DNA from: a virus
Length of the DNA: 53,676 nucleotides
Reading direction: 5' to 3' (one strand)
Virus record (IMG/VR): IMGVR_UViG_3300030101_001806
Location: 1-53,676 of that record
The notes beneath the pieces are model-generated. The model searched no databases, was not told where the DNA came from, and saw only the letters and a program-made list of their open reading frames with translations. The translations under genes were made by a program, and so were the position numbers. The first letter of the stretch is position 1. The number at the start of each line of letters is the position of its first letter. Below are positions 1 to 53,676 of the stretch, in pieces.

Positions 1-439
1 TGCATGTGCTCGTGCTTCTTTATCTCTGTCAGGCATATACTCAAGAACTGGAATACCTGCCATGCGTAAATCTTGCAACAGAGATTGGCCAGATGCCTTT
101 TTTTCTATCATCACTGCGTCTGGCTCATAATCATAATATGCTTCTTGTGCAAGTTTACGAAGTTGAGGATATGTAACTCTGTCATACCACATCTCAAGAA
201 CAATAACATTGACTTGACCATGCAGTCTAAAAACTCCCCAAGTGGTTCTAGCAGAATATGATGTTTTCTCTTTTGTAGAAAAAGCTGTGTCATAGGACTG
301 CAACACATATTCAATGTTTGGCAGATTTGGTTCTTCCCATGGTTGCCACCATTCAGCTTTTAAGATGCCACCACCTTTTGGCATTGGTCTTTGTTGTAAC
401 TGGCCAGCACTGGCATATGTCCCAAGTGATTGCTCAAGT
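1..439. repeat. Terminal overlap, left copy
   Basis: Bases 1-439 align without gaps to 53238-53676, with 16 mismatches counted by eye (about 96% identity). Both copies lie inside the large terminase gene in the same frame. Most differences are silent. Four change the residue: Asn/Thr and Leu/Met at adjacent codons near 324, Gln/Lys near 432 and Thr/Ser near 420. The simplest reading is the overlap of a circular or terminally redundant genome closed with sequence from a related strain. Confidence 0.93.
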
Positions 440-1212
440 ATATTTAATGTTCTCTCGTCAATGCGTTCTGGCCAAAGTAATTCGCCATCTTCCTGACGTG
501 GATCTGCAAATGCTAAAGTTGACTTGAGAGGTGTCGGATGGTCATGCTCATATCTTGCAGGCAGGCATAGGTGATCCCAGTCTTCATATTCGTTCGCAAG
601 TATGTGGCCAGTTAAGTCATTCTCATGAACTCTTTGCATAATGATTACAAATGCACCATTCTTTGGATCGTTAAGTCTTGTCTGCATAGATTGATCCCAC
701 CATTCAAGAACACCTTGTCTAACTGTATTGGATTCTGCCTCACGCACATTGTGAGGATCGTCAATAACGATAATGTCACCACCTTCACCTGTCAAAGCAC
801 CATCAACAGAAGTTGCGATGCGAATACCTGTCTTGTCATTCTCAAACCTTTGCTTTTGATTTTGGTCTGTTGTCAAATTGTATATGTCACCAAAATGACT
901 TTTATACCATGGACTGTCAACCAATCTTCTGCACTTGACAGAGTCTCTAATTGATAGTGTCAATGCATATGATGCAAATAAAAATTTTCTTGTGGGATCG
1001 ACTGTCCATGTCCATGCTGGCAGAGCCACTGCAACAGATATTGATTTCATGTGTCTCGGTGGCACATTTATAATCAACCTTTTTATATCGCCATGAACGA
1101 CAGCTTGCAAATGTTCACTGATTGCATCTATATGCCAGTTGTCATAAAAGTCTCTTGAAGGTTCAATTATTGGCCAACTATTCTTGGTGAACTCTTTTAA
1201 TGACCTCTTCAT
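1..1212 (-). CDS. terL: Terminase large subunit, N-terminal and middle part (runs off the left edge)
   Basis: This is the ATPase motor that pumps DNA into the procapsid and cuts it with its nuclease domain. The reading frame was translated by hand from ATG at 1212-1210 and stays open to base 1 (404 codons). It shows a Walker A-like PPRHMKS at about residues 51-57 and a Walker B-like IIVIDDP near residue 150, both typical of phage terminases. The start overlaps the end of the upstream terS-like gene by 35 bases. The missing C-terminal nuclease part is present at the other end of the window (53007-53676). Joining the two at the overlap gives 480 residues, a normal family length. The identification is firm; only the exact start is uncertain. 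Confidence 0.95.
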   Translation of the reverse strand, partial: MKRSLKEFTKNSWPIIEPSRDFYDNWHIDAISEHLQAVVHGDIKRLIINVPPRHMKSISVAVALPAWTWTVDPTRKFLFASYALTLSIRDSVKCRRLVDSPWYKSHFGDIYNLTTDQNQKQRFENDKTGIRIATSVDGALTGEGGDIIVIDDPHNVREAESNTVRQGVLEWWDQSMQTRLNDPKNGAFVIIMQRVHENDLTGHILANEYEDWDHLCLPARYEHDHPTPLKSTLAFADPRQEDGELLWPERIDERTLNILEQSLGTYASAGQLQQRPMPKGGGILKAEWWQPWEEPNLPNIEYVLQSYDTAFSTKEKTSYSARTTWGVFRLHGQVNVIVLEMWYDRVTYPQLRKLAQEAYYDYEPDAVMIEKKASGQSLLQDLRMAGIPVLEYMPDRDKEARAHA

Positions 1213-1705
1213 CTTCTCTGCTCTCACTTGATTCAATGACAGCATGTTCAAGGACTCTTTCAATTGTGTTGAGATCTCCATCTGATAACCTCGATATATC
1301 TAATACTTTCTTTTCTTCTATTTGTGCTGTAACTTCAACAGCTTTTAAATCTGGCACGCATTTGCCAAGCAATGTTTTTGCAGCCATGACTCTAAGTTCT
1401 GGATCTGCAGAAACTTTACCAACTGTCATCATACCACCATCACCATTTTTGTAGACAGGAAATATTTCTTTCCCTTGCATGACCTGTGTCAAAAATCCGA
1501 CAGGATCTGCTTGTCCCATTATCCAGTTGATAGTTGCATTGTGATTCCACTTATAAGGTTTATCTCTCGCAGGTTTTTGATACTTCATAGGTTCAACTGA
1601 TTTAAATCTGCCATCCCATGCCTCAGTTTTTATAGGTGGACCATCTTTGACAGGTCTCTGCACCTGCATTTTTGGTGTATTTTTCTCTGATTGGTGTTTT
1701 TTCAT
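1178..1705 (-). CDS. terS: Probable terminase small subunit
   Basis: Small terminases recognise the packaging site and load the large subunit. The 175-residue product is charged and has a basic, proline-rich N-terminus. It is followed by a stretch common in phage small terminases: a DPVGFLTQVMQG segment near residues 67-78, then a segment around residues 100-120 with the pattern DPELR-AAK-LLGK--PDLK. It lies directly upstream of terL and overlaps it by 35 bases, the usual order. No good ribosome binding site precedes ATG 1705; a later Met at residue 13 is possible. It is the first gene of the leftward late block. The family is recognised by pattern and position rather than by a diagnostic motif. 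Confidence 0.75.
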   Translation of the reverse strand: MKKHQSEKNTPKMQVQRPVKDGPPIKTEAWDGRFKSVEPMKYQKPARDKPYKWNHNATINWIMGQADPVGFLTQVMQGKEIFPVYKNGDGGMMTVGKVSADPELRVMAAKTLLGKCVPDLKAVEVTAQIEEKKVLDISRLSDGDLNTIERVLEHAVIESSESREDEEVIKRVHQE

Positions 1706-1769
1706 GTCAAAATGTTAATTTTATTAATATTTTTAAAAATTAAGTGTCAGACAATTATATACTTATTTT
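1706..1769 (-). promoter_or_regulatory. AT-rich leader of the late block; possible late promoter
   Basis: This short, very AT-rich segment separates the terminator at 1770-1802 from the small-terminase start. It is the only gap in front of the whole leftward late block, so a late promoter is expected here. The early pattern TTTACT-N17-GATACT is absent. A weak candidate on the minus strand is TTGTCT, 17 bases, AATATT. The short palindrome TGTCTGACA overlaps it. This is a positional inference. Confidence 0.3.
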
Positions 1770-1802
1770 TATAAAAAAGAAAAGCCAGAAATTAATCTGG
1801 CT
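1770..1802 (-). terminator. Rho-independent terminator after the 193-residue gene
   Basis: On the minus strand AGCCAGA and TCTGGCT form a 7-bp stem (1783-1789 with 1796-1802) around a 6-base TTAATT loop. The stem is followed at once by TTTTCTTTTTTAT. It lies about 50 bases past the stop of the gene ending at 1856 and would separate that gene from the late block. The stem-loop core AGAAATTAATCT recurs in the hairpin at 17661-17692. Confidence 0.75.
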
Positions 1803-1855
1803 CAACTTTATTACTTATTATGAGGATTACATGCGTAATAATTTATTATAACTTA

Positions 1856-2437
1856 CTAAAAATTATAATCATAAAACTTTCTTGGAGTAGATGACAGAAG
1901 ATGACGACCATTCTTTGACTTCCAAGACCCATCTTTTTGTTTTCTAATAGCAATCACATCTGCAGTTGGATCTGAAACAACAGACCACTTCTGATCAAGC
2001 TGATTAACAACATGACCACAAAAACCTCCAGGAGCAACTTTCTTTTTCCACTCTCCTTTCATGGCAATCATAGGACGAGCATAAATAGTTTTAACAGATG
2101 CTACTCTAACAATCTCATATGGATTGATGTCAGTATACATATGTAAATTCGCATACTTATAAAATACATGATGAACAACAAACTGTGGCTCAACCTTTTC
2201 AAAACCTTGTTTATTTAAAAAAGCAATATCAGTAACATCATTTGGATCTAAGTTCTCAAGGAAGTCAATGGCATCTTTTTCATTATGAAACCTTAAAGCA
2301 TCAGCATCATAAATCGCAACTGTGTACAAACCTTTTTTGTGATGTGGTCCAACAAGTTTTGCCTCATCAAACCACTTTTTAATGTCACCATTTACAGTAA
2401 CATCAACATTACATTTAATTAAATAATTTTTAAGCAT
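1856..2437 (-). CDS. Conserved hypothetical protein with its own early promoter (193 residues)
   Basis: The function is not known. The C-terminal half, from about residue 105, resembles a family of hypothetical proteins found in phages and bacteria. Its recognisable pattern is PYEIVRV near the start of the domain, then GGF-GHVVNQ--Q-W--SDP, and the terminal PRKFYDYNF. No enzyme motif or membrane segment is visible. The N-terminal half has short beta-like segments and no family I know. It is monocistronic: promoter at 2466-2494, ribosome site GAGAAAGGA before the start, and a terminator at 1770-1802. It shares its promoter type with the rightward early operons, so it is probably expressed early. 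A host-takeover or regulatory role is plausible but unproven. Confidence 0.8.
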   Translation of the reverse strand: MLKNYLIKCNVDVTVNGDIKKWFDEAKLVGPHHKKGLYTVAIYDADALRFHNEKDAIDFLENLDPNDVTDIAFLNKQGFEKVEPQFVVHHVFYKYANLHMYTDINPYEIVRVASVKTIYARPMIAMKGEWKKKVAPGGFCGHVVNQLDQKWSVVSDPTADVIAIRKQKDGSWKSKNGRHLLSSTPRKFYDYNF

Positions 2438-2465
2438 AAATAAATTTCCTTTCTCAGTTATATAT

Positions 2466-2494
2466 AGTATCGCATAAGATGGCAGAAAAGTAAA
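2466..2494 (-). promoter_or_regulatory. Early promoter P1 (leftward)
   Basis: On the minus strand TTTACT (2494-2489), a 17-base spacer and GATACT (2471-2466) form a sigma-70-like promoter. It is followed by TGAGAAAGGAAA just before the start of the 193-residue gene. Boxes and spacing are identical to the four rightward promoters. Confidence 0.8.
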
Positions 2495-2687
2495 GTAAAA
2501 AAATAAAAAAGATTAAAAGAGCCCAAAGACTGGGTAACGAAACCATTAACTTTTGACATTGGGGTCGACTTGTAACTTATTGTAATCAATAAACTTTTCT
2601 GCCCATGAACCCAGTGTTACCAGTCTTCTCTAAATTTTTACAAAGAAATATTTTTTCTGATTTCTCTCCTTATATATACTTTTCTTG

Positions 2688-2716
2688 TTTACTATTTTAG
2701 AATAATATAAGATACT
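2688..2716 (+). promoter_or_regulatory. Early promoter P2
   Basis: TTTACT at 2688-2693, 17 bases, then GATACT at 2711-2716, with the shared leader TTGAGAAAGGAAA just before the ATG at 2746. It would drive the first rightward operon (2746-8167). The upstream TTTACTTTACTT extension seen at the other sites is weaker here. Confidence 0.8.
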
Positions 2717-2745
2717 ATAAATCCATTTGAGAAAGGAAACCATTT

Positions 2746-3357
2746 ATGAATACAGATATCAGATTGTTTCATGGCACAAGTAAAAAGCACCTTGATTCAA
2801 TATTAAGAAGAGGATTACAACCAAGAGGAACTAATCCATCCAACTGGGAAGACTTCCCATCAGCACCTGACAGAGTTTATCTGACAAGGTCATATGCAAT
2901 ATTCTTTGCATTAAAATCAGCTTACCTCACCAACACTGATCCTGTAATCATTGAAGTAGATGTCCAGGACAATCTAGTTGCTGACGAAGATTATCTTGCT
3001 CAATGTAAATGGAAAGATAAAGAATTAAATTTTTTACAGGATAAAAGTTTAGAAGACAAAACTTTGTATTGGAAGATAAGATCTCCAGCTTATCCTATGA
3101 TGGCTGAACACTCATTAAATAAATTAGGTAACTGTTGCCACATGGGAACAATAAAACCAAAACAAATTAAAAGCTGGATGTCATTCAGAAAAGATAATGA
3201 GATAGCACTCAGCCATGATCCAACAATAACAATTCAGAACTTCTTCTTGCTCGGTCAAGGTTACATAAACTCTTTGCAAAGATTCTTTGACAGTTATGGT
3301 AAGCAAGGCAGAATGTGGGAAGAGTTTGATAAATTAATAGAGTTAAACAATGCCTAA
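2746..3357 (+). CDS. ADP-ribosyltransferase-fold-like early protein
   Basis: First gene of the rightward early operon, directly behind promoter P2. The N-terminal half resembles small ADP-ribosyltransferase and RNA 2'-phosphotransferase-like proteins. LFHGTSKKHLDSIL at residues 7-20 carries the HGT and a helix leading to GL-PRG; VYLTRSYAIFFALKSA follows near residues 44-59; then a beta strand IIEVDV and an ADEDYLAQ segment near 78-85. The same order is known to me from hypothetical phage and bacterial proteins. If active it would use NAD to modify a host protein or nucleic acid, as T4 Alt and Mod proteins do, but this is inference. An RNA-phosphate transferase or an inactive relative cannot be excluded. 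It overlaps the next gene by 8 bases and has a strong AGAAAGGA ribosome site. Confidence 0.6.
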   Translation: MNTDIRLFHGTSKKHLDSILRRGLQPRGTNPSNWEDFPSAPDRVYLTRSYAIFFALKSAYLTNTDPVIIEVDVQDNLVADEDYLAQCKWKDKELNFLQDKSLEDKTLYWKIRSPAYPMMAEHSLNKLGNCCHMGTIKPKQIKSWMSFRKDNEIALSHDPTITIQNFFLLGQGYINSLQRFFDSYGKQGRMWEEFDKLIELNNA

Positions 3358-3718
3358 AGTATTTGTAGTCAACAGACCAATAAGAAATAAATTTGGATGG
3401 ACACCTGACTTGAGTGATGCATCTCGATATGGATCAATTGAAATAGTTTTTGAACCTGATGATAATCCTCAGTTTGTTCCATCCCCAATGATAATGAAAG
3501 CAAGAAAGATTATGAAAGACTTCTCGCCAGAGGACTACATTCTCTGGCCAGGAGGAGGAGACCCAATAGCAGTGATGATAGTATGCATGATTGCTAGTGA
3601 GTTCTCTCCAGTGGTGCGTGTCCTTAGATGGGAACGCAATTTAGACAGAGGTGATAGGGATAGAAGACAAGGTTGGTACATGCCTGTTGCTTTAAATTTA
3701 AGAAAGGAAAAAGTATGA
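3350..3718 (+). CDS. Conserved phage protein, unknown function (122 residues)
   Basis: The function is unknown. The N-terminal MPKVFVVNRP segment, the central EDYILWPGGGDPIAVMI segment (about residues 62-78) and the closing VRVLRWERN match the layout of a small hypothetical protein common in phage early regions. No catalytic or metal site is evident. The start overlaps the upstream gene by 8 bases and the stop overlaps the next start (ATGA), so it is translationally coupled in the P2 operon. Confidence 0.75.
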   Translation: MPKVFVVNRPIRNKFGWTPDLSDASRYGSIEIVFEPDDNPQFVPSPMIMKARKIMKDFSPEDYILWPGGGDPIAVMIVCMIASEFSPVVRVLRWERNLDRGDRDRRQGWYMPVALNLRKEKV

Positions 3719-4302
3719 GTGAAATAAATCTGCTTGATGATGTAGCACCTGCATCAAATGAACTAGGTGCAATTTCTGATATGGCACAACAGATGTATGA
3801 TCTCCAAGAAGAGATTGTGAAACTGGAACTGTCATTGAAACAAAAGAAGCAGGATCTCGATAAGTTGGCTACTCAAGACCTTCCAGACCTTATGCAAGAA
3901 CTTAATCTCAAAGACTTTACTCTTAACAATGGAGCAAAGGTTACAGTTGATGATGTGCTCAGTGGTTCAATACCATCAGCAAGTTCTATACTAAGAGCAA
4001 AAGGTGAGGACAAGATGGAGAAAGAGATGCGTCAAGAACAATGCTTTGATTGGCTAAGAGCCAATGGTGGTTCGGATTTAATCAAGAGCAATGTTGAGGT
4101 TCAATTCGGTCGTGATGAAGATAAGTTATGTAATGACTTCACAAAAGAGTTACAGGACAGATCTATTCATTACAGAAGAGCAGTGGGAGTTCATCCAGCT
4201 ACTCTCAATTCATTTTTAAAAGAAAAGATTGAGAATGGTTCAAATGTTCCCAGAGATACTTTCAAATTGTTTGAAGGTCGCAAAGCCAAGATAAGGAGAT
4301 AA
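3715..4302 (+). CDS. Conserved replication-module protein with N-terminal coiled coil
   Basis: The start is placed at ATG 3715, which overlaps the previous stop (ATGA) and has AGAAAGGA upstream; an upstream in-frame Met at 3673 lies inside the preceding gene and is unlikely. The 195-residue product begins with a coiled coil of about 40 residues (roughly 20-60, rich in Glu, Lys, Leu and Gln). It ends with a conserved-looking domain carrying VHPATLNSFLKEKIE and a final LFEGRKAKIRR. This ending is familiar from phage replication regions next to ssDNA-binding proteins and primases. The role is unknown; it may be an accessory protein for DNA metabolism. Confidence 0.75.
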   Translation: MSEINLLDDVAPASNELGAISDMAQQMYDLQEEIVKLELSLKQKKQDLDKLATQDLPDLMQELNLKDFTLNNGAKVTVDDVLSGSIPSASSILRAKGEDKMEKEMRQEQCFDWLRANGGSDLIKSNVEVQFGRDEDKLCNDFTKELQDRSIHYRRAVGVHPATLNSFLKEKIENGSNVPRDTFKLFEGRKAKIRR

Positions 4303-4304
4303 AC

Positions 4305-5093
4305 ATGGCAAATCAAATAAAGAAAAAAGAGTCAGCTGAAATCGTTGACATTAACTTACTGCTTGAGGATTCTGAAGCAGGACATAACATGTCTAATGAT
4401 GACATGATGATACCAAGACTGAGGATATTACAAGACGGATCTCCTCAAGTAAAAAAGAGAGATGGAGCATATGTTGATGGTGCTGAGCCAGGACATATCT
4501 TTGATAATGTTTCTCGAGAAGTTTATGATGGTGAGAAAGGCATCATGGTTGTTCCTGTAACTTACAGAGGAACTTACATTGAATGGAAACCAGACAGAGG
4601 TGGATTGGTCGGAGATCGTGGACCAAATTATGATATCTCAGAATGTAAAGCGAATGAAAAAGGTAAGTTGTTTCTGCCTAATGGTAATGAGGTTGTTAGA
4701 ACAAATGAATACTTTGTATTTGTAGTTGACGATGATGGAGTGTATTCGCCAGCACTTATATCAATGTCATCATCTGGTTTAAAGAAAAGTAAAAGATGGA
4801 ACTCAATGATCAATCGTTTACAAATACCTCATCCCAATGGATCTGGTACAATCAATCCAGCAATGTTCTGGACTGCTTACAAATTAACATCAGTGCCAGA
4901 GAGTAATGACGATGGCTCATGGATGAATTGGGAAGTTGAAATGTGCTTTGATGCAAAATCAGGTGGGATACTGGCCAATCTTCCGACAGGAAAAGATATC
5001 TATCTTGAGGCAAGAAACTTTAGAAATAAAGTCAAAGATGGTGATATCAAAGTGTCTGCAGATGATTCGCAAGATACCAATGATGATTTCTAA
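4305..5093 (+). CDS. Probable single-stranded DNA-binding protein
   Basis: A 262-residue acidic protein with a charged N-terminal arm, a beta-rich core and a strongly acidic C-terminal tail ending in DDSQDTNDDF. A short acidic tail with a terminal Phe is the hallmark by which SSB-type proteins contact replication partners. The core (about residues 35-240) holds several beta segments with aromatic residues, such as YRGTYIEWKP. The position just before the primase and helicase genes fits. AAGGAG lies 8 bases before the ATG. The tail and context support the call; the OB fold itself is inferred and needs a profile or structure comparison. Confidence 0.6.
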   Translation: MANQIKKKESAEIVDINLLLEDSEAGHNMSNDDMMIPRLRILQDGSPQVKKRDGAYVDGAEPGHIFDNVSREVYDGEKGIMVVPVTYRGTYIEWKPDRGGLVGDRGPNYDISECKANEKGKLFLPNGNEVVRTNEYFVFVVDDDGVYSPALISMSSSGLKKSKRWNSMINRLQIPHPNGSGTINPAMFWTAYKLTSVPESNDDGSWMNWEVEMCFDAKSGGILANLPTGKDIYLEARNFRNKVKDGDIKVSADDSQDTNDDF

Positions 5094-5135
5094 TTCTACT
5101 CCAAATAAAATTTTGCCTTAATTTTTAAAGAGTAG

Positions 5136-6710
5136 ATGTTGTGGGGAGTAACTTCCCCACAGCTTAATTATGAGGATGAGATGGCGATAGAAGAAAGATT
5201 TATGAATCTGTTTAGAGGATATGAACTTGCCCATGGGCAGTATCGTGTTCAGACAACAGAGGCAGATGGCAAGAAGTCTGGCAGAGCATTAACAGTAAGT
5301 GAGCCAGCAACAATAGAAAATTTTAAAGAACATTTAAGTGGTGGCGAATATATATTAGGTGTCATCATGTTAAAGAAAAACAACTCATGTAACTTTGGTG
5401 TCATTGATATAGATATCCGTGGCAGTGGTAAGCTGAATGAAAGTCTTGAGAGTCTTGAGAAGAAAATAAGAAACACTCCACTGATACTTTGCAGAAGTAA
5501 GTCTGGTGGTGCTCACTTATATTTATTTGCAGATCCAGAGATTGCTGCAGTTGATATGGTAAACAAGTTGAATGAGTATGCAGCACATTTAGGTTATGGT
5601 GGTGCTGAGATCTTCCCCAAGCAGATCTCTCGTGCCAATGATAGAGATAGAGGAAACTGGATTAACCTTTGTTACTGGGATGGTGACAACACTGAAAGAT
5701 ATGCAATCAGCAATGGAAAGAAATTAAGTCTGATGCAGTTTGTAAAGTTAGCTGAACAAAAAACATCCACATACGATGAGCTGATGAAGTCCAGCTTTAA
5801 ATTAGTTGATCACTTCAAAGATGGTCCACCATGTCTGCAGCACATAATGACAATGGGATTTCCTGAAGGTGGTCGCAACAGTTCATTATTTAATGTTGGT
5901 GTTTACTTTAGAAAAAAGAATCCAGACGACTGGCAAGAGGATCTGATGAAGTTTAATTATGAACATGTTGATGAACCATTGCCAGCAACAGAGATAAATG
6001 GATTGATAAAAGCAGTCTTAAAAAAAGATTATGCATACACCTGTAAACAAGCACCAATATGTAATTACTGTGAACGATCCAAATGTATTAAAAGAGACTA
6101 TGGCATTGGTGGCATTGGTGGTGGTGCAACGATAGAGATAGATGCCATCACTAAATATGAAACTGAGAACAGGTCATCAGTGAGATGGTACATTGAAGTT
6201 CAGGGAGAAAGAATAGAAGTAACAACACAACAGTTACTTGATCAAAGACAATTACAAAAGCTATGTGTTGAAAAGTTAAATAAATGTCCAAGCACAATGC
6301 CTGCAGCAAAATGGGAAACAAGAGTCAATGAACTGCTGACAACAGTTGAAGTGATACAAGATCCAGATGATGCAAGTCCACAAGGTCAGTTTGAAAAGAT
6401 CCTTGATTCATTCTTAACAGGTAAAGTCCAAGCCAGACAAAAGGATGAGATCATGAATGGTAAGCCATGGCATGACTCTGATGAGAACAAAGTTTATTTT
6501 AGATCTGAGGATCTTTTTATATTTCTTGAGTCAAGAAGATTTAGATATCCATCCCAGCATCAAGTTTGGTCTTGGCTGAGAACTTTGGAAGGTGATAGAA
6601 AAACATTCAGGATAAAATCCAAGCCAGTGAAAGTTTGGTCAGTGCCTGCACCAGAGTTTTATGATGATGAAGAACTTGATGTGCCATCAACAGTTGTGGA
6701 GGATTTTTGA
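5136..6710 (+). CDS. Archaeo-eukaryotic-type primase (TOTE-like)
   Basis: Makes primers for phage DNA synthesis. The N-terminal domain carries the two-metal site FGVIDIDI (Asp91 and Asp93) and the nucleotide-binding motif SKSGGAH (121-127), the pattern of archaeo-eukaryotic primases of the TOTE group. A helical region follows from about 225, then a Cys cluster near 305-325 (C-x5-C-x2-C-x4-C) that could bind zinc, and a C-terminal domain rich in charged residues that may contact the helicase. ATG 5136 is preceded by AAAGAG; ATG 5181, preceded by GAGGA, is an alternative start and perhaps the better one. The stop overlaps the helicase start. Confidence 0.85.
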   Translation: MLWGVTSPQLNYEDEMAIEERFMNLFRGYELAHGQYRVQTTEADGKKSGRALTVSEPATIENFKEHLSGGEYILGVIMLKKNNSCNFGVIDIDIRGSGKLNESLESLEKKIRNTPLILCRSKSGGAHLYLFADPEIAAVDMVNKLNEYAAHLGYGGAEIFPKQISRANDRDRGNWINLCYWDGDNTERYAISNGKKLSLMQFVKLAEQKTSTYDELMKSSFKLVDHFKDGPPCLQHIMTMGFPEGGRNSSLFNVGVYFRKKNPDDWQEDLMKFNYEHVDEPLPATEINGLIKAVLKKDYAYTCKQAPICNYCERSKCIKRDYGIGGIGGGATIEIDAITKYETENRSSVRWYIEVQGERIEVTTQQLLDQRQLQKLCVEKLNKCPSTMPAAKWETRVNELLTTVEVIQDPDDASPQGQFEKILDSFLTGKVQARQKDEIMNGKPWHDSDENKVYFRSEDLFIFLESRRFRYPSQHQVWSWLRTLEGDRKTFRIKSKPVKVWSVPAPEFYDDEELDVPSTVVEDF

Positions 6711-8167
6711 GACAGGTTGAAATAATATATGGACCACCAGGAACTGGTAAGACAACAGCACTCTTAAATATAGTTGAGACTGCTTTGGGTCGTGGTGTTA
6801 AGCCAGAGAGGATTGCATATCTTGCATTCACTCGCAAAGCTGCAAATGAAGCAATAGAAAGAGCCATGGCAAAGTTTAATCTTGATGAGGACAGGTTTCC
6901 ATATTTTAGAACATTACACTCAATGGCATTCAAGCAACTAGGAATAAGGAGAGATGAAGTCATGACAGACTCTCATTTTAAAAACCTTGGCAAGTTATTG
7001 GGAGTGCAGTTCAAAGGAATATATGATGAGGATCTAGGTTTGCATCTTGGTGATGGTCTTGGAGATAAATGTGCAAGAGTGGACTCTCTGGCCAGAATAA
7101 ACATTCGTCCAATAGCAGAACAATATGCTTTTACACCTATGAATGATTTGACGTTGCATGCAGTTAAACAGTTCAGTAATGCTTTACAACATTACAAAAA
7201 AGAGAGAGGTCTATTTGATTTCACAGATATGCTTGAGAACTGTCAGTCAGCATTAGATGTGGACATATGTATATTTGATGAGGCACAAGATCTTTCCTCA
7301 CTTCAATTTAGCATGGCAATCAAACTTTCGAAACTTGCATCAGAAGTTTACATAGCAGGTGATGATGACCAAGCAATATTTAGTTGGGCAGGAGCAGACG
7401 TTAAAAAGTTCTTGAACCTTAATGGCTCAAAGAGAGTTTTGCCAATGAGTTACAGGATACCAGCAACTGTGCACAGATTAGCCAACGACATAGCATCCAG
7501 GATAAAACATAGAGTTCCCAAGCATTGGTCACCAAGAGAAGAGAAAGGCAATGTTGAATATGTTGTTGATGAGCATCAGATAAATTACAAAGGTGCAGGA
7601 ACATGGATGCTTCTTTGCAGGTCTAAATATTTATTGAACAGGTTTAAAAAAGCTGTGAGGTTGCAAGGATATGCTTATACAATCAATGGTAAAAGTTCTC
7701 TTGAGTCAGATGCAACCAAAGCGATTGAAGACTGGGAGAAGATAAGGAAAGGCAAAGAACTCTCTCAACACAGCACATCTAACCTGTCACATTTTATATA
7801 TAAGAAAATAAAAGTCAAAAGAACTACACCATCAAAGTTTGAGGATCTAGGACTGCCAGAGGGATCTGAGAACAAAGACTGGATGGAAGTGTTAAGAGGG
7901 ATACCATCAGACGAAAGAGAATATATAAGGTCATGTCTTAGGAATGGTGAGAAGTTTTCTGACAAACCAAGAATAACAATATCAACAATCCACCAAAGCA
8001 AAGGTGGAGAAGCAGACAATGTTGTATTGATAACTGACATGGGGAGATTAAGCTGGGAAGCACTTGGCACAGATGAAGAACAAAGAGTTTGGTATGTGGC
8101 GATAACAAGAACAAGAAAGAATTTATTTATTGTAAGACCAAGAGGTCTGAGGCATTTTGCGATATGA
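6707..8167 (+). CDS. Superfamily 1 (UvrD/Rep-like) DNA helicase
   Basis: ATP-driven DNA unwinding, presumably at the replication fork with the primase encoded just upstream. Visible motifs: Walker A GPPGTGKTT (9-17), motif Ia AFTRKAANEA (40-49), Walker B IFDEAQDL (189-196), motif III GDDDQAIFSWAGAD (218-231), motif IV-V region STIHQSKGGEADNVV near 415-430, and motif VI YVAITRTRKN near 468-477. At 486 residues it is shorter than UvrD, closer to phage Dda-like enzymes. The start codon is TTG at 6707, overlapping the primase stop (TTGA), with GGAGG five bases upstream, so translation is coupled. Last gene of the P2 operon. Confidence 0.93.
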   Translation: MRQVEIIYGPPGTGKTTALLNIVETALGRGVKPERIAYLAFTRKAANEAIERAMAKFNLDEDRFPYFRTLHSMAFKQLGIRRDEVMTDSHFKNLGKLLGVQFKGIYDEDLGLHLGDGLGDKCARVDSLARINIRPIAEQYAFTPMNDLTLHAVKQFSNALQHYKKERGLFDFTDMLENCQSALDVDICIFDEAQDLSSLQFSMAIKLSKLASEVYIAGDDDQAIFSWAGADVKKFLNLNGSKRVLPMSYRIPATVHRLANDIASRIKHRVPKHWSPREEKGNVEYVVDEHQINYKGAGTWMLLCRSKYLLNRFKKAVRLQGYAYTINGKSSLESDATKAIEDWEKIRKGKELSQHSTSNLSHFIYKKIKVKRTTPSKFEDLGLPEGSENKDWMEVLRGIPSDEREYIRSCLRNGEKFSDKPRITISTIHQSKGGEADNVVLITDMGRLSWEALGTDEEQRVWYVAITRTRKNLFIVRPRGLRHFAI

Positions 8168-8197
8168 ATAAGTCTTTGTTATCATTGAATAAAAAAA

Positions 8198-8221
8198 TTA
8201 TTTCTTCAGAAATAAAATTTT
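8198..8221 (+). terminator. Weak terminator-like hairpin before P3
   Basis: TTATTTC (8198-8204), loop TTCA, GAAATAA (8209-8215), then AATTTTT. The stem is AT-rich, so termination would be weak. It sits just after the helicase gene and directly in front of promoter P3, an order repeated at P4. Confidence 0.45.
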
Positions 8222-8224
8222 TAC

Positions 8225-8253
8225 TTTACTTCACGACAGAAATAAAAGATACT
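8225..8253 (+). promoter_or_regulatory. Early promoter P3
   Basis: TTTACT (8225-8230), 17 bases, GATACT (8248-8253), then TTGAGAAAGGAAA before ATG 8280. The -35 box sits in the TTTACTTTACTT extension also found at P1, P4 and P5. It would drive the long operon 8280-16895. Confidence 0.82.
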
Positions 8254-8279
8254 ATCAATATTGAGAAAGGAAATTTATT

Positions 8280-8918
8280 ATGACTATTTTTACAATCGAT
8301 CCAAAAACTTACAAAGTAAGTATGTATTCATCCAGAAAGGTTGCTCAACAATATGGCAATGGAATGATTACATTTAGCAACTCATCTGAGTTAGCATTAA
8401 ATCCTAATACGACATTGCAAGTTCTTGTAAATGTTTTTAACAATAACAGTAACACTATGACTAAAAAGTTTGCTGATAAAACAAAAGGTGCAAAGAGAGT
8501 TTTTGAAACTTTGCAAGAGAAGTTTTGTAACACTGAACCTCTTGGTCCAGTTACTGCTAAAGCATCTGTTGGTGACCAGCAAGTTTATATTCCCAAGGAA
8601 AAGAAGATCGCAGACTCCAGTGGAACAAAGCCAACGAAGTTGAGAGGGAAGTTTGCAGGCAGATATATTGTCAATCATCTTGAATCAAATCCTCGTAGAC
8701 CAAACACCAGAGGTTTTCATGCCACTGGTATTCTTGTCAATCTTGGTGTGGATCAAAATCCAATCAGTTACGAAGATTACATAGAACAACGTGGTCATCG
8801 TCAAGATCTCGCTCATGACTTGGGCAGAGGTCGTTGCAGTATTCTTGGCAAAGATAAGAATGGAAAATACTTCACTGTGTTTGGTAATACTAAAATAGCA
8901 GGGAAGTTAAACAAGTGA
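8280..8918 (+). CDS. Hypothetical protein, first gene of the P3 operon (212 residues)
   Basis: The function is not recognised. The N-terminal third ends in FADKTKGAKRVFETLQEKF (about residues 64-82), reminiscent of a short helical segment found in some DUF3489-associated bacterial and phage proteins that may contact nucleic acid. The middle is basic and lysine-rich. The C-terminal part (about 120-212) is glycine- and arginine-rich with a possible small beta fold. The start is well supported by the leader GAGAAAGGA. The stop overlaps the next start (GTGA). The basic composition suggests DNA or RNA binding, but this is inference. Confidence 0.75.
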   Translation: MTIFTIDPKTYKVSMYSSRKVAQQYGNGMITFSNSSELALNPNTTLQVLVNVFNNNSNTMTKKFADKTKGAKRVFETLQEKFCNTEPLGPVTAKASVGDQQVYIPKEKKIADSSGTKPTKLRGKFAGRYIVNHLESNPRRPNTRGFHATGILVNLGVDQNPISYEDYIEQRGHRQDLAHDLGRGRCSILGKDKNGKYFTVFGNTKIAGKLNK

Positions 8919-9160
8919 GGAAGTTTTTATTATTCTCAGTGATGGTCGTTATGGGAGCATGTAGTTCCCAACGATCTGATGTTAAACTTGTCAAGGAAAA
9001 AGAGATGTTTCAGTTGACTCGTCAAGAAGTTATTAATGGGCATCAAGAGTGCAAGGCAGCAGGACTAAGACCAATAACAGTCTACACAAGAATATTTGTT
9101 GATGGCAGACCTGTGCCAGTTGCGATTGATGTTACATGTGGAATAAAAGGAATGGACTAA
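8915..9160 (+). CDS. Small predicted lipoprotein
   Basis: An 81-residue protein with a clear lipoprotein signal: two basic residues, a hydrophobic core, and the lipobox MGAC with Cys16, followed by SSQ. The mature part is small and soluble, with two further Cys (near 50 and 76). It should be anchored in the envelope, facing the periplasm. The start is GTG at 8915, overlapping the previous stop. In an early operon this suggests a role in blocking superinfection or altering the envelope rather than lysis, but there is no direct evidence. Confidence 0.75.
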   Translation: MRKFLLFSVMVVMGACSSQRSDVKLVKEKEMFQLTRQEVINGHQECKAAGLRPITVYTRIFVDGRPVPVAIDVTCGIKGMD

Positions 9161-9390
9161 TGGATATAAAATTAGCACACATGTTAATAAATAACTTGAC
9201 ATCAATCCCTGATGGTCACGACGATCTTCACTTTTATTTAAAAACTTTAAAAGGAGAGGTTCCAGAAGATCACAAGCCATCAAAGATTGAATGTCTTGAG
9301 CATCTTGAATTAAAAGTCAATGAGCAAATAAGACAATGGGAGTCCATAAGAACTCGAATAAAAAATTATCACAGTGGGATAAATAAATGA
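9160..9390 (+). CDS. Small hypothetical protein (76 residues)
   Basis: Not recognised. The start is ATG 9160, overlapping the upstream stop (TAATG); an in-frame Met at 9136 lies inside the lipoprotein gene. The product is mainly helical and charged, with no membrane segment or motif. Its stop overlaps the start of the FAD oxidoreductase, so it sits within a tightly coupled chain. Confidence 0.65.
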   Translation: MDIKLAHMLINNLTSIPDGHDDLHFYLKTLKGEVPEDHKPSKIECLEHLELKVNEQIRQWESIRTRIKNYHSGINK

Positions 9391-10313
9391 TAATTTGGGG
9401 AGCAGGACTCGCAGGTCTTCTAGCTGCAAATATGTTTAGGAAGTGGTCACCTGTAGTATATGAAAAGCAGGATTCACTTCCTAATAATCACAACGCATTA
9501 TTAAGATTTAGAACAAATCAAGTTGGCACTGCTTGTGCCATACCTTTTAAGAAAGTAAAGGTAACAAAAGCAATCAAATATGATAAGCAAATAATAACAG
9601 AACCAAATTTATTTTTTAGCAATATGTATTCTCAAAAGGTTACAGACTCTGTCCTCAGCAGATCCATAGATAATTTGGACCCAGTTGAAAGATATATATC
9701 CCCACAGAATTTAATAGAACAAATGTCTATTGGCATTGATATAGATTATAATGTTGAAGCAAACACAGAGTCATTATTTTATAGAAAAGAAAAAAGTTAT
9801 CCTGTAATATCTACATTGCCAATGCCACTAGCGATGAAGATGATTGATTGGGAGAACTTTCCTAATTTTAGAACTAACACAATCTGGTCACAAAGTTGTG
9901 AGATTGGAGATCCAGAAGTTAATATAAATCAAACTATTTATTATCCAGATCCATTGGTGCCTCAATATAGGATATCTATAGTTGGCAACATAGTAATAGC
10001 AGAATACAGATCTCAACCACCAAACACAGGTCAGATGATCCATGAGGCACTGTATGATGATTTTGGATTTAGAGTCAAAAGACTAATCAATCTGTCAACC
10101 AAAGAACAGAAGTATGGAAAGATTATGCCTATTGACGACAAGATAAGAAAAGACTTTATTTATACACTCACTGAGAAGTATAATATATATTCTGTCGGAA
10201 GATTTGCAACTTGGCGACAGTTGTTGTTAGATGATGTTGTTAATGATATCAGTGTTATTGAAAGATTAATTAATGGCAACTCTAATTATAATTTTAGAAA
10301 GGAAATGATATGA
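9387..10313 (+). CDS. FAD-dependent oxidoreductase-like protein
   Basis: The N-terminal IIWGAGLAGLLAAN has the GxGxxG dinucleotide-binding fingerprint (Gly5, Gly7, Gly10) followed by an acidic end of the second strand (VVYEKQ), the FAD-binding Rossmann pattern. The C-terminal segment SVGRFATWRQLLLDDVVND (about 270-288) fits the second FAD-contact motif of such enzymes. A HNALLRFRTNQVGTACAIPF segment near residues 35-54 is typical of a phage-encoded branch. The substrate is unknown. It overlaps the thyX gene by 4 bases. Because ThyX is itself a flavoenzyme, supply or reduction of flavin, or joint pyrimidine chemistry, is a reasonable inference. Confidence 0.8.
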   Translation: MIIWGAGLAGLLAANMFRKWSPVVYEKQDSLPNNHNALLRFRTNQVGTACAIPFKKVKVTKAIKYDKQIITEPNLFFSNMYSQKVTDSVLSRSIDNLDPVERYISPQNLIEQMSIGIDIDYNVEANTESLFYRKEKSYPVISTLPMPLAMKMIDWENFPNFRTNTIWSQSCEIGDPEVNINQTIYYPDPLVPQYRISIVGNIVIAEYRSQPPNTGQMIHEALYDDFGFRVKRLINLSTKEQKYGKIMPIDDKIRKDFIYTLTEKYNIYSVGRFATWRQLLLDDVVNDISVIERLINGNSNYNFRKEMI

Positions 10314-10969
10314 AAGTAAAATTAATTAATGCGACTAGTGATGCAGTAGATTTATTGCTGTTCACTAAGAACACCAGACTCATGAATGATGAAGGTGCTT
10401 ATGATAAAATAAAGGCATGGCCACAAGAGCAAAAAGATGAGCATCTTGATTACATGCTCAACACCATTAAATCTTCTTGGGAATTTATTGATTACACATT
10501 TGATATTAGAGATGTGTCAAGAGGATTCACTCATCAGTTTGTTAGAACCAGACAAGGATCTTATGCTCAACAATCTCAGAGAACTGTAGACATGACAGGT
10601 TTTGAATATTACACTCCAGAAAGAATTATTGCAGATGGCATGGCAAAAGAGATCTATGATGGCACAATGGAAATAATCAACCAAAGATATCAACAGTTGA
10701 TAACAGCAGGTGTTCCTGCAGAAGATGCCAGAGGAATATTGCCAACTAATATTTATACAAATATAGTTGCAAAATTTAATCTTAGAACTTTACATGAGAT
10801 GGCAAAGAGTAGATTGAGTCCAAGAGCACAAGGTGAATATCGTGAAGTGTTTACAATGATGGTTGCTGAAGTTGTAAAAGAACATCCATGGGCAAAACCA
10901 TTCTTAACACCTAAAGAGTGGGCAGCACCATCAATGGCCAGATCTCTCAATCCAGAGGTAAAGTCATGA
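10310..10969 (+). CDS. thyX: Flavin-dependent thymidylate synthase, divergent signature
   Basis: ThyX methylates dUMP to dTMP using methylene-tetrahydrofolate, FAD and NADPH. The family signature RHRxxSxNxxSxR appears here as RTRQGSYAQQSQR (residues 79-91), so the central His is Thr80 and the Asn is Ala86, while both outer Arg and the two Ser are kept. The length of 219 residues is normal. It follows the FAD oxidoreductase with a 4-base overlap and has AGAAAGGAAA before its ATG; its stop overlaps the next start. The altered signature may mean a changed reaction or only lineage drift. The fold assignment is fairly sure. Confidence 0.85.
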   Translation: MKVKLINATSDAVDLLLFTKNTRLMNDEGAYDKIKAWPQEQKDEHLDYMLNTIKSSWEFIDYTFDIRDVSRGFTHQFVRTRQGSYAQQSQRTVDMTGFEYYTPERIIADGMAKEIYDGTMEIINQRYQQLITAGVPAEDARGILPTNIYTNIVAKFNLRTLHEMAKSRLSPRAQGEYREVFTMMVAEVVKEHPWAKPFLTPKEWAAPSMARSLNPEVKS

Positions 10970-11484
10970 ACATATTTTATTTAGATAGAGATCCAGGAAC
11001 TGCTGCAGCAATGCATTGTGATAAGCATGTTGTTAAAATGATATTAGAAACAGCACAAATGCTTTCCACTGCTCACAGAGTTTTAGATGGTGATGAGCCA
11101 GCAGATGAAGTTGGTCTGTATAAAAGAGCATTTGAAAATCATCCATGTTCTATATGGTTGAGGGATTGTGTGACTAATTATATGTGGGGATATAATCTTT
11201 TCACTTCACTATTAAAAGAGTACACAAGAAGATATAAAAAATTTCATGCCTCAAATAGATTATCAAATCTTTTAAGTTATGAACCAGATAACATTGCTAA
11301 GTTTAAATGGCAATGTAATATGGATGCACCAATGTCTTGGTTGGGAGTTACAGAACCACCACAATGCATGCCAGATAAATATAAATGCGAAGATCCTGTT
11401 CAAGCATACAGGAATTATTATCTTGGTGAAAAAATGTATATGGCTGTCTGGACAGAAAGAGAGGTGCCACAATGGATACAATAG
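10966..11484 (+). CDS. Conserved phage protein, unknown function (172 residues)
   Basis: A widespread phage protein whose function I do not know. It is recognised by MNIFYLDRDPGTAAAMHCD at the N-terminus, HVVKMILETAQMLSTAHR near 21-38, and the C-terminal YRNYYLGEK and REVPQW segments. Several His, Cys and Trp residues are conserved-looking (HCDKHVVK, NHPCSIWLRD). The start ATG 10966 overlaps the thyX stop (ATGA); a Met at 10918 lies inside thyX and is rejected. Placement among nucleotide-metabolism genes suggests a DNA or nucleotide role. Confidence 0.8.
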   Translation: MNIFYLDRDPGTAAAMHCDKHVVKMILETAQMLSTAHRVLDGDEPADEVGLYKRAFENHPCSIWLRDCVTNYMWGYNLFTSLLKEYTRRYKKFHASNRLSNLLSYEPDNIAKFKWQCNMDAPMSWLGVTEPPQCMPDKYKCEDPVQAYRNYYLGEKMYMAVWTEREVPQWIQ

Positions 11485-11936
11485 AAACAGATAATAATCT
11501 CTTTAGAAAGAAGATAATCATAACAGATCTAGATGGCACAATATCAGATTGCACTCATAGGTTAAAGCATTATAAAAAGAATAATTATTTTAAATTTAAT
11601 GAACTTGGTTCTGAAGATTTACCTATAACACCAATCGTCAATATTTTAAGGAACTGTAAAAGTCAAGACAATGATGTTGTTGTTATCACTGCTCGTGATG
11701 AATACCACAGACCAGCAACTCTTGACTGGCTGAAAAGATATGACATTCCTTGTGACAATTTATTGATGAGACCATCTGATGATAACAGGTATGATGATGA
11801 AGTCAAACTAGATCTCTTTGAAAGAAATTATGAAAAGGAAGATGTTTGGTTTGTTCTTGAAGATAGACAGATGGTAGTCAATATGTGGCGAAGTTTAGGT
11901 CTCACTTGTTTACAACCAGCTCCAGGAGATTTTTAA
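11472..11936 (+). CDS. HAD-family phosphatase, polynucleotide kinase 3'-phosphatase-like
   Basis: The N-terminal IIITDLDGTISD (Asp19 and Asp21) is HAD motif I. VVITARDE near residues 71-78 is motif II. VLEDRQMVVNMWR near 125-137 holds the acidic motif IV. The C-terminal LQPAPGDF is the usual ending of phage proteins related to the phosphatase half of T4 PseT. There is no kinase P-loop, so only the phosphatase part is present. It may remove 3' phosphates from DNA or RNA ends or act on nucleotides. The start overlaps the previous gene by 13 bases. Confidence 0.85.
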   Translation: MDTIETDNNLFRKKIIITDLDGTISDCTHRLKHYKKNNYFKFNELGSEDLPITPIVNILRNCKSQDNDVVVITARDEYHRPATLDWLKRYDIPCDNLLMRPSDDNRYDDEVKLDLFERNYEKEDVWFVLEDRQMVVNMWRSLGLTCLQPAPGDF

Positions 11937-12118
11937 TGGGAATAAGAATAATAAATAATGACATTGAAATAGATGGCGAAAAGGTTGCTCGCATATTTGA
12001 TGTTCGACCAACTTTAAAAGATCGACTAATTCAAATTATCGAAAATGCAGATGACCATGAAGAAGAGATCCAAAAAGCATATGAGAGAGGAAAGGAGGAT
12101 GCCCAATACGATGAATAA
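11936..12118 (+). CDS. Small hypothetical protein (60 residues)
   Basis: Not recognised. ATG 11936 overlaps the upstream stop (TAATG). The protein has a short beta-hairpin-like start (IRIINNDIEIDGEKVARI) and an acidic helical tail ending in AQYDE. Tight coupling on both sides supports it as a real gene. Confidence 0.6.
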   Translation: MGIRIINNDIEIDGEKVARIFDVRPTLKDRLIQIIENADDHEEEIQKAYERGKEDAQYDE

Positions 12119-12410
12119 AAGTCCAGCGAAAATTTTAGAGGAGATGGCTGACACTTTCCGTGAGAGAAACAAGGTCTATGGAGATAACTGGAAAGTTGTT
12201 GGAGAAGTCATGACGTCATTATTTCCGAATGGTGTTGTTCTTAAAACTGAAGAAGATTATAATATATGGCATCTGTTTGAACTTCTTGTTGTTAAGATAA
12301 CAAGGTTTGCTAACAGTGAATTGAAGCATCAAGACTCAATTCATGACACTGCAGTTTATGCAGCAATGATTGAGGGAATGATTACTAAGTTAAAGAAAGG
12401 AAAAAATTAA
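12111..12410 (+). CDS. DUF6378-like phage protein
   Basis: The 99-residue product has the pattern ILEEMADTFRERNKVYGDNW near the start, FELLVVKITRFAN in the middle and DSIHDTAVYAAMIEGMI at the end. I know this as a helical phage family (DUF6378) with a Glu/His/Asp layout like all-alpha nucleotide pyrophosphohydrolases. A nucleotide-cleaning role is possible but not shown. The start is ambiguous: AGGAGG at 12093-12098 touches ATG 12099 and lies 12 bases before ATG 12111; the latter is chosen. The stop overlaps the SDR start. Confidence 0.75.
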   Translation: MNKSPAKILEEMADTFRERNKVYGDNWKVVGEVMTSLFPNGVVLKTEEDYNIWHLFELLVVKITRFANSELKHQDSIHDTAVYAAMIEGMITKLKKGKN

Positions 12411-13084
12411 TGAGTAATATTTTAATAACTGGCACTGGCAAAGGTCTTGGCAAAGCCATGAAAGAAGAATTAGAAAAACAAGGTCATTCAATTATAGATT
12501 ATAATTTAGAAGATGGGAATGATGTAAGAACAACCAAAGATTTAATAATGTGGGAAAACATCGATGTGTTAATAAATAATGCTGGTGTTAATCTTATAGA
12601 TTGGTTGGAGAACTTTGAAGAAGATATGTGGGACAAAGTTATGGATACAAATGCCAAAGGTATTTATATGATGACCAAAGCATGTCTGCCAAGTCTAATT
12701 AGGAGAAAAGGAACGATCCTAAATATAGTCAGCAATGCAGCCCACATGCCAATGACTTGTTCTCTTGCTTACAATGCATCCAAAGGTGCAGCCCATATAA
12801 TGACTTTGCAGTTGGCTCGTGAATTAACAAAAAAGCATGGCATAACAGTTTTTGGAATAGCACCAAACAAATTAAAAGGAACTGGAATGAGTGATGCAAT
12901 AGATGACCAAGTTGTAAAAACTCGTGGCTGGACAAAAGAATATGCTCAACAATATCAAATCAATGGATTATTGACAGGTGAAGAAACACCACCACAAAGG
13001 TTAGCAGAGTTTGTTGCATTTCTACTTCAATCAAAAGAACACCACAAATATTTAACTGGTTGTATTTTACCATATGGAGCATAA
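12410..13084 (+). CDS. Short-chain dehydrogenase/reductase
   Basis: An NAD(P)-dependent oxidoreductase of the SDR family. It shows the cofactor motif TGTGKGLG (7-14), NNAG (56-59), a Ser at 108 and the catalytic YNASK (Tyr121, Lys125), so the active site looks intact. The length of 224 residues is typical. It starts at ATG 12410, overlapping the upstream stop, with AAAGGAAAAA before it. SDR genes are uncommon in phage genomes and the substrate cannot be read from sequence; with the flavin genes upstream it may serve cofactor or precursor metabolism during infection. Confidence 0.88.
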   Translation: MSNILITGTGKGLGKAMKEELEKQGHSIIDYNLEDGNDVRTTKDLIMWENIDVLINNAGVNLIDWLENFEEDMWDKVMDTNAKGIYMMTKACLPSLIRRKGTILNIVSNAAHMPMTCSLAYNASKGAAHIMTLQLARELTKKHGITVFGIAPNKLKGTGMSDAIDDQVVKTRGWTKEYAQQYQINGLLTGEETPPQRLAEFVAFLLQSKEHHKYLTGCILPYGA

Positions 13085-13085
13085 T

Positions 13086-13565
13086 ATGAAATTTAAAATA
13101 GAACAGATAGCGATCCGTCCAAAACATCCTATTCGTGCAAAACAATTACTTTCTGAGATAGGTGCAGTAGATTGGTCAGAAGACCATGTTGTTGCCACTG
13201 GTAAAGTTTTTGGTCATGAGGGAACTAATGAAGCAGACTTGTCTTTTAACTATGAAATATTTGATGGCAAAGAGTTTGAGATTTTAAATTATACCAAAGG
13301 AAGAAATTGGATTGATTCAACGCATCCTGAGGGAAATGTAGTCAGCCATCTTGGCATGCATTGTTCAGCAGAAGAACTTGAAAAATGGAAAGAATTTTTT
13401 CACCAGAGAGCAATTAAAATTTCTCAAGAGGTTTTTACAGACTCACACACTAATCCTGTCATAGCAGGAAAAAGGTCATATAATTATGTTATCTTTGACA
13501 CAAGATCAATACTTGGTGTGGATCTTAAATTTATTGTTAGGATTAATAAAGATGATAGTCTTTGA
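13086..13565 (+). CDS. Glyoxalase/VOC-like protein
   Basis: The 159-residue product looks like a vicinal-oxygen-chelate fold protein: IEQIAIRPKHPIRAKQLL at the start gives the first beta-alpha unit, FEILNYTKG ends the first module, and VVSHLGMHCSAEELEKWKEF opens the second with a His that could be a metal ligand. Phages carry relatives of it, without known substrate. The start ATG 13086 follows the SDR stop by one base; the gene overlaps the exonuclease start by 14 bases. It might act on the product of the SDR, but that is only suggested by order. Confidence 0.65.
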   Translation: MKFKIEQIAIRPKHPIRAKQLLSEIGAVDWSEDHVVATGKVFGHEGTNEADLSFNYEIFDGKEFEILNYTKGRNWIDSTHPEGNVVSHLGMHCSAEELEKWKEFFHQRAIKISQEVFTDSHTNPVIAGKRSYNYVIFDTRSILGVDLKFIVRINKDDSL

Positions 13566-14085
13566 TTTAGAAACAACAGGTCTTCCAAAAGCAGAAGGAT
13601 CTGATTTAGATATTCAGCCAAGAATTATAGAGTTTGGTGCTATAAAGATTGATGATGATTTTAATGAAATTGGAAGACTGCAGTTTTTGTGCAGTCCTGG
13701 ATTTGCTTTGGATCCATATATAATTAAGCTGACTAAAATTACAGATGACATGCTTGAAGACAAAAAACCTTTTTTAGGATATTACAAAGAACTCTGTGAC
13801 TTTTTTTTAGGAGAAAAATTTCTTTGTGCTCACAATCTTGCTTTTGACAGAAAGATATTAAGGTTTGAACTTGAAAGAGCAGATAAGACTTGTAAATTCC
13901 CATGGCCACCAGAACATTACTGTACCATTGAGATAGGTCAGTCAGTCTGGGGAAAGATGAGAAAGCTAACAGAACTTTATAAAGAAGTAACTGGTAAAGA
14001 CCATGTTGGTGCTCACAGATCTTTAGATGATGTTGAAGCAACGATAGAAATTTTGAAGTGGTATAAAAAAGAAGGTCACATATGA
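13552..14085 (+). CDS. DnaQ-like 3'-5' exonuclease (proofreading type)
   Basis: A DEDDh exonuclease. Motif I is MIVFDLETTG (Asp5, Glu7), motif II is CAHNLAFDRKIL near residues 98-109 and motif III is AHRSLDDVEAT near 158-168 with the catalytic His and Asp. At 177 residues it matches a bare exonuclease domain. The polymerase gene follows with a 4-base overlap, so it very likely acts as the proofreading (epsilon-like) partner. The start is ATG 13552, inside the end of the preceding gene; an upstream in-frame Met at 13486 is rejected because it would overlap more and hide motif I. Confidence 0.9.
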   Translation: MIVFDLETTGLPKAEGSDLDIQPRIIEFGAIKIDDDFNEIGRLQFLCSPGFALDPYIIKLTKITDDMLEDKKPFLGYYKELCDFFLGEKFLCAHNLAFDRKILRFELERADKTCKFPWPPEHYCTIEIGQSVWGKMRKLTELYKEVTGKDHVGAHRSLDDVEATIEILKWYKKEGHI

Positions 14086-16895
14086 TAAATCTTAGAACAA
14101 GGACTGAATATTCTTTTAGAACTGCATATGGTCCAATAGATAAAATAATATCTGATTGTAAGCAGGACTCTATGGGAATTTGCGATATGGGAACTTGGGG
14201 TCATGTTGCTTTTGATTCAGCTTGTAGAAAGGCAGAGAAGAAACCTATCTTTGGAGTAGAACTGGCAGTTGTCGAAGATGCAACAGACAGAAGTAAACAG
14301 CCAATAAACCTTATGGGATTTATAGCCAAGAACAATCAAGGTCTCCAAGAACTTTATCAGCTTGTTACAAAAGCAACAGACCCATCAAGATTTTATTATG
14401 TGCCAAGATTAAGTTATGAAGATTTATTTGACGTAAGCAAAAATATAATCATGCTCTCTGGAACTAATCCTATGTGGGGATCTTTACCACTAACTAACAA
14501 AGAAAATCTTTACATAGAATTAAATCCAATGACAACTAAAAAGTCTTTAAACTGGGCAGAAGAAAAAGGTTTTAGAGTCGTTGCAACAAGTGATAATTTT
14601 TTCCCAAAAGTTACAGACAGAAAAGTTTATGAAGTTTTGACAGGTCGAAACAGATATGACAGAACAAAGCCAATGCATATATTAGATGATTGGGAACTCA
14701 GGGATATGATTCCTTGGATACCAGATGAAGCATTTGAGAACACTCACAGGATTGCAGACATGTGTAATGTTGAACTGCCATCTGCTAAAATGATGAGTTA
14801 CGAATCAAAAAAGACTTTAAAACAAATGTGTGAGGAAAATGCAAAGCCAAGAGGAATAGATCTAAAAGATCCAGTTTACAAAGCAAGATTGAAAAGAGAA
14901 CTTGACATGATTGCTGAAAAACAGTTTGAAGATTATTTCTATGTAATATCTGATATGATTAATTATGCAAAAAAGCATATGTTGGTTGGACCAGCAAGAG
15001 GATCTTCTGCTGGATCTTTAGTTTGTTATTTATTAAATATTACAGATGTTGATCCATTAAAGTATGATTTATTGTTTGAAAGATTTATTGATATCACTCG
15101 CAAAGATCTTCCTGATATAGATATAGACTTTCAAGATGACAGAAGAGAAATGGTGATACAATATTTAATAGATAAATATGGAATGGAAAAAGTTGCACAT
15201 TTAGGAACTGTTTCTCGTTACAAAGCCAAAAGCACAATAACAGAAGTTGCTAAGGAACTTGGTGTGCCAGCATGGGAAGTAAATGATTTAAAAGGTGCAA
15301 TCATAGAAAGAAGTTCAGGTGATGCTCGTGCAGCAATGTGCATAATGGATACATTCAATGATTTAGAGATTGGCAGAACTGTTTTAAAAAAATATCCTCA
15401 AATGAGAATAGCTGAACATATGGAAAATCATGCTCGTCACAATGGTGTTCATGCTGCAGGAATAATTGTAACAGAAGAACCAGTCCACAAATATTGCTCT
15501 GTAAATATGCAAAATGGTGCAGCACAGATAGATAAGCACGATGCAGAAAGATTAAATCTTCTTAAAATTGATGCTTTAGGTTTGAGAACTTTATCAATAT
15601 TGCAAGATGTTTTGGATCAAGTTGGTTGGGAAAGAGAGAAATTAATTAATTGGAAACTTGACGATGATGATGCTTTCAAAGTTTTAAATGATGAAAAATA
15701 TGCAGGAATATTTCAGTTTGAAGGATATGCACTTCAGTCTCTTACAAGGCAGATGAAGATTGTAAATTTTGAAGATGTGGCATCAATTACTGCTCTTGCT
15801 CGTCCTGGACCATTGAACTCTGGTGGCACAACTCAATTTATAAAAAGAAGAGTTGGAGATGCACCAACAGAATATATGCATCCAATGACAGAAGAAATAA
15901 CAAAAGTTACTTTTGGTGTTGTTGTTTATCAAGAGCAGGTGATGAACATAGCCAGAGATGTTGGTAAGTTAAGTTGGGAAGATGTATCTCAATTAAGAAA
16001 GGCAATGTCAAAATCTTATGGTGAAGAGTTTTTTGACAGGTATTGGCAAAGATTTAAAGTTGGTGCTGAGGAAAATGGCATTGATGAAGACCAAGCACTG
16101 AAGATCTGGAAGAACATTAATACAATGGGATCTTGGGCATTTAATCGCAGTCATGCTATATCCTATGGTTTGGTCAGTTATTGGTGTTGTGTATTGAAAG
16201 CCAAGTTCCCACTTGAGTTTGCTGCAGCATGTTTAAGAAATGTTAAGGATGAAGAGCAAGGAATAAGACTATTAAGAGAAGTTGTAAATGAAGGATTAAA
16301 ATACAAACCTTTTGACAGATTTAAATCAGAAATAAATTGGTCTGTGCAAGATGGAGAACTTATTGGTGGATTGATAGGAATAAAAGGCATTGGACCAAAA
16401 ATGGCAGAAGACATAATGAACAGAAGAGAAAGCAGTCAACCTCTAACTCCAAGGCAGGATCGTCTTTTAAACGAGGGAGAAACACCATACGACGATATAT
16501 TTGAGTGTGAAAGGAGGTTTGGTCATATGAAGAAAAATCCAGAGAAACATGGCATTAAAACGAGGATTATTAATATACAGGATCTCGAAGCAGATACTCC
16601 AGGAACATATGTATTTTTTGGCAAGTTAAAAGAAAAGAACTTGAGAGATATGAATGAAACAGTTAATCTAGCAAAGAGAGGTGGTCGCAGAGTAGATACA
16701 CATAATCTCTGGTTGAACATGACTTTTGAGGATGATACTGGTCCAATCATATCAACCATCGATAGGTTTAAATATCCAAAATTAGGCATACCAATAGTTG
16801 AAGAAGGCAGGATTGGTGATTGGTATTTAGTCAAAGGAATAATAAAACAAGGATTCAGAAAGATCTATGTTGAGAGAGTTCGTAAACTTACATAA
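14082..16895 (+). CDS. dnaE: DNA polymerase III alpha subunit (DnaE-type)
   Basis: The replicative C-family DNA polymerase. The N-terminal PHP domain aligns by eye with bacterial DnaE, but its metal-binding His residues are replaced (NLRTRTEYS where DnaE has HLRVHSDYS), so it is probably inactive. The palm shows VGPARGSSAGS near 302-312 and the catalytic PDIDIDF near 343-349. Fingers and a helix-hairpin-helix-like segment (GLIGIKGIGPKMAEDIM) follow, and the last 100 residues look like an OB-type domain. At 937 residues it is shorter than bacterial DnaE (about 1160) and probably lacks the tau-binding end. No clamp or clamp-loader gene was seen, so it may borrow the host beta clamp. Last gene of the P3 operon. 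Confidence 0.93.
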   Translation: MINLRTRTEYSFRTAYGPIDKIISDCKQDSMGICDMGTWGHVAFDSACRKAEKKPIFGVELAVVEDATDRSKQPINLMGFIAKNNQGLQELYQLVTKATDPSRFYYVPRLSYEDLFDVSKNIIMLSGTNPMWGSLPLTNKENLYIELNPMTTKKSLNWAEEKGFRVVATSDNFFPKVTDRKVYEVLTGRNRYDRTKPMHILDDWELRDMIPWIPDEAFENTHRIADMCNVELPSAKMMSYESKKTLKQMCEENAKPRGIDLKDPVYKARLKRELDMIAEKQFEDYFYVISDMINYAKKHMLVGPARGSSAGSLVCYLLNITDVDPLKYDLLFERFIDITRKDLPDIDIDFQDDRREMVIQYLIDKYGMEKVAHLGTVSRYKAKSTITEVAKELGVPAWEVNDLKGAIIERSSGDARAAMCIMDTFNDLEIGRTVLKKYPQMRIAEHMENHARHNGVHAAGIIVTEEPVHKYCSVNMQNGAAQIDKHDAERLNLLKIDALGLRTLSILQDVLDQVGWEREKLINWKLDDDDAFKVLNDEKYAGIFQFEGYALQSLTRQMKIVNFEDVASITALARPGPLNSGGTTQFIKRRVGDAPTEYMHPMTEEITKVTFGVVVYQEQVMNIARDVGKLSWEDVSQLRKAMSKSYGEEFFDRYWQRFKVGAEENGIDEDQALKIWKNINTMGSWAFNRSHAISYGLVSYWCCVLKAKFPLEFAAACLRNVKDEEQGIRLLREVVNEGLKYKPFDRFKSEINWSVQDGELIGGLIGIKGIGPKMAEDIMNRRESSQPLTPRQDRLLNEGETPYDDIFECERRFGHMKKNPEKHGIKTRIINIQDLEADTPGTYVFFGKLKEKNLRDMNETVNLAKRGGRRVDTHNLWLNMTFEDDTGPIISTIDRFKYPKLGIPIVEEGRIGDWYLVKGIIKQGFRKIYVERVRKLT

Positions 16896-16903
16896 GTCAT
16901 TGA

Positions 16904-16935
16904 TTTTATTGAATAATAAAAATAATTCTTTTTTT
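16904..16935 (+). terminator. Weak terminator-like hairpin before P4
   Basis: TTTTATT (16904-16910), loop GAAT, AATAAAA (16915-16921), then ATAATTCTTTTTTT. The stem is entirely A/T, so it is weak on its own. The layout, hairpin then T-run then promoter, matches that before P3. Confidence 0.45.
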
Positions 16936-16937
16936 AC

Positions 16938-16966
16938 TTTACTTTCTGGCCAGAATAAGCGATACT
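16938..16966 (+). promoter_or_regulatory. Early promoter P4 with spacer palindrome
   Basis: TTTACT (16938-16943), 17 bases, GATACT (16961-16966), then CTGAGAAAGGAAAC before ATG 16992. The spacer contains the perfect 12-base palindrome TTCTGGCCAGAA (16944-16955), a candidate operator. It would drive 16992-17653. Confidence 0.83.
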
Positions 16967-16991
16967 ATAGGTAACTGAGAAAGGAAACTAT

Positions 16992-17138
16992 ATGAATAAT
17001 TATCAAATATATAAAGCTGAAAATTGGGGAAATGCTCATAAATGGGCAGTATCTCTTAATGGTAAAGTTTTGGATATATTCAGAACTAAAAAAGAAGCAC
17101 AGGTATATTTAAATAATTTTAGAAAGGAAAATATATGA
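16992..17138 (+). CDS. Small hypothetical protein behind P4 (48 residues)
   Basis: Translated by hand. ATG 16992 sits at normal distance from GAGAAAGGAAA and the stop overlaps the ATG of the protease gene (ATATGA). The product starts NNYQIYKAENWGNAHKWAVS and is a short beta-type segment with several aromatic residues (two Trp, three Tyr). Promoter, ribosome site and coupling all support a real gene. The function is unknown. Confidence 0.65.
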   Translation: MNNYQIYKAENWGNAHKWAVSLNGKVLDIFRTKKEAQVYLNNFRKENI

Positions 17139-17653
17139 TTAGTAAATTTACAGTAAAGCCAAGACAGATTACAGACTGGATGGGCAATATAAGAAAGACT
17201 TGGTGTGGTCCATATGCACTGGCTGTTCTTACAGGAACTCATTATGAGTTTGCTTACAGGACATTAAAAGAGATCCGAAGAAAAAGATCGACTGCAGGTG
17301 TCACAAATAAAAATATGATGTCAGCATTCAAAAATTTAAATGTCAAATATAAGCACACTAAATTAGACAAAAGAAAAAAGCTGGCAAATTATATCAACGA
17401 TGATTTGGCACCAAACAAAGTCTATTTGGTTCAGATAACAAAACATTATCTTATTATTGACACAAGAGATTGTACAACAATAGATAATCAGATTCCACAA
17501 TGGAATGACATGCACTCGACAAAACATTCTAAGAAATTAGTCTGCGAAGTTTTCGAGATCTTAAATCCAAACTTTGATCCATATCACCAAAACATGGATT
17601 TTAGGTTTGATGAGACTAATCAAGAAAAAGAAAAATTAGTCGCAAAATCTTAG
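17135..17653 (+). CDS. Papain-like cysteine peptidase (C39-like)
   Basis: Residues 22-33 read TWCGPYALAVLT, the Cys-Gly-Pro nucleophile motif at the head of a helix seen in C39/papain-like peptidases. KHYLIIDTRD at 103-112 supplies the His (104) and Asp (109) on the expected strand, so a catalytic triad Cys24-His104-Asp109 is plausible. There is no signal peptide. The gene ends in a soluble charged tail. It follows the 48-residue gene under P4 with AGAAAGGAAAA before the ATG. It may process a host or phage protein in the cytoplasm; the target is unknown. A transglutaminase- or acyltransferase-like activity cannot be excluded. Confidence 0.65.
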   Translation: MISKFTVKPRQITDWMGNIRKTWCGPYALAVLTGTHYEFAYRTLKEIRRKRSTAGVTNKNMMSAFKNLNVKYKHTKLDKRKKLANYINDDLAPNKVYLVQITKHYLIIDTRDCTTIDNQIPQWNDMHSTKHSKKLVCEVFEILNPNFDPYHQNMDFRFDETNQEKEKLVAKS

Positions 17654-17660
17654 GTGTAAT

Positions 17661-17692
17661 CATACATGGGAGAAATTAATCTCCCATGTATG
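17661..17692. other. Strong perfect hairpin after the protease gene
   Basis: CATACATGGGAGA (17661-17673) and TCTCCCATGTATG (17680-17692) form a perfect 13-bp stem with loop AATTAA. No T-run follows on either strand, so it is not a classic Rho-independent terminator; it could protect an mRNA end or be an RNase III site. Further on, ATATTAA/TTAATAT (17720-17726 with 17741-17747) followed by a seven-base T-run may be the actual terminator. The region 17654-17848 holds no gene. Confidence 0.7.
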
Positions 17693-17791
17693 CCCATTAA
17701 AACACGATTATTTCTACCAATATTAAACTCCTATAACATATTAATATAATTATCTTTTTTTAAACTTTCTTTTAAATAGTTATTTTTTTAC

Positions 17792-17820
17792 TTTACTTTT
17801 GGCCAGAAATAAACGATACT
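17792..17820 (+). promoter_or_regulatory. Early promoter P5
   Basis: TTTACT (17792-17797), 17 bases, GATACT (17815-17820), then TTGAGAAAGGAAA before ATG 17849. The spacer has TTTTGGCCAGAAA, an almost perfect copy of the P4 palindrome. It would drive 17849-20654. Confidence 0.83.
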
Positions 17821-17848
17821 ATATATATCATTGAGAAAGGAAATTATT

Positions 17849-18550
17849 ATGAATATAGAAACAACAATGTTTATCAGGGAAGAAAAAATCAGAAGATTCC
17901 CAAATAGTGTTATGGCTAAAAAGGACAGATTTTATAAAGAGCACAGTCAGATAATTAATGCTCTCAGAAAAATTACTAGCTGGAATGATTTTGCAGCAAG
18001 TTTAGTTAAGCAGTTTGATACCAGAGGTCAACTCTCTGAGAAGCAATTATTTTCTGCTTCTGCTATGCTTACTAAGATTGAGCAGAATAAAAAAGAAAGG
18101 GAAGAAAAGAAAAAACAACAAGATAAAAATATGGTGTCTCTTGATGTTTCTAAAATTATAGCTATCCTTGAAAAAACAGAAGGTGTTGAAAGAAGATATT
18201 CTAATGGTCGTGAATATGTTACTAAGAAAGTTCAGTTCCCAAAAGTTCGTGTTGGTGATTTAGTTTTTTCAAAGGCATCTGAGTCTTCTAAAAATGCTGG
18301 TGCTATTTATATCAAGTATCAAAAAGAATATATTGGTAAAGTTCTTGGTGGTTATTACTTACCATTCAACAATCCATCTGCTGAAGTTATCGAGCAAATC
18401 AAAGAGGTCTGTAAAAGTCCTCTTGAGTCTGCTATTGCTTATGGAAAAAGAACTGGCAACTGTGCAGTTTGCAGCAGGGATCTAACAAGGCACGATAGCA
18501 TTGATCGTGGCATTGGTCCAATATGTGCTGAAAGATTGGGGATTATATAA
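17849..18550 (+). CDS. Protein with C-terminal DUF6011-like zinc-binding motif
   Basis: The 233-residue product has a basic helical N-terminal region (about 1-105, with a Lys/Glu-rich coiled stretch near 85-98) and a beta-rich middle with repeated Tyr and Gly. Its C-terminus, GNCAVCSRDLTRHDSIDRG followed by IGPICAERLG, matches the small zinc-binding DUF6011 pattern with C-x2-C and a later Cys. It may bind nucleic acid. The start is set by the P5 leader; the stop overlaps the helicase start (TAATG). Its position beside a helicase and nuclease suggests DNA recombination or repair. Confidence 0.75.
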   Translation: MNIETTMFIREEKIRRFPNSVMAKKDRFYKEHSQIINALRKITSWNDFAASLVKQFDTRGQLSEKQLFSASAMLTKIEQNKKEREEKKKQQDKNMVSLDVSKIIAILEKTEGVERRYSNGREYVTKKVQFPKVRVGDLVFSKASESSKNAGAIYIKYQKEYIGKVLGGYYLPFNNPSAEVIEQIKEVCKSPLESAIAYGKRTGNCAVCSRDLTRHDSIDRGIGPICAERLGII

Positions 18551-20250
18551 TGATAATCTCCAAAGCACCATTTGGTAAATACTGCATAGCAAAGGTTGAT
18601 CTGGGCAACGAAAACTTTCAAAAGTTGTCTGGACTTCCTGGATTCAAAAAATGGTTAGGCAGAGAGATGATGTTCGACCCAACAGGTGCGAACATTGATT
18701 ACATATACAAGTTTTGGCCAGATGCTCAATGGTCTGATGATGTTCAAGAAATATTAACTGAATATGTTGATGCCAAAAAAGAAGCACAAAAAATAAAAGA
18801 AGAAAAAGAAAAAGATCTTCCATCATCTGATGATTTTATGTTTAAGACCAAACCTTTTGATCATCAAAAAAGAGCATTTTATTTATCAAGAGATAAAAAG
18901 AACTTTGCTTTACTTATGGAGCAAGGCACTGGCAAAACAAAAGTGATTATTGATAGTGCTGCATATTTGTATGCTAATGGTGCTATTGATTGCATGGTTG
19001 TTATTGCACCTAATGGTGTTCATAGAAACTGGCTATCAACAGAAATGCCAACTCACTTGCCAGATTGGTGTCCTAGTAAATCTATGTATTACCAATCAAG
19101 CATGTCTAAAAATAAATTAGAAAAATCTTTCAATGATGTTTACACTGCACAAGATTGTCTAAAAATATTTACATTTAATGTTGAGGCATTTGTTAGCAAG
19201 TCAGCAATATTTTATATGGAAAAAATATTGTTAGCTAATAATGTATTATTAGTTGTTGATGAAAGTTCTAGAATAAAAACTCCTGGAGCAAAAAGAACAA
19301 AGATAATTACAAAGTTTGGCAAGCAGGCAAAATACAGAAGGATCTTAACAGGAACACCTATCACAAAAGGTCCAGAAGATGTTTACAGTCAATTCAGATT
19401 TTTAGATCCTTTAATTCTTGGATATGATAGCTATTATTCATTCAGAGCCAGATATTGTGTTATGGGAGGATTTGAGAACAGACAGATTGTCTCTTATCAG
19501 AACACAGAAGAATTAACTGAAAAGGTTGAGAGCCACTCATTCAGAGTTCTTAAAAAAGATTGTTTAGATCTGCCACCAAAAGTTTATCAAAGACATATTG
19601 TTCCTATGACTAAGGCACAAGAAAAACTTTATGTTCAAATCAAGAAGAACTTCGTAACAGAACTCAGAGGTGATACACTTACTGCACCTGAGGCAATAAC
19701 AAGACTGCTAAGACTGCAACAGATAATTTGTGGTTGGTTTCCATCAGAAGATAAGCTGAATCCTATTGAAAATAGCAATGCCAGACTAGACGCATTAAAA
19801 GACGTTTTATCCGATATTAATGATAAAGTCATCATTTGGGCAAGATTTAAAGCTGATTTAAGAGCCATAGAGGGCATGTTAGGAGACCAAGCTGTTACTT
19901 ACCATGGGGATGTTTCCAATGATATGAGAGCCATTGCTGTCGATAGATTTCAGAACGATCCGTCTATAAAATACTTTATTGGACAACCTCAGTCTGGTGG
20001 TATTGGTTTAACTTTAACTGCTGCAAGTTATGCAATTTACTACTCAAATGATTTTAACTTAGAAACAAGACTTCAATCTGAAGACAGGTGTCACAGAATA
20101 GGAACAAAAAAGAGTGTTACATATATAGACTTTGAAACACCAAAAACTATTGACACCAAAATAATCAAGGCACTGCGAAGTAAAAAGAACTTAGCAGATT
20201 ACATTAACAAAGATCCAGTATCTTTATTTTTAGAAGAGGAAAGTGAATGA
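18550..20250 (+). CDS. SNF2-like superfamily 2 helicase/translocase
   Basis: ATP-dependent DNA translocase. Motif Q-like DHQKRAF precedes Walker A EQGTGKTK (124-131). Motif II is VVDESSRIKTP (DESS in place of DEAH), motif III is LTGTPITKGPEDVYSQ, and the C-terminal lobe has GIGLTLTAA and QSEDRCHRIGTKKSV (motifs V and VI), the SNF2 arrangement. The first 95 residues form an extra N-terminal domain that is not recognised. Phages use such enzymes in recombination or replication restart. The start overlaps the preceding stop; the stop overlaps the nuclease start. Confidence 0.92.
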   Translation: MIISKAPFGKYCIAKVDLGNENFQKLSGLPGFKKWLGREMMFDPTGANIDYIYKFWPDAQWSDDVQEILTEYVDAKKEAQKIKEEKEKDLPSSDDFMFKTKPFDHQKRAFYLSRDKKNFALLMEQGTGKTKVIIDSAAYLYANGAIDCMVVIAPNGVHRNWLSTEMPTHLPDWCPSKSMYYQSSMSKNKLEKSFNDVYTAQDCLKIFTFNVEAFVSKSAIFYMEKILLANNVLLVVDESSRIKTPGAKRTKIITKFGKQAKYRRILTGTPITKGPEDVYSQFRFLDPLILGYDSYYSFRARYCVMGGFENRQIVSYQNTEELTEKVESHSFRVLKKDCLDLPPKVYQRHIVPMTKAQEKLYVQIKKNFVTELRGDTLTAPEAITRLLRLQQIICGWFPSEDKLNPIENSNARLDALKDVLSDINDKVIIWARFKADLRAIEGMLGDQAVTYHGDVSNDMRAIAVDRFQNDPSIKYFIGQPQSGGIGLTLTAASYAIYYSNDFNLETRLQSEDRCHRIGTKKSVTYIDFETPKTIDTKIIKALRSKKNLADYINKDPVSLFLEEESE

Positions 20251-20654
20251 GTGAAAAAGCATTTTGGGTATTAATAAGAACATCTTTAAAATTAAAAATG
20301 TACAGAGTGGAGAACAGAGTTATGAAAGGCATGCCAGATATACATTATAACAAAAATGGGAAGACAGGTTGGATAGAACTTAAATACTTGCCAAACTGGC
20401 CAAAAACAAGAGTTACAATTGGTCTTAAGAAAAATCAAGTTTTCTGGTTAAAAGAGTATTCTGAGGAAAAAGGTAAATGTTGGGTCTTAGTAAGGATAAA
20501 CAGAGATTACATGGGACTGTATAAAGGTAAAGATGCACAAAAACTTTATTTAAGACCAAGTAAAAAAGATTTTGTTGAAATGGCACACTGGCATAAAAAA
20601 GGAAATATGAAGTCTGAGGATTGGTCAGATTTAGTTTCTGTTATTACTAGCTGA
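20247..20654 (+). CDS. PD-(D/E)XK nuclease, VRR-NUC-like
   Basis: A 135-residue nuclease with the core GMPD (Asp31) and GWIELKYL (Glu44, Lys46), the catalytic pattern of the PD-(D/E)XK fold. The size is that of small VRR-NUC or Holliday-junction-resolvase-like phage enzymes. It overlaps the SNF2-like helicase by 4 bases, and the pair may resolve branched DNA before packaging. It is the last rightward gene; the next gene converges from the other strand after 63 bases. Confidence 0.82.
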   Translation: MSEKAFWVLIRTSLKLKMYRVENRVMKGMPDIHYNKNGKTGWIELKYLPNWPKTRVTIGLKKNQVFWLKEYSEEKGKCWVLVRINRDYMGLYKGKDAQKLYLRPSKKDFVEMAHWHKKGNMKSEDWSDLVSVITS

Positions 20655-20717
20655 AATATCCAAATAAAAAAGAATATCCCCAGACACCAAGTGTTAGATG
20701 TATGAAGTCTTCATAAT

Positions 20718-21200
20718 TCATGAGTTTCTCTCTTTGTACAAATATAAAAGTAAAAATATAAAACCAATTATTGTTAAGGTTAATATTGTGATGGCAATCC
20801 CATTCACAATTTTATGCATCTGTTCTTTTCTTTTGTAAAAATTTTCTTGTCTTTCCTTTCTTATTTTTCCTTCCATAGCAAGTAATTCATTCCATGCTTG
20901 TGGACCAAAAGACATACTTAAATATTGTTTAAGTTCATATCTTTGTTGCTCTAGTTTCTTTTTTGCTGCAAATGCTTCAAGTGCTTGCTGTTCAATAGAA
21001 CTTGCATACATTAATTTTTTAAATAATGGTGGATTTTTTGCTTCTTTTTCTGCTTGGTCAACATCAGAAACTGCAGACATCCATTTACCAATTTGAGATG
21101 CCATTTGGTCTATGTCTTGACCAATAGCAAATCCTTGTTTAATTGTATTGAATGCTTTTGTTGCAACTCCGATGGCACCAGCTATAGTTAATGGATCCAT
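20718..21200 (-). CDS. C-terminally membrane-anchored late protein
   Basis: A 160-residue protein common in marine phage genomes. It has an N-terminal small-residue stretch (DPLTIAGAIGVATKAFNTIK), a conserved-looking middle with AEKEAKNPPLFKKL and SFGPQAWNELL, a basic stretch and one C-terminal membrane segment near 133-154. It lies at the end of the late block beside a second small membrane protein. A role in lysis, in DNA ejection or as a membrane-bound virion component is possible; none is established. A single terminal membrane segment also fits a spanin-like role, but no partner lipoprotein is adjacent. Confidence 0.75.
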   Translation of the reverse strand: MDPLTIAGAIGVATKAFNTIKQGFAIGQDIDQMASQIGKWMSAVSDVDQAEKEAKNPPLFKKLMYASSIEQQALEAFAAKKKLEQQRYELKQYLSMSFGPQAWNELLAMEGKIRKERQENFYKRKEQMHKIVNGIAITILTLTIIGFIFLLLYLYKERNS

Positions 21201-21201
21201 C

Positions 21202-21369
21202 TTACCTCACAAGCAAACCTATTAGTAACACGATTGTTGTTCCTGCAGTGCCAATCATTATATGTTCTATTCTCTTTATTCTTAATATGGTTTCTTTCCA
21301 CCTCTCTGAACAAACTGCTTCATGTGTGTCTAATTCTGCTTTTACTTCTTGTACTGATAATCTAGGCAT
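21202..21369 (-). CDS. Small membrane protein (55 residues), holin-like possibility
   Basis: It starts MPRLSVQEVKAELDTHEAV and has a helical charged first half and a single C-terminal membrane segment (about 36-54, IMIGTAGTTIVLLIGLLVR). An upstream GTG start at 21393 would add eight residues, but ATG 21369 gives the form I know from similar phage proteins. The topology resembles small holins or hemolysin XhlA-like proteins. A separate 3-TM holin exists at 30984-31382, so this could be an accessory or antiholin. Confidence 0.65.
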   Translation of the reverse strand: MPRLSVQEVKAELDTHEAVCSERWKETILRIKRIEHIMIGTAGTTIVLLIGLLVR

Positions 21370-21392
21370 ATAATATTGTATCACTCCCCACA

Positions 21393-23618
21393 CTATTGCA
21401 CTGCTTGATTTATTTTATTAAGCAATGTATCTGGAACTCTTGTAATCCCAACATCTTTTATTATTTCTTTTATATTGCTTGGTTGCTCTGAGCCTTCTGT
21501 TCTTATAGGTGCTTGAATAAGATTGGAAAACAATGGTGCTTTCTTTCTTTTCATATAACCTGATATTGCATCAACTGCAGATCTTGTTTCACCAATACCT
21601 TTATATGATTGAGGATCTAACATCTCTCCAACAAGTGGGATTTTTCCAGCATAACTTAACAAACCTTTACGAGCCAAGCTGAACATTAACATATTTGCAG
21701 TGTTAGGTGGATTCATTTTTAACTCTGCCCAAAGAGTTGGAAGAACATTATCCTTAAATTGTTCTATTCTTTTTAACTCATCTTTACTAAATAATTGATT
21801 TATTAATTGCTTGTTCCTTTTGAAAGTCTGATTGTAATTATTAATTATATTAGTTCTTGTGACACCAGACTTACCAGCACCACTGAATCCTCTTGTTAAA
21901 ATGCCATCTTTTACCAGAGCAACGACTTCTTGAAATTGGTCTTTAGGAATATTTTGTCGGATCTTTTTTAAAACAAGATTCATGACTGCTGCAGGTTGAA
22001 ATCTTGCATGCCCAAAAAAAGTGTTGACAACAGAATCTGCGTCAAGTCCTGGATTTGTAAGTTTTTTCAGTATATTATTTGCTGCTTTTTCAGAGCCATC
22101 TTTGCCAACATCTTTACCTGTCAAACCTATGTATGATCTGTAATCTTTATTTGCTTTTAACAGGTTTTCAATAATTGATTCATCACCAACTATAAAAGCA
22201 TTATCAACACCTTTAGTTATATAATTATCTAGTGTAGATTTTATTGCCCTCATGCCTAAAAGTTCTGGGGATCCAGGAGCTTTGCTCTCAACACCTCTAA
22301 TTAATCTGTTAATAGTTTTTTGATAATCTCTCATAACAGAAAAAGGTTTTTGTTTAAAATTAGGATTGGCTGAAAGTTTATTTAATTTTTTTAAGATCTC
22401 AACAGACTTTTTAAGAGTGGGATACATTCCCATTTCAGTTGCACCAATATTTAATTCTTTAACAGAATTAAGAGCATCTTCAGAAAATTTATTTATGCCT
22501 TGTGGTGTTAAAATTAACTCATTTAAATTAGCATTTTCATATAAGTTTTGCGCACTTTTTTTATAACCTTGTGCTGCTTTTGTTACTATATTTTTAATTC
22601 CTGCAGCACTTTCCAGTGGGACAAGATCTTTTTCTAATCCAGCAGTTTGGCCAGATCCCATGGTCTCTGTTAATGTGTCAGCATCTTTCCTTATCATTTC
22701 AAGTTGTTCTTTATCAAAACCTGTAATGATTTCTCCACCATCATCTTTAGAAAACCTTAATCGATCTTCTTCCATTATTTGCTTAGATGCTTGTGCTTGA
22801 GCATCCCCTTGACCTTTTTCAAAAGGTTTGGTGGTTGCTTGACCTTTTGTAAGAGGATATTTAGATTTTGTTATTGTTTCATAAACATCTTTAGTTATTG
22901 TTGGCAGAGAAGATACAAATTTTTTAGGTGTGACTGCTCTCAGACCTGCTCCCACTGCTTTACCAATTTGTGGTGCAACTAAATCAGCACCAACACCTAT
23001 CGCTGTGCTAACTCCAACCTCACTGACTCTATCTCCCACAGTTTTAGATTCAGAAGTGTCTGGAGATACAAGTTCCTCGCCTGCAATATTTGCTGCTTCT
23101 GTTGTCCCATAACCTATTGTGCCTTTGCCTGCTGTTCCCATTTTTGTTTTTGCTGTTGATGCAAACTTTGCTGCAGGATAAAATTTGAGAATCTCACTTA
23201 CAAGATTGCTAAAATCTGTTTCTGTGGCTCCTGGTTTATTTATATAGTATGGTTTGTTTTCCCATAATATTAATGGATTATTAAATTTATCTACAAATGC
23301 ACCACCAAATCTATCGTCTGCTTCATAAGTATCTTTTATTATTTCTGCTTTTCCAGTGTCAGTTCTTGATACCATCATTTTGAGCATTGGTGCTAACTGC
23401 TCGAAAAAACCAATATCTATGTCTGTTATTTCACCAGCATTTTCAAATTCTATTTCTTTATCTTCACCAGTAAATGCTTTTTTGGCTCCGACAGCAGTAT
23501 CCACAACAGTGTCAACAACTTTATCTAAACCAAATGGAAGATCCACTGATTGCTTGTCGTCATCTTGTTCTATTAAATTAAGTATTTCATCAACAGATTT
23601 ATCTCTTAATTCTGACAT
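21393..23618 (-). CDS. Large ejection/internal virion protein candidate (741 residues)
   Basis: No enzyme motif is seen. The protein is long and mostly helical, with an acidic N-terminus, a Gly/Ala-rich central stretch (about 165-230) that could insert in membranes, and a basic C-terminal third. Size, late position beyond the tail genes and composition match the internal virion proteins that podoviruses such as P22 (gp16, gp20) eject to form the DNA channel. The start shares its base with the end of the upstream gene, indicating coupling. The functional class is inferred from context. Confidence 0.65.
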   Translation of the reverse strand: MSELRDKSVDEILNLIEQDDDKQSVDLPFGLDKVVDTVVDTAVGAKKAFTGEDKEIEFENAGEITDIDIGFFEQLAPMLKMMVSRTDTGKAEIIKDTYEADDRFGGAFVDKFNNPLILWENKPYYINKPGATETDFSNLVSEILKFYPAAKFASTAKTKMGTAGKGTIGYGTTEAANIAGEELVSPDTSESKTVGDRVSEVGVSTAIGVGADLVAPQIGKAVGAGLRAVTPKKFVSSLPTITKDVYETITKSKYPLTKGQATTKPFEKGQGDAQAQASKQIMEEDRLRFSKDDGGEIITGFDKEQLEMIRKDADTLTETMGSGQTAGLEKDLVPLESAAGIKNIVTKAAQGYKKSAQNLYENANLNELILTPQGINKFSEDALNSVKELNIGATEMGMYPTLKKSVEILKKLNKLSANPNFKQKPFSVMRDYQKTINRLIRGVESKAPGSPELLGMRAIKSTLDNYITKGVDNAFIVGDESIIENLLKANKDYRSYIGLTGKDVGKDGSEKAANNILKKLTNPGLDADSVVNTFFGHARFQPAAVMNLVLKKIRQNIPKDQFQEVVALVKDGILTRGFSGAGKSGVTRTNIINNYNQTFKRNKQLINQLFSKDELKRIEQFKDNVLPTLWAELKMNPPNTANMLMFSLARKGLLSYAGKIPLVGEMLDPQSYKGIGETRSAVDAISGYMKRKKAPLFSNLIQAPIRTEGSEQPSNIKEIIKDVGITRVPDTLLNKINQAVQ

Positions 23619-24910
23619 TAATTAGATCCTATTGTTGTATCAAATATTGGTTTTATAAATTTTAATGCATCAACAGACTTGCCTTCATCATTTGTAAAGA
23701 AATATTTATTTTTTACTTGATTTCTTATCGTATCTAAATCTGCACCTTGATCTCTTAATTTTTCAACAAATTGCTTTTTATCATCTACTAAAAATTGATA
23801 AATATTTCTTTGATCTTTAACAAGTTCATCCTGCCACTTAGTTTGCAGTTTCTGTGCTAATTTTATATTCTCTTTTGAATTACTGCCCATGCTATTCCAT
23901 GTTGCGTCTGGATCTATATTATTTTCTTCTTTAAAATCTTTGAAAAACTGATTCCATGCTAAGTTTTTCTTTATACCTCTTTCAGCAGAGAGCAATATTA
24001 AATAATTTCCTGCTTTTGTATTTCCAAGACTTACTTGCATACTGCTTAAAAATGCTAATTCTTTATCTGACAATGCACCTTTCATTTGAGATACACTTTG
24101 CAATACCATGCCACTGCTCAATGATTCTAAATTCTCACCAATACCTATGGCATTTGAATCAAAATCAAAACCAAACCTATTCAATAATTTTTTACCTGTA
24201 TTTATTGTTGATTGACCAAAACCAGTTTGTGTCTTATCCATTAGACTTTTTATTTGATTTAACAAACCTAAATCTTGACTTGCTTTTAATGATTTGTCTA
24301 TTACTCCTGGCTGTTTATTCTGACCAGTTCCTTGACCATCGAAAAATGAAAATAAACCTGTTACAGTTCTTTTTCCAAATTCTTCATCCATCTTTTTGCC
24401 ACTGTCGATATTTACTGTTGTGCCACTTGTTTTTGGTGCTTCATAACTGGATTCCACATTGCCATCAGGTGTATAAACATTAAATTTAAAGAGAAGACCT
24501 CCTTGAGCATCCGTTTTTTGCTTTCCCCCATCATCCATTGCTGGTCCCATATTAACTACTCTTGGAGCACCAGTCTTTGGTTTCAGAGATCCTGCCAGTG
24601 ATGCAGTCAATGTTGCTCTTGTTTTATCAGCATCTGCTTGTGCTTGTCTATCTTTTAATAAATATGCTGCAGGTGTTACTGCTGCACTGCTTGCTGCACC
24701 AAGTGCTGTGGCTCCTGGCTGAGATGCTTGCTTGCCTAATTCAGAAAAATATAAAAGACTCAATAAAGCTGGATCTATAGGTTTTCTTGCAGGTGTTAAA
24801 GCAGTTGCCAATAAAGATGCTTGCTGTAAATTTGATGGCAAATTACTTAATGCACCTTGATTTAAATTATTCATATTTGTATTTGATGTTCCAAATAATC
24901 TTGGTGCCAT
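23618..24910 (-). CDS. Internal virion protein candidate (430 residues)
   Basis: An Ala/Gln/Leu-rich, mainly helical protein with an N-terminal Asn-rich segment containing GALSNLP (residues 19-25), a motif that recurs in other late proteins. The middle includes a Gly/Thr-rich beta-like portion (about 110-165), and the C-terminal half is helical and charged. No known domain is seen. It lies between two other ejection-protein candidates, and neighbouring stops and starts overlap, so it is probably expressed and packaged with them. Confidence 0.6.
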   Translation of the reverse strand: MAPRLFGTSNTNMNNLNQGALSNLPSNLQQASLLATALTPARKPIDPALLSLLYFSELGKQASQPGATALGAASSAAVTPAAYLLKDRQAQADADKTRATLTASLAGSLKPKTGAPRVVNMGPAMDDGGKQKTDAQGGLLFKFNVYTPDGNVESSYEAPKTSGTTVNIDSGKKMDEEFGKRTVTGLFSFFDGQGTGQNKQPGVIDKSLKASQDLGLLNQIKSLMDKTQTGFGQSTINTGKKLLNRFGFDFDSNAIGIGENLESLSSGMVLQSVSQMKGALSDKELAFLSSMQVSLGNTKAGNYLILLSAERGIKKNLAWNQFFKDFKEENNIDPDATWNSMGSNSKENIKLAQKLQTKWQDELVKDQRNIYQFLVDDKKQFVEKLRDQGADLDTIRNQVKNKYFFTNDEGKSVDALKFIKPIFDTTIGSN

Positions 24911-25920
24911 TATGCTCTCCTACCCATAGCATATAAACTTCCAGCAGTTCCTAGAGCACCTATTGTCTGACCATATATACTTGGCTGTTGTAAGAATTGT
25001 TGTCCTTCCTCTAAGGATATTGTTCTTTGGTCATATGGAACACCTTGTAATGCACCAAGTGCAAAATTTAACATTTGGAAAGGTCTTTCTCTTTGCTCAA
25101 CAAAATCAGCATATCCCAAATCAAGTGCTGCTTGGTCTAATCTTCTTCTTGCCTCACCAGCAGTTATAAGACCAAGTGCTTGTTGTTCATCTAATGCTTG
25201 AGTCAATGGTGCTAAATCTGCTTGTGCTTGTGCTGCCCTTATTCTTGATGCTTCATCTGTTTCATAGCCAACTCTTAATGCATCTTCTGCACCAAATCTT
25301 GCTGCCCTGTCAGCATCGAATCTGCCTGCACCGAATTCAAGTGCTTCTCTGCCTGCTTGTCTTCTTATATCTGCTCCTGCTCTTGATATCTCTGCATCTG
25401 TTAATGCTTCTCTTACACCTAATCTTGAACCACCAAATGCTCCTGCACGAACAGCATCTGCCCTATTGCCAATTTGTCTATTCTGCCTGTCTCTTTCTAA
25501 TTGTTCAAGTGCTGGATCGACTGCTGTTTGAAAGACATCTTGAAACCTGCCTGCCATCTCTGCATCAAAACTTGGACCAAGCAATTCTTCTCTTGTTGCA
25601 GCATCATATCCTTGACCAAGAGTATCAGTTATATTTGCAGCTTTATCTACAAATTGTTGTGTTCGATCTCGACTGCCTCTTAAAATGTCCATCCCTGCTC
25701 TTTCATCCTCAGTCAATCTTATTGGATTGCCTTGATCGTCTGTTCCATATTCTGCAATCCTTGCAGCAGGAAATGGTGCTGGTTCAGACTGTGCTAATTC
25801 CGATGCTTGCTCGAATATTTGTTTTCCTGCTGCAGAAACCCATTCAGGAATCTGTGTGCCTTGAACGACCTTTGATGAGTCTGGCAAAACGATTGGTTGA
25901 TTTGTGCAAAGTGAACCCAT
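24910..25920 (-). CDS. Internal virion protein candidate, Ala/Arg-rich (336 residues)
   Basis: A helical protein very rich in Ala, Arg, Gln and Glu from about residue 120 to 270, with repeated RAxxFGA-like elements, suggesting long helical bundles. The C-terminus holds LGALQGVPYDQ and IGALGTAGSLYAMGRRA, two copies of the recurrent late-protein GAL motif. Similar Ala/Arg-rich proteins in marine podoviruses are thought to be internal core or ejection proteins. The start is an ordinary ATG and the GNAT gene lies immediately upstream. Confidence 0.6.
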   Translation of the reverse strand: MGSLCTNQPIVLPDSSKVVQGTQIPEWVSAAGKQIFEQASELAQSEPAPFPAARIAEYGTDDQGNPIRLTEDERAGMDILRGSRDRTQQFVDKAANITDTLGQGYDAATREELLGPSFDAEMAGRFQDVFQTAVDPALEQLERDRQNRQIGNRADAVRAGAFGGSRLGVREALTDAEISRAGADIRRQAGREALEFGAGRFDADRAARFGAEDALRVGYETDEASRIRAAQAQADLAPLTQALDEQQALGLITAGEARRRLDQAALDLGYADFVEQRERPFQMLNFALGALQGVPYDQRTISLEEGQQFLQQPSIYGQTIGALGTAGSLYAMGRRA

Positions 25921-26358
25921 TTATCCCTCTATATATATAGAACCAATTCTCAAGAAACCTTGTCTTTCGTAAAATTTATCTTTACGGATGACATCTCCTG
26001 AGAAAACATGTCCTAATCTTAGTTGTAGTTTAACTTCTTTAACAATTTTTACAAAATGATTTAATATTTTTTTAGCAATGTCACTTTTTCTATAATCTTT
26101 CATAACATAATACCAAAGATCTCCAATGTAGTCCTCATCAGACCACCAATCTTTGTTTTTCTGGCCAGATATTGAACCTATTATTTTTTCACTATCTACA
26201 GCGACAAGTATTATTCCTGTGTGCAACAATTCATTTATTTTGTGAACAAGTTTTCCAGTATTTATTTTTGGAATATCAACCACAGTTTCCTCGTGCATCA
26301 TTTGTAACAGAAATATTATTCCTGATATATCGCCAACATTGGCTCTTCTTATTATCAT
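25921..26358 (-). CDS. GNAT-family N-acetyltransferase
   Basis: The N-terminal MIIRRANVGDISGIIFLL is the usual first strand and helix of GNAT enzymes. IILVAVDSEKIIGSISG gives the central strands, and LWYYVMKDYRKSDIAKKIL is motif A, where acetyl-CoA binds; the usual Gly in Q/RxxGxG/A is Asp here (RKSDIA). The ending FYERQGFLRIG is typical of the fold. It transfers an acetyl group to an unknown target. The placement among ejection-protein genes is odd and suggests it modifies a virion protein or enters the host with the DNA. Confidence 0.8.
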   Translation of the reverse strand: MIIRRANVGDISGIIFLLQMMHEETVVDIPKINTGKLVHKINELLHTGIILVAVDSEKIIGSISGQKNKDWWSDEDYIGDLWYYVMKDYRKSDIAKKILNHFVKIVKEVKLQLRLGHVFSGDVIRKDKFYERQGFLRIGSIYIEG

Positions 26359-26654
26359 TACATTGCACCTAAAGCACCCATTTCTTTTGGCATGTCTTCT
26401 TCCATTTTTTCATCTGGCATTTCTTCATCACCACCTTCTTTCTGAACAGCATTTATTAACATTTCAAGTTCTGGTAATAATTTCATTAAAACTTTTGCCA
26501 CTTGAGGTGTAATCGCAGAATCTAACATTACCAACTCTTCTTTTGTCATTTCAGCAAGTCTTGACATCAAAACTATTTGAATTGACTCAGATGGATTTTT
26601 TAAATTCTCTTTTGCTTCTTCTGGGACATTTATTCCCATCTCTTCTAAAGCCAT
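26358..26654 (-). CDS. Small acidic late protein (98 residues)
   Basis: A Met/Glu-rich helical protein with an acidic C-terminal third that ends KEMGALGAM, another copy of the GAL motif found in late proteins. No domain is recognised. Its start follows the preceding gene's stop directly and its stop overlaps the GNAT start. It could be a chaperone or small virion component. Confidence 0.6.
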   Translation of the reverse strand: MALEEMGINVPEEAKENLKNPSESIQIVLMSRLAEMTKEELVMLDSAITPQVAKVLMKLLPELEMLINAVQKEGGDEEMPDEKMEEDMPKEMGALGAM

Positions 26655-28031
26655 TTATATCTCCTTTTTTTTATATAAAACAGACCAATCTGTTGTTTTG
26701 CAAAATAAACCTATCACATAACAAGTTGGCTCTAATATTTTACGATATATTTTTCCAAGATAATCTGGTTTATTTCTTTTCTTGTAAATATAAGATATTT
26801 CATTAGCACGATGACCAGCAACATGTTTCCAAAATTTAACAAATCTGCCTTTTCTCATTTGCTTTACCATCCAAACTGCCCAGCAGTGATAACCATTTAC
26901 ATGAGTTGGTGTTAAATAATCTCTGGTAAATTTATAATCTAATACAACTTGATGTCTTGTCATTAACTTTTGTCTAGATAGTTCATTACAAATAACTCTT
27001 CCTCCAGCTGCAGCACCTATCGTTCCACCTATAACACCACCAAATCCTGGAAGTAAAGCATTGCCTATATATGTGCCAACAGTCGCACCAACTGCTTTTT
27101 TTGCAGATTTTTCAGGATCTTTACCTTTTGTAAATAATAAGTCTGTAAAGAATACACCAACACCAGCACCAACAGAACCACCAACATTTTGCTTACTGGT
27201 TAATCTATCGCCAACTCTGTCAAAATATCCTGGAGGTGTTGCTTTGTTAGATCCTGCAAAATCACTATAATCAAGAGTATCAGATCTACTAGCAGTTAGC
27301 TTACCACCTGCAGTTTCATTTCTATATGCATATTGAGGATTGTCTGCAGTTCCTATATTTCTCCTGTTATTTACATTAACATCTTTAGCAATAGTCTCAG
27401 TGCCAGTCTTTACAATTTGTTTTCCATCGACAACTCTATTTAATCTATTAAAATCATCTACTCTGCCTGATGCTTTTGCTGCATTCAAATTAGCTAACTC
27501 TGGATCGTAAAATAAATTCTCATTTTTTATAACATTAAATTGTTTATCAGAAATATTAAAATTTTTACTTATAGTCTCTGATGGAAGTTCACCAAAACCA
27601 AGACCAGACTTTGCTCCCTCAAATAATTTTTCAGAGAACTTTGCTCCTGTATCTGCTAAATATGGATCTGTAAATGCTCTACCAACACCTGTTGCTGCAC
27701 CTATAACAGCAGATTGTGTTATGTCTCGACCAACCTCTTTGGCTATCTCTCCTGGAGTTTTAAATCCTGAAGGGATCTGTCCTGAATTATACAGATCTTC
27801 ATATTCATCAAAAAGTTGACCTTCTGTTGCAGGATCGTATGTTCTTTCTCCTGTTTGGATTTTAGAGATCCACTGAAAAACTGGCATCTGAGAAGATCCA
27901 TATAAACTTTGCAACTGTTGTTGAGAAAGGTTTGGTTGATTAGTTTGTGTTTGGTAAACAGGAAAGCGATAAACACCATCTGCACCAATATCACTTATGT
28001 TTGTTAATGCTCCTAATTCCTCAACAGCCAT
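26655..28031 (-). CDS. Late protein with shared C-terminal domain, copy A (458 residues)
   Basis: It begins MAVEELGALTNISDIG, with the late GAL motif at residues 7-12. A Gln/Asn-rich segment follows, then a long mixed region, and a Gly-rich stretch that could be membrane-active near 320-345. The last 110 residues form a domain also found at the end of the protein at 49542-50609: IC-E--RQ, then YLTP-H--GYH, V--M-K, and KPDYLG-IY-KI-EP--YV-G. I know this ending from other phage virion proteins of unknown function. It probably belongs to the ejected or tail-associated proteins. Confidence 0.65.
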   Translation of the reverse strand: MAVEELGALTNISDIGADGVYRFPVYQTQTNQPNLSQQQLQSLYGSSQMPVFQWISKIQTGERTYDPATEGQLFDEYEDLYNSGQIPSGFKTPGEIAKEVGRDITQSAVIGAATGVGRAFTDPYLADTGAKFSEKLFEGAKSGLGFGELPSETISKNFNISDKQFNVIKNENLFYDPELANLNAAKASGRVDDFNRLNRVVDGKQIVKTGTETIAKDVNVNNRRNIGTADNPQYAYRNETAGGKLTASRSDTLDYSDFAGSNKATPPGYFDRVGDRLTSKQNVGGSVGAGVGVFFTDLLFTKGKDPEKSAKKAVGATVGTYIGNALLPGFGGVIGGTIGAAAGGRVICNELSRQKLMTRHQVVLDYKFTRDYLTPTHVNGYHCWAVWMVKQMRKGRFVKFWKHVAGHRANEISYIYKKRNKPDYLGKIYRKILEPTCYVIGLFCKTTDWSVLYKKKEI

Positions 28032-28379
28032 CTATGTTACCTCTAAAAAACTTACAACAACATGCAATCTGTCTGAATTTGCTGCTTGCACTTTTAATAT
28101 CTCACTTTCCTGTATTATAACTGGTTGTGTTAATAATTCAACAGTATTGTTTCCTGTAATAGATTTGGTTTTGAACAATGAAAAAACGTCTGATCCAGCT
28201 GTCAAAGTAACATCTATCGTTGAGCCACTACCACTGTCATCGTTCACAAGTATGCTTTTAACTATTGTTTGAGTCGCAGTTGGACAAGTATAAACAGTTG
28301 TATTGTTAGTTGTTGTTAAATCTACTTTTGCATTTTTGTAATTATTAGGCAAAGAAAAATCCTTTTGCTGTTGCTTCAT
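28032..28379 (-). CDS. Small beta-rich virion protein (115 residues)
   Basis: A Thr/Ser/Val-rich beta protein of a type common in marine phage tail regions: VDLTTTNNTTVYTCP, then a strand pair around TIVKSILVNDD and a hydrophobic close (LHVVVSFLEV). No catalytic motif. It probably forms part of the tail or a small decoration. It overlaps the next upstream gene by 35 bases. Confidence 0.6.
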   Translation of the reverse strand: MKQQQKDFSLPNNYKNAKVDLTTTNNTTVYTCPTATQTIVKSILVNDDSGSGSTIDVTLTAGSDVFSLFKTKSITGNNTVELLTQPVIIQESEILKVQAANSDRLHVVVSFLEVT

Positions 28380-28560
28380 CTTCTGCTTTAGAATTAGAAG
28401 TCTGAGTCATATTCGTTGTTTCTATATCAATCTGCTCAAGTGCTGCAATCAGTGCTTGATTAAATAATAACATTTCTGTAAATTTATTAAAAAAAGCTAA
28501 CTCTGACGCAGGCAATGATGCTATTAATGTTGGTGCTGTTGGCAATCTTATTGTGCTCAC
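28345..28560 (-). CDS. Small helical late protein (71 residues)
   Basis: Not recognised. An N-terminal proline-containing segment precedes one long helix (about 18-48) and an acidic tail. It is coupled to the gp10-like gene by a 4-base overlap at its start. It may act with that tail protein. Confidence 0.55.
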   Translation of the reverse strand: MSTIRLPTAPTLIASLPASELAFFNKFTEMLLFNQALIAALEQIDIETTNMTQTSNSKAEDEATAKGFFFA

Positions 28561-30443
28561 CTTGAACTATCCTCTCTTGCATTGACTCTAAAATCTCCCA
28601 AAGACCAATCATCAGCAGTTCCAGTGCTTGAATATTTAATTGCTATCTGCCTGCCTTTGGCTCTGGTGCTAACTTTTCTTGTTGATGATGTAACTGTGAA
28701 TGGACCTTTTGTAATCTCTGTAGCTTGTGGATATTTTCTTGATTTTAATTCAACAAATAAATTAGTGTCAGAGGTCATAGATGTATCTGGCACGATTTTA
28801 TCAATCATAAACAATCTACTTCCTGTTTCATCTATTTCTACTTCTGATGTTTCAATGTGGCAATTCATAGCTGAACCATCATCACTTGTTCCTGTTTCAT
28901 GATTATAAAGTTTAGCATCTTTATCAAAAGCAAAAGGAACTGTTCTAAAGCCAGTTGCGTCAGACCAAACATTTCTTTGAAGAGATCCAATAGACCAAAC
29001 ATTTTCAGAATAATTAAATGTTACATAGCTGTCTGGTTCTGGATTACTAACTGCAGTATTTGCTGTGCTTACATAAAACCATGTAACCTCATTAAATTTT
29101 TTATTATGCCCAACATGAATTTTATCTTGATATCTTAATTGCATTCTATCAAATACAAAGTGTTGAACAGAACAAGGAAGTTCTTGAATATTGCCATTAT
29201 AAACAAAGAAATTACTTTTACCAATCCAATAGATAGTGCCATCAACACTAATAGTTCCATTGATAGCAACAGCACCACAATTAACACCTAACAATCTAAA
29301 TGAAAATGTAAATGGTGGTCCAGTAAAAGTCATTGCATATGCTGCTTCATCTGTTTGTATAAAAGTCTCGTTTTTAGTTGGTGTTATTGCTACAATTTTA
29401 TTGCCAACTTCTAATCTCTGATCACCTGCAGTATTAGATGCTGTCACTGTAAAATTAGTAAAATCCTCTTGGTCTGAAAATCTAACTAACATTGGATCAA
29501 AAACACCATCAGAAAGATTGTTTGTTCCAGCAACGACTAAATGTCTATCTGGGAAAGATATGCTCAACATCCTATTTTGCGTTGGAACACCAGATGCACC
29601 TCCAAGACTTGAAACAAGGACTGCTCTTTGATTTTCGCCACCAGATGTATCCCAATAATATATTTGACCTAACCTATTATTGGCTAATAAATCGTCTCCC
29701 CAGATCTGCAAAGACCATTGTGTTGCTTCAAGAGAAACGTCTGATGTTGATGTTGTTCTTGCAGTTCCCCAAGTGCTGTCTCCCCAAGCACCAACTCCCC
29801 AACCAAGTGCGGGATCTGAACTTTGAATTCCGACACTTTCAGCATTACCAATAAGATATTTTATATTTAATGTCCCACCACCAGAAGAAACTGTGCTCGA
29901 TGCTGTGTCTGGAGACTCAAAAGAATAGCTGTTATCTGTGATTTTAGTTATCTCATAACCTTCAACTCTATTTAATGTATCAGCAGAGATACCACCTACA
30001 GCAGATGCACTATCTAAAACGACATAATCGCCTGTGGTCGCACCATGAGAAGTATCAGTAACAGTCACTGTTGTCGAGCCACTTGTTGTCGCAAGTGGAT
30101 TACTTAATGATGATGATGTTTTTCTAAGTGGTGTTATATCATACAAAACATCTGCTTTCAATATGTATAAATGTGAGTGTGTTCCTAGAGCAATTCTATC
30201 TGCACCATCATTTGTGCTTCTCCAAAAAATTATTTTTTTAGGTGTTCCTTGAGCTGTGGTCGTTGTGCTTGTTGCTGTTGTTCTAAAATAATCTTCTTGT
30301 TGCCAACCACCTATTTTTTCTGGATATCCATTTACAAATCTTACAAGATTGCCATCTACATAAAATGGTCCATTTTTACCTGCAGCATATTCTGTTATAT
30401 CTTTTACAATACCTGATTTAAATTTTAATAATCTTAATGTCAA
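28557..30443 (-). CDS. Tail nozzle / DNA-stabilisation protein (P22 gp10-like)
   Basis: A 628-residue beta-rich protein whose N-terminus (LKFKSGIVKDITEYAAGKNG, then FYVDGNLVRFVNGYPEKIGGW) is the recognisable start of P22 gp10-type proteins, which plug the portal-adaptor after packaging and form the short tail nozzle. It has repeated WGxxxWG elements near 215-230 and a beta-propeller-like middle. It is somewhat longer than P22 gp10 (472 residues). It lies after the lysozyme in the late block. It is good evidence for podovirus morphology. Confidence 0.82.
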   Translation of the reverse strand: MTLRLLKFKSGIVKDITEYAAGKNGPFYVDGNLVRFVNGYPEKIGGWQQEDYFRTTATSTTTTAQGTPKKIIFWRSTNDGADRIALGTHSHLYILKADVLYDITPLRKTSSSLSNPLATTSGSTTVTVTDTSHGATTGDYVVLDSASAVGGISADTLNRVEGYEITKITDNSYSFESPDTASSTVSSGGGTLNIKYLIGNAESVGIQSSDPALGWGVGAWGDSTWGTARTTSTSDVSLEATQWSLQIWGDDLLANNRLGQIYYWDTSGGENQRAVLVSSLGGASGVPTQNRMLSISFPDRHLVVAGTNNLSDGVFDPMLVRFSDQEDFTNFTVTASNTAGDQRLEVGNKIVAITPTKNETFIQTDEAAYAMTFTGPPFTFSFRLLGVNCGAVAINGTISVDGTIYWIGKSNFFVYNGNIQELPCSVQHFVFDRMQLRYQDKIHVGHNKKFNEVTWFYVSTANTAVSNPEPDSYVTFNYSENVWSIGSLQRNVWSDATGFRTVPFAFDKDAKLYNHETGTSDDGSAMNCHIETSEVEIDETGSRLFMIDKIVPDTSMTSDTNLFVELKSRKYPQATEITKGPFTVTSSTRKVSTRAKGRQIAIKYSSTGTADDWSLGDFRVNAREDSSR

Positions 30444-30445
30444 TT

Positions 30446-30886
30446 TTAAACATTCCTCATTCTTTCACAAAGTCTTTCTGCTCTATTTGTAACTTGTTTA
30501 TACCACCTTGAATCTTTCATCTGGACTGATGCTTCTTGCCAATCACGATTATCAACTGCTTGTTTCATTTTATGAAATCTAGACAATCTTGGTCTGCCCA
30601 TATTAAACATCATGTTAGCTATAATGTGCTGTGCTTCTTTTGGTAAATCATCAAAATCATTATAAATAAGTTTACACTCATCAACAGTTATTTTTAGATC
30701 CTCCTCAAATAATTCATTAACTCTTTCCTCTGGTATCTCAGCACCAATAGGAAGTCCATGTTCTGGATCTGTATCTTTTATTAAATGACCTATTCCACAA
30801 GTTGGTAGTCCTAAATGATCGAGATAAATTTCATATTTTACACCTTCATCTATTTTTAATTCTTCTCTTAATTGTTCAATATTCAT
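30446..30886 (-). CDS. Endolysin, T4-type lysozyme (GH24)
   Basis: Cleaves peptidoglycan between N-acetylmuramic acid and N-acetylglucosamine. The N-terminal LKIDEGVKYEIYLDHLGLPT and CGIGHL line up with T4 lysozyme, giving the catalytic Glu14, Asp23 and Thr29. The length of 146 residues is close to T4 lysozyme (164). The C-terminal WYKQVTNRAERLCERMR matches the family end. There is no signal peptide, so export depends on the holin encoded just upstream in the operon. Its start overlaps the stop of a tiny zinc-ribbon gene. Confidence 0.95.
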   Translation of the reverse strand: MNIEQLREELKIDEGVKYEIYLDHLGLPTCGIGHLIKDTDPEHGLPIGAEIPEERVNELFEEDLKITVDECKLIYNDFDDLPKEAQHIIANMMFNMGRPRLSRFHKMKQAVDNRDWQEASVQMKDSRWYKQVTNRAERLCERMRNV

Positions 30887-30987
30887 TTTTTCAACCTATC
30901 ATTATCTATAACACCACAAATAGGACATTTGTAAACACCTTTTATTTCTGTTTCACTCATATTAACTTTGCATCTTTCGCAAATCAT
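30883..30987 (-). CDS. Tiny zinc-ribbon protein between holin and lysozyme (34 residues)
   Basis: Found by hand translation from ATG 30987. The product has two CxxC pairs, Cys3/Cys6 (ICERCK) and Cys21/Cys24 (KCPICG), spaced like a zinc ribbon, and a basic end. Its start overlaps the holin stop (ATGA) and its stop overlaps the lysozyme start (ATGA), which strongly supports a real gene. It may bind nucleic acid or act as a small adaptor; no function is known. Confidence 0.75.
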   Translation of the reverse strand: MICERCKVNMSETEIKGVYKCPICGVIDNDRLKK

Positions 30988-31382
30988 TTTGTTATTCCTT
31001 TAAATTTTTCAAATGTCCTTAAACCACCCAAACCTAGCATGCCCATAAGAACAGTCAACAAAGATTCCATGTCAAATGTTGGCAACTTTGGTAATTCAAC
31101 ACCAAAATATGCTGAGAAAAACATTATAAATGGTGCTAAAACAAAATGCCAAGCCAATGCAACACCACAAGTCCATCCAACAAAAGGTCTCCAGCCAGCA
31201 ACGAATATACTTCTGTGTTGTGCTTCTGTTTTATTTATTTCTAATTGACCTTTTGCAAGTTCTTGAGCGTGTTTTTCTGCCATCGTTGCAATCTCATGTG
31301 CTAATTTATTCTTAACATCTTTATCTTCAATAAATTTACCTAATAATTTTGTGGCTGGTCCAATAAGTGCTTGTAACATCAA
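30984..31382 (-). CDS. Holin with three membrane segments (GTA-holin-like)
   Basis: Forms the lesion that lets the lysozyme reach the cell wall. The 132-residue protein has a charged helical N-terminal half and then membrane segments at about 65-82 (WRPFVGWTCGVALAWHF), 83-95 and 102-120. The WRPFVGW motif at the start of the first segment is the signature I associate with the 3-TM holin family found in gene transfer agents and many alphaproteobacterial phages. Its position before the lysozyme supports this. Confidence 0.85.
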   Translation of the reverse strand: MMLQALIGPATKLLGKFIEDKDVKNKLAHEIATMAEKHAQELAKGQLEINKTEAQHRSIFVAGWRPFVGWTCGVALAWHFVLAPFIMFFSAYFGVELPKLPTFDMESLLTVLMGMLGLGGLRTFEKFKGITK

Positions 31383-31573
31383 TATAACCTCATGTTTTCA
31401 TTAACTTTAACTAATTTACAGTAACAATTATAGTTTTTTATTTCTTCCCCAATTTTAATTGTTTGATTGTCTAAAAATTTTTTAAAATAATCACAATTAT
31501 TAACATTCGCAAAATGAAGCATCCCTGCAGGATTCCCTGCTAAATAACACAATAACACAAATGCAGGTTTCAC
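31379..31573 (-). CDS. Small secreted or membrane-associated protein (64 residues)
   Basis: It begins MKPAFVLLCYLAGNPAGML, a short hydrophobic N-terminus that could be a signal or anchor, followed by a soluble part with CDYFKKFLDNQTIKI and a CYC pair. I know this small protein from marine phage genomes, always without function. It overlaps the holin gene start and the EF-hand gene end by 4 bases each, so it belongs to the lysis cassette. Confidence 0.65.
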   Translation of the reverse strand: MKPAFVLLCYLAGNPAGMLHFANVNNCDYFKKFLDNQTIKIGEEIKNYNCYCKLVKVNENMRLY

Positions 31574-31890
31574 TTTCCATTCCTATTCATCCAAGCTGTT
31601 GTTCCCATATAAGCACCAACGATACCAGCACCAGAAATATAAAATAAATTGCTAATATCAGAGAGTGCATTAACTCTTTCGATGGGCACAAAAAACATAG
31701 CAACTGTAAAAGCACCCATAGAAATTAAAGTATATCTCGCCATCCTTAATTGTGCTAAATTTTTTCTTAACTGAGTTTCAGTTTGCTTTATTTCTTTTAT
31801 ATGACTTAATTCCTCATCAGAAACTATACCATCACCATCCTCATCATAATCAGCATATACAGATTCTTTTTGCAATCTCTTTTGAGTCAT
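31570..31890 (-). CDS. EF-hand plus two-membrane-segment protein
   Basis: Residues 16-27 (DEDGDGIVSDEE) form a textbook EF-hand calcium loop with Asp16, Asp18, Asp20, Gly21, Val23 and Glu27. A basic amphipathic helix follows, and then two membrane segments at about 53-70 and 83-101. It is predicted to sit in the inner membrane with the calcium loop on one side. It belongs to the lysis cassette next to the holin, so calcium-sensitive control of lysis is an attractive but untested idea. One EF-hand alone is unusual, since they normally pair; it may dimerise. Confidence 0.7.
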   Translation of the reverse strand: MTQKRLQKESVYADYDEDGDGIVSDEELSHIKEIKQTETQLRKNLAQLRMARYTLISMGAFTVAMFFVPIERVNALSDISNLFYISGAGIVGAYMGTTAWMNRNGK

Positions 31891-31892
31891 TA

Positions 31893-32465
31893 TTAGATCT
31901 CATCTGGAAAATCATTTATTGGTGCAGGATCTCCAGTTGGTTTATTATCGCTATCAACAGGTGCATCAAACAATGCCATAAATTGAGTTAGATTAGAACA
32001 ATTATTTATAGCTGTTTCAATAGAAGCACATTTTGTTCTAACAGCATCTCTGTATGTTGTAACATCAGAAGGTATTGTTGTTGACTTTTCAACATTTCTA
32101 ACAACCATCCAATCGTGCTTGTTTAATTTATCTTGTGCTGTTTTTTTAGTTTGAGCAACCCAAATAGATTTTAAACCAGGAGTTACTATTTGATTCCCAT
32201 CTGGGTCTAAGACAGCCTTACCATCTCCGTCAACTTCTTTTACATCTGTAAGACTGCGTTCAATTAAACTGCCATCTTCTTTTCTCCCCAAATAAAAATT
32301 TGTATTAAAAGGTGCTTCAGATGCTGGAGGATCTTCCCAAGTTAAACCTTTAGCTTTTTTATCATCATCTGACCATCTTGTCCATTGTGCAGGATGTTGA
32401 GTGCCATCATCTGCCACCCATGCTTTTCCTACTTTTATTTCTCTACCATTATGTTTCCAAGGCAT
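31893..32465 (-). CDS. Fibre-associated hypothetical protein (190 residues)
   Basis: The N-terminal MPWKHNGREIKVGKAWVADD and HPAQWTRWSDDDKKAKGL are familiar from proteins found next to tail fibres in marine and cyanobacterial phages. The middle carries a DPDGNQIV-like loop, and the C-terminal half is helical (KTAQDKLNKHDWMVVRNVEK) as in fibre-assembly proteins. It may help the neighbouring 842-residue fibre to fold. The start follows the fibre stop by eight bases. Confidence 0.65.
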   Translation of the reverse strand: MPWKHNGREIKVGKAWVADDGTQHPAQWTRWSDDDKKAKGLTWEDPPASEAPFNTNFYLGRKEDGSLIERSLTDVKEVDGDGKAVLDPDGNQIVTPGLKSIWVAQTKKTAQDKLNKHDWMVVRNVEKSTTIPSDVTTYRDAVRTKCASIETAINNCSNLTQFMALFDAPVDSDNKPTGDPAPINDFPDEI

Positions 32466-32473
32466 ATTATCTC

Positions 32474-35002
32474 CTATCTTGCATTACTAAATTTAAATGG
32501 TTGCTCGGCAAATGCCATGTATACATATGTTCCACCTGATGCGTTCCAATATCCTTGATTCATGTCACTTCTCATTTTAAAACCATTACTCAGAAAATCA
32601 ACAATAGCATACGTTGATAAACTGCTCTCCGCATACGATTGATTTGCAGCCAACTGACCTACTCCACCTCCACCAACTACATTCACTGGTGACCTTTTGT
32701 TATCTAAAATAAACCAATCACTTGCAACATCTGCTCGTTTCGCCATCAGCCAAGCAGGTCTAAAACCTAGATAAACATATGGTCCATCTAATAAATTATT
32801 GCCTACAAACGAGCCAAACTTAGAATAGCCCTCAATTTCAGCGAATACATAAGCAACGTAATCATTGCCATTAACATTATTATATGTTGTAACAGCAGGT
32901 TCAAATAATGCAGTTGTATTGTCATCAGAAGAACCAAAACCTTGAGAATTTGCTAAATTATTTAAATTTAAAAATAAATTATCTGCACTAGCACGACTTG
33001 TGCCACCTCTATCAGGCATTGCTTGATGATAAACCATAAAATATCCAGCACCATTTGAATCTCTGTCTTTGACTAAATACCAAGCAGGTTTTTTACCAAG
33101 TCCATGAGCTACTAAATTACTGCTATCATCTCCATTTCCAGTAAAAGTCACAATAGAAAATCCTGCTGTTGTATTTGCTTGAAATGTGCTTGCGATGTCT
33201 GCTCCATTAGACCCTGCGTTATTAGTTGTTGTAGTTCCACCATTTGCTTTCCAAAGCCAAGCAACCATAGTATCTGATTGATAATTTACCCAAGCATAAG
33301 GATCTGTTCCTAATGTAAATCCATCTGCACCAACAGCAGTAACTAAATTTGCATTGTCAAATTCAGCATCAACAACAGGAAGTCTAAATGGTTTATCAAT
33401 ACCTCTTGAAGTATCAAATAGTGAATGAGAATCTGCTCTACTTCTTTGTTTAAACCACAACCAATCTGCTTGCATACCAACACCAGTTATAGTTTGTGCT
33501 GTTTGACTGTTAGCTGTATAAAGAACTGAGGTATGATGGTCATCTGCTTGTGTGTCACTGTCTGGACCTATCGTAACGTCTGGTAGGTTTGATGAACATA
33601 ATGCTAGATAGCCACTTGGTGGTGCATAATAAAAATCGCCTATGCCATTACCATCTGTATTGCCTTGTGCAGTTTCTTCTCCTGCAAAAGAACTATCTTG
33701 TCCAAAATTCATTGTTGCAGAACCAGTAGCATAAACTCCTGCCATTGGGCAATTTGCAAGACCAGTTATGCCAGTAATTACTGCATTTCCAGAATTTTGA
33801 GCAGTGTTATTTAAATAAAAATGTACTGTGCCATTATCCAAATCCATAGCAAACCCTAAAATATCACCTGCTGATGGATTACTCACACTTGTTACTGCTC
33901 TTGACCCAGTTCCAATTAGCTTAACATCTCCATCAGCTTCCCAAGACCAACCATCAACGCCAGAAGCAATACTTGGAATATTACTATTATTATTTTTATG
34001 AATTTCATTATCAAAATCAACTGCACAACCTATAAATGGATAAACATTTGTCCCTGCAACTCTTTCTACATTAATTCTTGCTTCCCAATACCACTTGCCA
34101 GAAGTGACAGTAAAACTTGAGCCTACTGCACCTGAATAAGAAGTTGTTGAGCCAGTATTTTTTAAATTTCCCTCTGATAATGTTACTGAAGTAGTTTCTG
34201 CAGGGTCTAAGGGATTACTTGTGCAGAAATTATTCTCTGGACTATCTAGTACAACATCTGTAGATGCTAATCCACTAGATGTAAAATCATTGCCATTACC
34301 ACTTGTGTCATCACCTAAAGAACTACTATCTGCAAAAGTTAATCTAAATCCATTTGTACCATATGAACCAGTATATTTTTTAGCAATCCATACACCATTC
34401 TTGGTTTCGCCAAAAGATTCAGGACCAAGTGCTTCTCCATCTCTTAAATTTATTTCAGCCAAATAACCATCAAATCTTTGTATAGGGGTTGGTGTTGAAT
34501 TATCTGTTCTTGCACCTATTAAATGTTTATTAGTAGTATTCCATTCTAAATCTAAATTTTGAGTTGGATAAGTTGAAGTTGCAAGACTTGTTTGTAATGT
34601 TCCATTTATATATATTTTTATTCTTTCTGAAGCAGTAGATTGCGTGGTATCAACTCTAATGAGTACATGAAAAAAATTACTTGTATCTCTAAAAACTCTA
34701 TTTGTTTGAATATCATACTCACCACTAAAATTAGTGAATTGTAACTGATTAGAAGTAAATCTTAAAAGACCTTGATTATTTGGTGAAGCTGATACAAATA
34801 CATTTATTAAGACAGATGTAATATCTATATTTGCCCTTTTAACCCACATACTAATAGTAAAGGTTTTACTATTCCCTGCACTTGATGGTGTTCTAAGTAG
34901 ATAAGAACTATCCCCATCTTCAAAACGTAAAGATTGATCTATAACACCATTGTAAAAACCTGTGCTTACATCACCAACACCAGATGCAGGAAGTATACTC
35001 AT
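32474..35002 (-). CDS. Tail fibre or receptor-binding protein with LamG and SPRY-like domains (842 residues)
   Basis: Residues about 20-215 look like a concanavalin/LamG lectin domain (FTISMWVKRA near the start, IKIYINGTLQTS, RFDGYLAEINLRDG). About 265-430 resembles a SPRY domain (KWYWEARI, then a DLDNGTVHFYLNN segment). From about 490 to the end there are three related units, each with a W-rich strand followed by a Tyr- or Ala-rich close: ADWLWFKQRS, PAWYLVKDRD and PAWLMAKRAD. These units are common in marine phage fibres. The protein likely binds host surface sugars. It is the longest virion protein in the window. Confidence 0.8.
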   Translation of the reverse strand: MSILPASGVGDVSTGFYNGVIDQSLRFEDGDSSYLLRTPSSAGNSKTFTISMWVKRANIDITSVLINVFVSASPNNQGLLRFTSNQLQFTNFSGEYDIQTNRVFRDTSNFFHVLIRVDTTQSTASERIKIYINGTLQTSLATSTYPTQNLDLEWNTTNKHLIGARTDNSTPTPIQRFDGYLAEINLRDGEALGPESFGETKNGVWIAKKYTGSYGTNGFRLTFADSSSLGDDTSGNGNDFTSSGLASTDVVLDSPENNFCTSNPLDPAETTSVTLSEGNLKNTGSTTSYSGAVGSSFTVTSGKWYWEARINVERVAGTNVYPFIGCAVDFDNEIHKNNNSNIPSIASGVDGWSWEADGDVKLIGTGSRAVTSVSNPSAGDILGFAMDLDNGTVHFYLNNTAQNSGNAVITGITGLANCPMAGVYATGSATMNFGQDSSFAGEETAQGNTDGNGIGDFYYAPPSGYLALCSSNLPDVTIGPDSDTQADDHHTSVLYTANSQTAQTITGVGMQADWLWFKQRSRADSHSLFDTSRGIDKPFRLPVVDAEFDNANLVTAVGADGFTLGTDPYAWVNYQSDTMVAWLWKANGGTTTTNNAGSNGADIASTFQANTTAGFSIVTFTGNGDDSSNLVAHGLGKKPAWYLVKDRDSNGAGYFMVYHQAMPDRGGTSRASADNLFLNLNNLANSQGFGSSDDNTTALFEPAVTTYNNVNGNDYVAYVFAEIEGYSKFGSFVGNNLLDGPYVYLGFRPAWLMAKRADVASDWFILDNKRSPVNVVGGGGVGQLAANQSYAESSLSTYAIVDFLSNGFKMRSDMNQGYWNASGGTYVYMAFAEQPFKFSNAR

Positions 35003-35003
35003 T

Positions 35004-36266
35004 TTATGTTAATGCCCCAGTTGCACCTACCAATATTGTGTTATCACCACTTGCAGCAGAGCAATAATAATTAATCATATAAGTTCCTGCAGTTGTCAAT
35101 GCTGTCAATATATCTGCGTTTATTGCCACACTGGCATGTGCTGATATAGTATGACCACCAGTATTAACTAACATAACTGTTCCAGATTGTCCTTCTGCAG
35201 GATTGCTAAATGTTAATGTAATGTTACCAGATGGTGTGCATTTGAAAAAGTTGGCAGTTGATAAATCAAAATCACCATCATTATCTGTTTCTTGATTACC
35301 TGTACCTCTGCCTGCCACTGTCACGTCATTATTGATAGCTAAAGAAACATTATCTTCCACTGTCATAACTGCAGTGCCATCATATTGTTGAAATATAATA
35401 TCCTTTGCATCAGTAAGTGGTTTTATTACAACATCACTTGATGAATTAGCAATATTTAATTTATTACCAACTAATCCAAGACTTGCATTGTCTTCAACTC
35501 TAATTACTTCTGTGCCATCATATTGTTGAATAACTAAATCATCTGAATCAACCATTGGTTTCATTATAACTTCACCAGCAGTGCCATCTAAATCAAAAGC
35601 AAGTTGATCAGTTCCACCATCTTGTAATTTAATATCACCAGTTGTTGAATTAAGGTGAAGTTCACCAGTTGAGTCAATAGATATAGGTGTTGCTGCAATA
35701 GTTAATCCTGTTGTGCCATCATGTGTAAATGTTACATCGTTGCCAGCACCCATGTTAATTACAGAACTATCTGAATTAAGAGTCAAATCATCTGCAACGA
35801 TTAAATCATCCTCAACAGTTAGATCTGGAACTGCAAGATGAGCAAATGCTTCTTGCACTGTTGCACTGCCACTGCCACCATCCAAGTAAATAACTTTAGC
35901 TGTTCCTGGAGCAATAGTTACCATATCACCACCACCACTCGATGCTTGCTTAATTATTATATTTTGAGATCCACTTGTGGCATTTTCAATAATATGAACT
36001 CTTTTCATATTGTTTGGTGTTATAGTAATAGTACAAGCTGAATCTAATGTACCAGTATATTTGAGATACATAGCTCTACCAGCATCAGAACTTCCATCTG
36101 CTATGGTAGTGGCATGTGCATCAGCATTAGTTGTTATAGCTTCTGTGCCAAACCCTAATGCCTCACCAATTAATTCAAGGTTAGTGTTTGTTGATGTACC
36201 CCACGTTCCTGATTCATCACCAGTTGTTATCTCTTTAAGTCTTAAATTATTTACATAGGTCGCCAT
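35004..36266 (-). CDS. Tail spike/fibre-like protein (420 residues)
   Basis: The N-terminal MATYVNNLRLKEITTGDESG and a GTWGTSTNTNLELIGEALG segment mark a fibre attachment domain widespread in marine phages. The middle is repetitive and beta-solenoid-like, with two copies of a QQYDGT-V--VEDN-SL unit (about 245-265 and 290-315) and many NNDVT/DLTL strands. The C-terminal 90 residues form a compact beta domain. It is probably a trimeric fibre or spike shaft. It overlaps neither neighbour by more than a base. Confidence 0.75.
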   Translation of the reverse strand: MATYVNNLRLKEITTGDESGTWGTSTNTNLELIGEALGFGTEAITTNADAHATTIADGSSDAGRAMYLKYTGTLDSACTITITPNNMKRVHIIENATSGSQNIIIKQASSGGGDMVTIAPGTAKVIYLDGGSGSATVQEAFAHLAVPDLTVEDDLIVADDLTLNSDSSVINMGAGNDVTFTHDGTTGLTIAATPISIDSTGELHLNSTTGDIKLQDGGTDQLAFDLDGTAGEVIMKPMVDSDDLVIQQYDGTEVIRVEDNASLGLVGNKLNIANSSSDVVIKPLTDAKDIIFQQYDGTAVMTVEDNVSLAINNDVTVAGRGTGNQETDNDGDFDLSTANFFKCTPSGNITLTFSNPAEGQSGTVMLVNTGGHTISAHASVAINADILTALTTAGTYMINYYCSAASGDNTILVGATGALT

Positions 36267-36682
36267 TAGTCAATCCTTATAATTGCACTTGTTCCTGCTG
36301 CTGGAAAAACTATTTTAAAAGTTCCTGATGACACTGTAAAATCACCACCAAAATCTAAAACTGCTATAGCTTTATCACTATTAGATGAATTATATATTAA
36401 TGCTCCTCTAGCAGTAAATGATGCACTTGTAAATTCTGGATCTGCTGCATCAAAAAAAGCTGTGGTTCCTGATGTTGAAACAGTTGTACTTGTAAGAGTA
36501 ACACCACCTGCTGTATAACCAGTTCCAGAGACTTCGTTACTGGTTGAATAAGCTGTGGTTCCTGCTCCTAGACTTGCACTGCTTGTAAACAATGCTAATT
36601 TTATTGTGTCAGTTGCTAGCTGATGACCTTCTTGTAAAATCTCAGATTTGAAACTGGTGCACATTGCTTGTGTAATTGCCAT
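36266..36682 (-). CDS. Small beta virion protein (138 residues)
   Basis: It starts MAITQAMCTSFKSEILQEGH and continues with TDTIKLALFTSSASLGAGTTAY, a pattern found in many marine phages near the tail genes. It is a beta-rich, Thr/Ser-rich protein without enzyme motifs, probably a tail or fibre-base component. The start and stop overlap neighbouring genes by single bases. Confidence 0.7.
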   Translation of the reverse strand: MAITQAMCTSFKSEILQEGHQLATDTIKLALFTSSASLGAGTTAYSTSNEVSGTGYTAGGVTLTSTTVSTSGTTAFFDAADPEFTSASFTARGALIYNSSNSDKAIAVLDFGGDFTVSSGTFKIVFPAAGTSAIIRID

Positions 36683-37308
36683 TAAATGCCTCCTTCGTAT
36701 TCACTCGCATAGTTTCTTTGCATTTCTTGTTGAAACAATGCTATTGCTTCATCAAATTGCTGTTTATACAAGTTTACTGTATCTGGTGCTTTAAGAAAAG
36801 TAGAAGTTTCATATAAAGCAGCAGACAACAGAACTTGTTCTGCGTTATCACCTATCCAGCTGTTTGCATTGCTGTCAGATAATCCTGTTTCTAAACCTAT
36901 AAAATCAATCTCATATGCCAAAGTTGCAGATGGCACAGGACTTACCAACACTTGTATTCCAGAGGTTGTAGCTTTTTTTGTTGCATAAAACTCTGGTTGT
37001 CCTTGTGTTGTAACATCAGGTCTAAAATCTTTTATATAACTGTCTGTTCTATGTTTTAAATAAACAACATTACTTGATGATGTGGTTATTTGTACCTGCC
37101 TAACCATTCTTGCATTACCAACATTTATTGTAGCAGTGCCTATAGAAAAATTACCAGTATTTGTTTGTCTATAACATGGCAGATTAGGTAATCTTGCAAA
37201 TATCATACTTTCTGATTGCTTGATTATTTCTGGTATAGATGTATCAAGTTCAGTTGAGTCGTCTTCTATAAAATTTTGTATATTAGTTTTTAATTGTGTA
37301 AAGTTCAT
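36682..37308 (-). CDS. Head-tail adaptor-like protein, second copy (208 residues)
   Basis: The start is ATG 37308, one base after the stop of the repeat-protein gene and preceded by GGGGAAAT; a Met at 37344 would overlap that gene. The N-terminal helices (NFTQLKTNIQNFIEDDS, TSIPEIIKQSESMIFARLPN), the beta middle and the C-terminal helix pattern (LYKQQFDEAIALFQQEMQRN) resemble gp4- or gp6-type adaptors that sit under the portal. With the 232-residue protein at 39187-39885 the phage has two adaptor-like proteins. Confidence 0.65.
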   Translation of the reverse strand: MNFTQLKTNIQNFIEDDSTELDTSIPEIIKQSESMIFARLPNLPCYRQTNTGNFSIGTATINVGNARMVRQVQITTSSSNVVYLKHRTDSYIKDFRPDVTTQGQPEFYATKKATTSGIQVLVSPVPSATLAYEIDFIGLETGLSDSNANSWIGDNAEQVLLSAALYETSTFLKAPDTVNLYKQQFDEAIALFQQEMQRNYASEYEGGI

Positions 37309-37309
37309 T

Positions 37310-39187
37310 TTAATTTCCCCATGTTCCATCACCCCAAGTGCCACTTCCCCACTCTTGGTTTACAGTGATACTTTCAGTTCCTGTTGCTCCTGTGCCTGCA
37401 ACTCCTGTTTCTATAACTTGTGAAGATGATACTTCATTTCCAACATCTCCTGTTCCTGAGACGCCAGAAGTTCCAGTTACATTAATTTGTACATTGCCAT
37501 CACCAGATAATCCAAATCCTTCAACTGCACCTGTGCCTGCAACTCCTGTTTCAACTGCATTAAGTTCGAGTGATTCTGTGCCTACTGCTCCTGTTCCTGC
37601 TACTCCTGTCTCGGTTATAGATGCCTGTGGAACTTCTGTACCTATTGCACCTGTGCCTGCAACTCCTGTTTCTGTTATTGTACAATCAACAATTATACTT
37701 TCTGAACCAATAGCACCTGTGCCTGCAACTCCTGTTTCTGTTATAGATGCGAATGGCACTTCTGTACCTATTGCACCTGTGCCTGCAACTCCTGTTTCTG
37801 TTATAGATGCTTCTGGTATCTCTGTTCCTATTGCTCCTGTGCCTGCAATACCTGTAACACCTACATCAGTTCCAGAGAATGTATTATAATTACCAATAGC
37901 ACCTGTTCCTGCAACTCCTGTTTCTGTTATAGTAACATCTGCTTCAATGCTTTCTGTTCCTGTCGCTCCTGTTCCTGCAACACCAACCTCTGTGATAGAT
38001 GCTTCAATACTTTCGTTTCCTGTTGTTCCTGTTCCAGCAACTCCTGTTTCATCTATGGATGCAAATGGTGTTCCTGTTCCTATTGCTCCTGTTCCAGAAA
38101 CTCCTGTTTCATCAAAAACAAAATCAGATTCAACAATTTCTACACCTGTTGTTCCTGTTCCAGCAACACCTGTTGCTACAACTTGTGAGGATGGTATCTC
38201 TGCACCAGCAACACCTGTGCCAGCAACACCAGAAGTTCCAGTTACATTGATTTGGACGTTACCATTGCCTGATACACCAAATGGCTCGACTGCACCTGTT
38301 CCAGCAACACCAACTTCTGTGATACTTGCTTCTAATGTTACAGATGGTGTAAATGATACATTGATAGCACCACCCATTCCCGAATGATATTGGCAATAAT
38401 AATATAAATTATCTGGTGCATCACCACTCACAACGATAGTTGTTTTATATCCACTATCGTCTTTTGTAACACCTGTGGTGTATTCTGAACCAACACCATG
38501 AGTGCCATCAGAAGTTGTTGAAAATCTTACTGGATGACTTGTTGCACCAGACCAATCAAAGACATATGTATTACCTCTAATTAATGATAATGTTGGTTGT
38601 TGTGTTCCATCAATAACATATTTATTACCACTGTCTGTTGATACAACTGTAACTGTATATGTTGTTGGTGATGATGATGTTGTTCCTACTGCACCTGTTC
38701 CTGCTACTCCTGTTCCTGTTATATCAGCACCAAACTCAATACTTTCGTTTCCTACTGCACCTGTGCCTGCTACTCCTGTTTCATCAATTTGTGCTTGAAT
38801 TTCAAATGTGCCTAGAGCACCTGTTCCTGCATTTGAAGAAGCATTTGGTGTTGAACTTTGCACTACTTCTGGTGTAAAAACACCAATTCTTGCATGTCCA
38901 GGAATGCCAATAGAATTTTGACTTTTTTCTATTTTAGATGCAAAAATATTTTGTGTAAATCCCAATAAAATAGTTATATTTTCTGGATCATTATCTGGTC
39001 TTGGATTAAATAATGCAGTTGCGTCTATTACATTTTTTGCAGGTGTAAGTTGAGGATGCTTAGGATCAAACTCTTCTGGCTCAACTCGTAAATTATCATA
39101 AGTTGTTTTTAATTTTGGATAAGGAACTTCAAAGCCAGAAATATCACTTATAGCTTTTGATTTAGATCCTCTTGCATACTTAGCCAT
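37310..39187 (-). CDS. Repeat virion protein with cupredoxin-like domain (625 residues)
   Basis: Residues 1-80 resemble the N-terminal attachment domain of marine phage structural proteins that normally hold a four-Cys zinc finger; here those positions appear as Ser14, Ser17, Glu36 and Glu39. About 175-279 looks like a cupredoxin, with His218 (SHPV), Cys265, His268 and Met271 (CQYHSGM) spaced as in amicyanin. Around it lie about 17 copies of a GVAGTGA(I/V)GTE-type repeat of roughly 20 residues, some within a larger 50-residue duplication. The C-terminus is WGSGTWGDGTWGN. It is probably a long fibrous tail or capsid protein. Copper binding is a prediction only. Confidence 0.75.
   Translation of the reverse strand: MAKYARGSKSKAISDISGFEVPYPKLKTTYDNLRVEPEEFDPKHPQLTPAKNVIDATALFNPRPDNDPENITILLGFTQNIFASKIEKSQNSIGIPGHARIGVFTPEVVQSSTPNASSNAGTGALGTFEIQAQIDETGVAGTGAVGNESIEFGADITGTGVAGTGAVGTTSSSPTTYTVTVVSTDSGNKYVIDGTQQPTLSLIRGNTYVFDWSGATSHPVRFSTTSDGTHGVGSEYTTGVTKDDSGYKTTIVVSGDAPDNLYYYCQYHSGMGGAINVSFTPSVTLEASITEVGVAGTGAVEPFGVSGNGNVQINVTGTSGVAGTGVAGAEIPSSQVVATGVAGTGTTGVEIVESDFVFDETGVSGTGAIGTGTPFASIDETGVAGTGTTGNESIEASITEVGVAGTGATGTESIEADVTITETGVAGTGAIGNYNTFSGTDVGVTGIAGTGAIGTEIPEASITETGVAGTGAIGTEVPFASITETGVAGTGAIGSESIIVDCTITETGVAGTGAIGTEVPQASITETGVAGTGAVGTESLELNAVETGVAGTGAVEGFGLSGDGNVQINVTGTSGVSGTGDVGNEVSSSQVIETGVAGTGATGTESITVNQEWGSGTWGDGTWGN
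37349..38335 (-). repeat. Coding tandem repeats, GVAGTGA-type units
   Basis: About 15 of the 17 repeat units of the 625-residue protein lie here, roughly 60 bases apart; two more are at 38678-38782. The DNA reads repeatedly as CCTGTGCCTGCAACTCCTGT on the plus strand with variants. Two larger blocks (around 37400-37540 and 38160-38310) are diverged copies of each other, containing GNVQINVTGTSGV. The frame stays open throughout, so the repeats serve the protein. Confidence 0.85.
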
Positions 39188-39885
39188 TATCTCAAATTAA
39201 GTCCTGTTGGTTGTAATTTTAAACTGACACCATCATTATCATTTGTTGATGCATACTCAAATGCTTCTTTATACAAATTATTTAATAATGGAAATTTATC
39301 TGGTGCAAATTTTACAGATAATTTAGATGCTAATCCTGCACAAATACATTCTGACCATGTATAAGGAATATCTGTATCTTCATTTGACGCAGTTATATCT
39401 TCCAGTTGATTCATAGACCAATAATTTAATCTGTATGTGTTCCTGTCTGGTGTTTGCCATAAAAAAAGTTTATAAATGTTATTGGATCCAGATTGCCTGC
39501 CTTTATCCAACATATATTGATTTGGTTTGCCTGTATCTGATTTATTTGGTATTTGATTATATTCAGAGATTGTAACTCTATTTATAATAGTATCTGTTCT
39601 TGTTGCGTCTGCACTATCATAAATAACAACATCCAATAAATCTAAAACACCTGCAGGCAGATCATACGAAGATGTATCTGTTGCCAAAGTTAAAGTTCTT
39701 TGTTGTACTGTCCAATAATTAATTCCACGATTAGCCCATTCAGAAAATAATAAATTTAAACTTCTTCTTGCAGAGACTGCTTGATATCCAGTTCTAGTTT
39801 GGATATCAAGACCACATCTCTCGTATGCTTCATTTATTATTTCCTCAACATTAGGTCTAAAAGTAACTGTTCCTGATGTTGCCAT
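39187..39885 (-). CDS. Head-tail adaptor (P22 gp4-like)
   Basis: A 232-residue protein with the layout of P22 gp4-type tail accessory factors: VEEIINEAYERCGLD near residue 13, SARRSLNLLFSEWANRGINYW, then a beta part (TSSYDLPAGVLDLLDVV), LWQTPDRNTYRLNYW and a C-terminal helix with ECICAGLASKLSVKFAPD. Such proteins add to the portal after packaging and form the base of the short tail. The context between capsid and tail genes is right. Confidence 0.8.
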   Translation of the reverse strand: MATSGTVTFRPNVEEIINEAYERCGLDIQTRTGYQAVSARRSLNLLFSEWANRGINYWTVQQRTLTLATDTSSYDLPAGVLDLLDVVIYDSADATRTDTIINRVTISEYNQIPNKSDTGKPNQYMLDKGRQSGSNNIYKLFLWQTPDRNTYRLNYWSMNQLEDITASNEDTDIPYTWSECICAGLASKLSVKFAPDKFPLLNNLYKEAFEYASTNDNDGVSLKLQPTGLNLR

Positions 39886-39893
39886 AGTTCACC

Positions 39894-40307
39894 TTATCCA
39901 TATTTCTTTTTCATCGTTAAAACAATTTGATAAGAATCACCTGAACCTGCACCTGTTGTAGTAAATTTTATGTCACCAGTTGGACTTGTTCCTGTCTGTT
40001 TTGTATTAGGCAGACCACCAACTTCTTTATAATCTACTTCACCAGATTGACCTTCATCAAGATTAAGCATAATTATATTTGTGCTGGCACCTGCTAAAAC
40101 TTGCACAGTCATGCCTTTAACAACCCATGTACACTTTAATATTTTTACACCTGTGCATGCATCACCATTAGCATTTGCTTGTAATGTTGAAACATCGACT
40201 TTAGTTACTGCAGATTCATTCCCAGTATCAACATATTGATATTGGAATGCCATTACGATTTCGCTAGTGTTTTCAGAAAGAATAGTGCTTGATGTAATAT
40301 CAGCCAT
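39894..40307 (-). CDS. Small beta virion protein (137 residues)
   Basis: A beta-rich protein of a type frequent beside capsid genes in marine phages: VMAFQYQYVDTGNESAVTKV at the start, a Gly-rich middle and DSYQIVLTMKKKYG at the end. No enzyme motif is visible. It may be a head-fibre or decoration protein. Its ribosome site AGGAGG lies before the ATG (TCCTCC on the plus strand at about 40313). Confidence 0.65.
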   Translation of the reverse strand: MADITSSTILSENTSEIVMAFQYQYVDTGNESAVTKVDVSTLQANANGDACTGVKILKCTWVVKGMTVQVLAGASTNIIMLNLDEGQSGEVDYKEVGGLPNTKQTGTSPTGDIKFTTTGAGSGDSYQIVLTMKKKYG

Positions 40308-40319
40308 TATATCCTCCTA

Positions 40320-40790
40320 TTAACTGTCAGCAAATGGTGTAGCCAATGAGCCAGAACCTATTAAAACACCTTGTACCATATATTCTGCAGTTGCTAATGC
40401 TGTAATCTCAAGATAAGAAAATTTATCTCCACCTTGTGTGCCACCATTTAATGATATAACGTCATTCGTTGATGCAGGTATAAAAGTTTTTTCTGCATCA
40501 TCTGTTATTGCAACTGTTAATGAACCAACGAATTTGTCAGTGCCATCTGTTTTAATATCTAAATCAGTTGCATCTGTGCCTATAAAAAAAGTATATTTAG
40601 CACCTAACTCTCCAGACTTTATTGATGGTAGTGTTACTGCACCATCTGCGTCATTGACTTCGATGATACGACCTGCGTGGTCATTAAATGTTAATGTTGT
40701 TTCTGCTGTAATATCTACAATATTATTAGATCCAGCTTGTATAAATCCATTGTTTGATACAACTGGACCAGAAAAAGTTGATTTAGCCAT
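40320..40790 (-). CDS. Probable capsid decoration protein (156 residues)
   Basis: It lies directly after the capsid gene. The protein has a beta pattern with FNDHAGRIIEVNDADGAVTLP and an acidic Gly/Thr-rich middle, similar to small head decoration proteins or the C-terminal beta domain of fibre proteins in marine phages. A similar module ends the 420-residue fibre (35004-36266). The leader has AAGGAG before the ATG and a structured 5' region (see 40841-40870). Confidence 0.6.
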   Translation of the reverse strand: MAKSTFSGPVVSNNGFIQAGSNNIVDITAETTLTFNDHAGRIIEVNDADGAVTLPSIKSGELGAKYTFFIGTDATDLDIKTDGTDKFVGSLTVAITDDAEKTFIPASTNDVISLNGGTQGGDKFSYLEITALATAEYMVQGVLIGSGSLATPFADS

Positions 40791-40840
40791 TTTTATTCTC
40801 CTTGTCTTGGCAAATGTCAGCTTTCGCTGTCAAGGTTAAA

Positions 40841-40870
40841 ATTTGGAGGGAGAGCCCATCTTCTCCCTCC
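40841..40870 (-). terminator. Hairpin after the major capsid gene
   Basis: On the minus strand GGAGGGAGA and TCTCCCTCC form a 9-bp GC-rich stem (40862-40870 with 40845-40853), followed by AAATTTT. It lies 13 bases beyond the capsid stop. The T-run is short, so it may be a partial terminator that lets capsid mRNA outnumber downstream mRNA. A second small hairpin, CAGC-GAAA-GCTG, follows just before the next ribosome site. Confidence 0.6.
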
Positions 40871-40883
40871 ACTGGAGGAACTG

Positions 40884-41795
40884 TTATGCAGCACCTTCTG
40901 TTCCAAAGATTCCTCTCCAGTCAGTAAAACCAAAAGAGTATCTTTCACGAACTTTGTAACGAACATTACCAGTCTCAAAGTCTCCCTCTACACCTTTTTT
41001 AAGTGGGGATCTTTGAAACATTTTAAGTCCATCAGGCACATCAGTCTTGATGAAAAACTGATCACTGTCAGTCAATCTTCTCATAATGTGATAACCTTGT
41101 GGCAAGTAACCACCAGATCTGATAGCATTAATGTCGTTATCTGCTGTTCCAGTTCTTAACTGAGTTTCCAAAAGTCTCTCTGCTGTGAAAGTATATGCTG
41201 TTGGAATAATAAGCATTGTGCCTTGGGCAGCAATTCTTAATCCTCTTTCATCTTTCATATCAGCAATTTGGATTAAAAGAGACTCTAATGAGGTCTCAGA
41301 TAAGTCTGCAGCAGTTGCCAAAGTGTTACTTTGATTTCCACTTTGAGTTGGATGTGATGTGCTTAATAATGCCACACCATCTCCACCTGCGTAAACACCT
41401 GCAGTTGTCGCATTATTTAAAATGGTTGCTGCTTTAATTTCTTTAGTTGCAGCCATAGATCTTGCTAATGCCTTTGTGTATCTTGAGGCAATAGATCCAT
41501 ATAATCCATCTTCTTCTGCTTCCTCAGTTATTGAAAAAGCCAATGCGATAGTTTCGTGTTGGTATCTAGCTGTCCACTGTTGACTTGCAGTATCATATGA
41601 TATTGCAGCACCTTCATCTTTTGTTGGTGCATTGCCAAAACCTGTTAACAATACATCTTCTTCAAATGCTTTTTGAGAAGTGTTCTGATCAAATACAGGT
41701 GTATATTCTGGTGGATAGCTGTCATACTCGAGACCAAAGAGAGTATTCAATCCTGGTTCGAGCATTTTTGCAAATTGTGCTCTATTCATAGACAT
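40884..41795 (-). CDS. Major capsid protein (HK97 fold, Mu gpT-like)
   Basis: A 303-residue protein of the size and pattern of Mu gpT-like capsid proteins: MNRAQFAKMLEPGLNTLFGL at the start, then a segment with QQWTARYQHETIALAFSITEE, a helix ARSMAATKEIKAATILNNA (the long spine helix), TMLIIPTAYTFTAERLLE, and a C-terminal strand RYKVRERYSFGFTDWRGIFG. The preceding gene order (scaffold, 161-residue protein, 183-residue head protein) is that of a head module. A GC-rich hairpin follows the gene. The fold assignment is by pattern. Confidence 0.85.
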   Translation of the reverse strand: MSMNRAQFAKMLEPGLNTLFGLEYDSYPPEYTPVFDQNTSQKAFEEDVLLTGFGNAPTKDEGAAISYDTASQQWTARYQHETIALAFSITEEAEEDGLYGSIASRYTKALARSMAATKEIKAATILNNATTAGVYAGGDGVALLSTSHPTQSGNQSNTLATAADLSETSLESLLIQIADMKDERGLRIAAQGTMLIIPTAYTFTAERLLETQLRTGTADNDINAIRSGGYLPQGYHIMRRLTDSDQFFIKTDVPDGLKMFQRSPLKKGVEGDFETGNVRYKVRERYSFGFTDWRGIFGTEGAA

Positions 41796-41807
41796 AAATT
41801 ACTCTCC

Positions 41808-42359
41808 TTATATTCCTGCTGTAGCTTTTAATAAGTGCTCATTAATGAGAACTTCAAGCTGTGCATATTGAGCAAAACTATTGGATGGATCTTCCCATAG
41901 ACCAAGAATTTTGCAAGTTGCTGTTCCATTAGACATAGTTCCATTTAATGTGAAACCAGACTGACCTGTTGTTGTTGAGCCTGAACCTGCGACTACGTCA
42001 GCACATTCCCCAACACTTGTCTGAGCAGGTGTACCTGCTGACTGAATTCTAAACACAGTATATGGATCATCATAGACATAAGCAACAATGTCGGTTGCTA
42101 CTGTTCCTGATGGCCAATATTGTGAATAGACATAACTTCCGTCTGACGCAGTGTAAGACACTCCTGCGAAAACACCTATATTATTTGTCTCTGTTGCAGT
42201 ATGAGGTGTTATAACACCATCCGCTGTAAGAATAACTAGATCGCCAGTAAAAATATTCTCTGCTAATCCAGATGTGATAGTATATTTGTTTGCACGAGGA
42301 CTGTTTCCACTCATATGACGGACTGGTATTAAACCATAAGCTGCATTTGGATTTGCCAT
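41808..42359 (-). CDS. Head protein, likely decoration or minor capsid (183 residues)
   Basis: It starts MANPNAAYGLIPVRHMSGNS, a pattern repeatedly found just upstream of capsid genes in marine phages. The protein is beta-rich with a Gly/Thr/Ser-rich centre (AGSGSTTTGQSGFTLNGTMS) and ends in a helix. It is probably a head decoration or minor capsid protein. No motif defines it more closely. Confidence 0.65.
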   Translation of the reverse strand: MANPNAAYGLIPVRHMSGNSPRANKYTITSGLAENIFTGDLVILTADGVITPHTATETNNIGVFAGVSYTASDGSYVYSQYWPSGTVATDIVAYVYDDPYTVFRIQSAGTPAQTSVGECADVVAGSGSTTTGQSGFTLNGTMSNGTATCKILGLWEDPSNSFAQYAQLEVLINEHLLKATAGI

Positions 42360-42384
42360 AATGCTATCTCCTTATATTAAAGTG

Positions 42385-42870
42385 TTAATCATCCATAGCA
42401 GAAACTTCTTTTCTGCCACCCATAACAGAACTCTTCCTCTCTTGATAGATTGGTTGTCCTGCTCTACGTCCTAAAGCATCCAAATCGCCTGCCAAAGATT
42501 CGTTTTGCTGAGTGCTTTTTTCACTATAATATGCCTTCATAGATTTATATTTATCTTTAGGCATCTCACACAGCAACATTCCCTCTATGCCAATACAACC
42601 TGCCCACTGACCATGATTAATCGTCGGAAACAACTGACCTTTCACAGTTTCTGCTTTACGTGGTTCCCATCCTTCACGCATACGTTTGTATACGTTGTCT
42701 GGAGTGTCCTTACCCTGAATCGAGGTTGCGACCCATCGTTGAACCATTCCAGGACGTACTTCTGGAGCATCCAACAATGCTGGTGGTTGCCAATTTGTTT
42801 GAGGTCTACTTTCCTCATCTCTGATTGACATCCTTAAATCGTTTGAACGAACATTTCTTTTTTCAGTCAT
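42385..42870 (-). CDS. Conserved head-module protein (161 residues)
   Basis: A basic, disordered-looking N-terminus precedes PGMVQRWVATSIQGKDTPDN and RMREGWEPR, a combination common in phage head modules between scaffold and capsid. A segment with GCIGIEGMLLCEMPKDKY and a Gln-rich acidic C-terminus follow. The function is unknown; it may be an assembly or connector protein. The start follows the scaffold stop closely. Confidence 0.7.
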   Translation of the reverse strand: MTEKRNVRSNDLRMSIRDEESRPQTNWQPPALLDAPEVRPGMVQRWVATSIQGKDTPDNVYKRMREGWEPRKAETVKGQLFPTINHGQWAGCIGIEGMLLCEMPKDKYKSMKAYYSEKSTQQNESLAGDLDALGRRAGQPIYQERKSSVMGGRKEVSAMDD

Positions 42871-42872
42871 TA

Positions 42873-43805
42873 CTAACTCCTTGTTTTAGTTTTTTGAATT
42901 TCATTTGCATATTTTTTTAATGCCTTTTCATCCGTTATACCAAGTTCCCTAGCAATAGCAAGTTCGTCTCTTGTTACTTTGACTCTGTTGCCTTTATAAG
43001 CTGAGCCACCTGCAGTTGGTGCGACTGGATCTCTGCTTTTTGCTCTTGGCTTAGTCTGGCCAACTTCGTCGTCCTTTCCTGATATTAACTCGGGATACAG
43101 CTTTCGTAAACGATTATTTAAAGTTTTATAATAATCAGGTGAATTTTTGTCATATCCTTCAGCATCAAGTTGAACATCGATAGATCTAGCAACTGCTGAC
43201 TCTCTCTCAAAACCTTTGGCATTGAACCAAGTATTTTCTTCCCACCATCTCATTGCTAGTGGTGGTGCAGGATTTGATACTTCTTGTTCTGCTTTTCCTA
43301 CTGTTGGTGATGCTGATTGATTTTGCCTTGCTTGCTCTTGCATTTGCTGAATCCTAAAAGCAGATCTCATATCAGCCATTTGTTCTGTAAAATTAAGCTG
43401 TGCTTCTGTGTCACCTTCCTCGATAGCTTTGGCAAGTGCTGTCTTAGTTTGATTATATCTTTCTTGAAAATTAGTTTCAGCTTGTTTTACACTGCCCTCT
43501 TCAAGTCGATTTAATCTATTTTGCAAATCATCAAGTTGAGATTTATATAACTTTGCTTCTTCTTCAGCTTTCTTTTTATCAGCTAATACATTTTTTATTC
43601 GTTTTTGAACTTTGCGACCATATTCAGAATCTTCCTCAGCTTTTTCTTGCTTTGGTTTTTCCTCTGGTTTTTGTTCTGGTTGCTGTTCTTCAACCTTTAC
43701 TTCTTGCTTTGGTGGTTCGTTTTCAACCACTTCTATTTCAAGTTCTTTCTTCTTGTCGTCAATTTCACCTTGAATTTCTTGCATTACATCGTTGACTTCT
43801 GCCAT
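42873..43805 (-). CDS. Capsid scaffolding protein candidate
   Basis: Scaffolds guide capsid assembly and leave before DNA enters. The 310-residue protein is very rich in Glu, Lys and Gln in its first 160 residues (EEQQPEQKPEEKPKQEKAEE) with a predicted coiled coil around 70-125, and has a more ordered C-terminal part (TRDELAIARELGITDEKALKKYANE) that could contact capsid subunits. The position before the capsid genes matches. No catalytic motif is visible, so a protease is unlikely. Confidence 0.78.
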   Translation of the reverse strand: MAEVNDVMQEIQGEIDDKKKELEIEVVENEPPKQEVKVEEQQPEQKPEEKPKQEKAEEDSEYGRKVQKRIKNVLADKKKAEEEAKLYKSQLDDLQNRLNRLEEGSVKQAETNFQERYNQTKTALAKAIEEGDTEAQLNFTEQMADMRSAFRIQQMQEQARQNQSASPTVGKAEQEVSNPAPPLAMRWWEENTWFNAKGFERESAVARSIDVQLDAEGYDKNSPDYYKTLNNRLRKLYPELISGKDDEVGQTKPRAKSRDPVAPTAGGSAYKGNRVKVTRDELAIARELGITDEKALKKYANEIQKTKTRS

Positions 43806-43817
43806 GATAAACCTCCT

Positions 43818-44216
43818 TTAAATGTATGCAGTTACTTCTACTCCCTCAGGCAAGATTGCTGTAATCTCGTCATCATTCAGAAGTAAAAATCTAACATTTT
43901 GAACAACTATCTTTTGACCAGCATATTTTCCATATGTAACTTGGTCACCAATTTTTGGTAATCTAGTCATTCTCCATGACTGACCTGTATCTCTATCTCG
44001 ATATGCCAGTTCACCTATTGCACAAACTGTTCCATGTGCAGTAAGTATTTGCTCATTTTCTTTGACTTTATCAGGCAAAAGGATGCCACCTTTTGTCTTT
44101 GCTTTTATCTCATTTGGTTGAATTAAAATTTTCCAGTTCATTGGTATTGGTAACTGGTGTGAACCAACAGTTGCTTTGCTCAGACTGTCGGTGTATATTG
44201 CATGCTGATGAGACAT
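43818..44216 (-). CDS. GroES/gp31-like co-chaperonin
   Basis: From about residue 26 the protein follows the Cpn10 fold: NWKILIQPNEIKAKTKGGIL (compare bacterial GroES, with its GGIVL mobile loop), then TAHGTVCAIGELAYRD, IGDQVTYGKYAGQKIVVQN and a closing FLLLNDDEITAILPE. The first 25 residues are extra. It would cap the host GroEL and help fold the phage capsid, as T4 gp31 does. It lies next to the scaffold gene, which supports that job. No GroEL gene was seen. Confidence 0.85.
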   Translation of the reverse strand: MSHQHAIYTDSLSKATVGSHQLPIPMNWKILIQPNEIKAKTKGGILLPDKVKENEQILTAHGTVCAIGELAYRDRDTGQSWRMTRLPKIGDQVTYGKYAGQKIVVQNVRFLLLNDDEITAILPEGVEVTAYI

Positions 44217-44218
44217 GT

Positions 44219-44416
44219 TTAATCATCCTCTCTATTTATTTCTTTTAATGTTTCATCGATAATCGCACAAGCATCTTCTATCCCTTGTGCGATACCAACG
44301 TCTTTTATATATGATTGATAATCGGACTCCCCACCATCAATCATCTTCTCTGCTATCGCAGATCTTTTCGTCCTCAGATTCTTTTTTATTATCTGAAGAA
44401 GTTCTGTTGTGTTCAT
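44219..44416 (-). CDS. Small helical late protein (65 residues)
   Basis: A helical acidic protein with NTTELLQIIKKNLRTKRSAI at the start and YIKDVGIAQGIEDACAIIDE in the middle, a pattern I know from marine phages next to the co-chaperonin region. The function is unknown. It overlaps a putative 48-residue frame upstream by 80 bases. Confidence 0.7.
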   Translation of the reverse strand: MNTTELLQIIKKNLRTKRSAIAEKMIDGGESDYQSYIKDVGIAQGIEDACAIIDETLKEINREDD

Positions 44417-44483
44417 TTATGTCTGCCTCTCCAGACATGGAAACACCTGTAACATTAATTGTTACATCTTTTTTATTTTCCAT
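44337..44483 (-). CDS. Possible small acidic protein (48 residues)
   Basis: Hand translated from ATG 44483 to TGA 44337. It begins MENKKDVTINVTGVSMSGEA and ends in a charged acidic tail. It overlaps the Lys-rich 32-residue gene at its start (11 bases) and the 65-residue gene for 80 bases, which lowers confidence. Its start context fits the tight packing of this region. Confidence 0.35.
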   Translation of the reverse strand: MENKKDVTINVTGVSMSGEADINEHNRTSSDNKKESEDEKICDSREDD

Positions 44484-44571
44484 ATCCCTTCATCTTTTTC
44501 TTTTTCATTGGCTTCTTTTTCATTACCATTTTCTTTTTCTTCATGCCTTTTTTCTTTTTGCCATGATCCAT
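44473..44571 (-). CDS. Lysine-rich mini-protein (32 residues)
   Basis: Hand translated from ATG 44571. It is preceded by a perfect AGGAGG eight bases upstream, the best ribosome site I saw in the late block. Of 32 residues 17 are Lys and 6 are Met; the sequence starts MDHGKKKKGMKKKK. It may bind DNA, RNA or membranes. The strong ribosome site argues for a real, well-expressed product. Confidence 0.6.
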   Translation of the reverse strand: MDHGKKKKGMKKKKMVMKKKPMKKKKMKGYGK

Positions 44572-44642
44572 GATTTTGCCTCCTTTTAGCAGTTTTGAAA
44601 ATTTAGTCCTATTTAACATTGTAATCGTTTCTGTTCAATAAA

Positions 44643-45389
44643 TCAAGTTGTGTCGTCTGGTAAATTACTTAATGCACCTTTTACAGCAACTCCACCAAAA
44701 CCTAAAATTTTTAAAATATCTCCTAACTTACCAACATATCTTCCACCATCTTGTTGCATTGTGCTTAACTCATCATAAATAGGTGTGTCTGGTGGTAAGT
44801 TTTTAATATCTGCATCTCCAAATAATTGTACCAGTGCTTCATCAGACCCAAGATCTTTTAATGCTCTCATGCGATGACGACCTTCATGCATATCTATTTG
44901 TATTATTGGTTTATCATCAGCACCTTTTAATACTTTATATCCCAACTGTGGAACACCAGAAGTATATTCTGGACCACCTAATGGTATTTTTTCTGATATT
45001 GTGTCTTTAATTGATGCGACATTTTCATTGGTTTGGCTCATCATGTCTTTAGATATAGGATCAAACATGTAATCATCAGGAAGTTTATCGTCTGTCAGCC
45101 TTGCAGCAAGTTTCCTATAATCATCTGGATCTATAAGACCAACAGAATAAAAATCTCTAAACTGAGTACCACCACCACTTTGTGCTGATCTTGCAACACT
45201 ATCAAGATCTTGTTTATCAAAGAGTTCAAAAGACTCTGGTGAGAACATATCAATCTTTTTTAATTTTTCACCACCTTGAGTCACAATCCTCCTTGCTTCA
45301 ACTGTTGGGTCTTTTGATTTCATAGCAAGAGAATTAATCCAACTTTTTAATTCTGGAGATATGGATCTTAGATACTTGCTTATATTCAT
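44643..45389 (-). CDS. Late protein with ParB-like motif (248 residues)
   Basis: Most of the protein is not recognised. IQIDMHEGRHRMRALKDLG near residues 165-183 resembles the ParB/sulfiredoxin-like nucleotide-binding motif (GRHRxxAL). It ends GALSNLPDDTT, another copy of the recurrent late motif. Its start overlaps the upstream gene by 4 bases. A virion component or an enzyme carried in the virion are both possible. Confidence 0.6.
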   Translation of the reverse strand: MNISKYLRSISPELKSWINSLAMKSKDPTVEARRIVTQGGEKLKKIDMFSPESFELFDKQDLDSVARSAQSGGGTQFRDFYSVGLIDPDDYRKLAARLTDDKLPDDYMFDPISKDMMSQTNENVASIKDTISEKIPLGGPEYTSGVPQLGYKVLKGADDKPIIQIDMHEGRHRMRALKDLGSDEALVQLFGDADIKNLPPDTPIYDELSTMQQDGGRYVGKLGDILKILGFGGVAVKGALSNLPDDTT

Positions 45390-46210
45390 TCTGTAAGATC
45401 CTTTTTGAGAATATTAACAACATTCTCCTCAAAATAAGTTTCTCTGCTTTCTCCTGGAAAGTCATCTGGATATGCATCATAAAAATCTAGATTTCCATCC
45501 AACTGCTCTATCATTAAATCATTAGCTTTTTCAATATTGCCATCTGCTTCTTCTAAAAAATCATCAGCACTTTTCGTAAAAAGATTGTCTGCATTGCCTT
45601 TGTTAAACCATGCAAAAAGTGTTTTTGGATTTGGTATAAGTTTTTTAAGTGAACCAGCATCTGCAGAATCCATTACCTCATCAATCTTTTTTACAGTTGT
45701 AAATGGTATCTCTTTGGCGACTTTTGCCTTTGGCACATTACCTAAAGCACCAATTAATGGCTCTGCTGCAACAGTCGCCAATGCACCTTTGCCCATAGTT
45801 TTCAATGTTCCTCTCTTTTGCTCATCTACTATCTCATCTGCTATACTTTTATTCTTAGATTTTAAACTTCTTAAAAATTTAATTGTTTGCTGTGTAAATG
45901 GGAATGCTTTGGCTACTGATTCACCAAGAGTAACTGCACCAATCGTGCCTTCAATAGCATAATCAAGTGGTGTTTGTGCTGTTTTTAATCCTCGGACAGA
46001 TTCATCTAAACCAAAAGCAAGTCCGACAGGTGTAAATTCTAAAACACCAGATGCTTCTGCCATGTTAAGATCTGGTCTTGTTGATCCTGTAAAACCTCGA
46101 GCAGTCTTTTGTGCCATATAATTATCCATGCCAAGATTAGTTAAAGCACCAGCAATATATTGCTTTGTTCTTTCTCTAAGTGTTGGATTGTATGGTCTTA
46201 GTTCAGCCAT
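45386..46210 (-). CDS. Late structural-type protein (274 residues)
   Basis: It begins MAELRPYNPTLRERTKQYIAG and has two copies of the recurrent motif (AGALTNLG at residues 20-27 and IGALGNVP near 155). A mildly hydrophobic Gly/Ala-rich middle is followed by a charged, helical C-terminal half. Similar N-termini occur in marine phage late proteins without known function. It is a candidate virion or ejection protein. Confidence 0.65.
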   Translation of the reverse strand: MAELRPYNPTLRERTKQYIAGALTNLGMDNYMAQKTARGFTGSTRPDLNMAEASGVLEFTPVGLAFGLDESVRGLKTAQTPLDYAIEGTIGAVTLGESVAKAFPFTQQTIKFLRSLKSKNKSIADEIVDEQKRGTLKTMGKGALATVAAEPLIGALGNVPKAKVAKEIPFTTVKKIDEVMDSADAGSLKKLIPNPKTLFAWFNKGNADNLFTKSADDFLEEADGNIEKANDLMIEQLDGNLDFYDAYPDDFPGESRETYFEENVVNILKKDLTE

Positions 46211-46392
46211 TACACTTGACCACTACTGAGTTCTCTGGCCAGTATCTGTAATGTTTCCTTAAATCCTTTGTCTAATGTTTTTGCTAACTTCGCAAACTTC
46301 TTTGGACTTAATTCGTCTGTAGATATTTTTTTAGATTTTAAAAATTTTTTTGCTGCTCTTATCTCTGCATTCGCAACTTTTTTAACTGACAT
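46210..46392 (-). CDS. Small basic protein (60 residues)
   Basis: A Lys/Ala-rich helical protein (SVKKVANAEIRAAKKFLKSK at its start) with no known domain. It overlaps the oxygenase gene by 11 bases upstream and the 274-residue gene by one base downstream. It belongs to the run of small basic late proteins. Confidence 0.6.
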   Translation of the reverse strand: MSVKKVANAEIRAAKKFLKSKKISTDELSPKKFAKLAKTLDKGFKETLQILARELSSGQV

Positions 46393-47047
46393 TATTTTGC
46401 TCCGAAGTTAAACTTATATTTGCTGAAAAAGATCTTCTTTCACCTTCACCAAAGAAAGGATAAACAGTATGAAACAAATGTGATGGAAATATAAAAAGAT
46501 CTCCAACGACAGGCATGCAACATAAATTTCCTGGAGTGACAATAGAACTAGAGCCATAAATAAAATCAATGTAACCTTCTGTTGCGTATTTTTCTTTGGT
46601 GTTTCTTGTGTTCTTTTCACTTATTCCCTCTGGCACTTTTAAATATGCAACACAAGAAAATGTACCATTGGTGTGAATGTGAGTTGGATTGTAATCTGCC
46701 TCAAAAGATCTTACAAACCAAGAACTGTGAATGATTATCTGCTGTGGTATTGCATCATTTCCTCTTGTTCCTTTTTCTTTCATGAACTCATCATGCAAAC
46801 CTCTTGTAAGATTGCCAAGAAATTTTCCAAAAGGATTCATCTCTGGTGCGTTCATATCACATCTTAGTTCTTCTGCAACATGACCAACCAACTCTGCTGA
46901 TTCATCTAGTTCTTTTCTTTTATTATCATCTTGCAATATTTTATCACATTGCTCATTTAAAGAATTTACAAAATCCATTGGCATTTTTGCACGAAGTATT
47001 CGTGGTCCAAATGGTCTTAATATATCAACTTGAAGTTCTTGATTCAT
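46382..47047 (-). CDS. 2-oxoglutarate/Fe(II) oxygenase-like protein
   Basis: The start is set at ATG 47047, just after the stop of the upstream gene; an in-frame Met at 47104 would overlap that gene by 56 bases. The 221-residue product has the double-stranded beta-helix pattern of phage-type 2OG oxygenases: THIHTNGTFSCVAYLKVPE with candidate iron ligands His123 and His125, FIFPSHLFHTVYPF with His190 or His193, and ERRSFSANI with an Arg for 2-oxoglutarate. Cyanophages carry relatives near structural genes. It may hydroxylate a virion protein; the substrate is unknown. Confidence 0.78.
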   Translation of the reverse strand: MNQELQVDILRPFGPRILRAKMPMDFVNSLNEQCDKILQDDNKRKELDESAELVGHVAEELRCDMNAPEMNPFGKFLGNLTRGLHDEFMKEKGTRGNDAIPQQIIIHSSWFVRSFEADYNPTHIHTNGTFSCVAYLKVPEGISEKNTRNTKEKYATEGYIDFIYGSSSIVTPGNLCCMPVVGDLFIFPSHLFHTVYPFFGEGERRSFSANISLTSEQNNVS

Positions 47048-47048
47048 A

Positions 47049-47306
47049 CTACCATGCCTTACAAGACCAATATCTTGCTTTTGTTTTTGGTCCAGGATTA
47101 TCACAGTTGTGCCTTGATCTAAAATTGCTCCTGCGTTTTGGCTGATTCTTTTTTATTTTCATGTTAGGATCTCCGAATGTAACTTTTTTTACTTTACCAC
47201 CATCCATAACATAAACGACAGACTTCTTTTTACCATAAGATGGTTCGCCTTTACCAATGCGTCTTGGCTTGTTAAGTGTAACCTTTCTGCCACGATATTC
47301 AGCCAT
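47049..47306 (-). CDS. DUF5872-like small basic protein (85 residues)
   Basis: The N-terminus starts MAEYRGRKVTLNKPRRIGKG. The C-terminus NFRSRHNCDNPGPKTKARYW followed by SCKAW is a compact Cys-bearing motif seen in phage proteins labelled DUF5872. The product is highly basic. It is probably a small virion or nucleic-acid-binding protein. It starts inside the stop of the next small gene (TAATG). Confidence 0.75.
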   Translation of the reverse strand: MAEYRGRKVTLNKPRRIGKGEPSYGKKKSVVYVMDGGKVKKVTFGDPNMKIKKNQPKRRSNFRSRHNCDNPGPKTKARYWSCKAW

Positions 47307-47464
47307 TATTTGCCTTTGTGGACTTTTTGAATCTCAAATGATGCTTTTAAACTTGAACCTTTATGTGCTTTATAACCACCTGCAGGATTTTTCATAAGTT
47401 TAAAACCTTTGCCAGACTTCATCCAGTGAAAACCTTTTGGTGCTTCAACTGACTTCTTTGCCAT
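47306..47464 (-). CDS. Small basic protein (52 residues)
   Basis: Hand translated from ATG 47464 to a stop that overlaps the following ATG (TAATG). It begins MAKKSVEAPKGFHWMKSGKG and is rich in Lys and Gly with several aromatic residues (HWM, YKAH). It is one of a chain of coupled small basic genes and is similar in style to proteins found in cyanophages. The function is unknown. Confidence 0.7.
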   Translation of the reverse strand: MAKKSVEAPKGFHWMKSGKGFKLMKNPAGGYKAHKGSSLKASFEIQKVHKGK

Positions 47465-47466
47465 AA

Positions 47467-47742
47467 TTAACCTTTCTTTTTTGTTTTCTTCTTTTTACCT
47501 AAAAGATCTGAATCTGCTTTTCTGGCACCACCTTTACCACTGACAAAACTTTTTACACGACCCATTGCCCAAGAGTGTTGTGAAGTTTTTGGTCTTGAAC
47601 CAGAACTAAAGAATGCACCTTGACCTCTTTTGTAAACTTTGTCTAGTGTTGACTTGCTGAACCTACTCGCTCCTGGAATCGAGGAATATCGACCCATGTC
47701 TTTTTTAGACTTGCTCTTTTTCTTCTTAGTTGTTGCTGCCAT
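47467..47742 (-). CDS. DUF5824-like basic protein (91 residues)
   Basis: A strongly basic N-terminus (MAATTKKKKSKSKKD) precedes a conserved-looking core with STLDKVYKRGQGAFFSSGSR and SQHSWAMGRVKSFVSG, which I know as DUF5824 from phage proteins, and the end is Lys-rich. It probably binds nucleic acid. It starts at the same base where the upstream gene ends. Confidence 0.75.
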   Translation of the reverse strand: MAATTKKKKSKSKKDMGRYSSIPGASRFSKSTLDKVYKRGQGAFFSSGSRPKTSQHSWAMGRVKSFVSGKGGARKADSDLLGKKKKTKKKG

Positions 47743-47930
47743 TAACCTTTGCTCCTTTGCTTACTAATTTTTTGCATCATTGCTTTTGTTAACTTGCCTT
47801 CTTTATATAGCTTGGCAGTCCTTTTTATCTCTCGTTCTCTTGCTTTTGGATTCTTAGCACCTGCCACATACTTCTTTGGCACGCCTTTTTTGGTCTTTGG
47901 AACTTTTTTAAACTTTCTTTTTCCTGGCAC
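47742..47930 (-). CDS. Small basic protein (62 residues)
   Basis: A Lys/Arg-rich protein (KRKFKKVPKTKKGVPKKY near the start) ending in a helical KLTKAMMQKISKQRSKG. It overlaps the 52-residue gene upstream by 23 bases. No domain is recognised. It is part of the small basic cluster. Confidence 0.65.
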   Translation of the reverse strand: MPGKRKFKKVPKTKKGVPKKYVAGAKNPKAREREIKRTAKLYKEGKLTKAMMQKISKQRSKG

Positions 47931-48066
47931 TTTTTTCTGCCCTCCTAAAATCTTTCTTTGATGGTGATCCTTTTGTTCCTCTTTTTCTCATCTTCTCTTT
48001 GGATCCAGCTTTTATTCGTTTTCTTTTTGCATGAATGTTAGCATACAATCCACGACGATTAGTCAT
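47908..48066 (-). CDS. Conserved small basic phage protein (52 residues)
   Basis: Hand translated from ATG 48066. It begins MTNRRGLYANIHAKRKRIKA and continues GSKEKMRKRGTKGSPS, a pattern I recognise as highly conserved in unrelated phages, especially cyanophages. The function is unknown; its charge suggests RNA or DNA binding. It overlaps the upstream gene end by 8 bases and the next gene start by 23 bases. Confidence 0.78.
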   Translation of the reverse strand: MTNRRGLYANIHAKRKRIKAGSKEKMRKRGTKGSPSKKDFRRAEKSARKKKV

Positions 48067-48601
48067 TAGGAAGATTCCTCAATGCACCCATTGATGGACC
48101 ATCAAAATTTCCCTCCAGCATTCCTGTCATCAACTCTCCCATGATTCGCTGATTAGGAACATCGCTCTTTTGATAAACTTGTGCAAGATCTTTTACTTCA
48201 TCAATACTTAATTGAAATGCACCATCTTTGTCAGTAAGTTTAGTGATTATTGAATCAGCAACTTCGTCTGCACCTGCAATATCAATGATGTCTTCTAAAT
48301 CAATTTCATCACCTGATTGTGCCATTGCTCTAAAAACAGCACTTGGACCATCAGCACCTTGTCTCATAAGATTATTAGCAATAGTCTGAGTTGTGTTTGG
48401 CAACATTTTAAATTGCTCATCAACATCCATCCCTAGATCTTTTCTACCTAAATTTTCTATGCCAGATCTTAAAACAGTATCTGCATCTTTATCAAAAAGT
48501 TTTTTAGAATCGACCTCAGCACCTCTGCCTGCTTTTTTTGTTGGCATGGGTCTATTGATAGCACCCAGAGCAGTTCTTAATCCTCTGCCAAACATACTCA
48601 T
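48059..48601 (-). CDS. Late protein ending in the GAL motif (180 residues)
   Basis: Not recognised. It begins MSMFGRGLRTALGAINRPMP and is mostly helical and acidic; an EF-hand-like acidic stretch is not convincing. It ends GPSMGALRNLPND, a clear copy of the recurrent late motif at the extreme C-terminus. The start overlaps the preceding stop (ATGA). Probably a virion component. Confidence 0.6.
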   Translation of the reverse strand: MSMFGRGLRTALGAINRPMPTKKAGRGAEVDSKKLFDKDADTVLRSGIENLGRKDLGMDVDEQFKMLPNTTQTIANNLMRQGADGPSAVFRAMAQSGDEIDLEDIIDIAGADEVADSIITKLTDKDGAFQLSIDEVKDLAQVYQKSDVPNQRIMGELMTGMLEGNFDGPSMGALRNLPND

Positions 48602-49053
48602 TTTCCTGCCTCAAATGTACCTAAAGCACCCATCATATTTTGATCTAATGTGTCTGTCATTCCTGGAGTCATTTCATCTAATCCCTCTGTTAAGAGTCTG
48701 TCTGTTTTATAACTTTCCTCTCTCATCTCTGGTGGAGGTGGTTGTTGATTTAAAAGTTCTTGTAACTCTGGTGGAATGATGTAGTTGTTTACTTCTGTGT
48801 CTGACATCATAGAATCATCGATTCCTAAAAATGCAAGATCTGCTCTTTTTCTTGCGACACCTGCTTTCATAAGCATTTCCAGTTCTTGTTGTAATCCTGG
48901 ATTCATTTTAAAAATTTCTGCTTGAGATGTGGTCGGCATAGGATTAAAAGCATTCGTTTGCATTTGTGTTCCTTGCATTGGACCCATTTCCATTGCTGGT
49001 TTTAGAGTGTCTTCTCTATCAGACATTGCTCCTTTATCTTTATGTCCTGGCAT
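48598..49053 (-). CDS. Late protein with Met/Pro-rich middle (151 residues)
   Basis: The start is ATG 49053, with GGGAGAAAGAAAA upstream; an in-frame Met at 49104 lies in the upstream small gene. The protein begins MPGHKDKGAMSDREDTLKPA, has Met/Gln/Pro-rich segments and ends MMGALGTFEAGK, again the GAL motif at the C-terminus. No known domain. Probably a small virion or assembly protein. Confidence 0.6.
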   Translation of the reverse strand: MPGHKDKGAMSDREDTLKPAMEMGPMQGTQMQTNAFNPMPTTSQAEIFKMNPGLQQELEMLMKAGVARKRADLAFLGIDDSMMSDTEVNNYIIPPELQELLNQQPPPPEMREESYKTDRLLTEGLDEMTPGMTDTLDQNMMGALGTFEAGK

Positions 49054-49177
49054 TTTTCTTTCTCCCTTTTTTCTTTTTCTTCGCCAATGCTCGTAAGTCA
49101 GCACCAGTTATTTTGTTTCTTGGCTTTGCGACTCTTGCCAACTTTTTCTGCTTTGGTGAGTATTTACTAAAAGGCAT
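49040..49177 (-). CDS. Conserved small basic phage protein (45 residues)
   Basis: Hand translated from ATG 49177. It starts MPFSKYSPKQKKLARVAKPR and ends in a Lys/Arg-rich tail after ITGADLRALAKK, a sequence I recognise from many phage genomes. The function is unknown. The start overlaps the upstream stop (TAATG) and the end overlaps the next gene by 14 bases. Confidence 0.78.
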   Translation of the reverse strand: MPFSKYSPKQKKLARVAKPRNKITGADLRALAKKKKKGRKKNART

Positions 49178-49452
49178 TACATCACCTTTGGCGAACCATG
49201 ACCAAGTATCTCGTCCATCATACCTCTCATGTCACCACTGTCAACTTTCATAATTTTAACTTTTACATCGCCATCCATTTCTTCTTCCTGCTCTTCTTCC
49301 TCAGGCATAATCATTTCTTGCATGCAAAGTAAAAGAAAATTTGTTAATTGTTCCTCTGTTAACTCTAATCCTTCAGAGTCATGAGGAAAGCCCATCTTCT
49401 CTTCAAAGAGTTTTGCGTTTTCTTCGAAGTTTCCTATTTTTACTTCTGCCAT
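49177..49452 (-). CDS. Small acidic protein (91 residues)
   Basis: A helical N-terminal half (NFEENAKLFEEKMGFPHD) and a Glu-rich stretch (PEEEEQEEEMDG near 50-62) followed by Met/Gly-rich sequence. It is acidic, unlike its small basic neighbours. AAGGAGA lies before its ATG. The function is unknown. Confidence 0.65.
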   Translation of the reverse strand: MAEVKIGNFEENAKLFEEKMGFPHDSEGLELTEEQLTNFLLLCMQEMIMPEEEEQEEEMDGDVKVKIMKVDSGDMRGMMDEILGHGSPKVM

Positions 49453-49549
49453 TCTTGTCTCCTTTGAACTTTGATTTAATATAATCTCTGATAAAAATTA
49501 TTTTATCAACAAATTCTTTCATATACTTTATTATAAAATCTTTAATCAT
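49403..49549 (-). CDS. Possible small basic protein (48 residues)
   Basis: Hand translated. ATG 49549 overlaps the stop of the 355-residue gene; the frame begins MIKDFIIKYMKEFVDKIIFI and ends in a very basic tail. It overlaps the start of the 91-residue gene by 50 bases, so it may be a chance frame, but it fills the only gap in this part of the operon and its start is coupled. Confidence 0.38.
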   Translation of the reverse strand: MIKDFIIKYMKEFVDKIIFIRDYIKSKFKGDKNGRSKNRKLRRKRKTL

Positions 49550-50609
49550 TCAAGTATCTCCTGATTTTACCAACGACATAAACTAATGGTTCTGCTATTT
49601 TCATATAAATCATGCCAAGATAATCTGGTTTCTTTTTAAATAAAATGTGTTTAATGTGATTGGTTCTTCTTCTTGCTAGATGGTTGCCAATCGCTGTTAT
49701 AATTTTACTTTTCTTCATGCCATTAACGAAAGGTCTAAATAAAAAGTGATAACCTTCTTGATGCAGTGGTGTTAAATATTTTTTCTGATAAATGTACCAG
49801 ATTTTCATAGCTTTTGACCAATCATCCAAACCTGTCTGACGATACATCTCTGTGCAAATTATTGATTTGTCATCTCCTGGATCTGGATCTGACTTCTCAC
49901 CTCTGTTCTCAAGTGTAACTGCACGACTAAATGCTGGATCAAATGCTTGGTTGCCAGTCTTTGGATCTATACTATCTCTAATATTAGATTGATATATATT
50001 ATCTGAGGCAAACTCACCTGTGGTTTTTATATCATCATCAAATTGACCTCCTAATATAGCATCTTCGTAAGTCATAATATTCCCTGCTCCTCCTGTAAAT
50101 GGTGCAAGGTCTTGATAATTACCTGTAAAACCAGATGATTTATAACCAGATCTTGTTGAGAATGGTTGAGTCTTTCCACCTATACTTGATGGTGCCACAT
50201 CTAAAGATGCATATTTAGGACTGTTTGCGAAGAAATCTGTTAATGATGTTTTACTTATAAACTCAGGATTTTCAACACCTTTACTTTTTTGATAGTCAAC
50301 AACCTCTTGACGCAGATTACCTAAAGCACCTGTTCCTGTGCCTGCTCTTTTCATTGATTCCATAAGTCCTAATTTTTCATTGCCTTGTAACTTATTTGCT
50401 ATATTTTCTGCTTGAGTTCTTCCGACCATAGTTCCAAATAAAAGAGCATCACCAACTCCAGGAAGAAGTGATAAAGGTGCTGCAGAGGGAATATTTATTT
50501 TTGTATCTGTAAATGGCAAACCAACAGAACCAGTATTTAAATCTAAAAGGTTAGATGTTAATTGATTAAACTGTTGTTGTGAGATTGGTCCTCTTTGTCT
50601 TGGTGCCAT
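49542..50609 (-). CDS. Late protein with shared C-terminal domain, copy B (355 residues)
   Basis: The last 105 residues match the end of the 458-residue protein at 26655-28031: IC-E--RQ, YLTP-H--GYH, V--M-K, R-N-I, and KPDYLG-IY-KI-EP--YV-G. The N-terminal part is different, with a Gln-rich start, a hydrophobic Pro/Leu stretch near 45-60 and GTGTGALGNLRQ near 92-103, another copy of the late motif. It lies directly after the portal gene. Probably a virion protein. Confidence 0.68.
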   Translation of the reverse strand: MAPRQRGPISQQQFNQLTSNLLDLNTGSVGLPFTDTKINIPSAAPLSLLPGVGDALLFGTMVGRTQAENIANKLQGNEKLGLMESMKRAGTGTGALGNLRQEVVDYQKSKGVENPEFISKTSLTDFFANSPKYASLDVAPSSIGGKTQPFSTRSGYKSSGFTGNYQDLAPFTGGAGNIMTYEDAILGGQFDDDIKTTGEFASDNIYQSNIRDSIDPKTGNQAFDPAFSRAVTLENRGEKSDPDPGDDKSIICTEMYRQTGLDDWSKAMKIWYIYQKKYLTPLHQEGYHFLFRPFVNGMKKSKIITAIGNHLARRRTNHIKHILFKKKPDYLGMIYMKIAEPLVYVVGKIRRYLND

Positions 50610-53014
50610 TATAACATGCCTTTTTCTATATTCTTCTTTCTTTCTATTGCAAGATCAAGTTCTAATTTTTTTATCTTGCCTTCAAGGTCTTGTTGTATCT
50701 TTGCTTGGTCTGCAGCAAGTTTCTGCCTTGCTTGAGCATCTTTTATCTGTAAATCTTGTGCTGCTTTTGCTTGGTCAGTTTGTATCTGTGCTGCAGTTCT
50801 TGCTTTGAGTGCATCTGCTTCAAGTTGTGCAAGCTGTTGTGCATACTGTAAAGGATTCGGTTGTTGTTGTGGCAATCCTCTTATTTGTTGCATGACAGGT
50901 GCTTGCTGTACGACTTGTGCTGCCCTCTGACTTATCATGGCATCTGTTCTTGGATCCACATCATTAAATTTAAATTTAGGATCTTTGAAATCTGGCAACT
51001 CTGGCATCGGCATACCAATAGCTGATTCCATCCTTGTTCTATATAATAGAGCAATATGCTCTGCAACGTGTGCTATCATTATTGGTTGCAAACCTCTTGC
51101 TGAAGGATTGCCACCAAGCGATGGATCTTGTAAAAACTGCATGTGGACAGCGATGTGGCTGTCATGGTCTTGTTCTGGAAATGCTCTGATTGGCTTACCA
51201 TACATCACTGACATGTTCTCATCTATTGGATCCATGCGTGGTGCCTCAGCAGGTTTTTCTAATATCTCATCAATGTTAGGTATTCTGATTGCCTCATACA
51301 TTCTTCTGTATGCCTCATAAACATCATGCAGTTGAGGTGCTGAAGTTGCCATTTGTAATATTGCTTGTGCTTGAGCGATCCTTTGTGCTGTGCTAAAAAT
51401 GTTTGGATCACTGACAGGTATAACATCAATCCTGCCATCAAAGTCTTTTGCCATAATTACAGAACTGACACCTGACATAGCAAAATCCAATTGTTCTGGT
51501 AAATACTTTGCATTCAGCTTGGCTAATAATTTAAACTCTTGTCCTTGAGCATTGTGCAGTCTTTTGTGTATCGCTGAAAATGATTTACTGCCTTGTTCTA
51601 TTAATGCAATAGTTGATCCGACAGGTGCATTAGGATTAACGTCGCCAACATTTAAATCTGCAGTTGCTGCAAATCTTTGTCCAGCTTGTACAATGGCATT
51701 CATTAAATTAAATAATGTGCCAGATGGTTCTTTAAATGGCAGTGGCATTATTGCCTTGTTTACATCATCAACTGTTGCGTCTAGATCTGCAAACTCTCCT
51801 GGATTGATTTGCATCTCACCACCAGTTACTCTGCCTTTTAATTTAAAACCACCTTGCATATTTGCGAATGCAGCAGAGTCTAATAATGCTCTCAAAGCAC
51901 CTGTTGCAGCCTTACCAAGTCCACCAATGAGATGATAAAGACCAAAACCATAAAATCCAGTTCCAGGAAGAAACCTATATGAAACAAACCAATCTCTTCG
52001 CTTTTTGTCTTCATCCTCTTCTTCCCAGTTTCTTCTGATGGAAACAATCGCTTGAGAATCATAATCTATTGTAACAACATATGGTAACATGACTTGGTTC
52101 TCTTCATCACTTGTCATTCCATCAATGCCATCAAAGATATCATAAACATGCATCTCTAAAAGAGTGACCATGGGATTGGATTCTGAATCCTCATAAGAGT
52201 CAACACCTTCAATCTGCTGTCCTATGTCACTGGCAGGATCATCACCAGACCCAACGTATTTAACTGGTAAATAAAAACCACTCTCAACATATCTGTTAAA
52301 ATCGTTTCTTGGTATTCTGATTATATGAGTATATCTTGGTGATGTATAAAGATCCTTGCTCTCTGGTGCGACAATAAAATCTTCTGCTTTTACAAACTGT
52401 GCGCACTGCCTATTTAAATTTGAATCCCACCAAACCTTTTTAAATGCATGACCAATTAGAGGTAGTTGGAAAAGCATTGAGTCAAGATCATCATAATACT
52501 CTGGCATCTGTTGTGTGATCTGGTAATTCATAAAATCACGAACTCTTCGTGCTTGGTCTTCTGTTTCTTCGTCTGGCTCACCTACAACAATTGTTTTTAC
52601 TGGACCACCAGATGGATAAAGTTCTGCAATCGCTCTTGCATTGAATTGTGTTGCTGCCTCAGCAATCATAGGATGAACGACTGTGGACAAACCTCTTGTG
52701 GCTCTCTGTTCTTCTTCCTCGAGCATACCACCATCTGGCTCAAGTGTTTCTAATCCTTGCTTATATCTTTCTTCCCAGTCAGATCTTGACTCTTTGTCAG
52801 AATCAAAATAGCCAATAAGATCTTGTGCTTTTTTATTTAGATCATTTTCATCTATCTCTTCAGCAATATTGTTATCAAAGGTTTCGTCTCTTTCTGACAT
52901 AGCATCAAGTGCAGGATCTCCGACCAACACCTCATCATTGCCTATATCTTCGACTTCTAAATTATCTGCTGGTTTGCCATCTGCGAATGGAACCACATTT
53001 GGTTGTCTAGCCAT
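50609..53014 (-). CDS. Portal protein (801 residues)
   Basis: The portal forms the dodecameric channel through which DNA enters and leaves the head. The protein has the layout of large podovirus portals: an acidic N-terminal region, a segment with TRGLSTVVHPMIAEAATQFNARAIAELYPS near the front of the wing, the family-typical LPGTGFYGFGLYHLIGG and GALRALLDSAAFANMQGG around 370-410, and a long Gln/Ala-rich helical barrel at the end (about 690-795). Its neighbours, terL upstream and late genes downstream, are as expected. AGAGGAGA precedes the ATG. Confidence 0.88.
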   Translation of the reverse strand: MARQPNVVPFADGKPADNLEVEDIGNDEVLVGDPALDAMSERDETFDNNIAEEIDENDLNKKAQDLIGYFDSDKESRSDWEERYKQGLETLEPDGGMLEEEEQRATRGLSTVVHPMIAEAATQFNARAIAELYPSGGPVKTIVVGEPDEETEDQARRVRDFMNYQITQQMPEYYDDLDSMLFQLPLIGHAFKKVWWDSNLNRQCAQFVKAEDFIVAPESKDLYTSPRYTHIIRIPRNDFNRYVESGFYLPVKYVGSGDDPASDIGQQIEGVDSYEDSESNPMVTLLEMHVYDIFDGIDGMTSDEENQVMLPYVVTIDYDSQAIVSIRRNWEEEDEDKKRRDWFVSYRFLPGTGFYGFGLYHLIGGLGKAATGALRALLDSAAFANMQGGFKLKGRVTGGEMQINPGEFADLDATVDDVNKAIMPLPFKEPSGTLFNLMNAIVQAGQRFAATADLNVGDVNPNAPVGSTIALIEQGSKSFSAIHKRLHNAQGQEFKLLAKLNAKYLPEQLDFAMSGVSSVIMAKDFDGRIDVIPVSDPNIFSTAQRIAQAQAILQMATSAPQLHDVYEAYRRMYEAIRIPNIDEILEKPAEAPRMDPIDENMSVMYGKPIRAFPEQDHDSHIAVHMQFLQDPSLGGNPSARGLQPIMIAHVAEHIALLYRTRMESAIGMPMPELPDFKDPKFKFNDVDPRTDAMISQRAAQVVQQAPVMQQIRGLPQQQPNPLQYAQQLAQLEADALKARTAAQIQTDQAKAAQDLQIKDAQARQKLAADQAKIQQDLEGKIKKLELDLAIERKKNIEKGML

Positions 53015-53676
53015 AAATAGTTATTCTCCTCTGTTTTGGATCATCATCCTCCTCATCATAATCAGACGTGTGAGTGATAAACCAACCTTTGCGCAGTCTC
53101 AACCATGCTTGTGTGCATGTATCAACTATGTCATCATTTTCACCAGCAGGGAAAGTTGCACATATGTCTATTAAATTTTTACTCCATTTTTTGTCTGCAG
53201 GAAAGTAAATTCTTCCATCTTCCAATAATGCACTGCTTGCATGTGCTCGTGCTTCTTTATCTCTGTCAGGCATATACTCAAGAACTGGAATACCTGCCAT
53301 GCGTAAATCTTGCAGCAGAGATTGGCCAGATGCCTTCTTTTCTATCATCACTGCGTCTGGTTCATAATCATAATATGCTTCTTGTGCAAGTTTGCGAAGT
53401 TGGGGATATGTAACTCTGTCATACCACATCTCAAGAACAATAACATTAACTTGACCATGCAGTCTAAAAACTCCCCAAGTGGTTCTGGCAGAATATGATG
53501 TTTTCTCTTTTGTAGAAAAAGCTGTGTCATAGGACTGCAGCACATATTCAATATTCGGCATGGTTGGTTCTTCCCATGGTTGCCACCATTCAGCTTTTAG
53601 GATGCCACCACCTTTTGGCATTGGTCTTTGTTGTAACTGGCCAGCACTGGCATATGACCCAAGTGATTTCTCAAGT
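53007..53676 (-). CDS. terL: Terminase large subunit, C-terminal part (runs off the right edge)
   Basis: The frame is open from the right edge (53676) to the stop at 53007 and is the continuation of the gene at 1-1212. It holds the nuclease domain: QSYDTAFSTKEK with the first catalytic Asp, VMIEKKASGQSLLQD with the Glu, and GENDDIVDTCTQAW with the last Asp residues. The stretch 53238-53676 repeats 1-439 with small differences. An internal Met at 53621 is not a true start. The stop overlaps the portal start by 8 bases. Confidence 0.95.
   Translation of the reverse strand, partial: LEKSLGSYASAGQLQQRPMPKGGGILKAEWWQPWEEPTMPNIEYVLQSYDTAFSTKEKTSYSARTTWGVFRLHGQVNVIVLEMWYDRVTYPQLRKLAQEAYYDYEPDAVMIEKKASGQSLLQDLRMAGIPVLEYMPDRDKEARAHASSALLEDGRIYFPADKKWSKNLIDICATFPAGENDDIVDTCTQAWLRLRKGWFITHTSDYDEEDDDPKQRRITIYG
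53238..53676. repeat. Terminal overlap, right copy
   Basis: This is the partner of 1-439. Base 53238 corresponds to base 1, so a circular joined genome would be 53,237 bp. The reading frame of the terminase is preserved exactly across the join (codon boundary at base 1), which supports a true circular map rather than a chimeric end. Confidence 0.93.

Follow-up and report, generated by a model that had tools for sequence, protein, structure and literature searches.

The GAL motif and its carriers

The DNA analysed here (the window) is a stretch of 53,676 nucleotides from IMG/VR virus record IMGVR_UViG_3300030101_001806. Its phage is of the type of the marine Roseobacter phage CRP-901 (host FZCC0083): the portal is 70% identical to that of CRP-901 over the full length, the capsid and ejection genes are close, and the late gene order is the same. 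Two gene blocks of the window house a short GAL-type peptide:

44643-50609, minus strand: portal-to-GroES interval, putatively for cargo, with the tagged accessory proteins
21393-28031, minus strand: ejection block, the second home of the tag, with the proteins at 21393, 23618, 24910, 25921 (GNAT), 26358 and 26655

The large ejection-block protein at 21393 is without the motif. The copies located in the two blocks are as follows:

24836-24856, minus strand: GALSNLP, residues 19-25 of a 430-aa ejection-block protein (23618-24910), N-terminal tag
25036-25056, minus strand: GALQGVP, residues 289-295 of the DNA ejection protein (24910-25920)
26358-26378, minus strand: GALGAM-stop (MGALGAM), extreme C-terminus of a 98-aa helical/acidic protein (26358-26654)
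27993-28013, minus strand: GALTNIS, residues 7-13 of a 458-aa protein (26655-28031), N-terminal tag
44658-44678, minus strand: GALSNLP, 11 residues before the C-terminus of a 248-aa Srx/ParB-like protein (44643-45389)
45731-45751, minus strand: GALGNVP, residues 154-160 of a 274-aa protein (45386-46210)
46130-46150, minus strand: GALTNLG, residues 21-27 of the same 274-aa protein, N-terminal tag
48068-48088, minus strand: GALRNLP, 9 residues before the C-terminus of a 180-aa protein (48059-48601)
48610-48630, minus strand: GALGTFE (MGALGTFE), 10 residues before the C-terminus of a 168-aa protein (48598-49104)
50310-50330, minus strand: GALGNLR, residues 94-100 of a 355-aa protein (49542-50609), the first gene after the portal

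The original prediction that a GAL[GSTR]N-type peptide recurs in unrelated proteins, often at a terminus, is confirmed by these copies and by counts far above those of shuffled proteins. All copies that it listed are present at the positions given for them, with one probably unrelated entry: GALGTFE in the 37310-39187 protein borders a GVAGTGAxG repeat, so it is probably a different element. The list had overlooked GALQGVP, which lies in a protein matching phrog_4287, DNA ejection protein. GALRALL (51881-51901) inside the portal and GALIYN (36386-36406) were discounted as tag copies, each being a conserved part of a folded protein.

The tagged proteins form about 27 families under normal clustering and at least 10 after very permissive merging. 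Most carriers received no family assignment in Pfam and PHROGs scans. Among 57 carriers, five contain an ADP-ribosyltransferase domain of the polyvalent type (ART-PolyVal) and three a PBECR5 nuclease domain in Pfam (8 of 57 with a known effector domain), and the only other Pfam match is that of one LysM protein. In CRP-901, the tagged proteins include gp35, gp66 and gp68. The 248-aa protein shows a weak match to a sulfiredoxin/ParB fold, and the carriers at 49542 and 26655 share modules. The carriers probably ride inside the shell and are injected.

Frequency, placement and conservation

In the late proteins of the window, GAL.N occurs seven times, compared to a mean of 0.28 in residue shuffles and 0.43 in dipeptide shuffles (highest count in 1000 runs, 3), and no copy was found in the early proteins of the window. 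Gly/Ala/Leu content, which had been named as a possible source of the frequency, does not explain it, and composition or chance is ruled out by the shuffles. The same holds for the proteins encoded between portal and GroES in 165 related contigs, in which GALxx[LIVM] is found 116 times against 12.4 in shuffles (maximum 21) and GALxN[LIVM] 38 times against 1.0. Furthermore, an unbiased family-level motif search in the CRP-901-type clade ranked GAL.NL, GAL.N and GAL..L at the top. The consensus is [LMIFVY]-G-A-L-[GS]-[NG]-[LIV]-[PG].

The motif had been noted in many unrelated late proteins. A region test ruled out a feature of late proteins in general: its carriers are accessory and ejection proteins, and the building blocks of head and tail are without it. 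Its density is 18.1 per 10k aa in the portal-GroES interval, compared to 0.4-0.7 per 10k aa among unassigned genes that lie ahead of the portal, past GroES or on the opposite strand, and none was found in the scaffold, capsid, adaptor and GroES proteins of related contigs. The two blocks, the interval and the ejection genes, together account for 78 of the 93 copies counted in 11 genomes. Within proteins, 44 copies lie in the first 40 residues (20.6 expected) and 26 in the last 20 (7.7 expected); internal copies also occur, and some proteins have two. Among interval proteins of at least 170 aa, 77 have the full motif and 37, about a third, lack any GAL; therefore, the tag is no absolute requirement, or variants of it exist.

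Conservation at the same termini in relatives, suggested earlier as a check, was borne out. All 25 distinct homologues of the 26358-type protein end in GAL[GSK]xx, within 6-7 residues of the stop, and the MGAL columns of their alignment are invariant (entropy 0), compared to 0.79 for the domain and 1.79 for the linker. The 430-aa protein retains the tag near its N-terminus in most relatives, as GALTPI, GALNNI, GALGGL or GALATL; relatives of the 355-aa protein have N-terminal GALGNL, GALRNL or GALGSL, and the homologue of the 180-aa protein in L089 has a C-terminal GALGGL. The modelled tails are disordered in the 26358 protein (low-confidence model, pLDDT about 44) and have a pLDDT of about 31 at the C-terminus of the 248-aa protein.

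The interval copies belong to one clade, with 79 in CRP-901-type phages and none in the sister groups, the HTVC023P-type and DSL-LC04-type phages. The motif was rejected as an old feature common to the wider portal family, since it is not recognisable in HTVC023P, Caulobacter RW, DSL-LC04 and QDWS535. An unbiased search of the HTVC023P-type interval brought up no recurrent motif of comparable prominence.

A putative loading tag

We consider it somewhat probable that the motif is a short linear docking motif, through which accessory as well as ejection proteins would be loaded into the procapsid, much as by the T4 capsid-targeting sequence (CTS) or the encapsulin targeting peptide. GAL-x-x-L would mark virion-internal proteins, namely the ejection proteins and accessory 'effector' proteins, the latter a variable set from the portal-GroES interval. 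A common partner lining the procapsid, possibly the scaffold (at 42873 in the window), the inner face of the capsid protein (at 40884), the core of the portal (at 50609) or a small protein specific to the clade, would bind the tag and thereby load otherwise unrelated proteins ahead of DNA packaging, and selection on the peptide would keep the motif. We infer the partner, and the motif itself as the loader, as the most likely reading of the sequence data. Of the earlier suggestion of a docking peptide for a common partner, the kind of element is strongly supported by the unrelated carriers, the position at termini and in disordered tails, the retention beyond a diverging linker, and the restriction to two blocks and one clade, the common partner being putative.

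Candidate partners were sought by gene presence in 10 clade genomes against 4 outgroups:

47049-47306, minus strand: 85-aa protein, candidate partner, in 10/10 clade genomes and 0/4 outgroups
49177-49452, minus strand: 91-aa acidic protein, candidate partner, in 10/10 clade genomes and 0/4 outgroups

The 26358 protein is present in 9 of the 10 clade genomes. The capsid protein yielded no match to solved structures.

More tentatively, this whole group of abundant marine phages might use the modular six-residue tag as an open-ended loading code: GAL-x-x-L gained in a disordered region, at either end or in a linker, would make any gene product cargo, and the reader would be a clade-only protein. 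Under such a code, phages could therefore swap injected effectors freely.

Alternative explanations

A role of the motif after ejection is rather unlikely but would yield much of the same pattern; the injected proteins would then be docked by it to the conduit of ejection, the cell membrane or a single host protein. A hydrophobic stretch precedes several of the C-terminal copies (e.g., LFSVPLAGTVGYGALQSV and IIPPMATAVGVGALAGL), and an amphipathic leader several of the N-terminal ones (e.g., MAKLGKFITGALGEI; the CRP-901/902 leader is MANPVKGAISQLGE). However, no such stretch accompanies many of the copies, their tails being acidic or proline-rich, and the hydrophobicity of the flanks is 0.27, compared to 0.30 for whole proteins.

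It is less probable still that the tagged proteins form an internal core, binding each other or the portal barrel in the mature head, with no loading role as such. In its favour, the 26358-type protein is clade-specific, almost universal and itself terminated by the motif, but a partner domain was not identified and the low-confidence 26358 model did not show its own tail docked on itself.

Cleavage of the motif by a maturation protease is improbable. The terminal placement resembles that of the T4 capsid-targeting peptides, which are removed by the prohead protease, but no prohead protease was found when the main late proteins, most of which match no family, were scanned against Pfam and PHROGs. 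Moreover, cutting 6 residues from the stop removes almost nothing, and copies inside a protein, or two in one protein, are frequent.

Shared descent or gene conversion, by which the tagged genes would be shuffled pieces of one ancestor and the motif a functionless relic, is a slightly poorer candidate again. The modules shared by some carriers (49542 and 26655) and a slight within-genome excess of identical GAL codons (14 vs 5.85 pairs, p 0.016) are in its favour; against it, the families remain numerous after merging, and the motif is invariant beyond diverged linkers in the 26358 family and occurs at either terminus.

The excess of shared codons is stronger inside the window (p 0.003, and p 0.0001 for the GALG codons, which are more alike than codon usage predicts). 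The window also holds four exact copies of ACCTAAAGCACC and one that differs at a single base, where 0.17 would be expected if one mismatch is allowed, and an identical 19-base stretch at 24840-24858 and 44662-44680, which agrees with the codons read. The earlier alternative that ACCTAAAGCACC is a DNA element that merely happens to be translated is nevertheless practically dismissed, since all four exact copies encode GALG in the GAL reading frame, GAL codon choice is close to background, and 32 different 9-mers encode GAL in relatives, indicating free synonymous variation. Because codon use is near background, ACCTAAAGCACC represents mainly the preferred codons for GALG. The motif is real, far above chance, and works at the peptide level.

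Comparison with known systems

GAL-x-x-L on many unrelated proteins of CRP-901-related phages looks like a so far undescribed label for cargo loading; no description of it was found in the literature searched (few terms, open part of PubMed Central). How short-tailed phages choose accessory proteins as cargo is poorly known. A readable tag of this kind could allow one to list, directly from sequence, which effectors uncultured marine phages inject, across families that are mostly domainless, and would provide a small handle for finding the partner and for loading reporters into virions.

The virion-internal, ejected proteins of T4 are a diverse set with only the short CTS in common (PMC3012670). 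GAL is likewise a short peptide common to proteins that are unrelated in other respects and whose genes lie with those of the virion. However, the T4 CTS is N-terminal and directs proteins into the T4 scaffolding core, whereas GAL is N-terminal, C-terminal or internal, has another consensus, and occurs in marine phages with an SU10-type portal and adaptor. This placement, less tidy than that of the CTS, counts against the loading reading, as do the interval proteins that lack GAL and the untagged protein at 21393. The DarB protein of phage P1 carries a packaging signal at its N-terminus, and a short terminal stretch suffices for targeting to the phage head (PMC9024508); this signal of 30 residues in one protein is likened to GAL by role. 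Polyvalent proteins have genes next to those of the virion, and their packaging and injection are predicted (Iyer et al. 2017; PMC5512222); some GAL carriers have the ART-PolyVal or PBECR domains. The portion of that account considered here names no shared loading motif of the GAL kind, and most GAL carriers match no known domain.

Encapsulin targeting peptides (GSLxIGSLK; TVGSL type) load cargo into an HK97-fold shell (PMC10960027). They are short, hydrophobic, glycine-rich and usually C-terminal, and their [I/V]-G-S-L core resembles [M/L/I]-G-A-L. The two are similar in form but differ in the preferred residue, as [LIVMFY]GAL is found 83 times (4.8 expected) and [LIVMFY]GSL 10 times (2.1 expected). 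Encapsulins are host compartments, and the GAL tag has a second anchor three residues after the L; the likeness is put forward as resemblance and not as homology. With such a tag, cargo loading as known from encapsulins would have an independent parallel in a phage with an HK97-type shell.

Phage and relatives

The 53.7-kb window is a phage contig whose early genes lie mostly on the plus strand and whose late genes lie on the minus strand. Its portal and adaptor match the SU10 portal and SU10 adaptor families of Pfam, and its capsid protein matches the Phage_capsid_4 and Mu gpT-like families. Among cultured phages, CRP-901 and CRP-902 of Roseobacter are its closest relatives, with 70% identity in the portal. 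Searches with the capsid, portal, and ejection proteins provided 165 contigs, to which six cultured relatives, two sister-group sets (80 loci), 15 ejection loci, and eight long contigs were added. Near-duplicates were dropped by shared 12-mers, and gene calling in the relatives simply took the longest open frame, a mechanical choice of start that could put some N-terminal distances wrong by a few residues. In one contig, G001 (77,758 bases; loci L370-L374), the genes for portal, capsid, scaffold, and GroES occur in two sets, and one of the two portals is just 39% identical to that of the window; the contig is probably two joined phages or a mixed record.

Distribution and form of the GAL motif

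Every copy of the GALSNLP-like peptide named in the original prediction was recovered at its position, and the recurrence exceeds the chance level: GAL.N occurs seven times in the 38 late proteins of the window vs 0.28 by residue shuffle and 0.43 by dipeptide shuffle, with a maximum of 3 in 1000 shuffles. No GAL triplet was found in the 24 early proteins. Other GAL triplets in the portal and the 36266 protein lie within folded conserved regions, and the GAL of the GVAGTGA repeat protein, formerly listed as a copy, is probably not a member. The repeat protein itself (37310-39187, 625 aa) has about 14 copies of GVAGTGA[IV]G, with homologues in 10/10 clade genomes and 3/4 outgroups.

The copies are concentrated in two blocks:

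44643-50609, minus strand: portal-GroES interval
21393-28031, minus strand: ejection block

Across 11 genomes, the former contains 53 copies and the latter 25; the remainder, over three times the length of the two blocks, has 15 (binomial p 5e-34, an overstatement because orthologues are not independent). The portal-GroES interval contains 116 GALxx[LIVM] in 307 distinct proteins, or 18.1 per 10,000 residues; the figure is 0.4-0.7 for unassigned genes that precede the portal, follow GroES, or lie on the other strand. Among the relatives' proteins, the motif is absent from scaffold, capsid protein, adaptor, decoration protein, and GroES. The same interval has no copy in 22,364 residues of HTVC023P-type phages or in 5,758 residues of the DSL-LC04 type, and the trait therefore belongs to the clade of the window.

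For this clade, the leading motifs in an unbiased search with one member per family and dipeptide-shuffled controls were GAL.NL, GAL.N, and GAL..L; the HTVC023P-type group showed no comparable motif. By substitution counts, the G-A-L core is rigid, with GSL far behind in second place; a hydrophobic residue precedes the core, and G/S, N/G, then L/I/V/M, and often P follow. Copies are enriched in the first 40 residues (44 vs 20.6 expected) and the last 20 (26 vs 7.7). By ordinary clustering, about 27 families, including a few conserved folded-protein GALs, have the motif recurrently or in strict form; 10 are left after very permissive merging.

Two proteins illustrate the terminal form:

26358-26654: 98-aa protein, a helical domain followed by a linker and the tail MGALGAM
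44643-45389: 248-aa protein, its body a weak match to the sulfiredoxin/ParB fold (E 0.024 at best)

Conservation at the same terminus, a check suggested in the original prediction, holds for the 26358-type protein, in which GAL lies within 6-7 residues of the stop in all 25 distinct homologues found. In an alignment of 16 members, MGAL is invariant, and the linker ranges from 20 to 32 residues and from acidic to proline/glutamine-rich (entropy 1.79 vs 0.79 in the domain). The tails of both proteins are disordered in structure models. A fixed MGAL, a variable linker, and a disordered tail together are what is usually seen with short linear motifs.

Carriers and possible role of the tag

Among 57 larger carriers, Pfam identified ART-PolyVal in five, PBECR5 in three, and LysM in one, and the rest had no match; the 24910 protein of the window matches a DNA ejection protein family. 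According to Iyer and colleagues (PMC5512222), phage polyvalent proteins, whose domains include ART and PBECR, are predicted to be capsid-packaged and injected. The carriers are therefore of classes expected inside the head; shell and tail structural proteins lack the tag. The 49542-50609 and 26655-28031 proteins, one per block, have in common a module of about 110 residues at the C-terminus (YLTPxHxxGYH ... KKPDYLGxIYxKIxEPxxYVIG), and an untagged 2OG-Fe(II) oxygenase (PF13759) is encoded at 46382-47104 in the cargo interval. In CRP-901/902 (loci L003, 39134-42842, and L169, 39154-44405), one leader starts several accessory proteins, in the forms MANPVKGAISQLGExVID, MANPIKGALGEIGK, MANPVKDLFSTLGRGVID, and MGNPLKDFIGDLGQGVID; this leader may be the tag in drifted form.

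The economical reading of the tag would be a loading signal, by which tagged proteins would dock onto one common partner inside the growing procapsid; that the carriers are packaged, that the motif is required, and which partner is bound are all inferred. It is also possible that the tag acts after ejection, as several C-terminal copies come after a hydrophobic stretch. The DNA-level element once proposed is not supported, as GAL codon usage in the relatives is near background and GAL is encoded by 32 different 9-mers; judged from the codons, the motif is peptide-level (the complement of GGT GCT TTA GGT, encoding GALG, is ACCTAAAGCACC). Within genomes, GAL copies share identical codons slightly more often than expected (14 pairs vs 5.85, p 0.016), more strongly so in the window, which may reflect an occasional swap of short segments among cargo genes.

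For a loading signal, the partner could be the scaffold, the capsid protein, the portal, or one of three small proteins, 47049-47306, 49177-49452, and 26358. The first two small proteins occur in 10/10 clade genomes and 0/4 outgroups, and 26358 in 9/10 clade genomes in a comparison with the same four outgroups. In encapsulins, the HK97-fold shell has an inner-face pocket for the hydrophobic residues of the cargo peptide GSLxIGSLK (PMC10960027). The core of that peptide, [I/V]-G-S-L, resembles the [M/L/I]-G-A-L of the phage tag, a likeness that could serve as a lead rather than a test.

Follow-up and report, generated by a model that had tools for sequence, protein, structure and literature searches.

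A cupredoxin-like domain carrying the four predicted ligands of a type-1 copper site was found inside a repeat protein of a marine phage, and its best explanation is a copper-locked beta-sandwich that would be displayed on the tail for host adhesion, a reading to which we assign a probability of roughly one half. The window, i.e., the whole stretch of 53,676 nucleotides that was analyzed (positions 1 to 53,676 of IMG/VR record IMGVR_UViG_3300030101_001806), is on sequence evidence the DNA of a tailed marine phage with Roseobacter phages CRP-901 and CRP-902 among its relatives. The domain is predicted to contain a genuine metal site that is built like those of type-1 copper and kept by selection: that the domain has a functional metal site is very probable, and copper is likely to be the metal concerned.

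The 625-residue protein is encoded on the minus strand (37310..39187), as given by its open reading frame, its translation and the synteny with gp54-gp53-gp52 of CRP-902. Its gene lies directly downstream of an SU10-like head-tail adaptor gene (39187..39885, minus strand; Pfam SU10_adaptor, E 7.5e-10) and is followed by a structural gene of phrog_2941. Homology and synteny thus support a location of the protein on the virion, in the neck or the tail. The order of adaptor gp54, gp53 and gp52 in CRP-902 is the same as in the window; the N-terminal 82 residues of gp53 are 66 percent identical to the window protein, and gp52 reaches 58 percent. The third gene downstream of the repeat gene (35004..36266, minus strand) encodes a neighboring structural-type protein, residues 346-408 of which gave a weak match to Pfam CopC (17.6 bits, E 0.008; cut-off 23.3 bits). 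CopC is a copper-binding fold too, and this match probably reflects a generic beta-sandwich. A GroES-like co-chaperonin is encoded at 43818..44216 (minus strand; phrog_3188, E 6e-15), and the same order is annotated in CRP-902.

Within the repeat gene, the plus strand is interrupted by stops throughout 38351-38665 and the coding frame is that of the minus strand, residues 175-279 mapping exactly to 38665..38351 by their codons. The description of the product as a phage repeat protein was borne out by 17 copies of G[VI][AST]GTG (motif count and mapping; 37388..38776, minus strand), together with tandem DNA arrays of ~60 bp and ~252 bp. The cupredoxin domain itself (residues 171-278; 38354..38677, minus strand), which was delimited from the AlphaFold2 model, the PDB matches of Foldseek and VIA, and the relatives, sits between the second and third repeat copies. 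It is preceded by an N-terminal segment (residues 1-110; 38858..39187, minus strand) that was recognized by alignment in 42 viral loci and matches phrog_28581; this segment is kept in orthologs with and without the cupredoxin, and its AlphaFold model is poor (pLDDT 53). Its residues 1-75, which we take to resemble a zinc ribbon without its cysteines, and residues 114-189 of the product of another gene (28557..30443, minus strand) match complementary halves of phrog_28581 (165 aa), as if, from these alignments, one protein were split over both genes. One Cys is present in the corresponding N-terminal region of an ortholog (L353) in the alignment. At the other end, the protein closes with a EWGSGTWGDGTWGN tail (37313..37354, minus strand), of which a similar form occurs in orthologs. 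The whole protein has no leader or signal peptide and contains two Cys, five His and, besides the starting residue, a single Met, Met271.

The predicted structure places the domain in the cupredoxin superfamily, as a Greek-key beta-sandwich. A 108-residue piece starting at residue 171 was modeled by AlphaFold2 together with 87 relatives, yielding nine strands with a pLDDT of 94.2 and a pTM of 0.87. In this model, numbered from residue 171, His48 stands directly before the fifth strand (50-53), Cys95 closes the penultimate strand (90-95), and His98 and Met101 lie in the loop preceding the last strand (102-107). Such a placement of His, Cys and the His-Met pair is the topology of cupredoxins. 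When the model was compared with the PDB by Foldseek, all 50 of the matches listed were cupredoxins or multicopper oxidases (best E 6.8e-5), including pseudoazurins, rusticyanins, plastocyanins, copper nitrite reductases, small laccases and the cupredoxin AcoP; TM-scores on the query were middling (0.41-0.60). The first of these matches is a pseudoazurin with an engineered amicyanin loop, which has the same loop length as the window domain. By VIA, a Z-score of 9.1 was obtained both for the N-terminal domain of a three-domain copper nitrite reductase (rmsd 2.4 over 90 residues) and for rusticyanin (rmsd 2.9 over 96 residues), which is modestly above the zone of common arrangements, since the note of the tool sets that zone at Z < 8. 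Identity in the structural matches from the PDB was 10-25 percent. The fold is thus common to amicyanin, pseudoazurin, plastocyanin and rusticyanin, blue copper proteins of the kind that serves in photosynthesis and respiration and that led the PDB matches, and the amicyanin loop itself has the ligand order and length of the His...Cys-x2-His-x2-Met arrangement seen here. The cupredoxin fold with an amicyanin-type C-x2-H-x2-M loop, as initially proposed, is therefore upheld by the confidence of the model and by both structural searches.

The ligands assigned in the original prediction to residues 175-279, namely His218, Cys265, His268 and Met271, were all confirmed by codon check. On the minus strand, the predicted first ligand His218 is encoded at 38534..38536, the predicted thiolate ligand Cys265, at a strand end according to the strand limits of the model, at 38393..38395, His268 of the C-x2-H-x2-M loop at 38384..38386 and the predicted axial ligand Met271 at 38375..38377. 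From sequence and model, the residues follow the order His, Cys, His, Met, with the last three at or after the end of the penultimate strand; their position in the secondary structure and the fold match suggest that the four side chains cluster. The C-x2-H-x2-M motif is far from chance, because it arose in only 9 of 200,000 shuffles of the protein, in 2 of them with a His located 38-66 residues upstream. A further histidine, His230 (in DGTHG; 38498..38500, minus strand), was found in 59 of 60 near copies and in 120 of 282 copies over all; in the alignment it is kept only in the near subfamily and stands outside the invariant ligand set.

Conservation was assessed on 416 domain copies (282 unique) from 240 viral-contig loci and 18 chosen named-phage loci. 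The viral-contig loci were the best 80 of 477, the best 80 of 398 and the best 80 of 287 confirmed relatives obtained from IMG/VR with three queries, sets that may overlap; ligand residues were contained in one of the six search patterns in each of the scans giving 477 and 287 relatives and in two patterns in the scan giving 398. The full set of His, Cys, His and Met was present in 233 of the 282 unique copies, with Gln replacing Met in one more, and 48 lacked Cys, the second His and Met, all jointly. Among the unique copies that keep Cys, both His were thus found in 234/234 and Met in 233/234, and the ligand columns rank first to fourth in conservation within the domain, ahead of a Tyr at 97.9 percent. 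As a control, a search pattern free of ligands was held by 82 unique copies, 81 of which carry all four ligands. Moreover, synonymous codons are mixed at these positions: over 264 DNA-distinct copies (a count that omits two further His-Ser copies), CAT/CAC were used 205/59 times for the first His, TGT/TGC 188/76 times for Cys and CAT/CAC 170/94 times for the second His. The idea of a structural remnant is consequently disfavored, the ligands being the four most conserved columns and being kept through synonymous codon change. The invariant columns H48, C95, H98 and M101 of our broad profile A3 are no evidence in this respect because its rows were preselected for all four ligands, which makes the argument circular.

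The ligand-free copies are spread over 66 open frames. A ligand-bearing copy is present as well in 64 of these frames, and nearly all ligand-free copies lie at the same orthologous position of the baseplate wedge protein of cyanophages. Hence, ligand loss represents few events and not 48. Natural replacement of the axial Met by Gln was seen in a phage contig (L258) and in Acidobacteria (L266). The phage case is a cyanophage-type copy on the plus strand, residues 420-531 of a long open frame, with a stellacyanin-like C-H-Y-H-T-G-Q sequence; the axial ligand of stellacyanin is Gln. Pro follows the first His in 336 of the 347 copies counted, while Asn usually stands there in classic blue copper proteins, so that the site may be untypical and its spectroscopy may differ. 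Compared with mononuclear blue copper proteins, the window domain is thus distinguished by this Pro, by the missing signal peptide and by its phage structural context.

The cupredoxin comes and goes among orthologs of the protein. The N-terminal segment was found in 42 viral contigs. The cupredoxin is visible in 12 of them, 26 are complete and lack it, and three are cut; one more ortholog (L315) is cut before the cupredoxin and was counted with the domain, since its contig is that of a cupredoxin-bearing ortholog (L003). As to the possibility, raised at the outset, that the ligands are missing in most relatives, it holds for the domain as a whole, which is absent from 26 of 39 decidable orthologs, but not for the site, as the four ligands are present in 12 of the 12 ortholog domains seen. 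Presence and absence occur in otherwise similar orthologs (L329 vs L345), and the shortest complete ortholog (107 aa) has neither repeats nor domain. Likewise, CRP-902 shares gene order, N-terminal segment, repeats and tail with the window, but its gp53 (308 aa) contains no cupredoxin, despite GVAGTG repeats and a WGNGTWGN tail. By its absence from those 26 of 39 orthologs, the cupredoxin is an accessory module.

The domain was also found in other protein contexts. In phage 023Pt_psg01 (L087:2944-4041), the cupredoxin (residues 21-119) and the head-tail adaptor (residues 125-357) form a single fusion protein with the cupredoxin in front; the adaptor part is 31 percent identical to the window adaptor (E 1e-32), and the next gene encodes a homolog of the N-terminal segment of the window protein. 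Pfam SU10_adaptor gave no match to this fusion at E 0.01; phrog_12985 matches both the fusion and the window adaptor. In other phages, the domain stands behind a T4 gp9/10 N-domain (S-SM1), a T7 fiber N-domain (in a MedDCM podovirus) or a stretch of collagen (P-SSM2). These fusions to adaptor, gp9/10, T7 fiber and collagen-like proteins point to a traveling decoration for neck and tail proteins. A homologous domain with the same four ligands lies in the C-terminal part of cyanophage gp9, the baseplate wedge tail fiber connector (phrog_677). Indeed, phrog_677 matches residues 133-278 of the window protein over profile positions 261-409 of 412 (E 1.9e-16), a match that is not full-length: gp9 has a T4 gp9/10 N-terminal domain, whereas no T4_gp9_10_N was found in the window protein by Pfam scan.

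Family searches named the domain less readily. Pfam Copper-bind (PF00127) scored 14.8 bits, below its curated cut-off of 21.2, plain Pfam and NCBIfam scans returned no family naming the domain, and the amicyanin family TIGR02657 of NCBIfam gave no match when the whole 625-residue protein was scanned at E 0.1. With a profile of the distant subfamily (A4), 29 PDB sequences were retrieved, 28 of them copper proteins, all weakly (best E 0.011). Profile A3 yielded 21 PDB matches with bromodomains first and eight copper proteins, the best of these at E 0.12. Antibodies and capsid proteins were returned by a single-sequence search of the PDB and were rejected; only profile A4 gave mainly copper proteins. 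Weak matches to Pur_ac_phosph_N, NAGLU_N and Nucleoporin_FG2 were discarded as noise from composition or fold. The At5g54830-like domain, with 31 of 88 members at E 0.1 or better, may by sequence be a real distant relative.

Relatives are widespread in marine phages and extend to cells. A relative at E 1e-3 was found in 343 of 50,697 phage records, mostly from phages of Synechococcus and Prochlorococcus; phages of Pelagibacter and of Methylophilales account for a few. Foldseek against viral models gave 63 matches at E 1e-3, among them fibers and baseplate wedge connectors of cyanophages. The view that a copper site on a virion would be striking must accordingly be tempered, because baseplate and fiber proteins of cyanophages frequently carry this same domain. 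Small beta-sandwich proteins of Pithovirus and Marseillevirus showed a structural likeness to the domain (Foldseek ranks 37, 41 and 47). In public bacterial and archaeal genomes, one pattern scan retrieved 52 loci with 61 copies, from Flavobacteriaceae, Acidobacteria, Myxococcales, PS1-clade Alphaproteobacteria and others. HP and C-x2-H-x2-M were present in 58 of the 61, the other three comprising a copy with Gln in place of Met (L266), one with Tyr in place of Cys (L293) and one that is cut (L290); conservation of the first His is no evidence here because the search pattern contained it. Some cellular relatives are short, with a single domain and a lipobox-like or other N-terminal leader, as judged by eye (e.g., L299 and L297), and such small proteins are apparently secreted lipoproteins. 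Those of Flavobacteriaceae have the domain in common with the window protein (HPF...C-x2-H-x2-M), but they stand alone behind a lipobox-like leader and belong to an HPFxIK subfamily, while the window domain belongs to an HPxRFS subfamily. Proteins of ~420-450 aa with two domain copies were observed in PS1-clade/OCS116 and related marine Alphaproteobacteria (L265, L270-L272, L275, L276, L280, L281). In a domain tree (100 columns, 134 rows, 67 of 131 branches open), phage and cellular copies were mixed, with 13 changes between them; at least three of these are forced by well-supported branches, with no direction shown.

From these results, a possible working of the domain can be outlined. The protein, which has no signal peptide, would be synthesized in the cytoplasm of the host, so that the domain would probably be metal-poor at assembly. 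As free copper is scarce in the bacterial cytoplasm, cytoplasmic synthesis without a leader makes copper uptake most likely after lysis, and copper could be taken up from the periplasm or from seawater at that moment. On the neck or tail, the metal would then lock a rigid, outward-facing beta-sandwich, which may act as an exposed adhesion or decoration module or as a fiber stiffener. Ig-like domains on other phages are thought to act as adhesion or decoration modules. Instead, the domain could be nothing but a metal lock, i.e., a spacer or decoration fold shared with cells and stabilized by copper or another thiophilic ion, with no further role in infection. This is in line with the presence or absence of the domain in the similar orthologs L329 and L345, and with the persistence of ligand-free paralogs in cyanophage baseplate proteins, from which the fold appears keepable without the site. 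However, the same copies indicate that the fold needs no metal, and the strict constraint on the ligands elsewhere suggests more than stability. The survival of the fold without metal in ligand-free paralogs is thus a hint that the metal is perhaps more than a stabilizer, and we consider a purely stabilizing role unlikely.

Less likely still, by analogy with what was proposed for iron in fibers, copper on the tail may be offered to a copper- or metal-uptake receptor of the host as a metal Trojan horse. An open-access report describes metal ligands on phage tail proteins in the form of HxH iron-binding tail fibers, at the T4 gp37 tip and in alterophage R22Y, and proposes for marine phages with HxH fiber motifs that the iron is recognized by siderophore receptors (PMC11705849). 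A copper version would agree with the wide spread of the domain in marine phages (the 343 records) and with its occurrence on fiber, baseplate and adaptor proteins. However, these fibers bear another motif and presumably another metal, and no HxH motif was found in the 625-residue protein by motif scan. Besides, the hosts or names of domain-bearing phages span cyanobacteria, Pelagibacter and Methylophilales, and such variety disfavors a single shared receptor. A type-1 site also buries its copper, as is generally known, and would not present it openly.

Rather improbable is a redox role, in which the domain would, during infection, accept or donate single electrons on the surface of the host or in the periplasm, or protect the particle by superoxide dismutation. 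Electron-transfer cupredoxins have this same ligand set, including the weak axial Met or Gln, and among the cellular relatives are small, secreted-looking lipoproteins with one domain, similar in size to the blue copper proteins of electron transfer. Nevertheless, no partner enzyme was found among the phage genes scanned, fixation on a fiber or adaptor is a poor position for electron shuttling, and the domain is dispensable, since orthologs exist without it. Finally, it is very improbable that the domain is an Ig-like beta-sandwich with no functional metal site and with H-C-H-M kept by descent or chance: the clustering of the ligands is deduced from model topology and some paralogs lack the ligand residues, but the ligand columns are exactly the top four in conservation, their codons turn over synonymously, Cys, His and Met are lost jointly, Met is exchanged for Gln, and the chance rate is 2 in 200,000 shuffles for this one protein.

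The tail-displayed, copper-locked module for host adhesion remains our preferred reading. Cupredoxins are already known, and PHROG tail-family profiles contain the domain without naming it; family databases label the proteins that bear it only as tail fiber, baseplate connector or unknown. In the open-licence literature searched, no description of a phage cupredoxin or of a copper-protein domain in phage structural proteins was found, and a passing mention, or one in a subscription journal, is possible. Its wide distribution makes the domain truly interesting, as does the ease of testing it, the site offering a simple, sharp test with four residues, one metal and a visible color. A far-reaching but doubtful extension would be that unrelated marine tailed phages carry loaded type-1 copper on necks, baseplates and fibers, in a mobile domain exchanged between phages and bacteria, that this copper acts in infection through redox chemistry, metal-gated adhesion or receptor mimicry, and that it forms a virus-borne organic copper pool in seawater. 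If copper is bound, common ocean phages would be copper proteins, and the Trojan horse proposed for iron would have its equivalent in copper. Phage infection would then be potentially sensitive to copper chemistry, and viruses would join the list of marine copper ligands.
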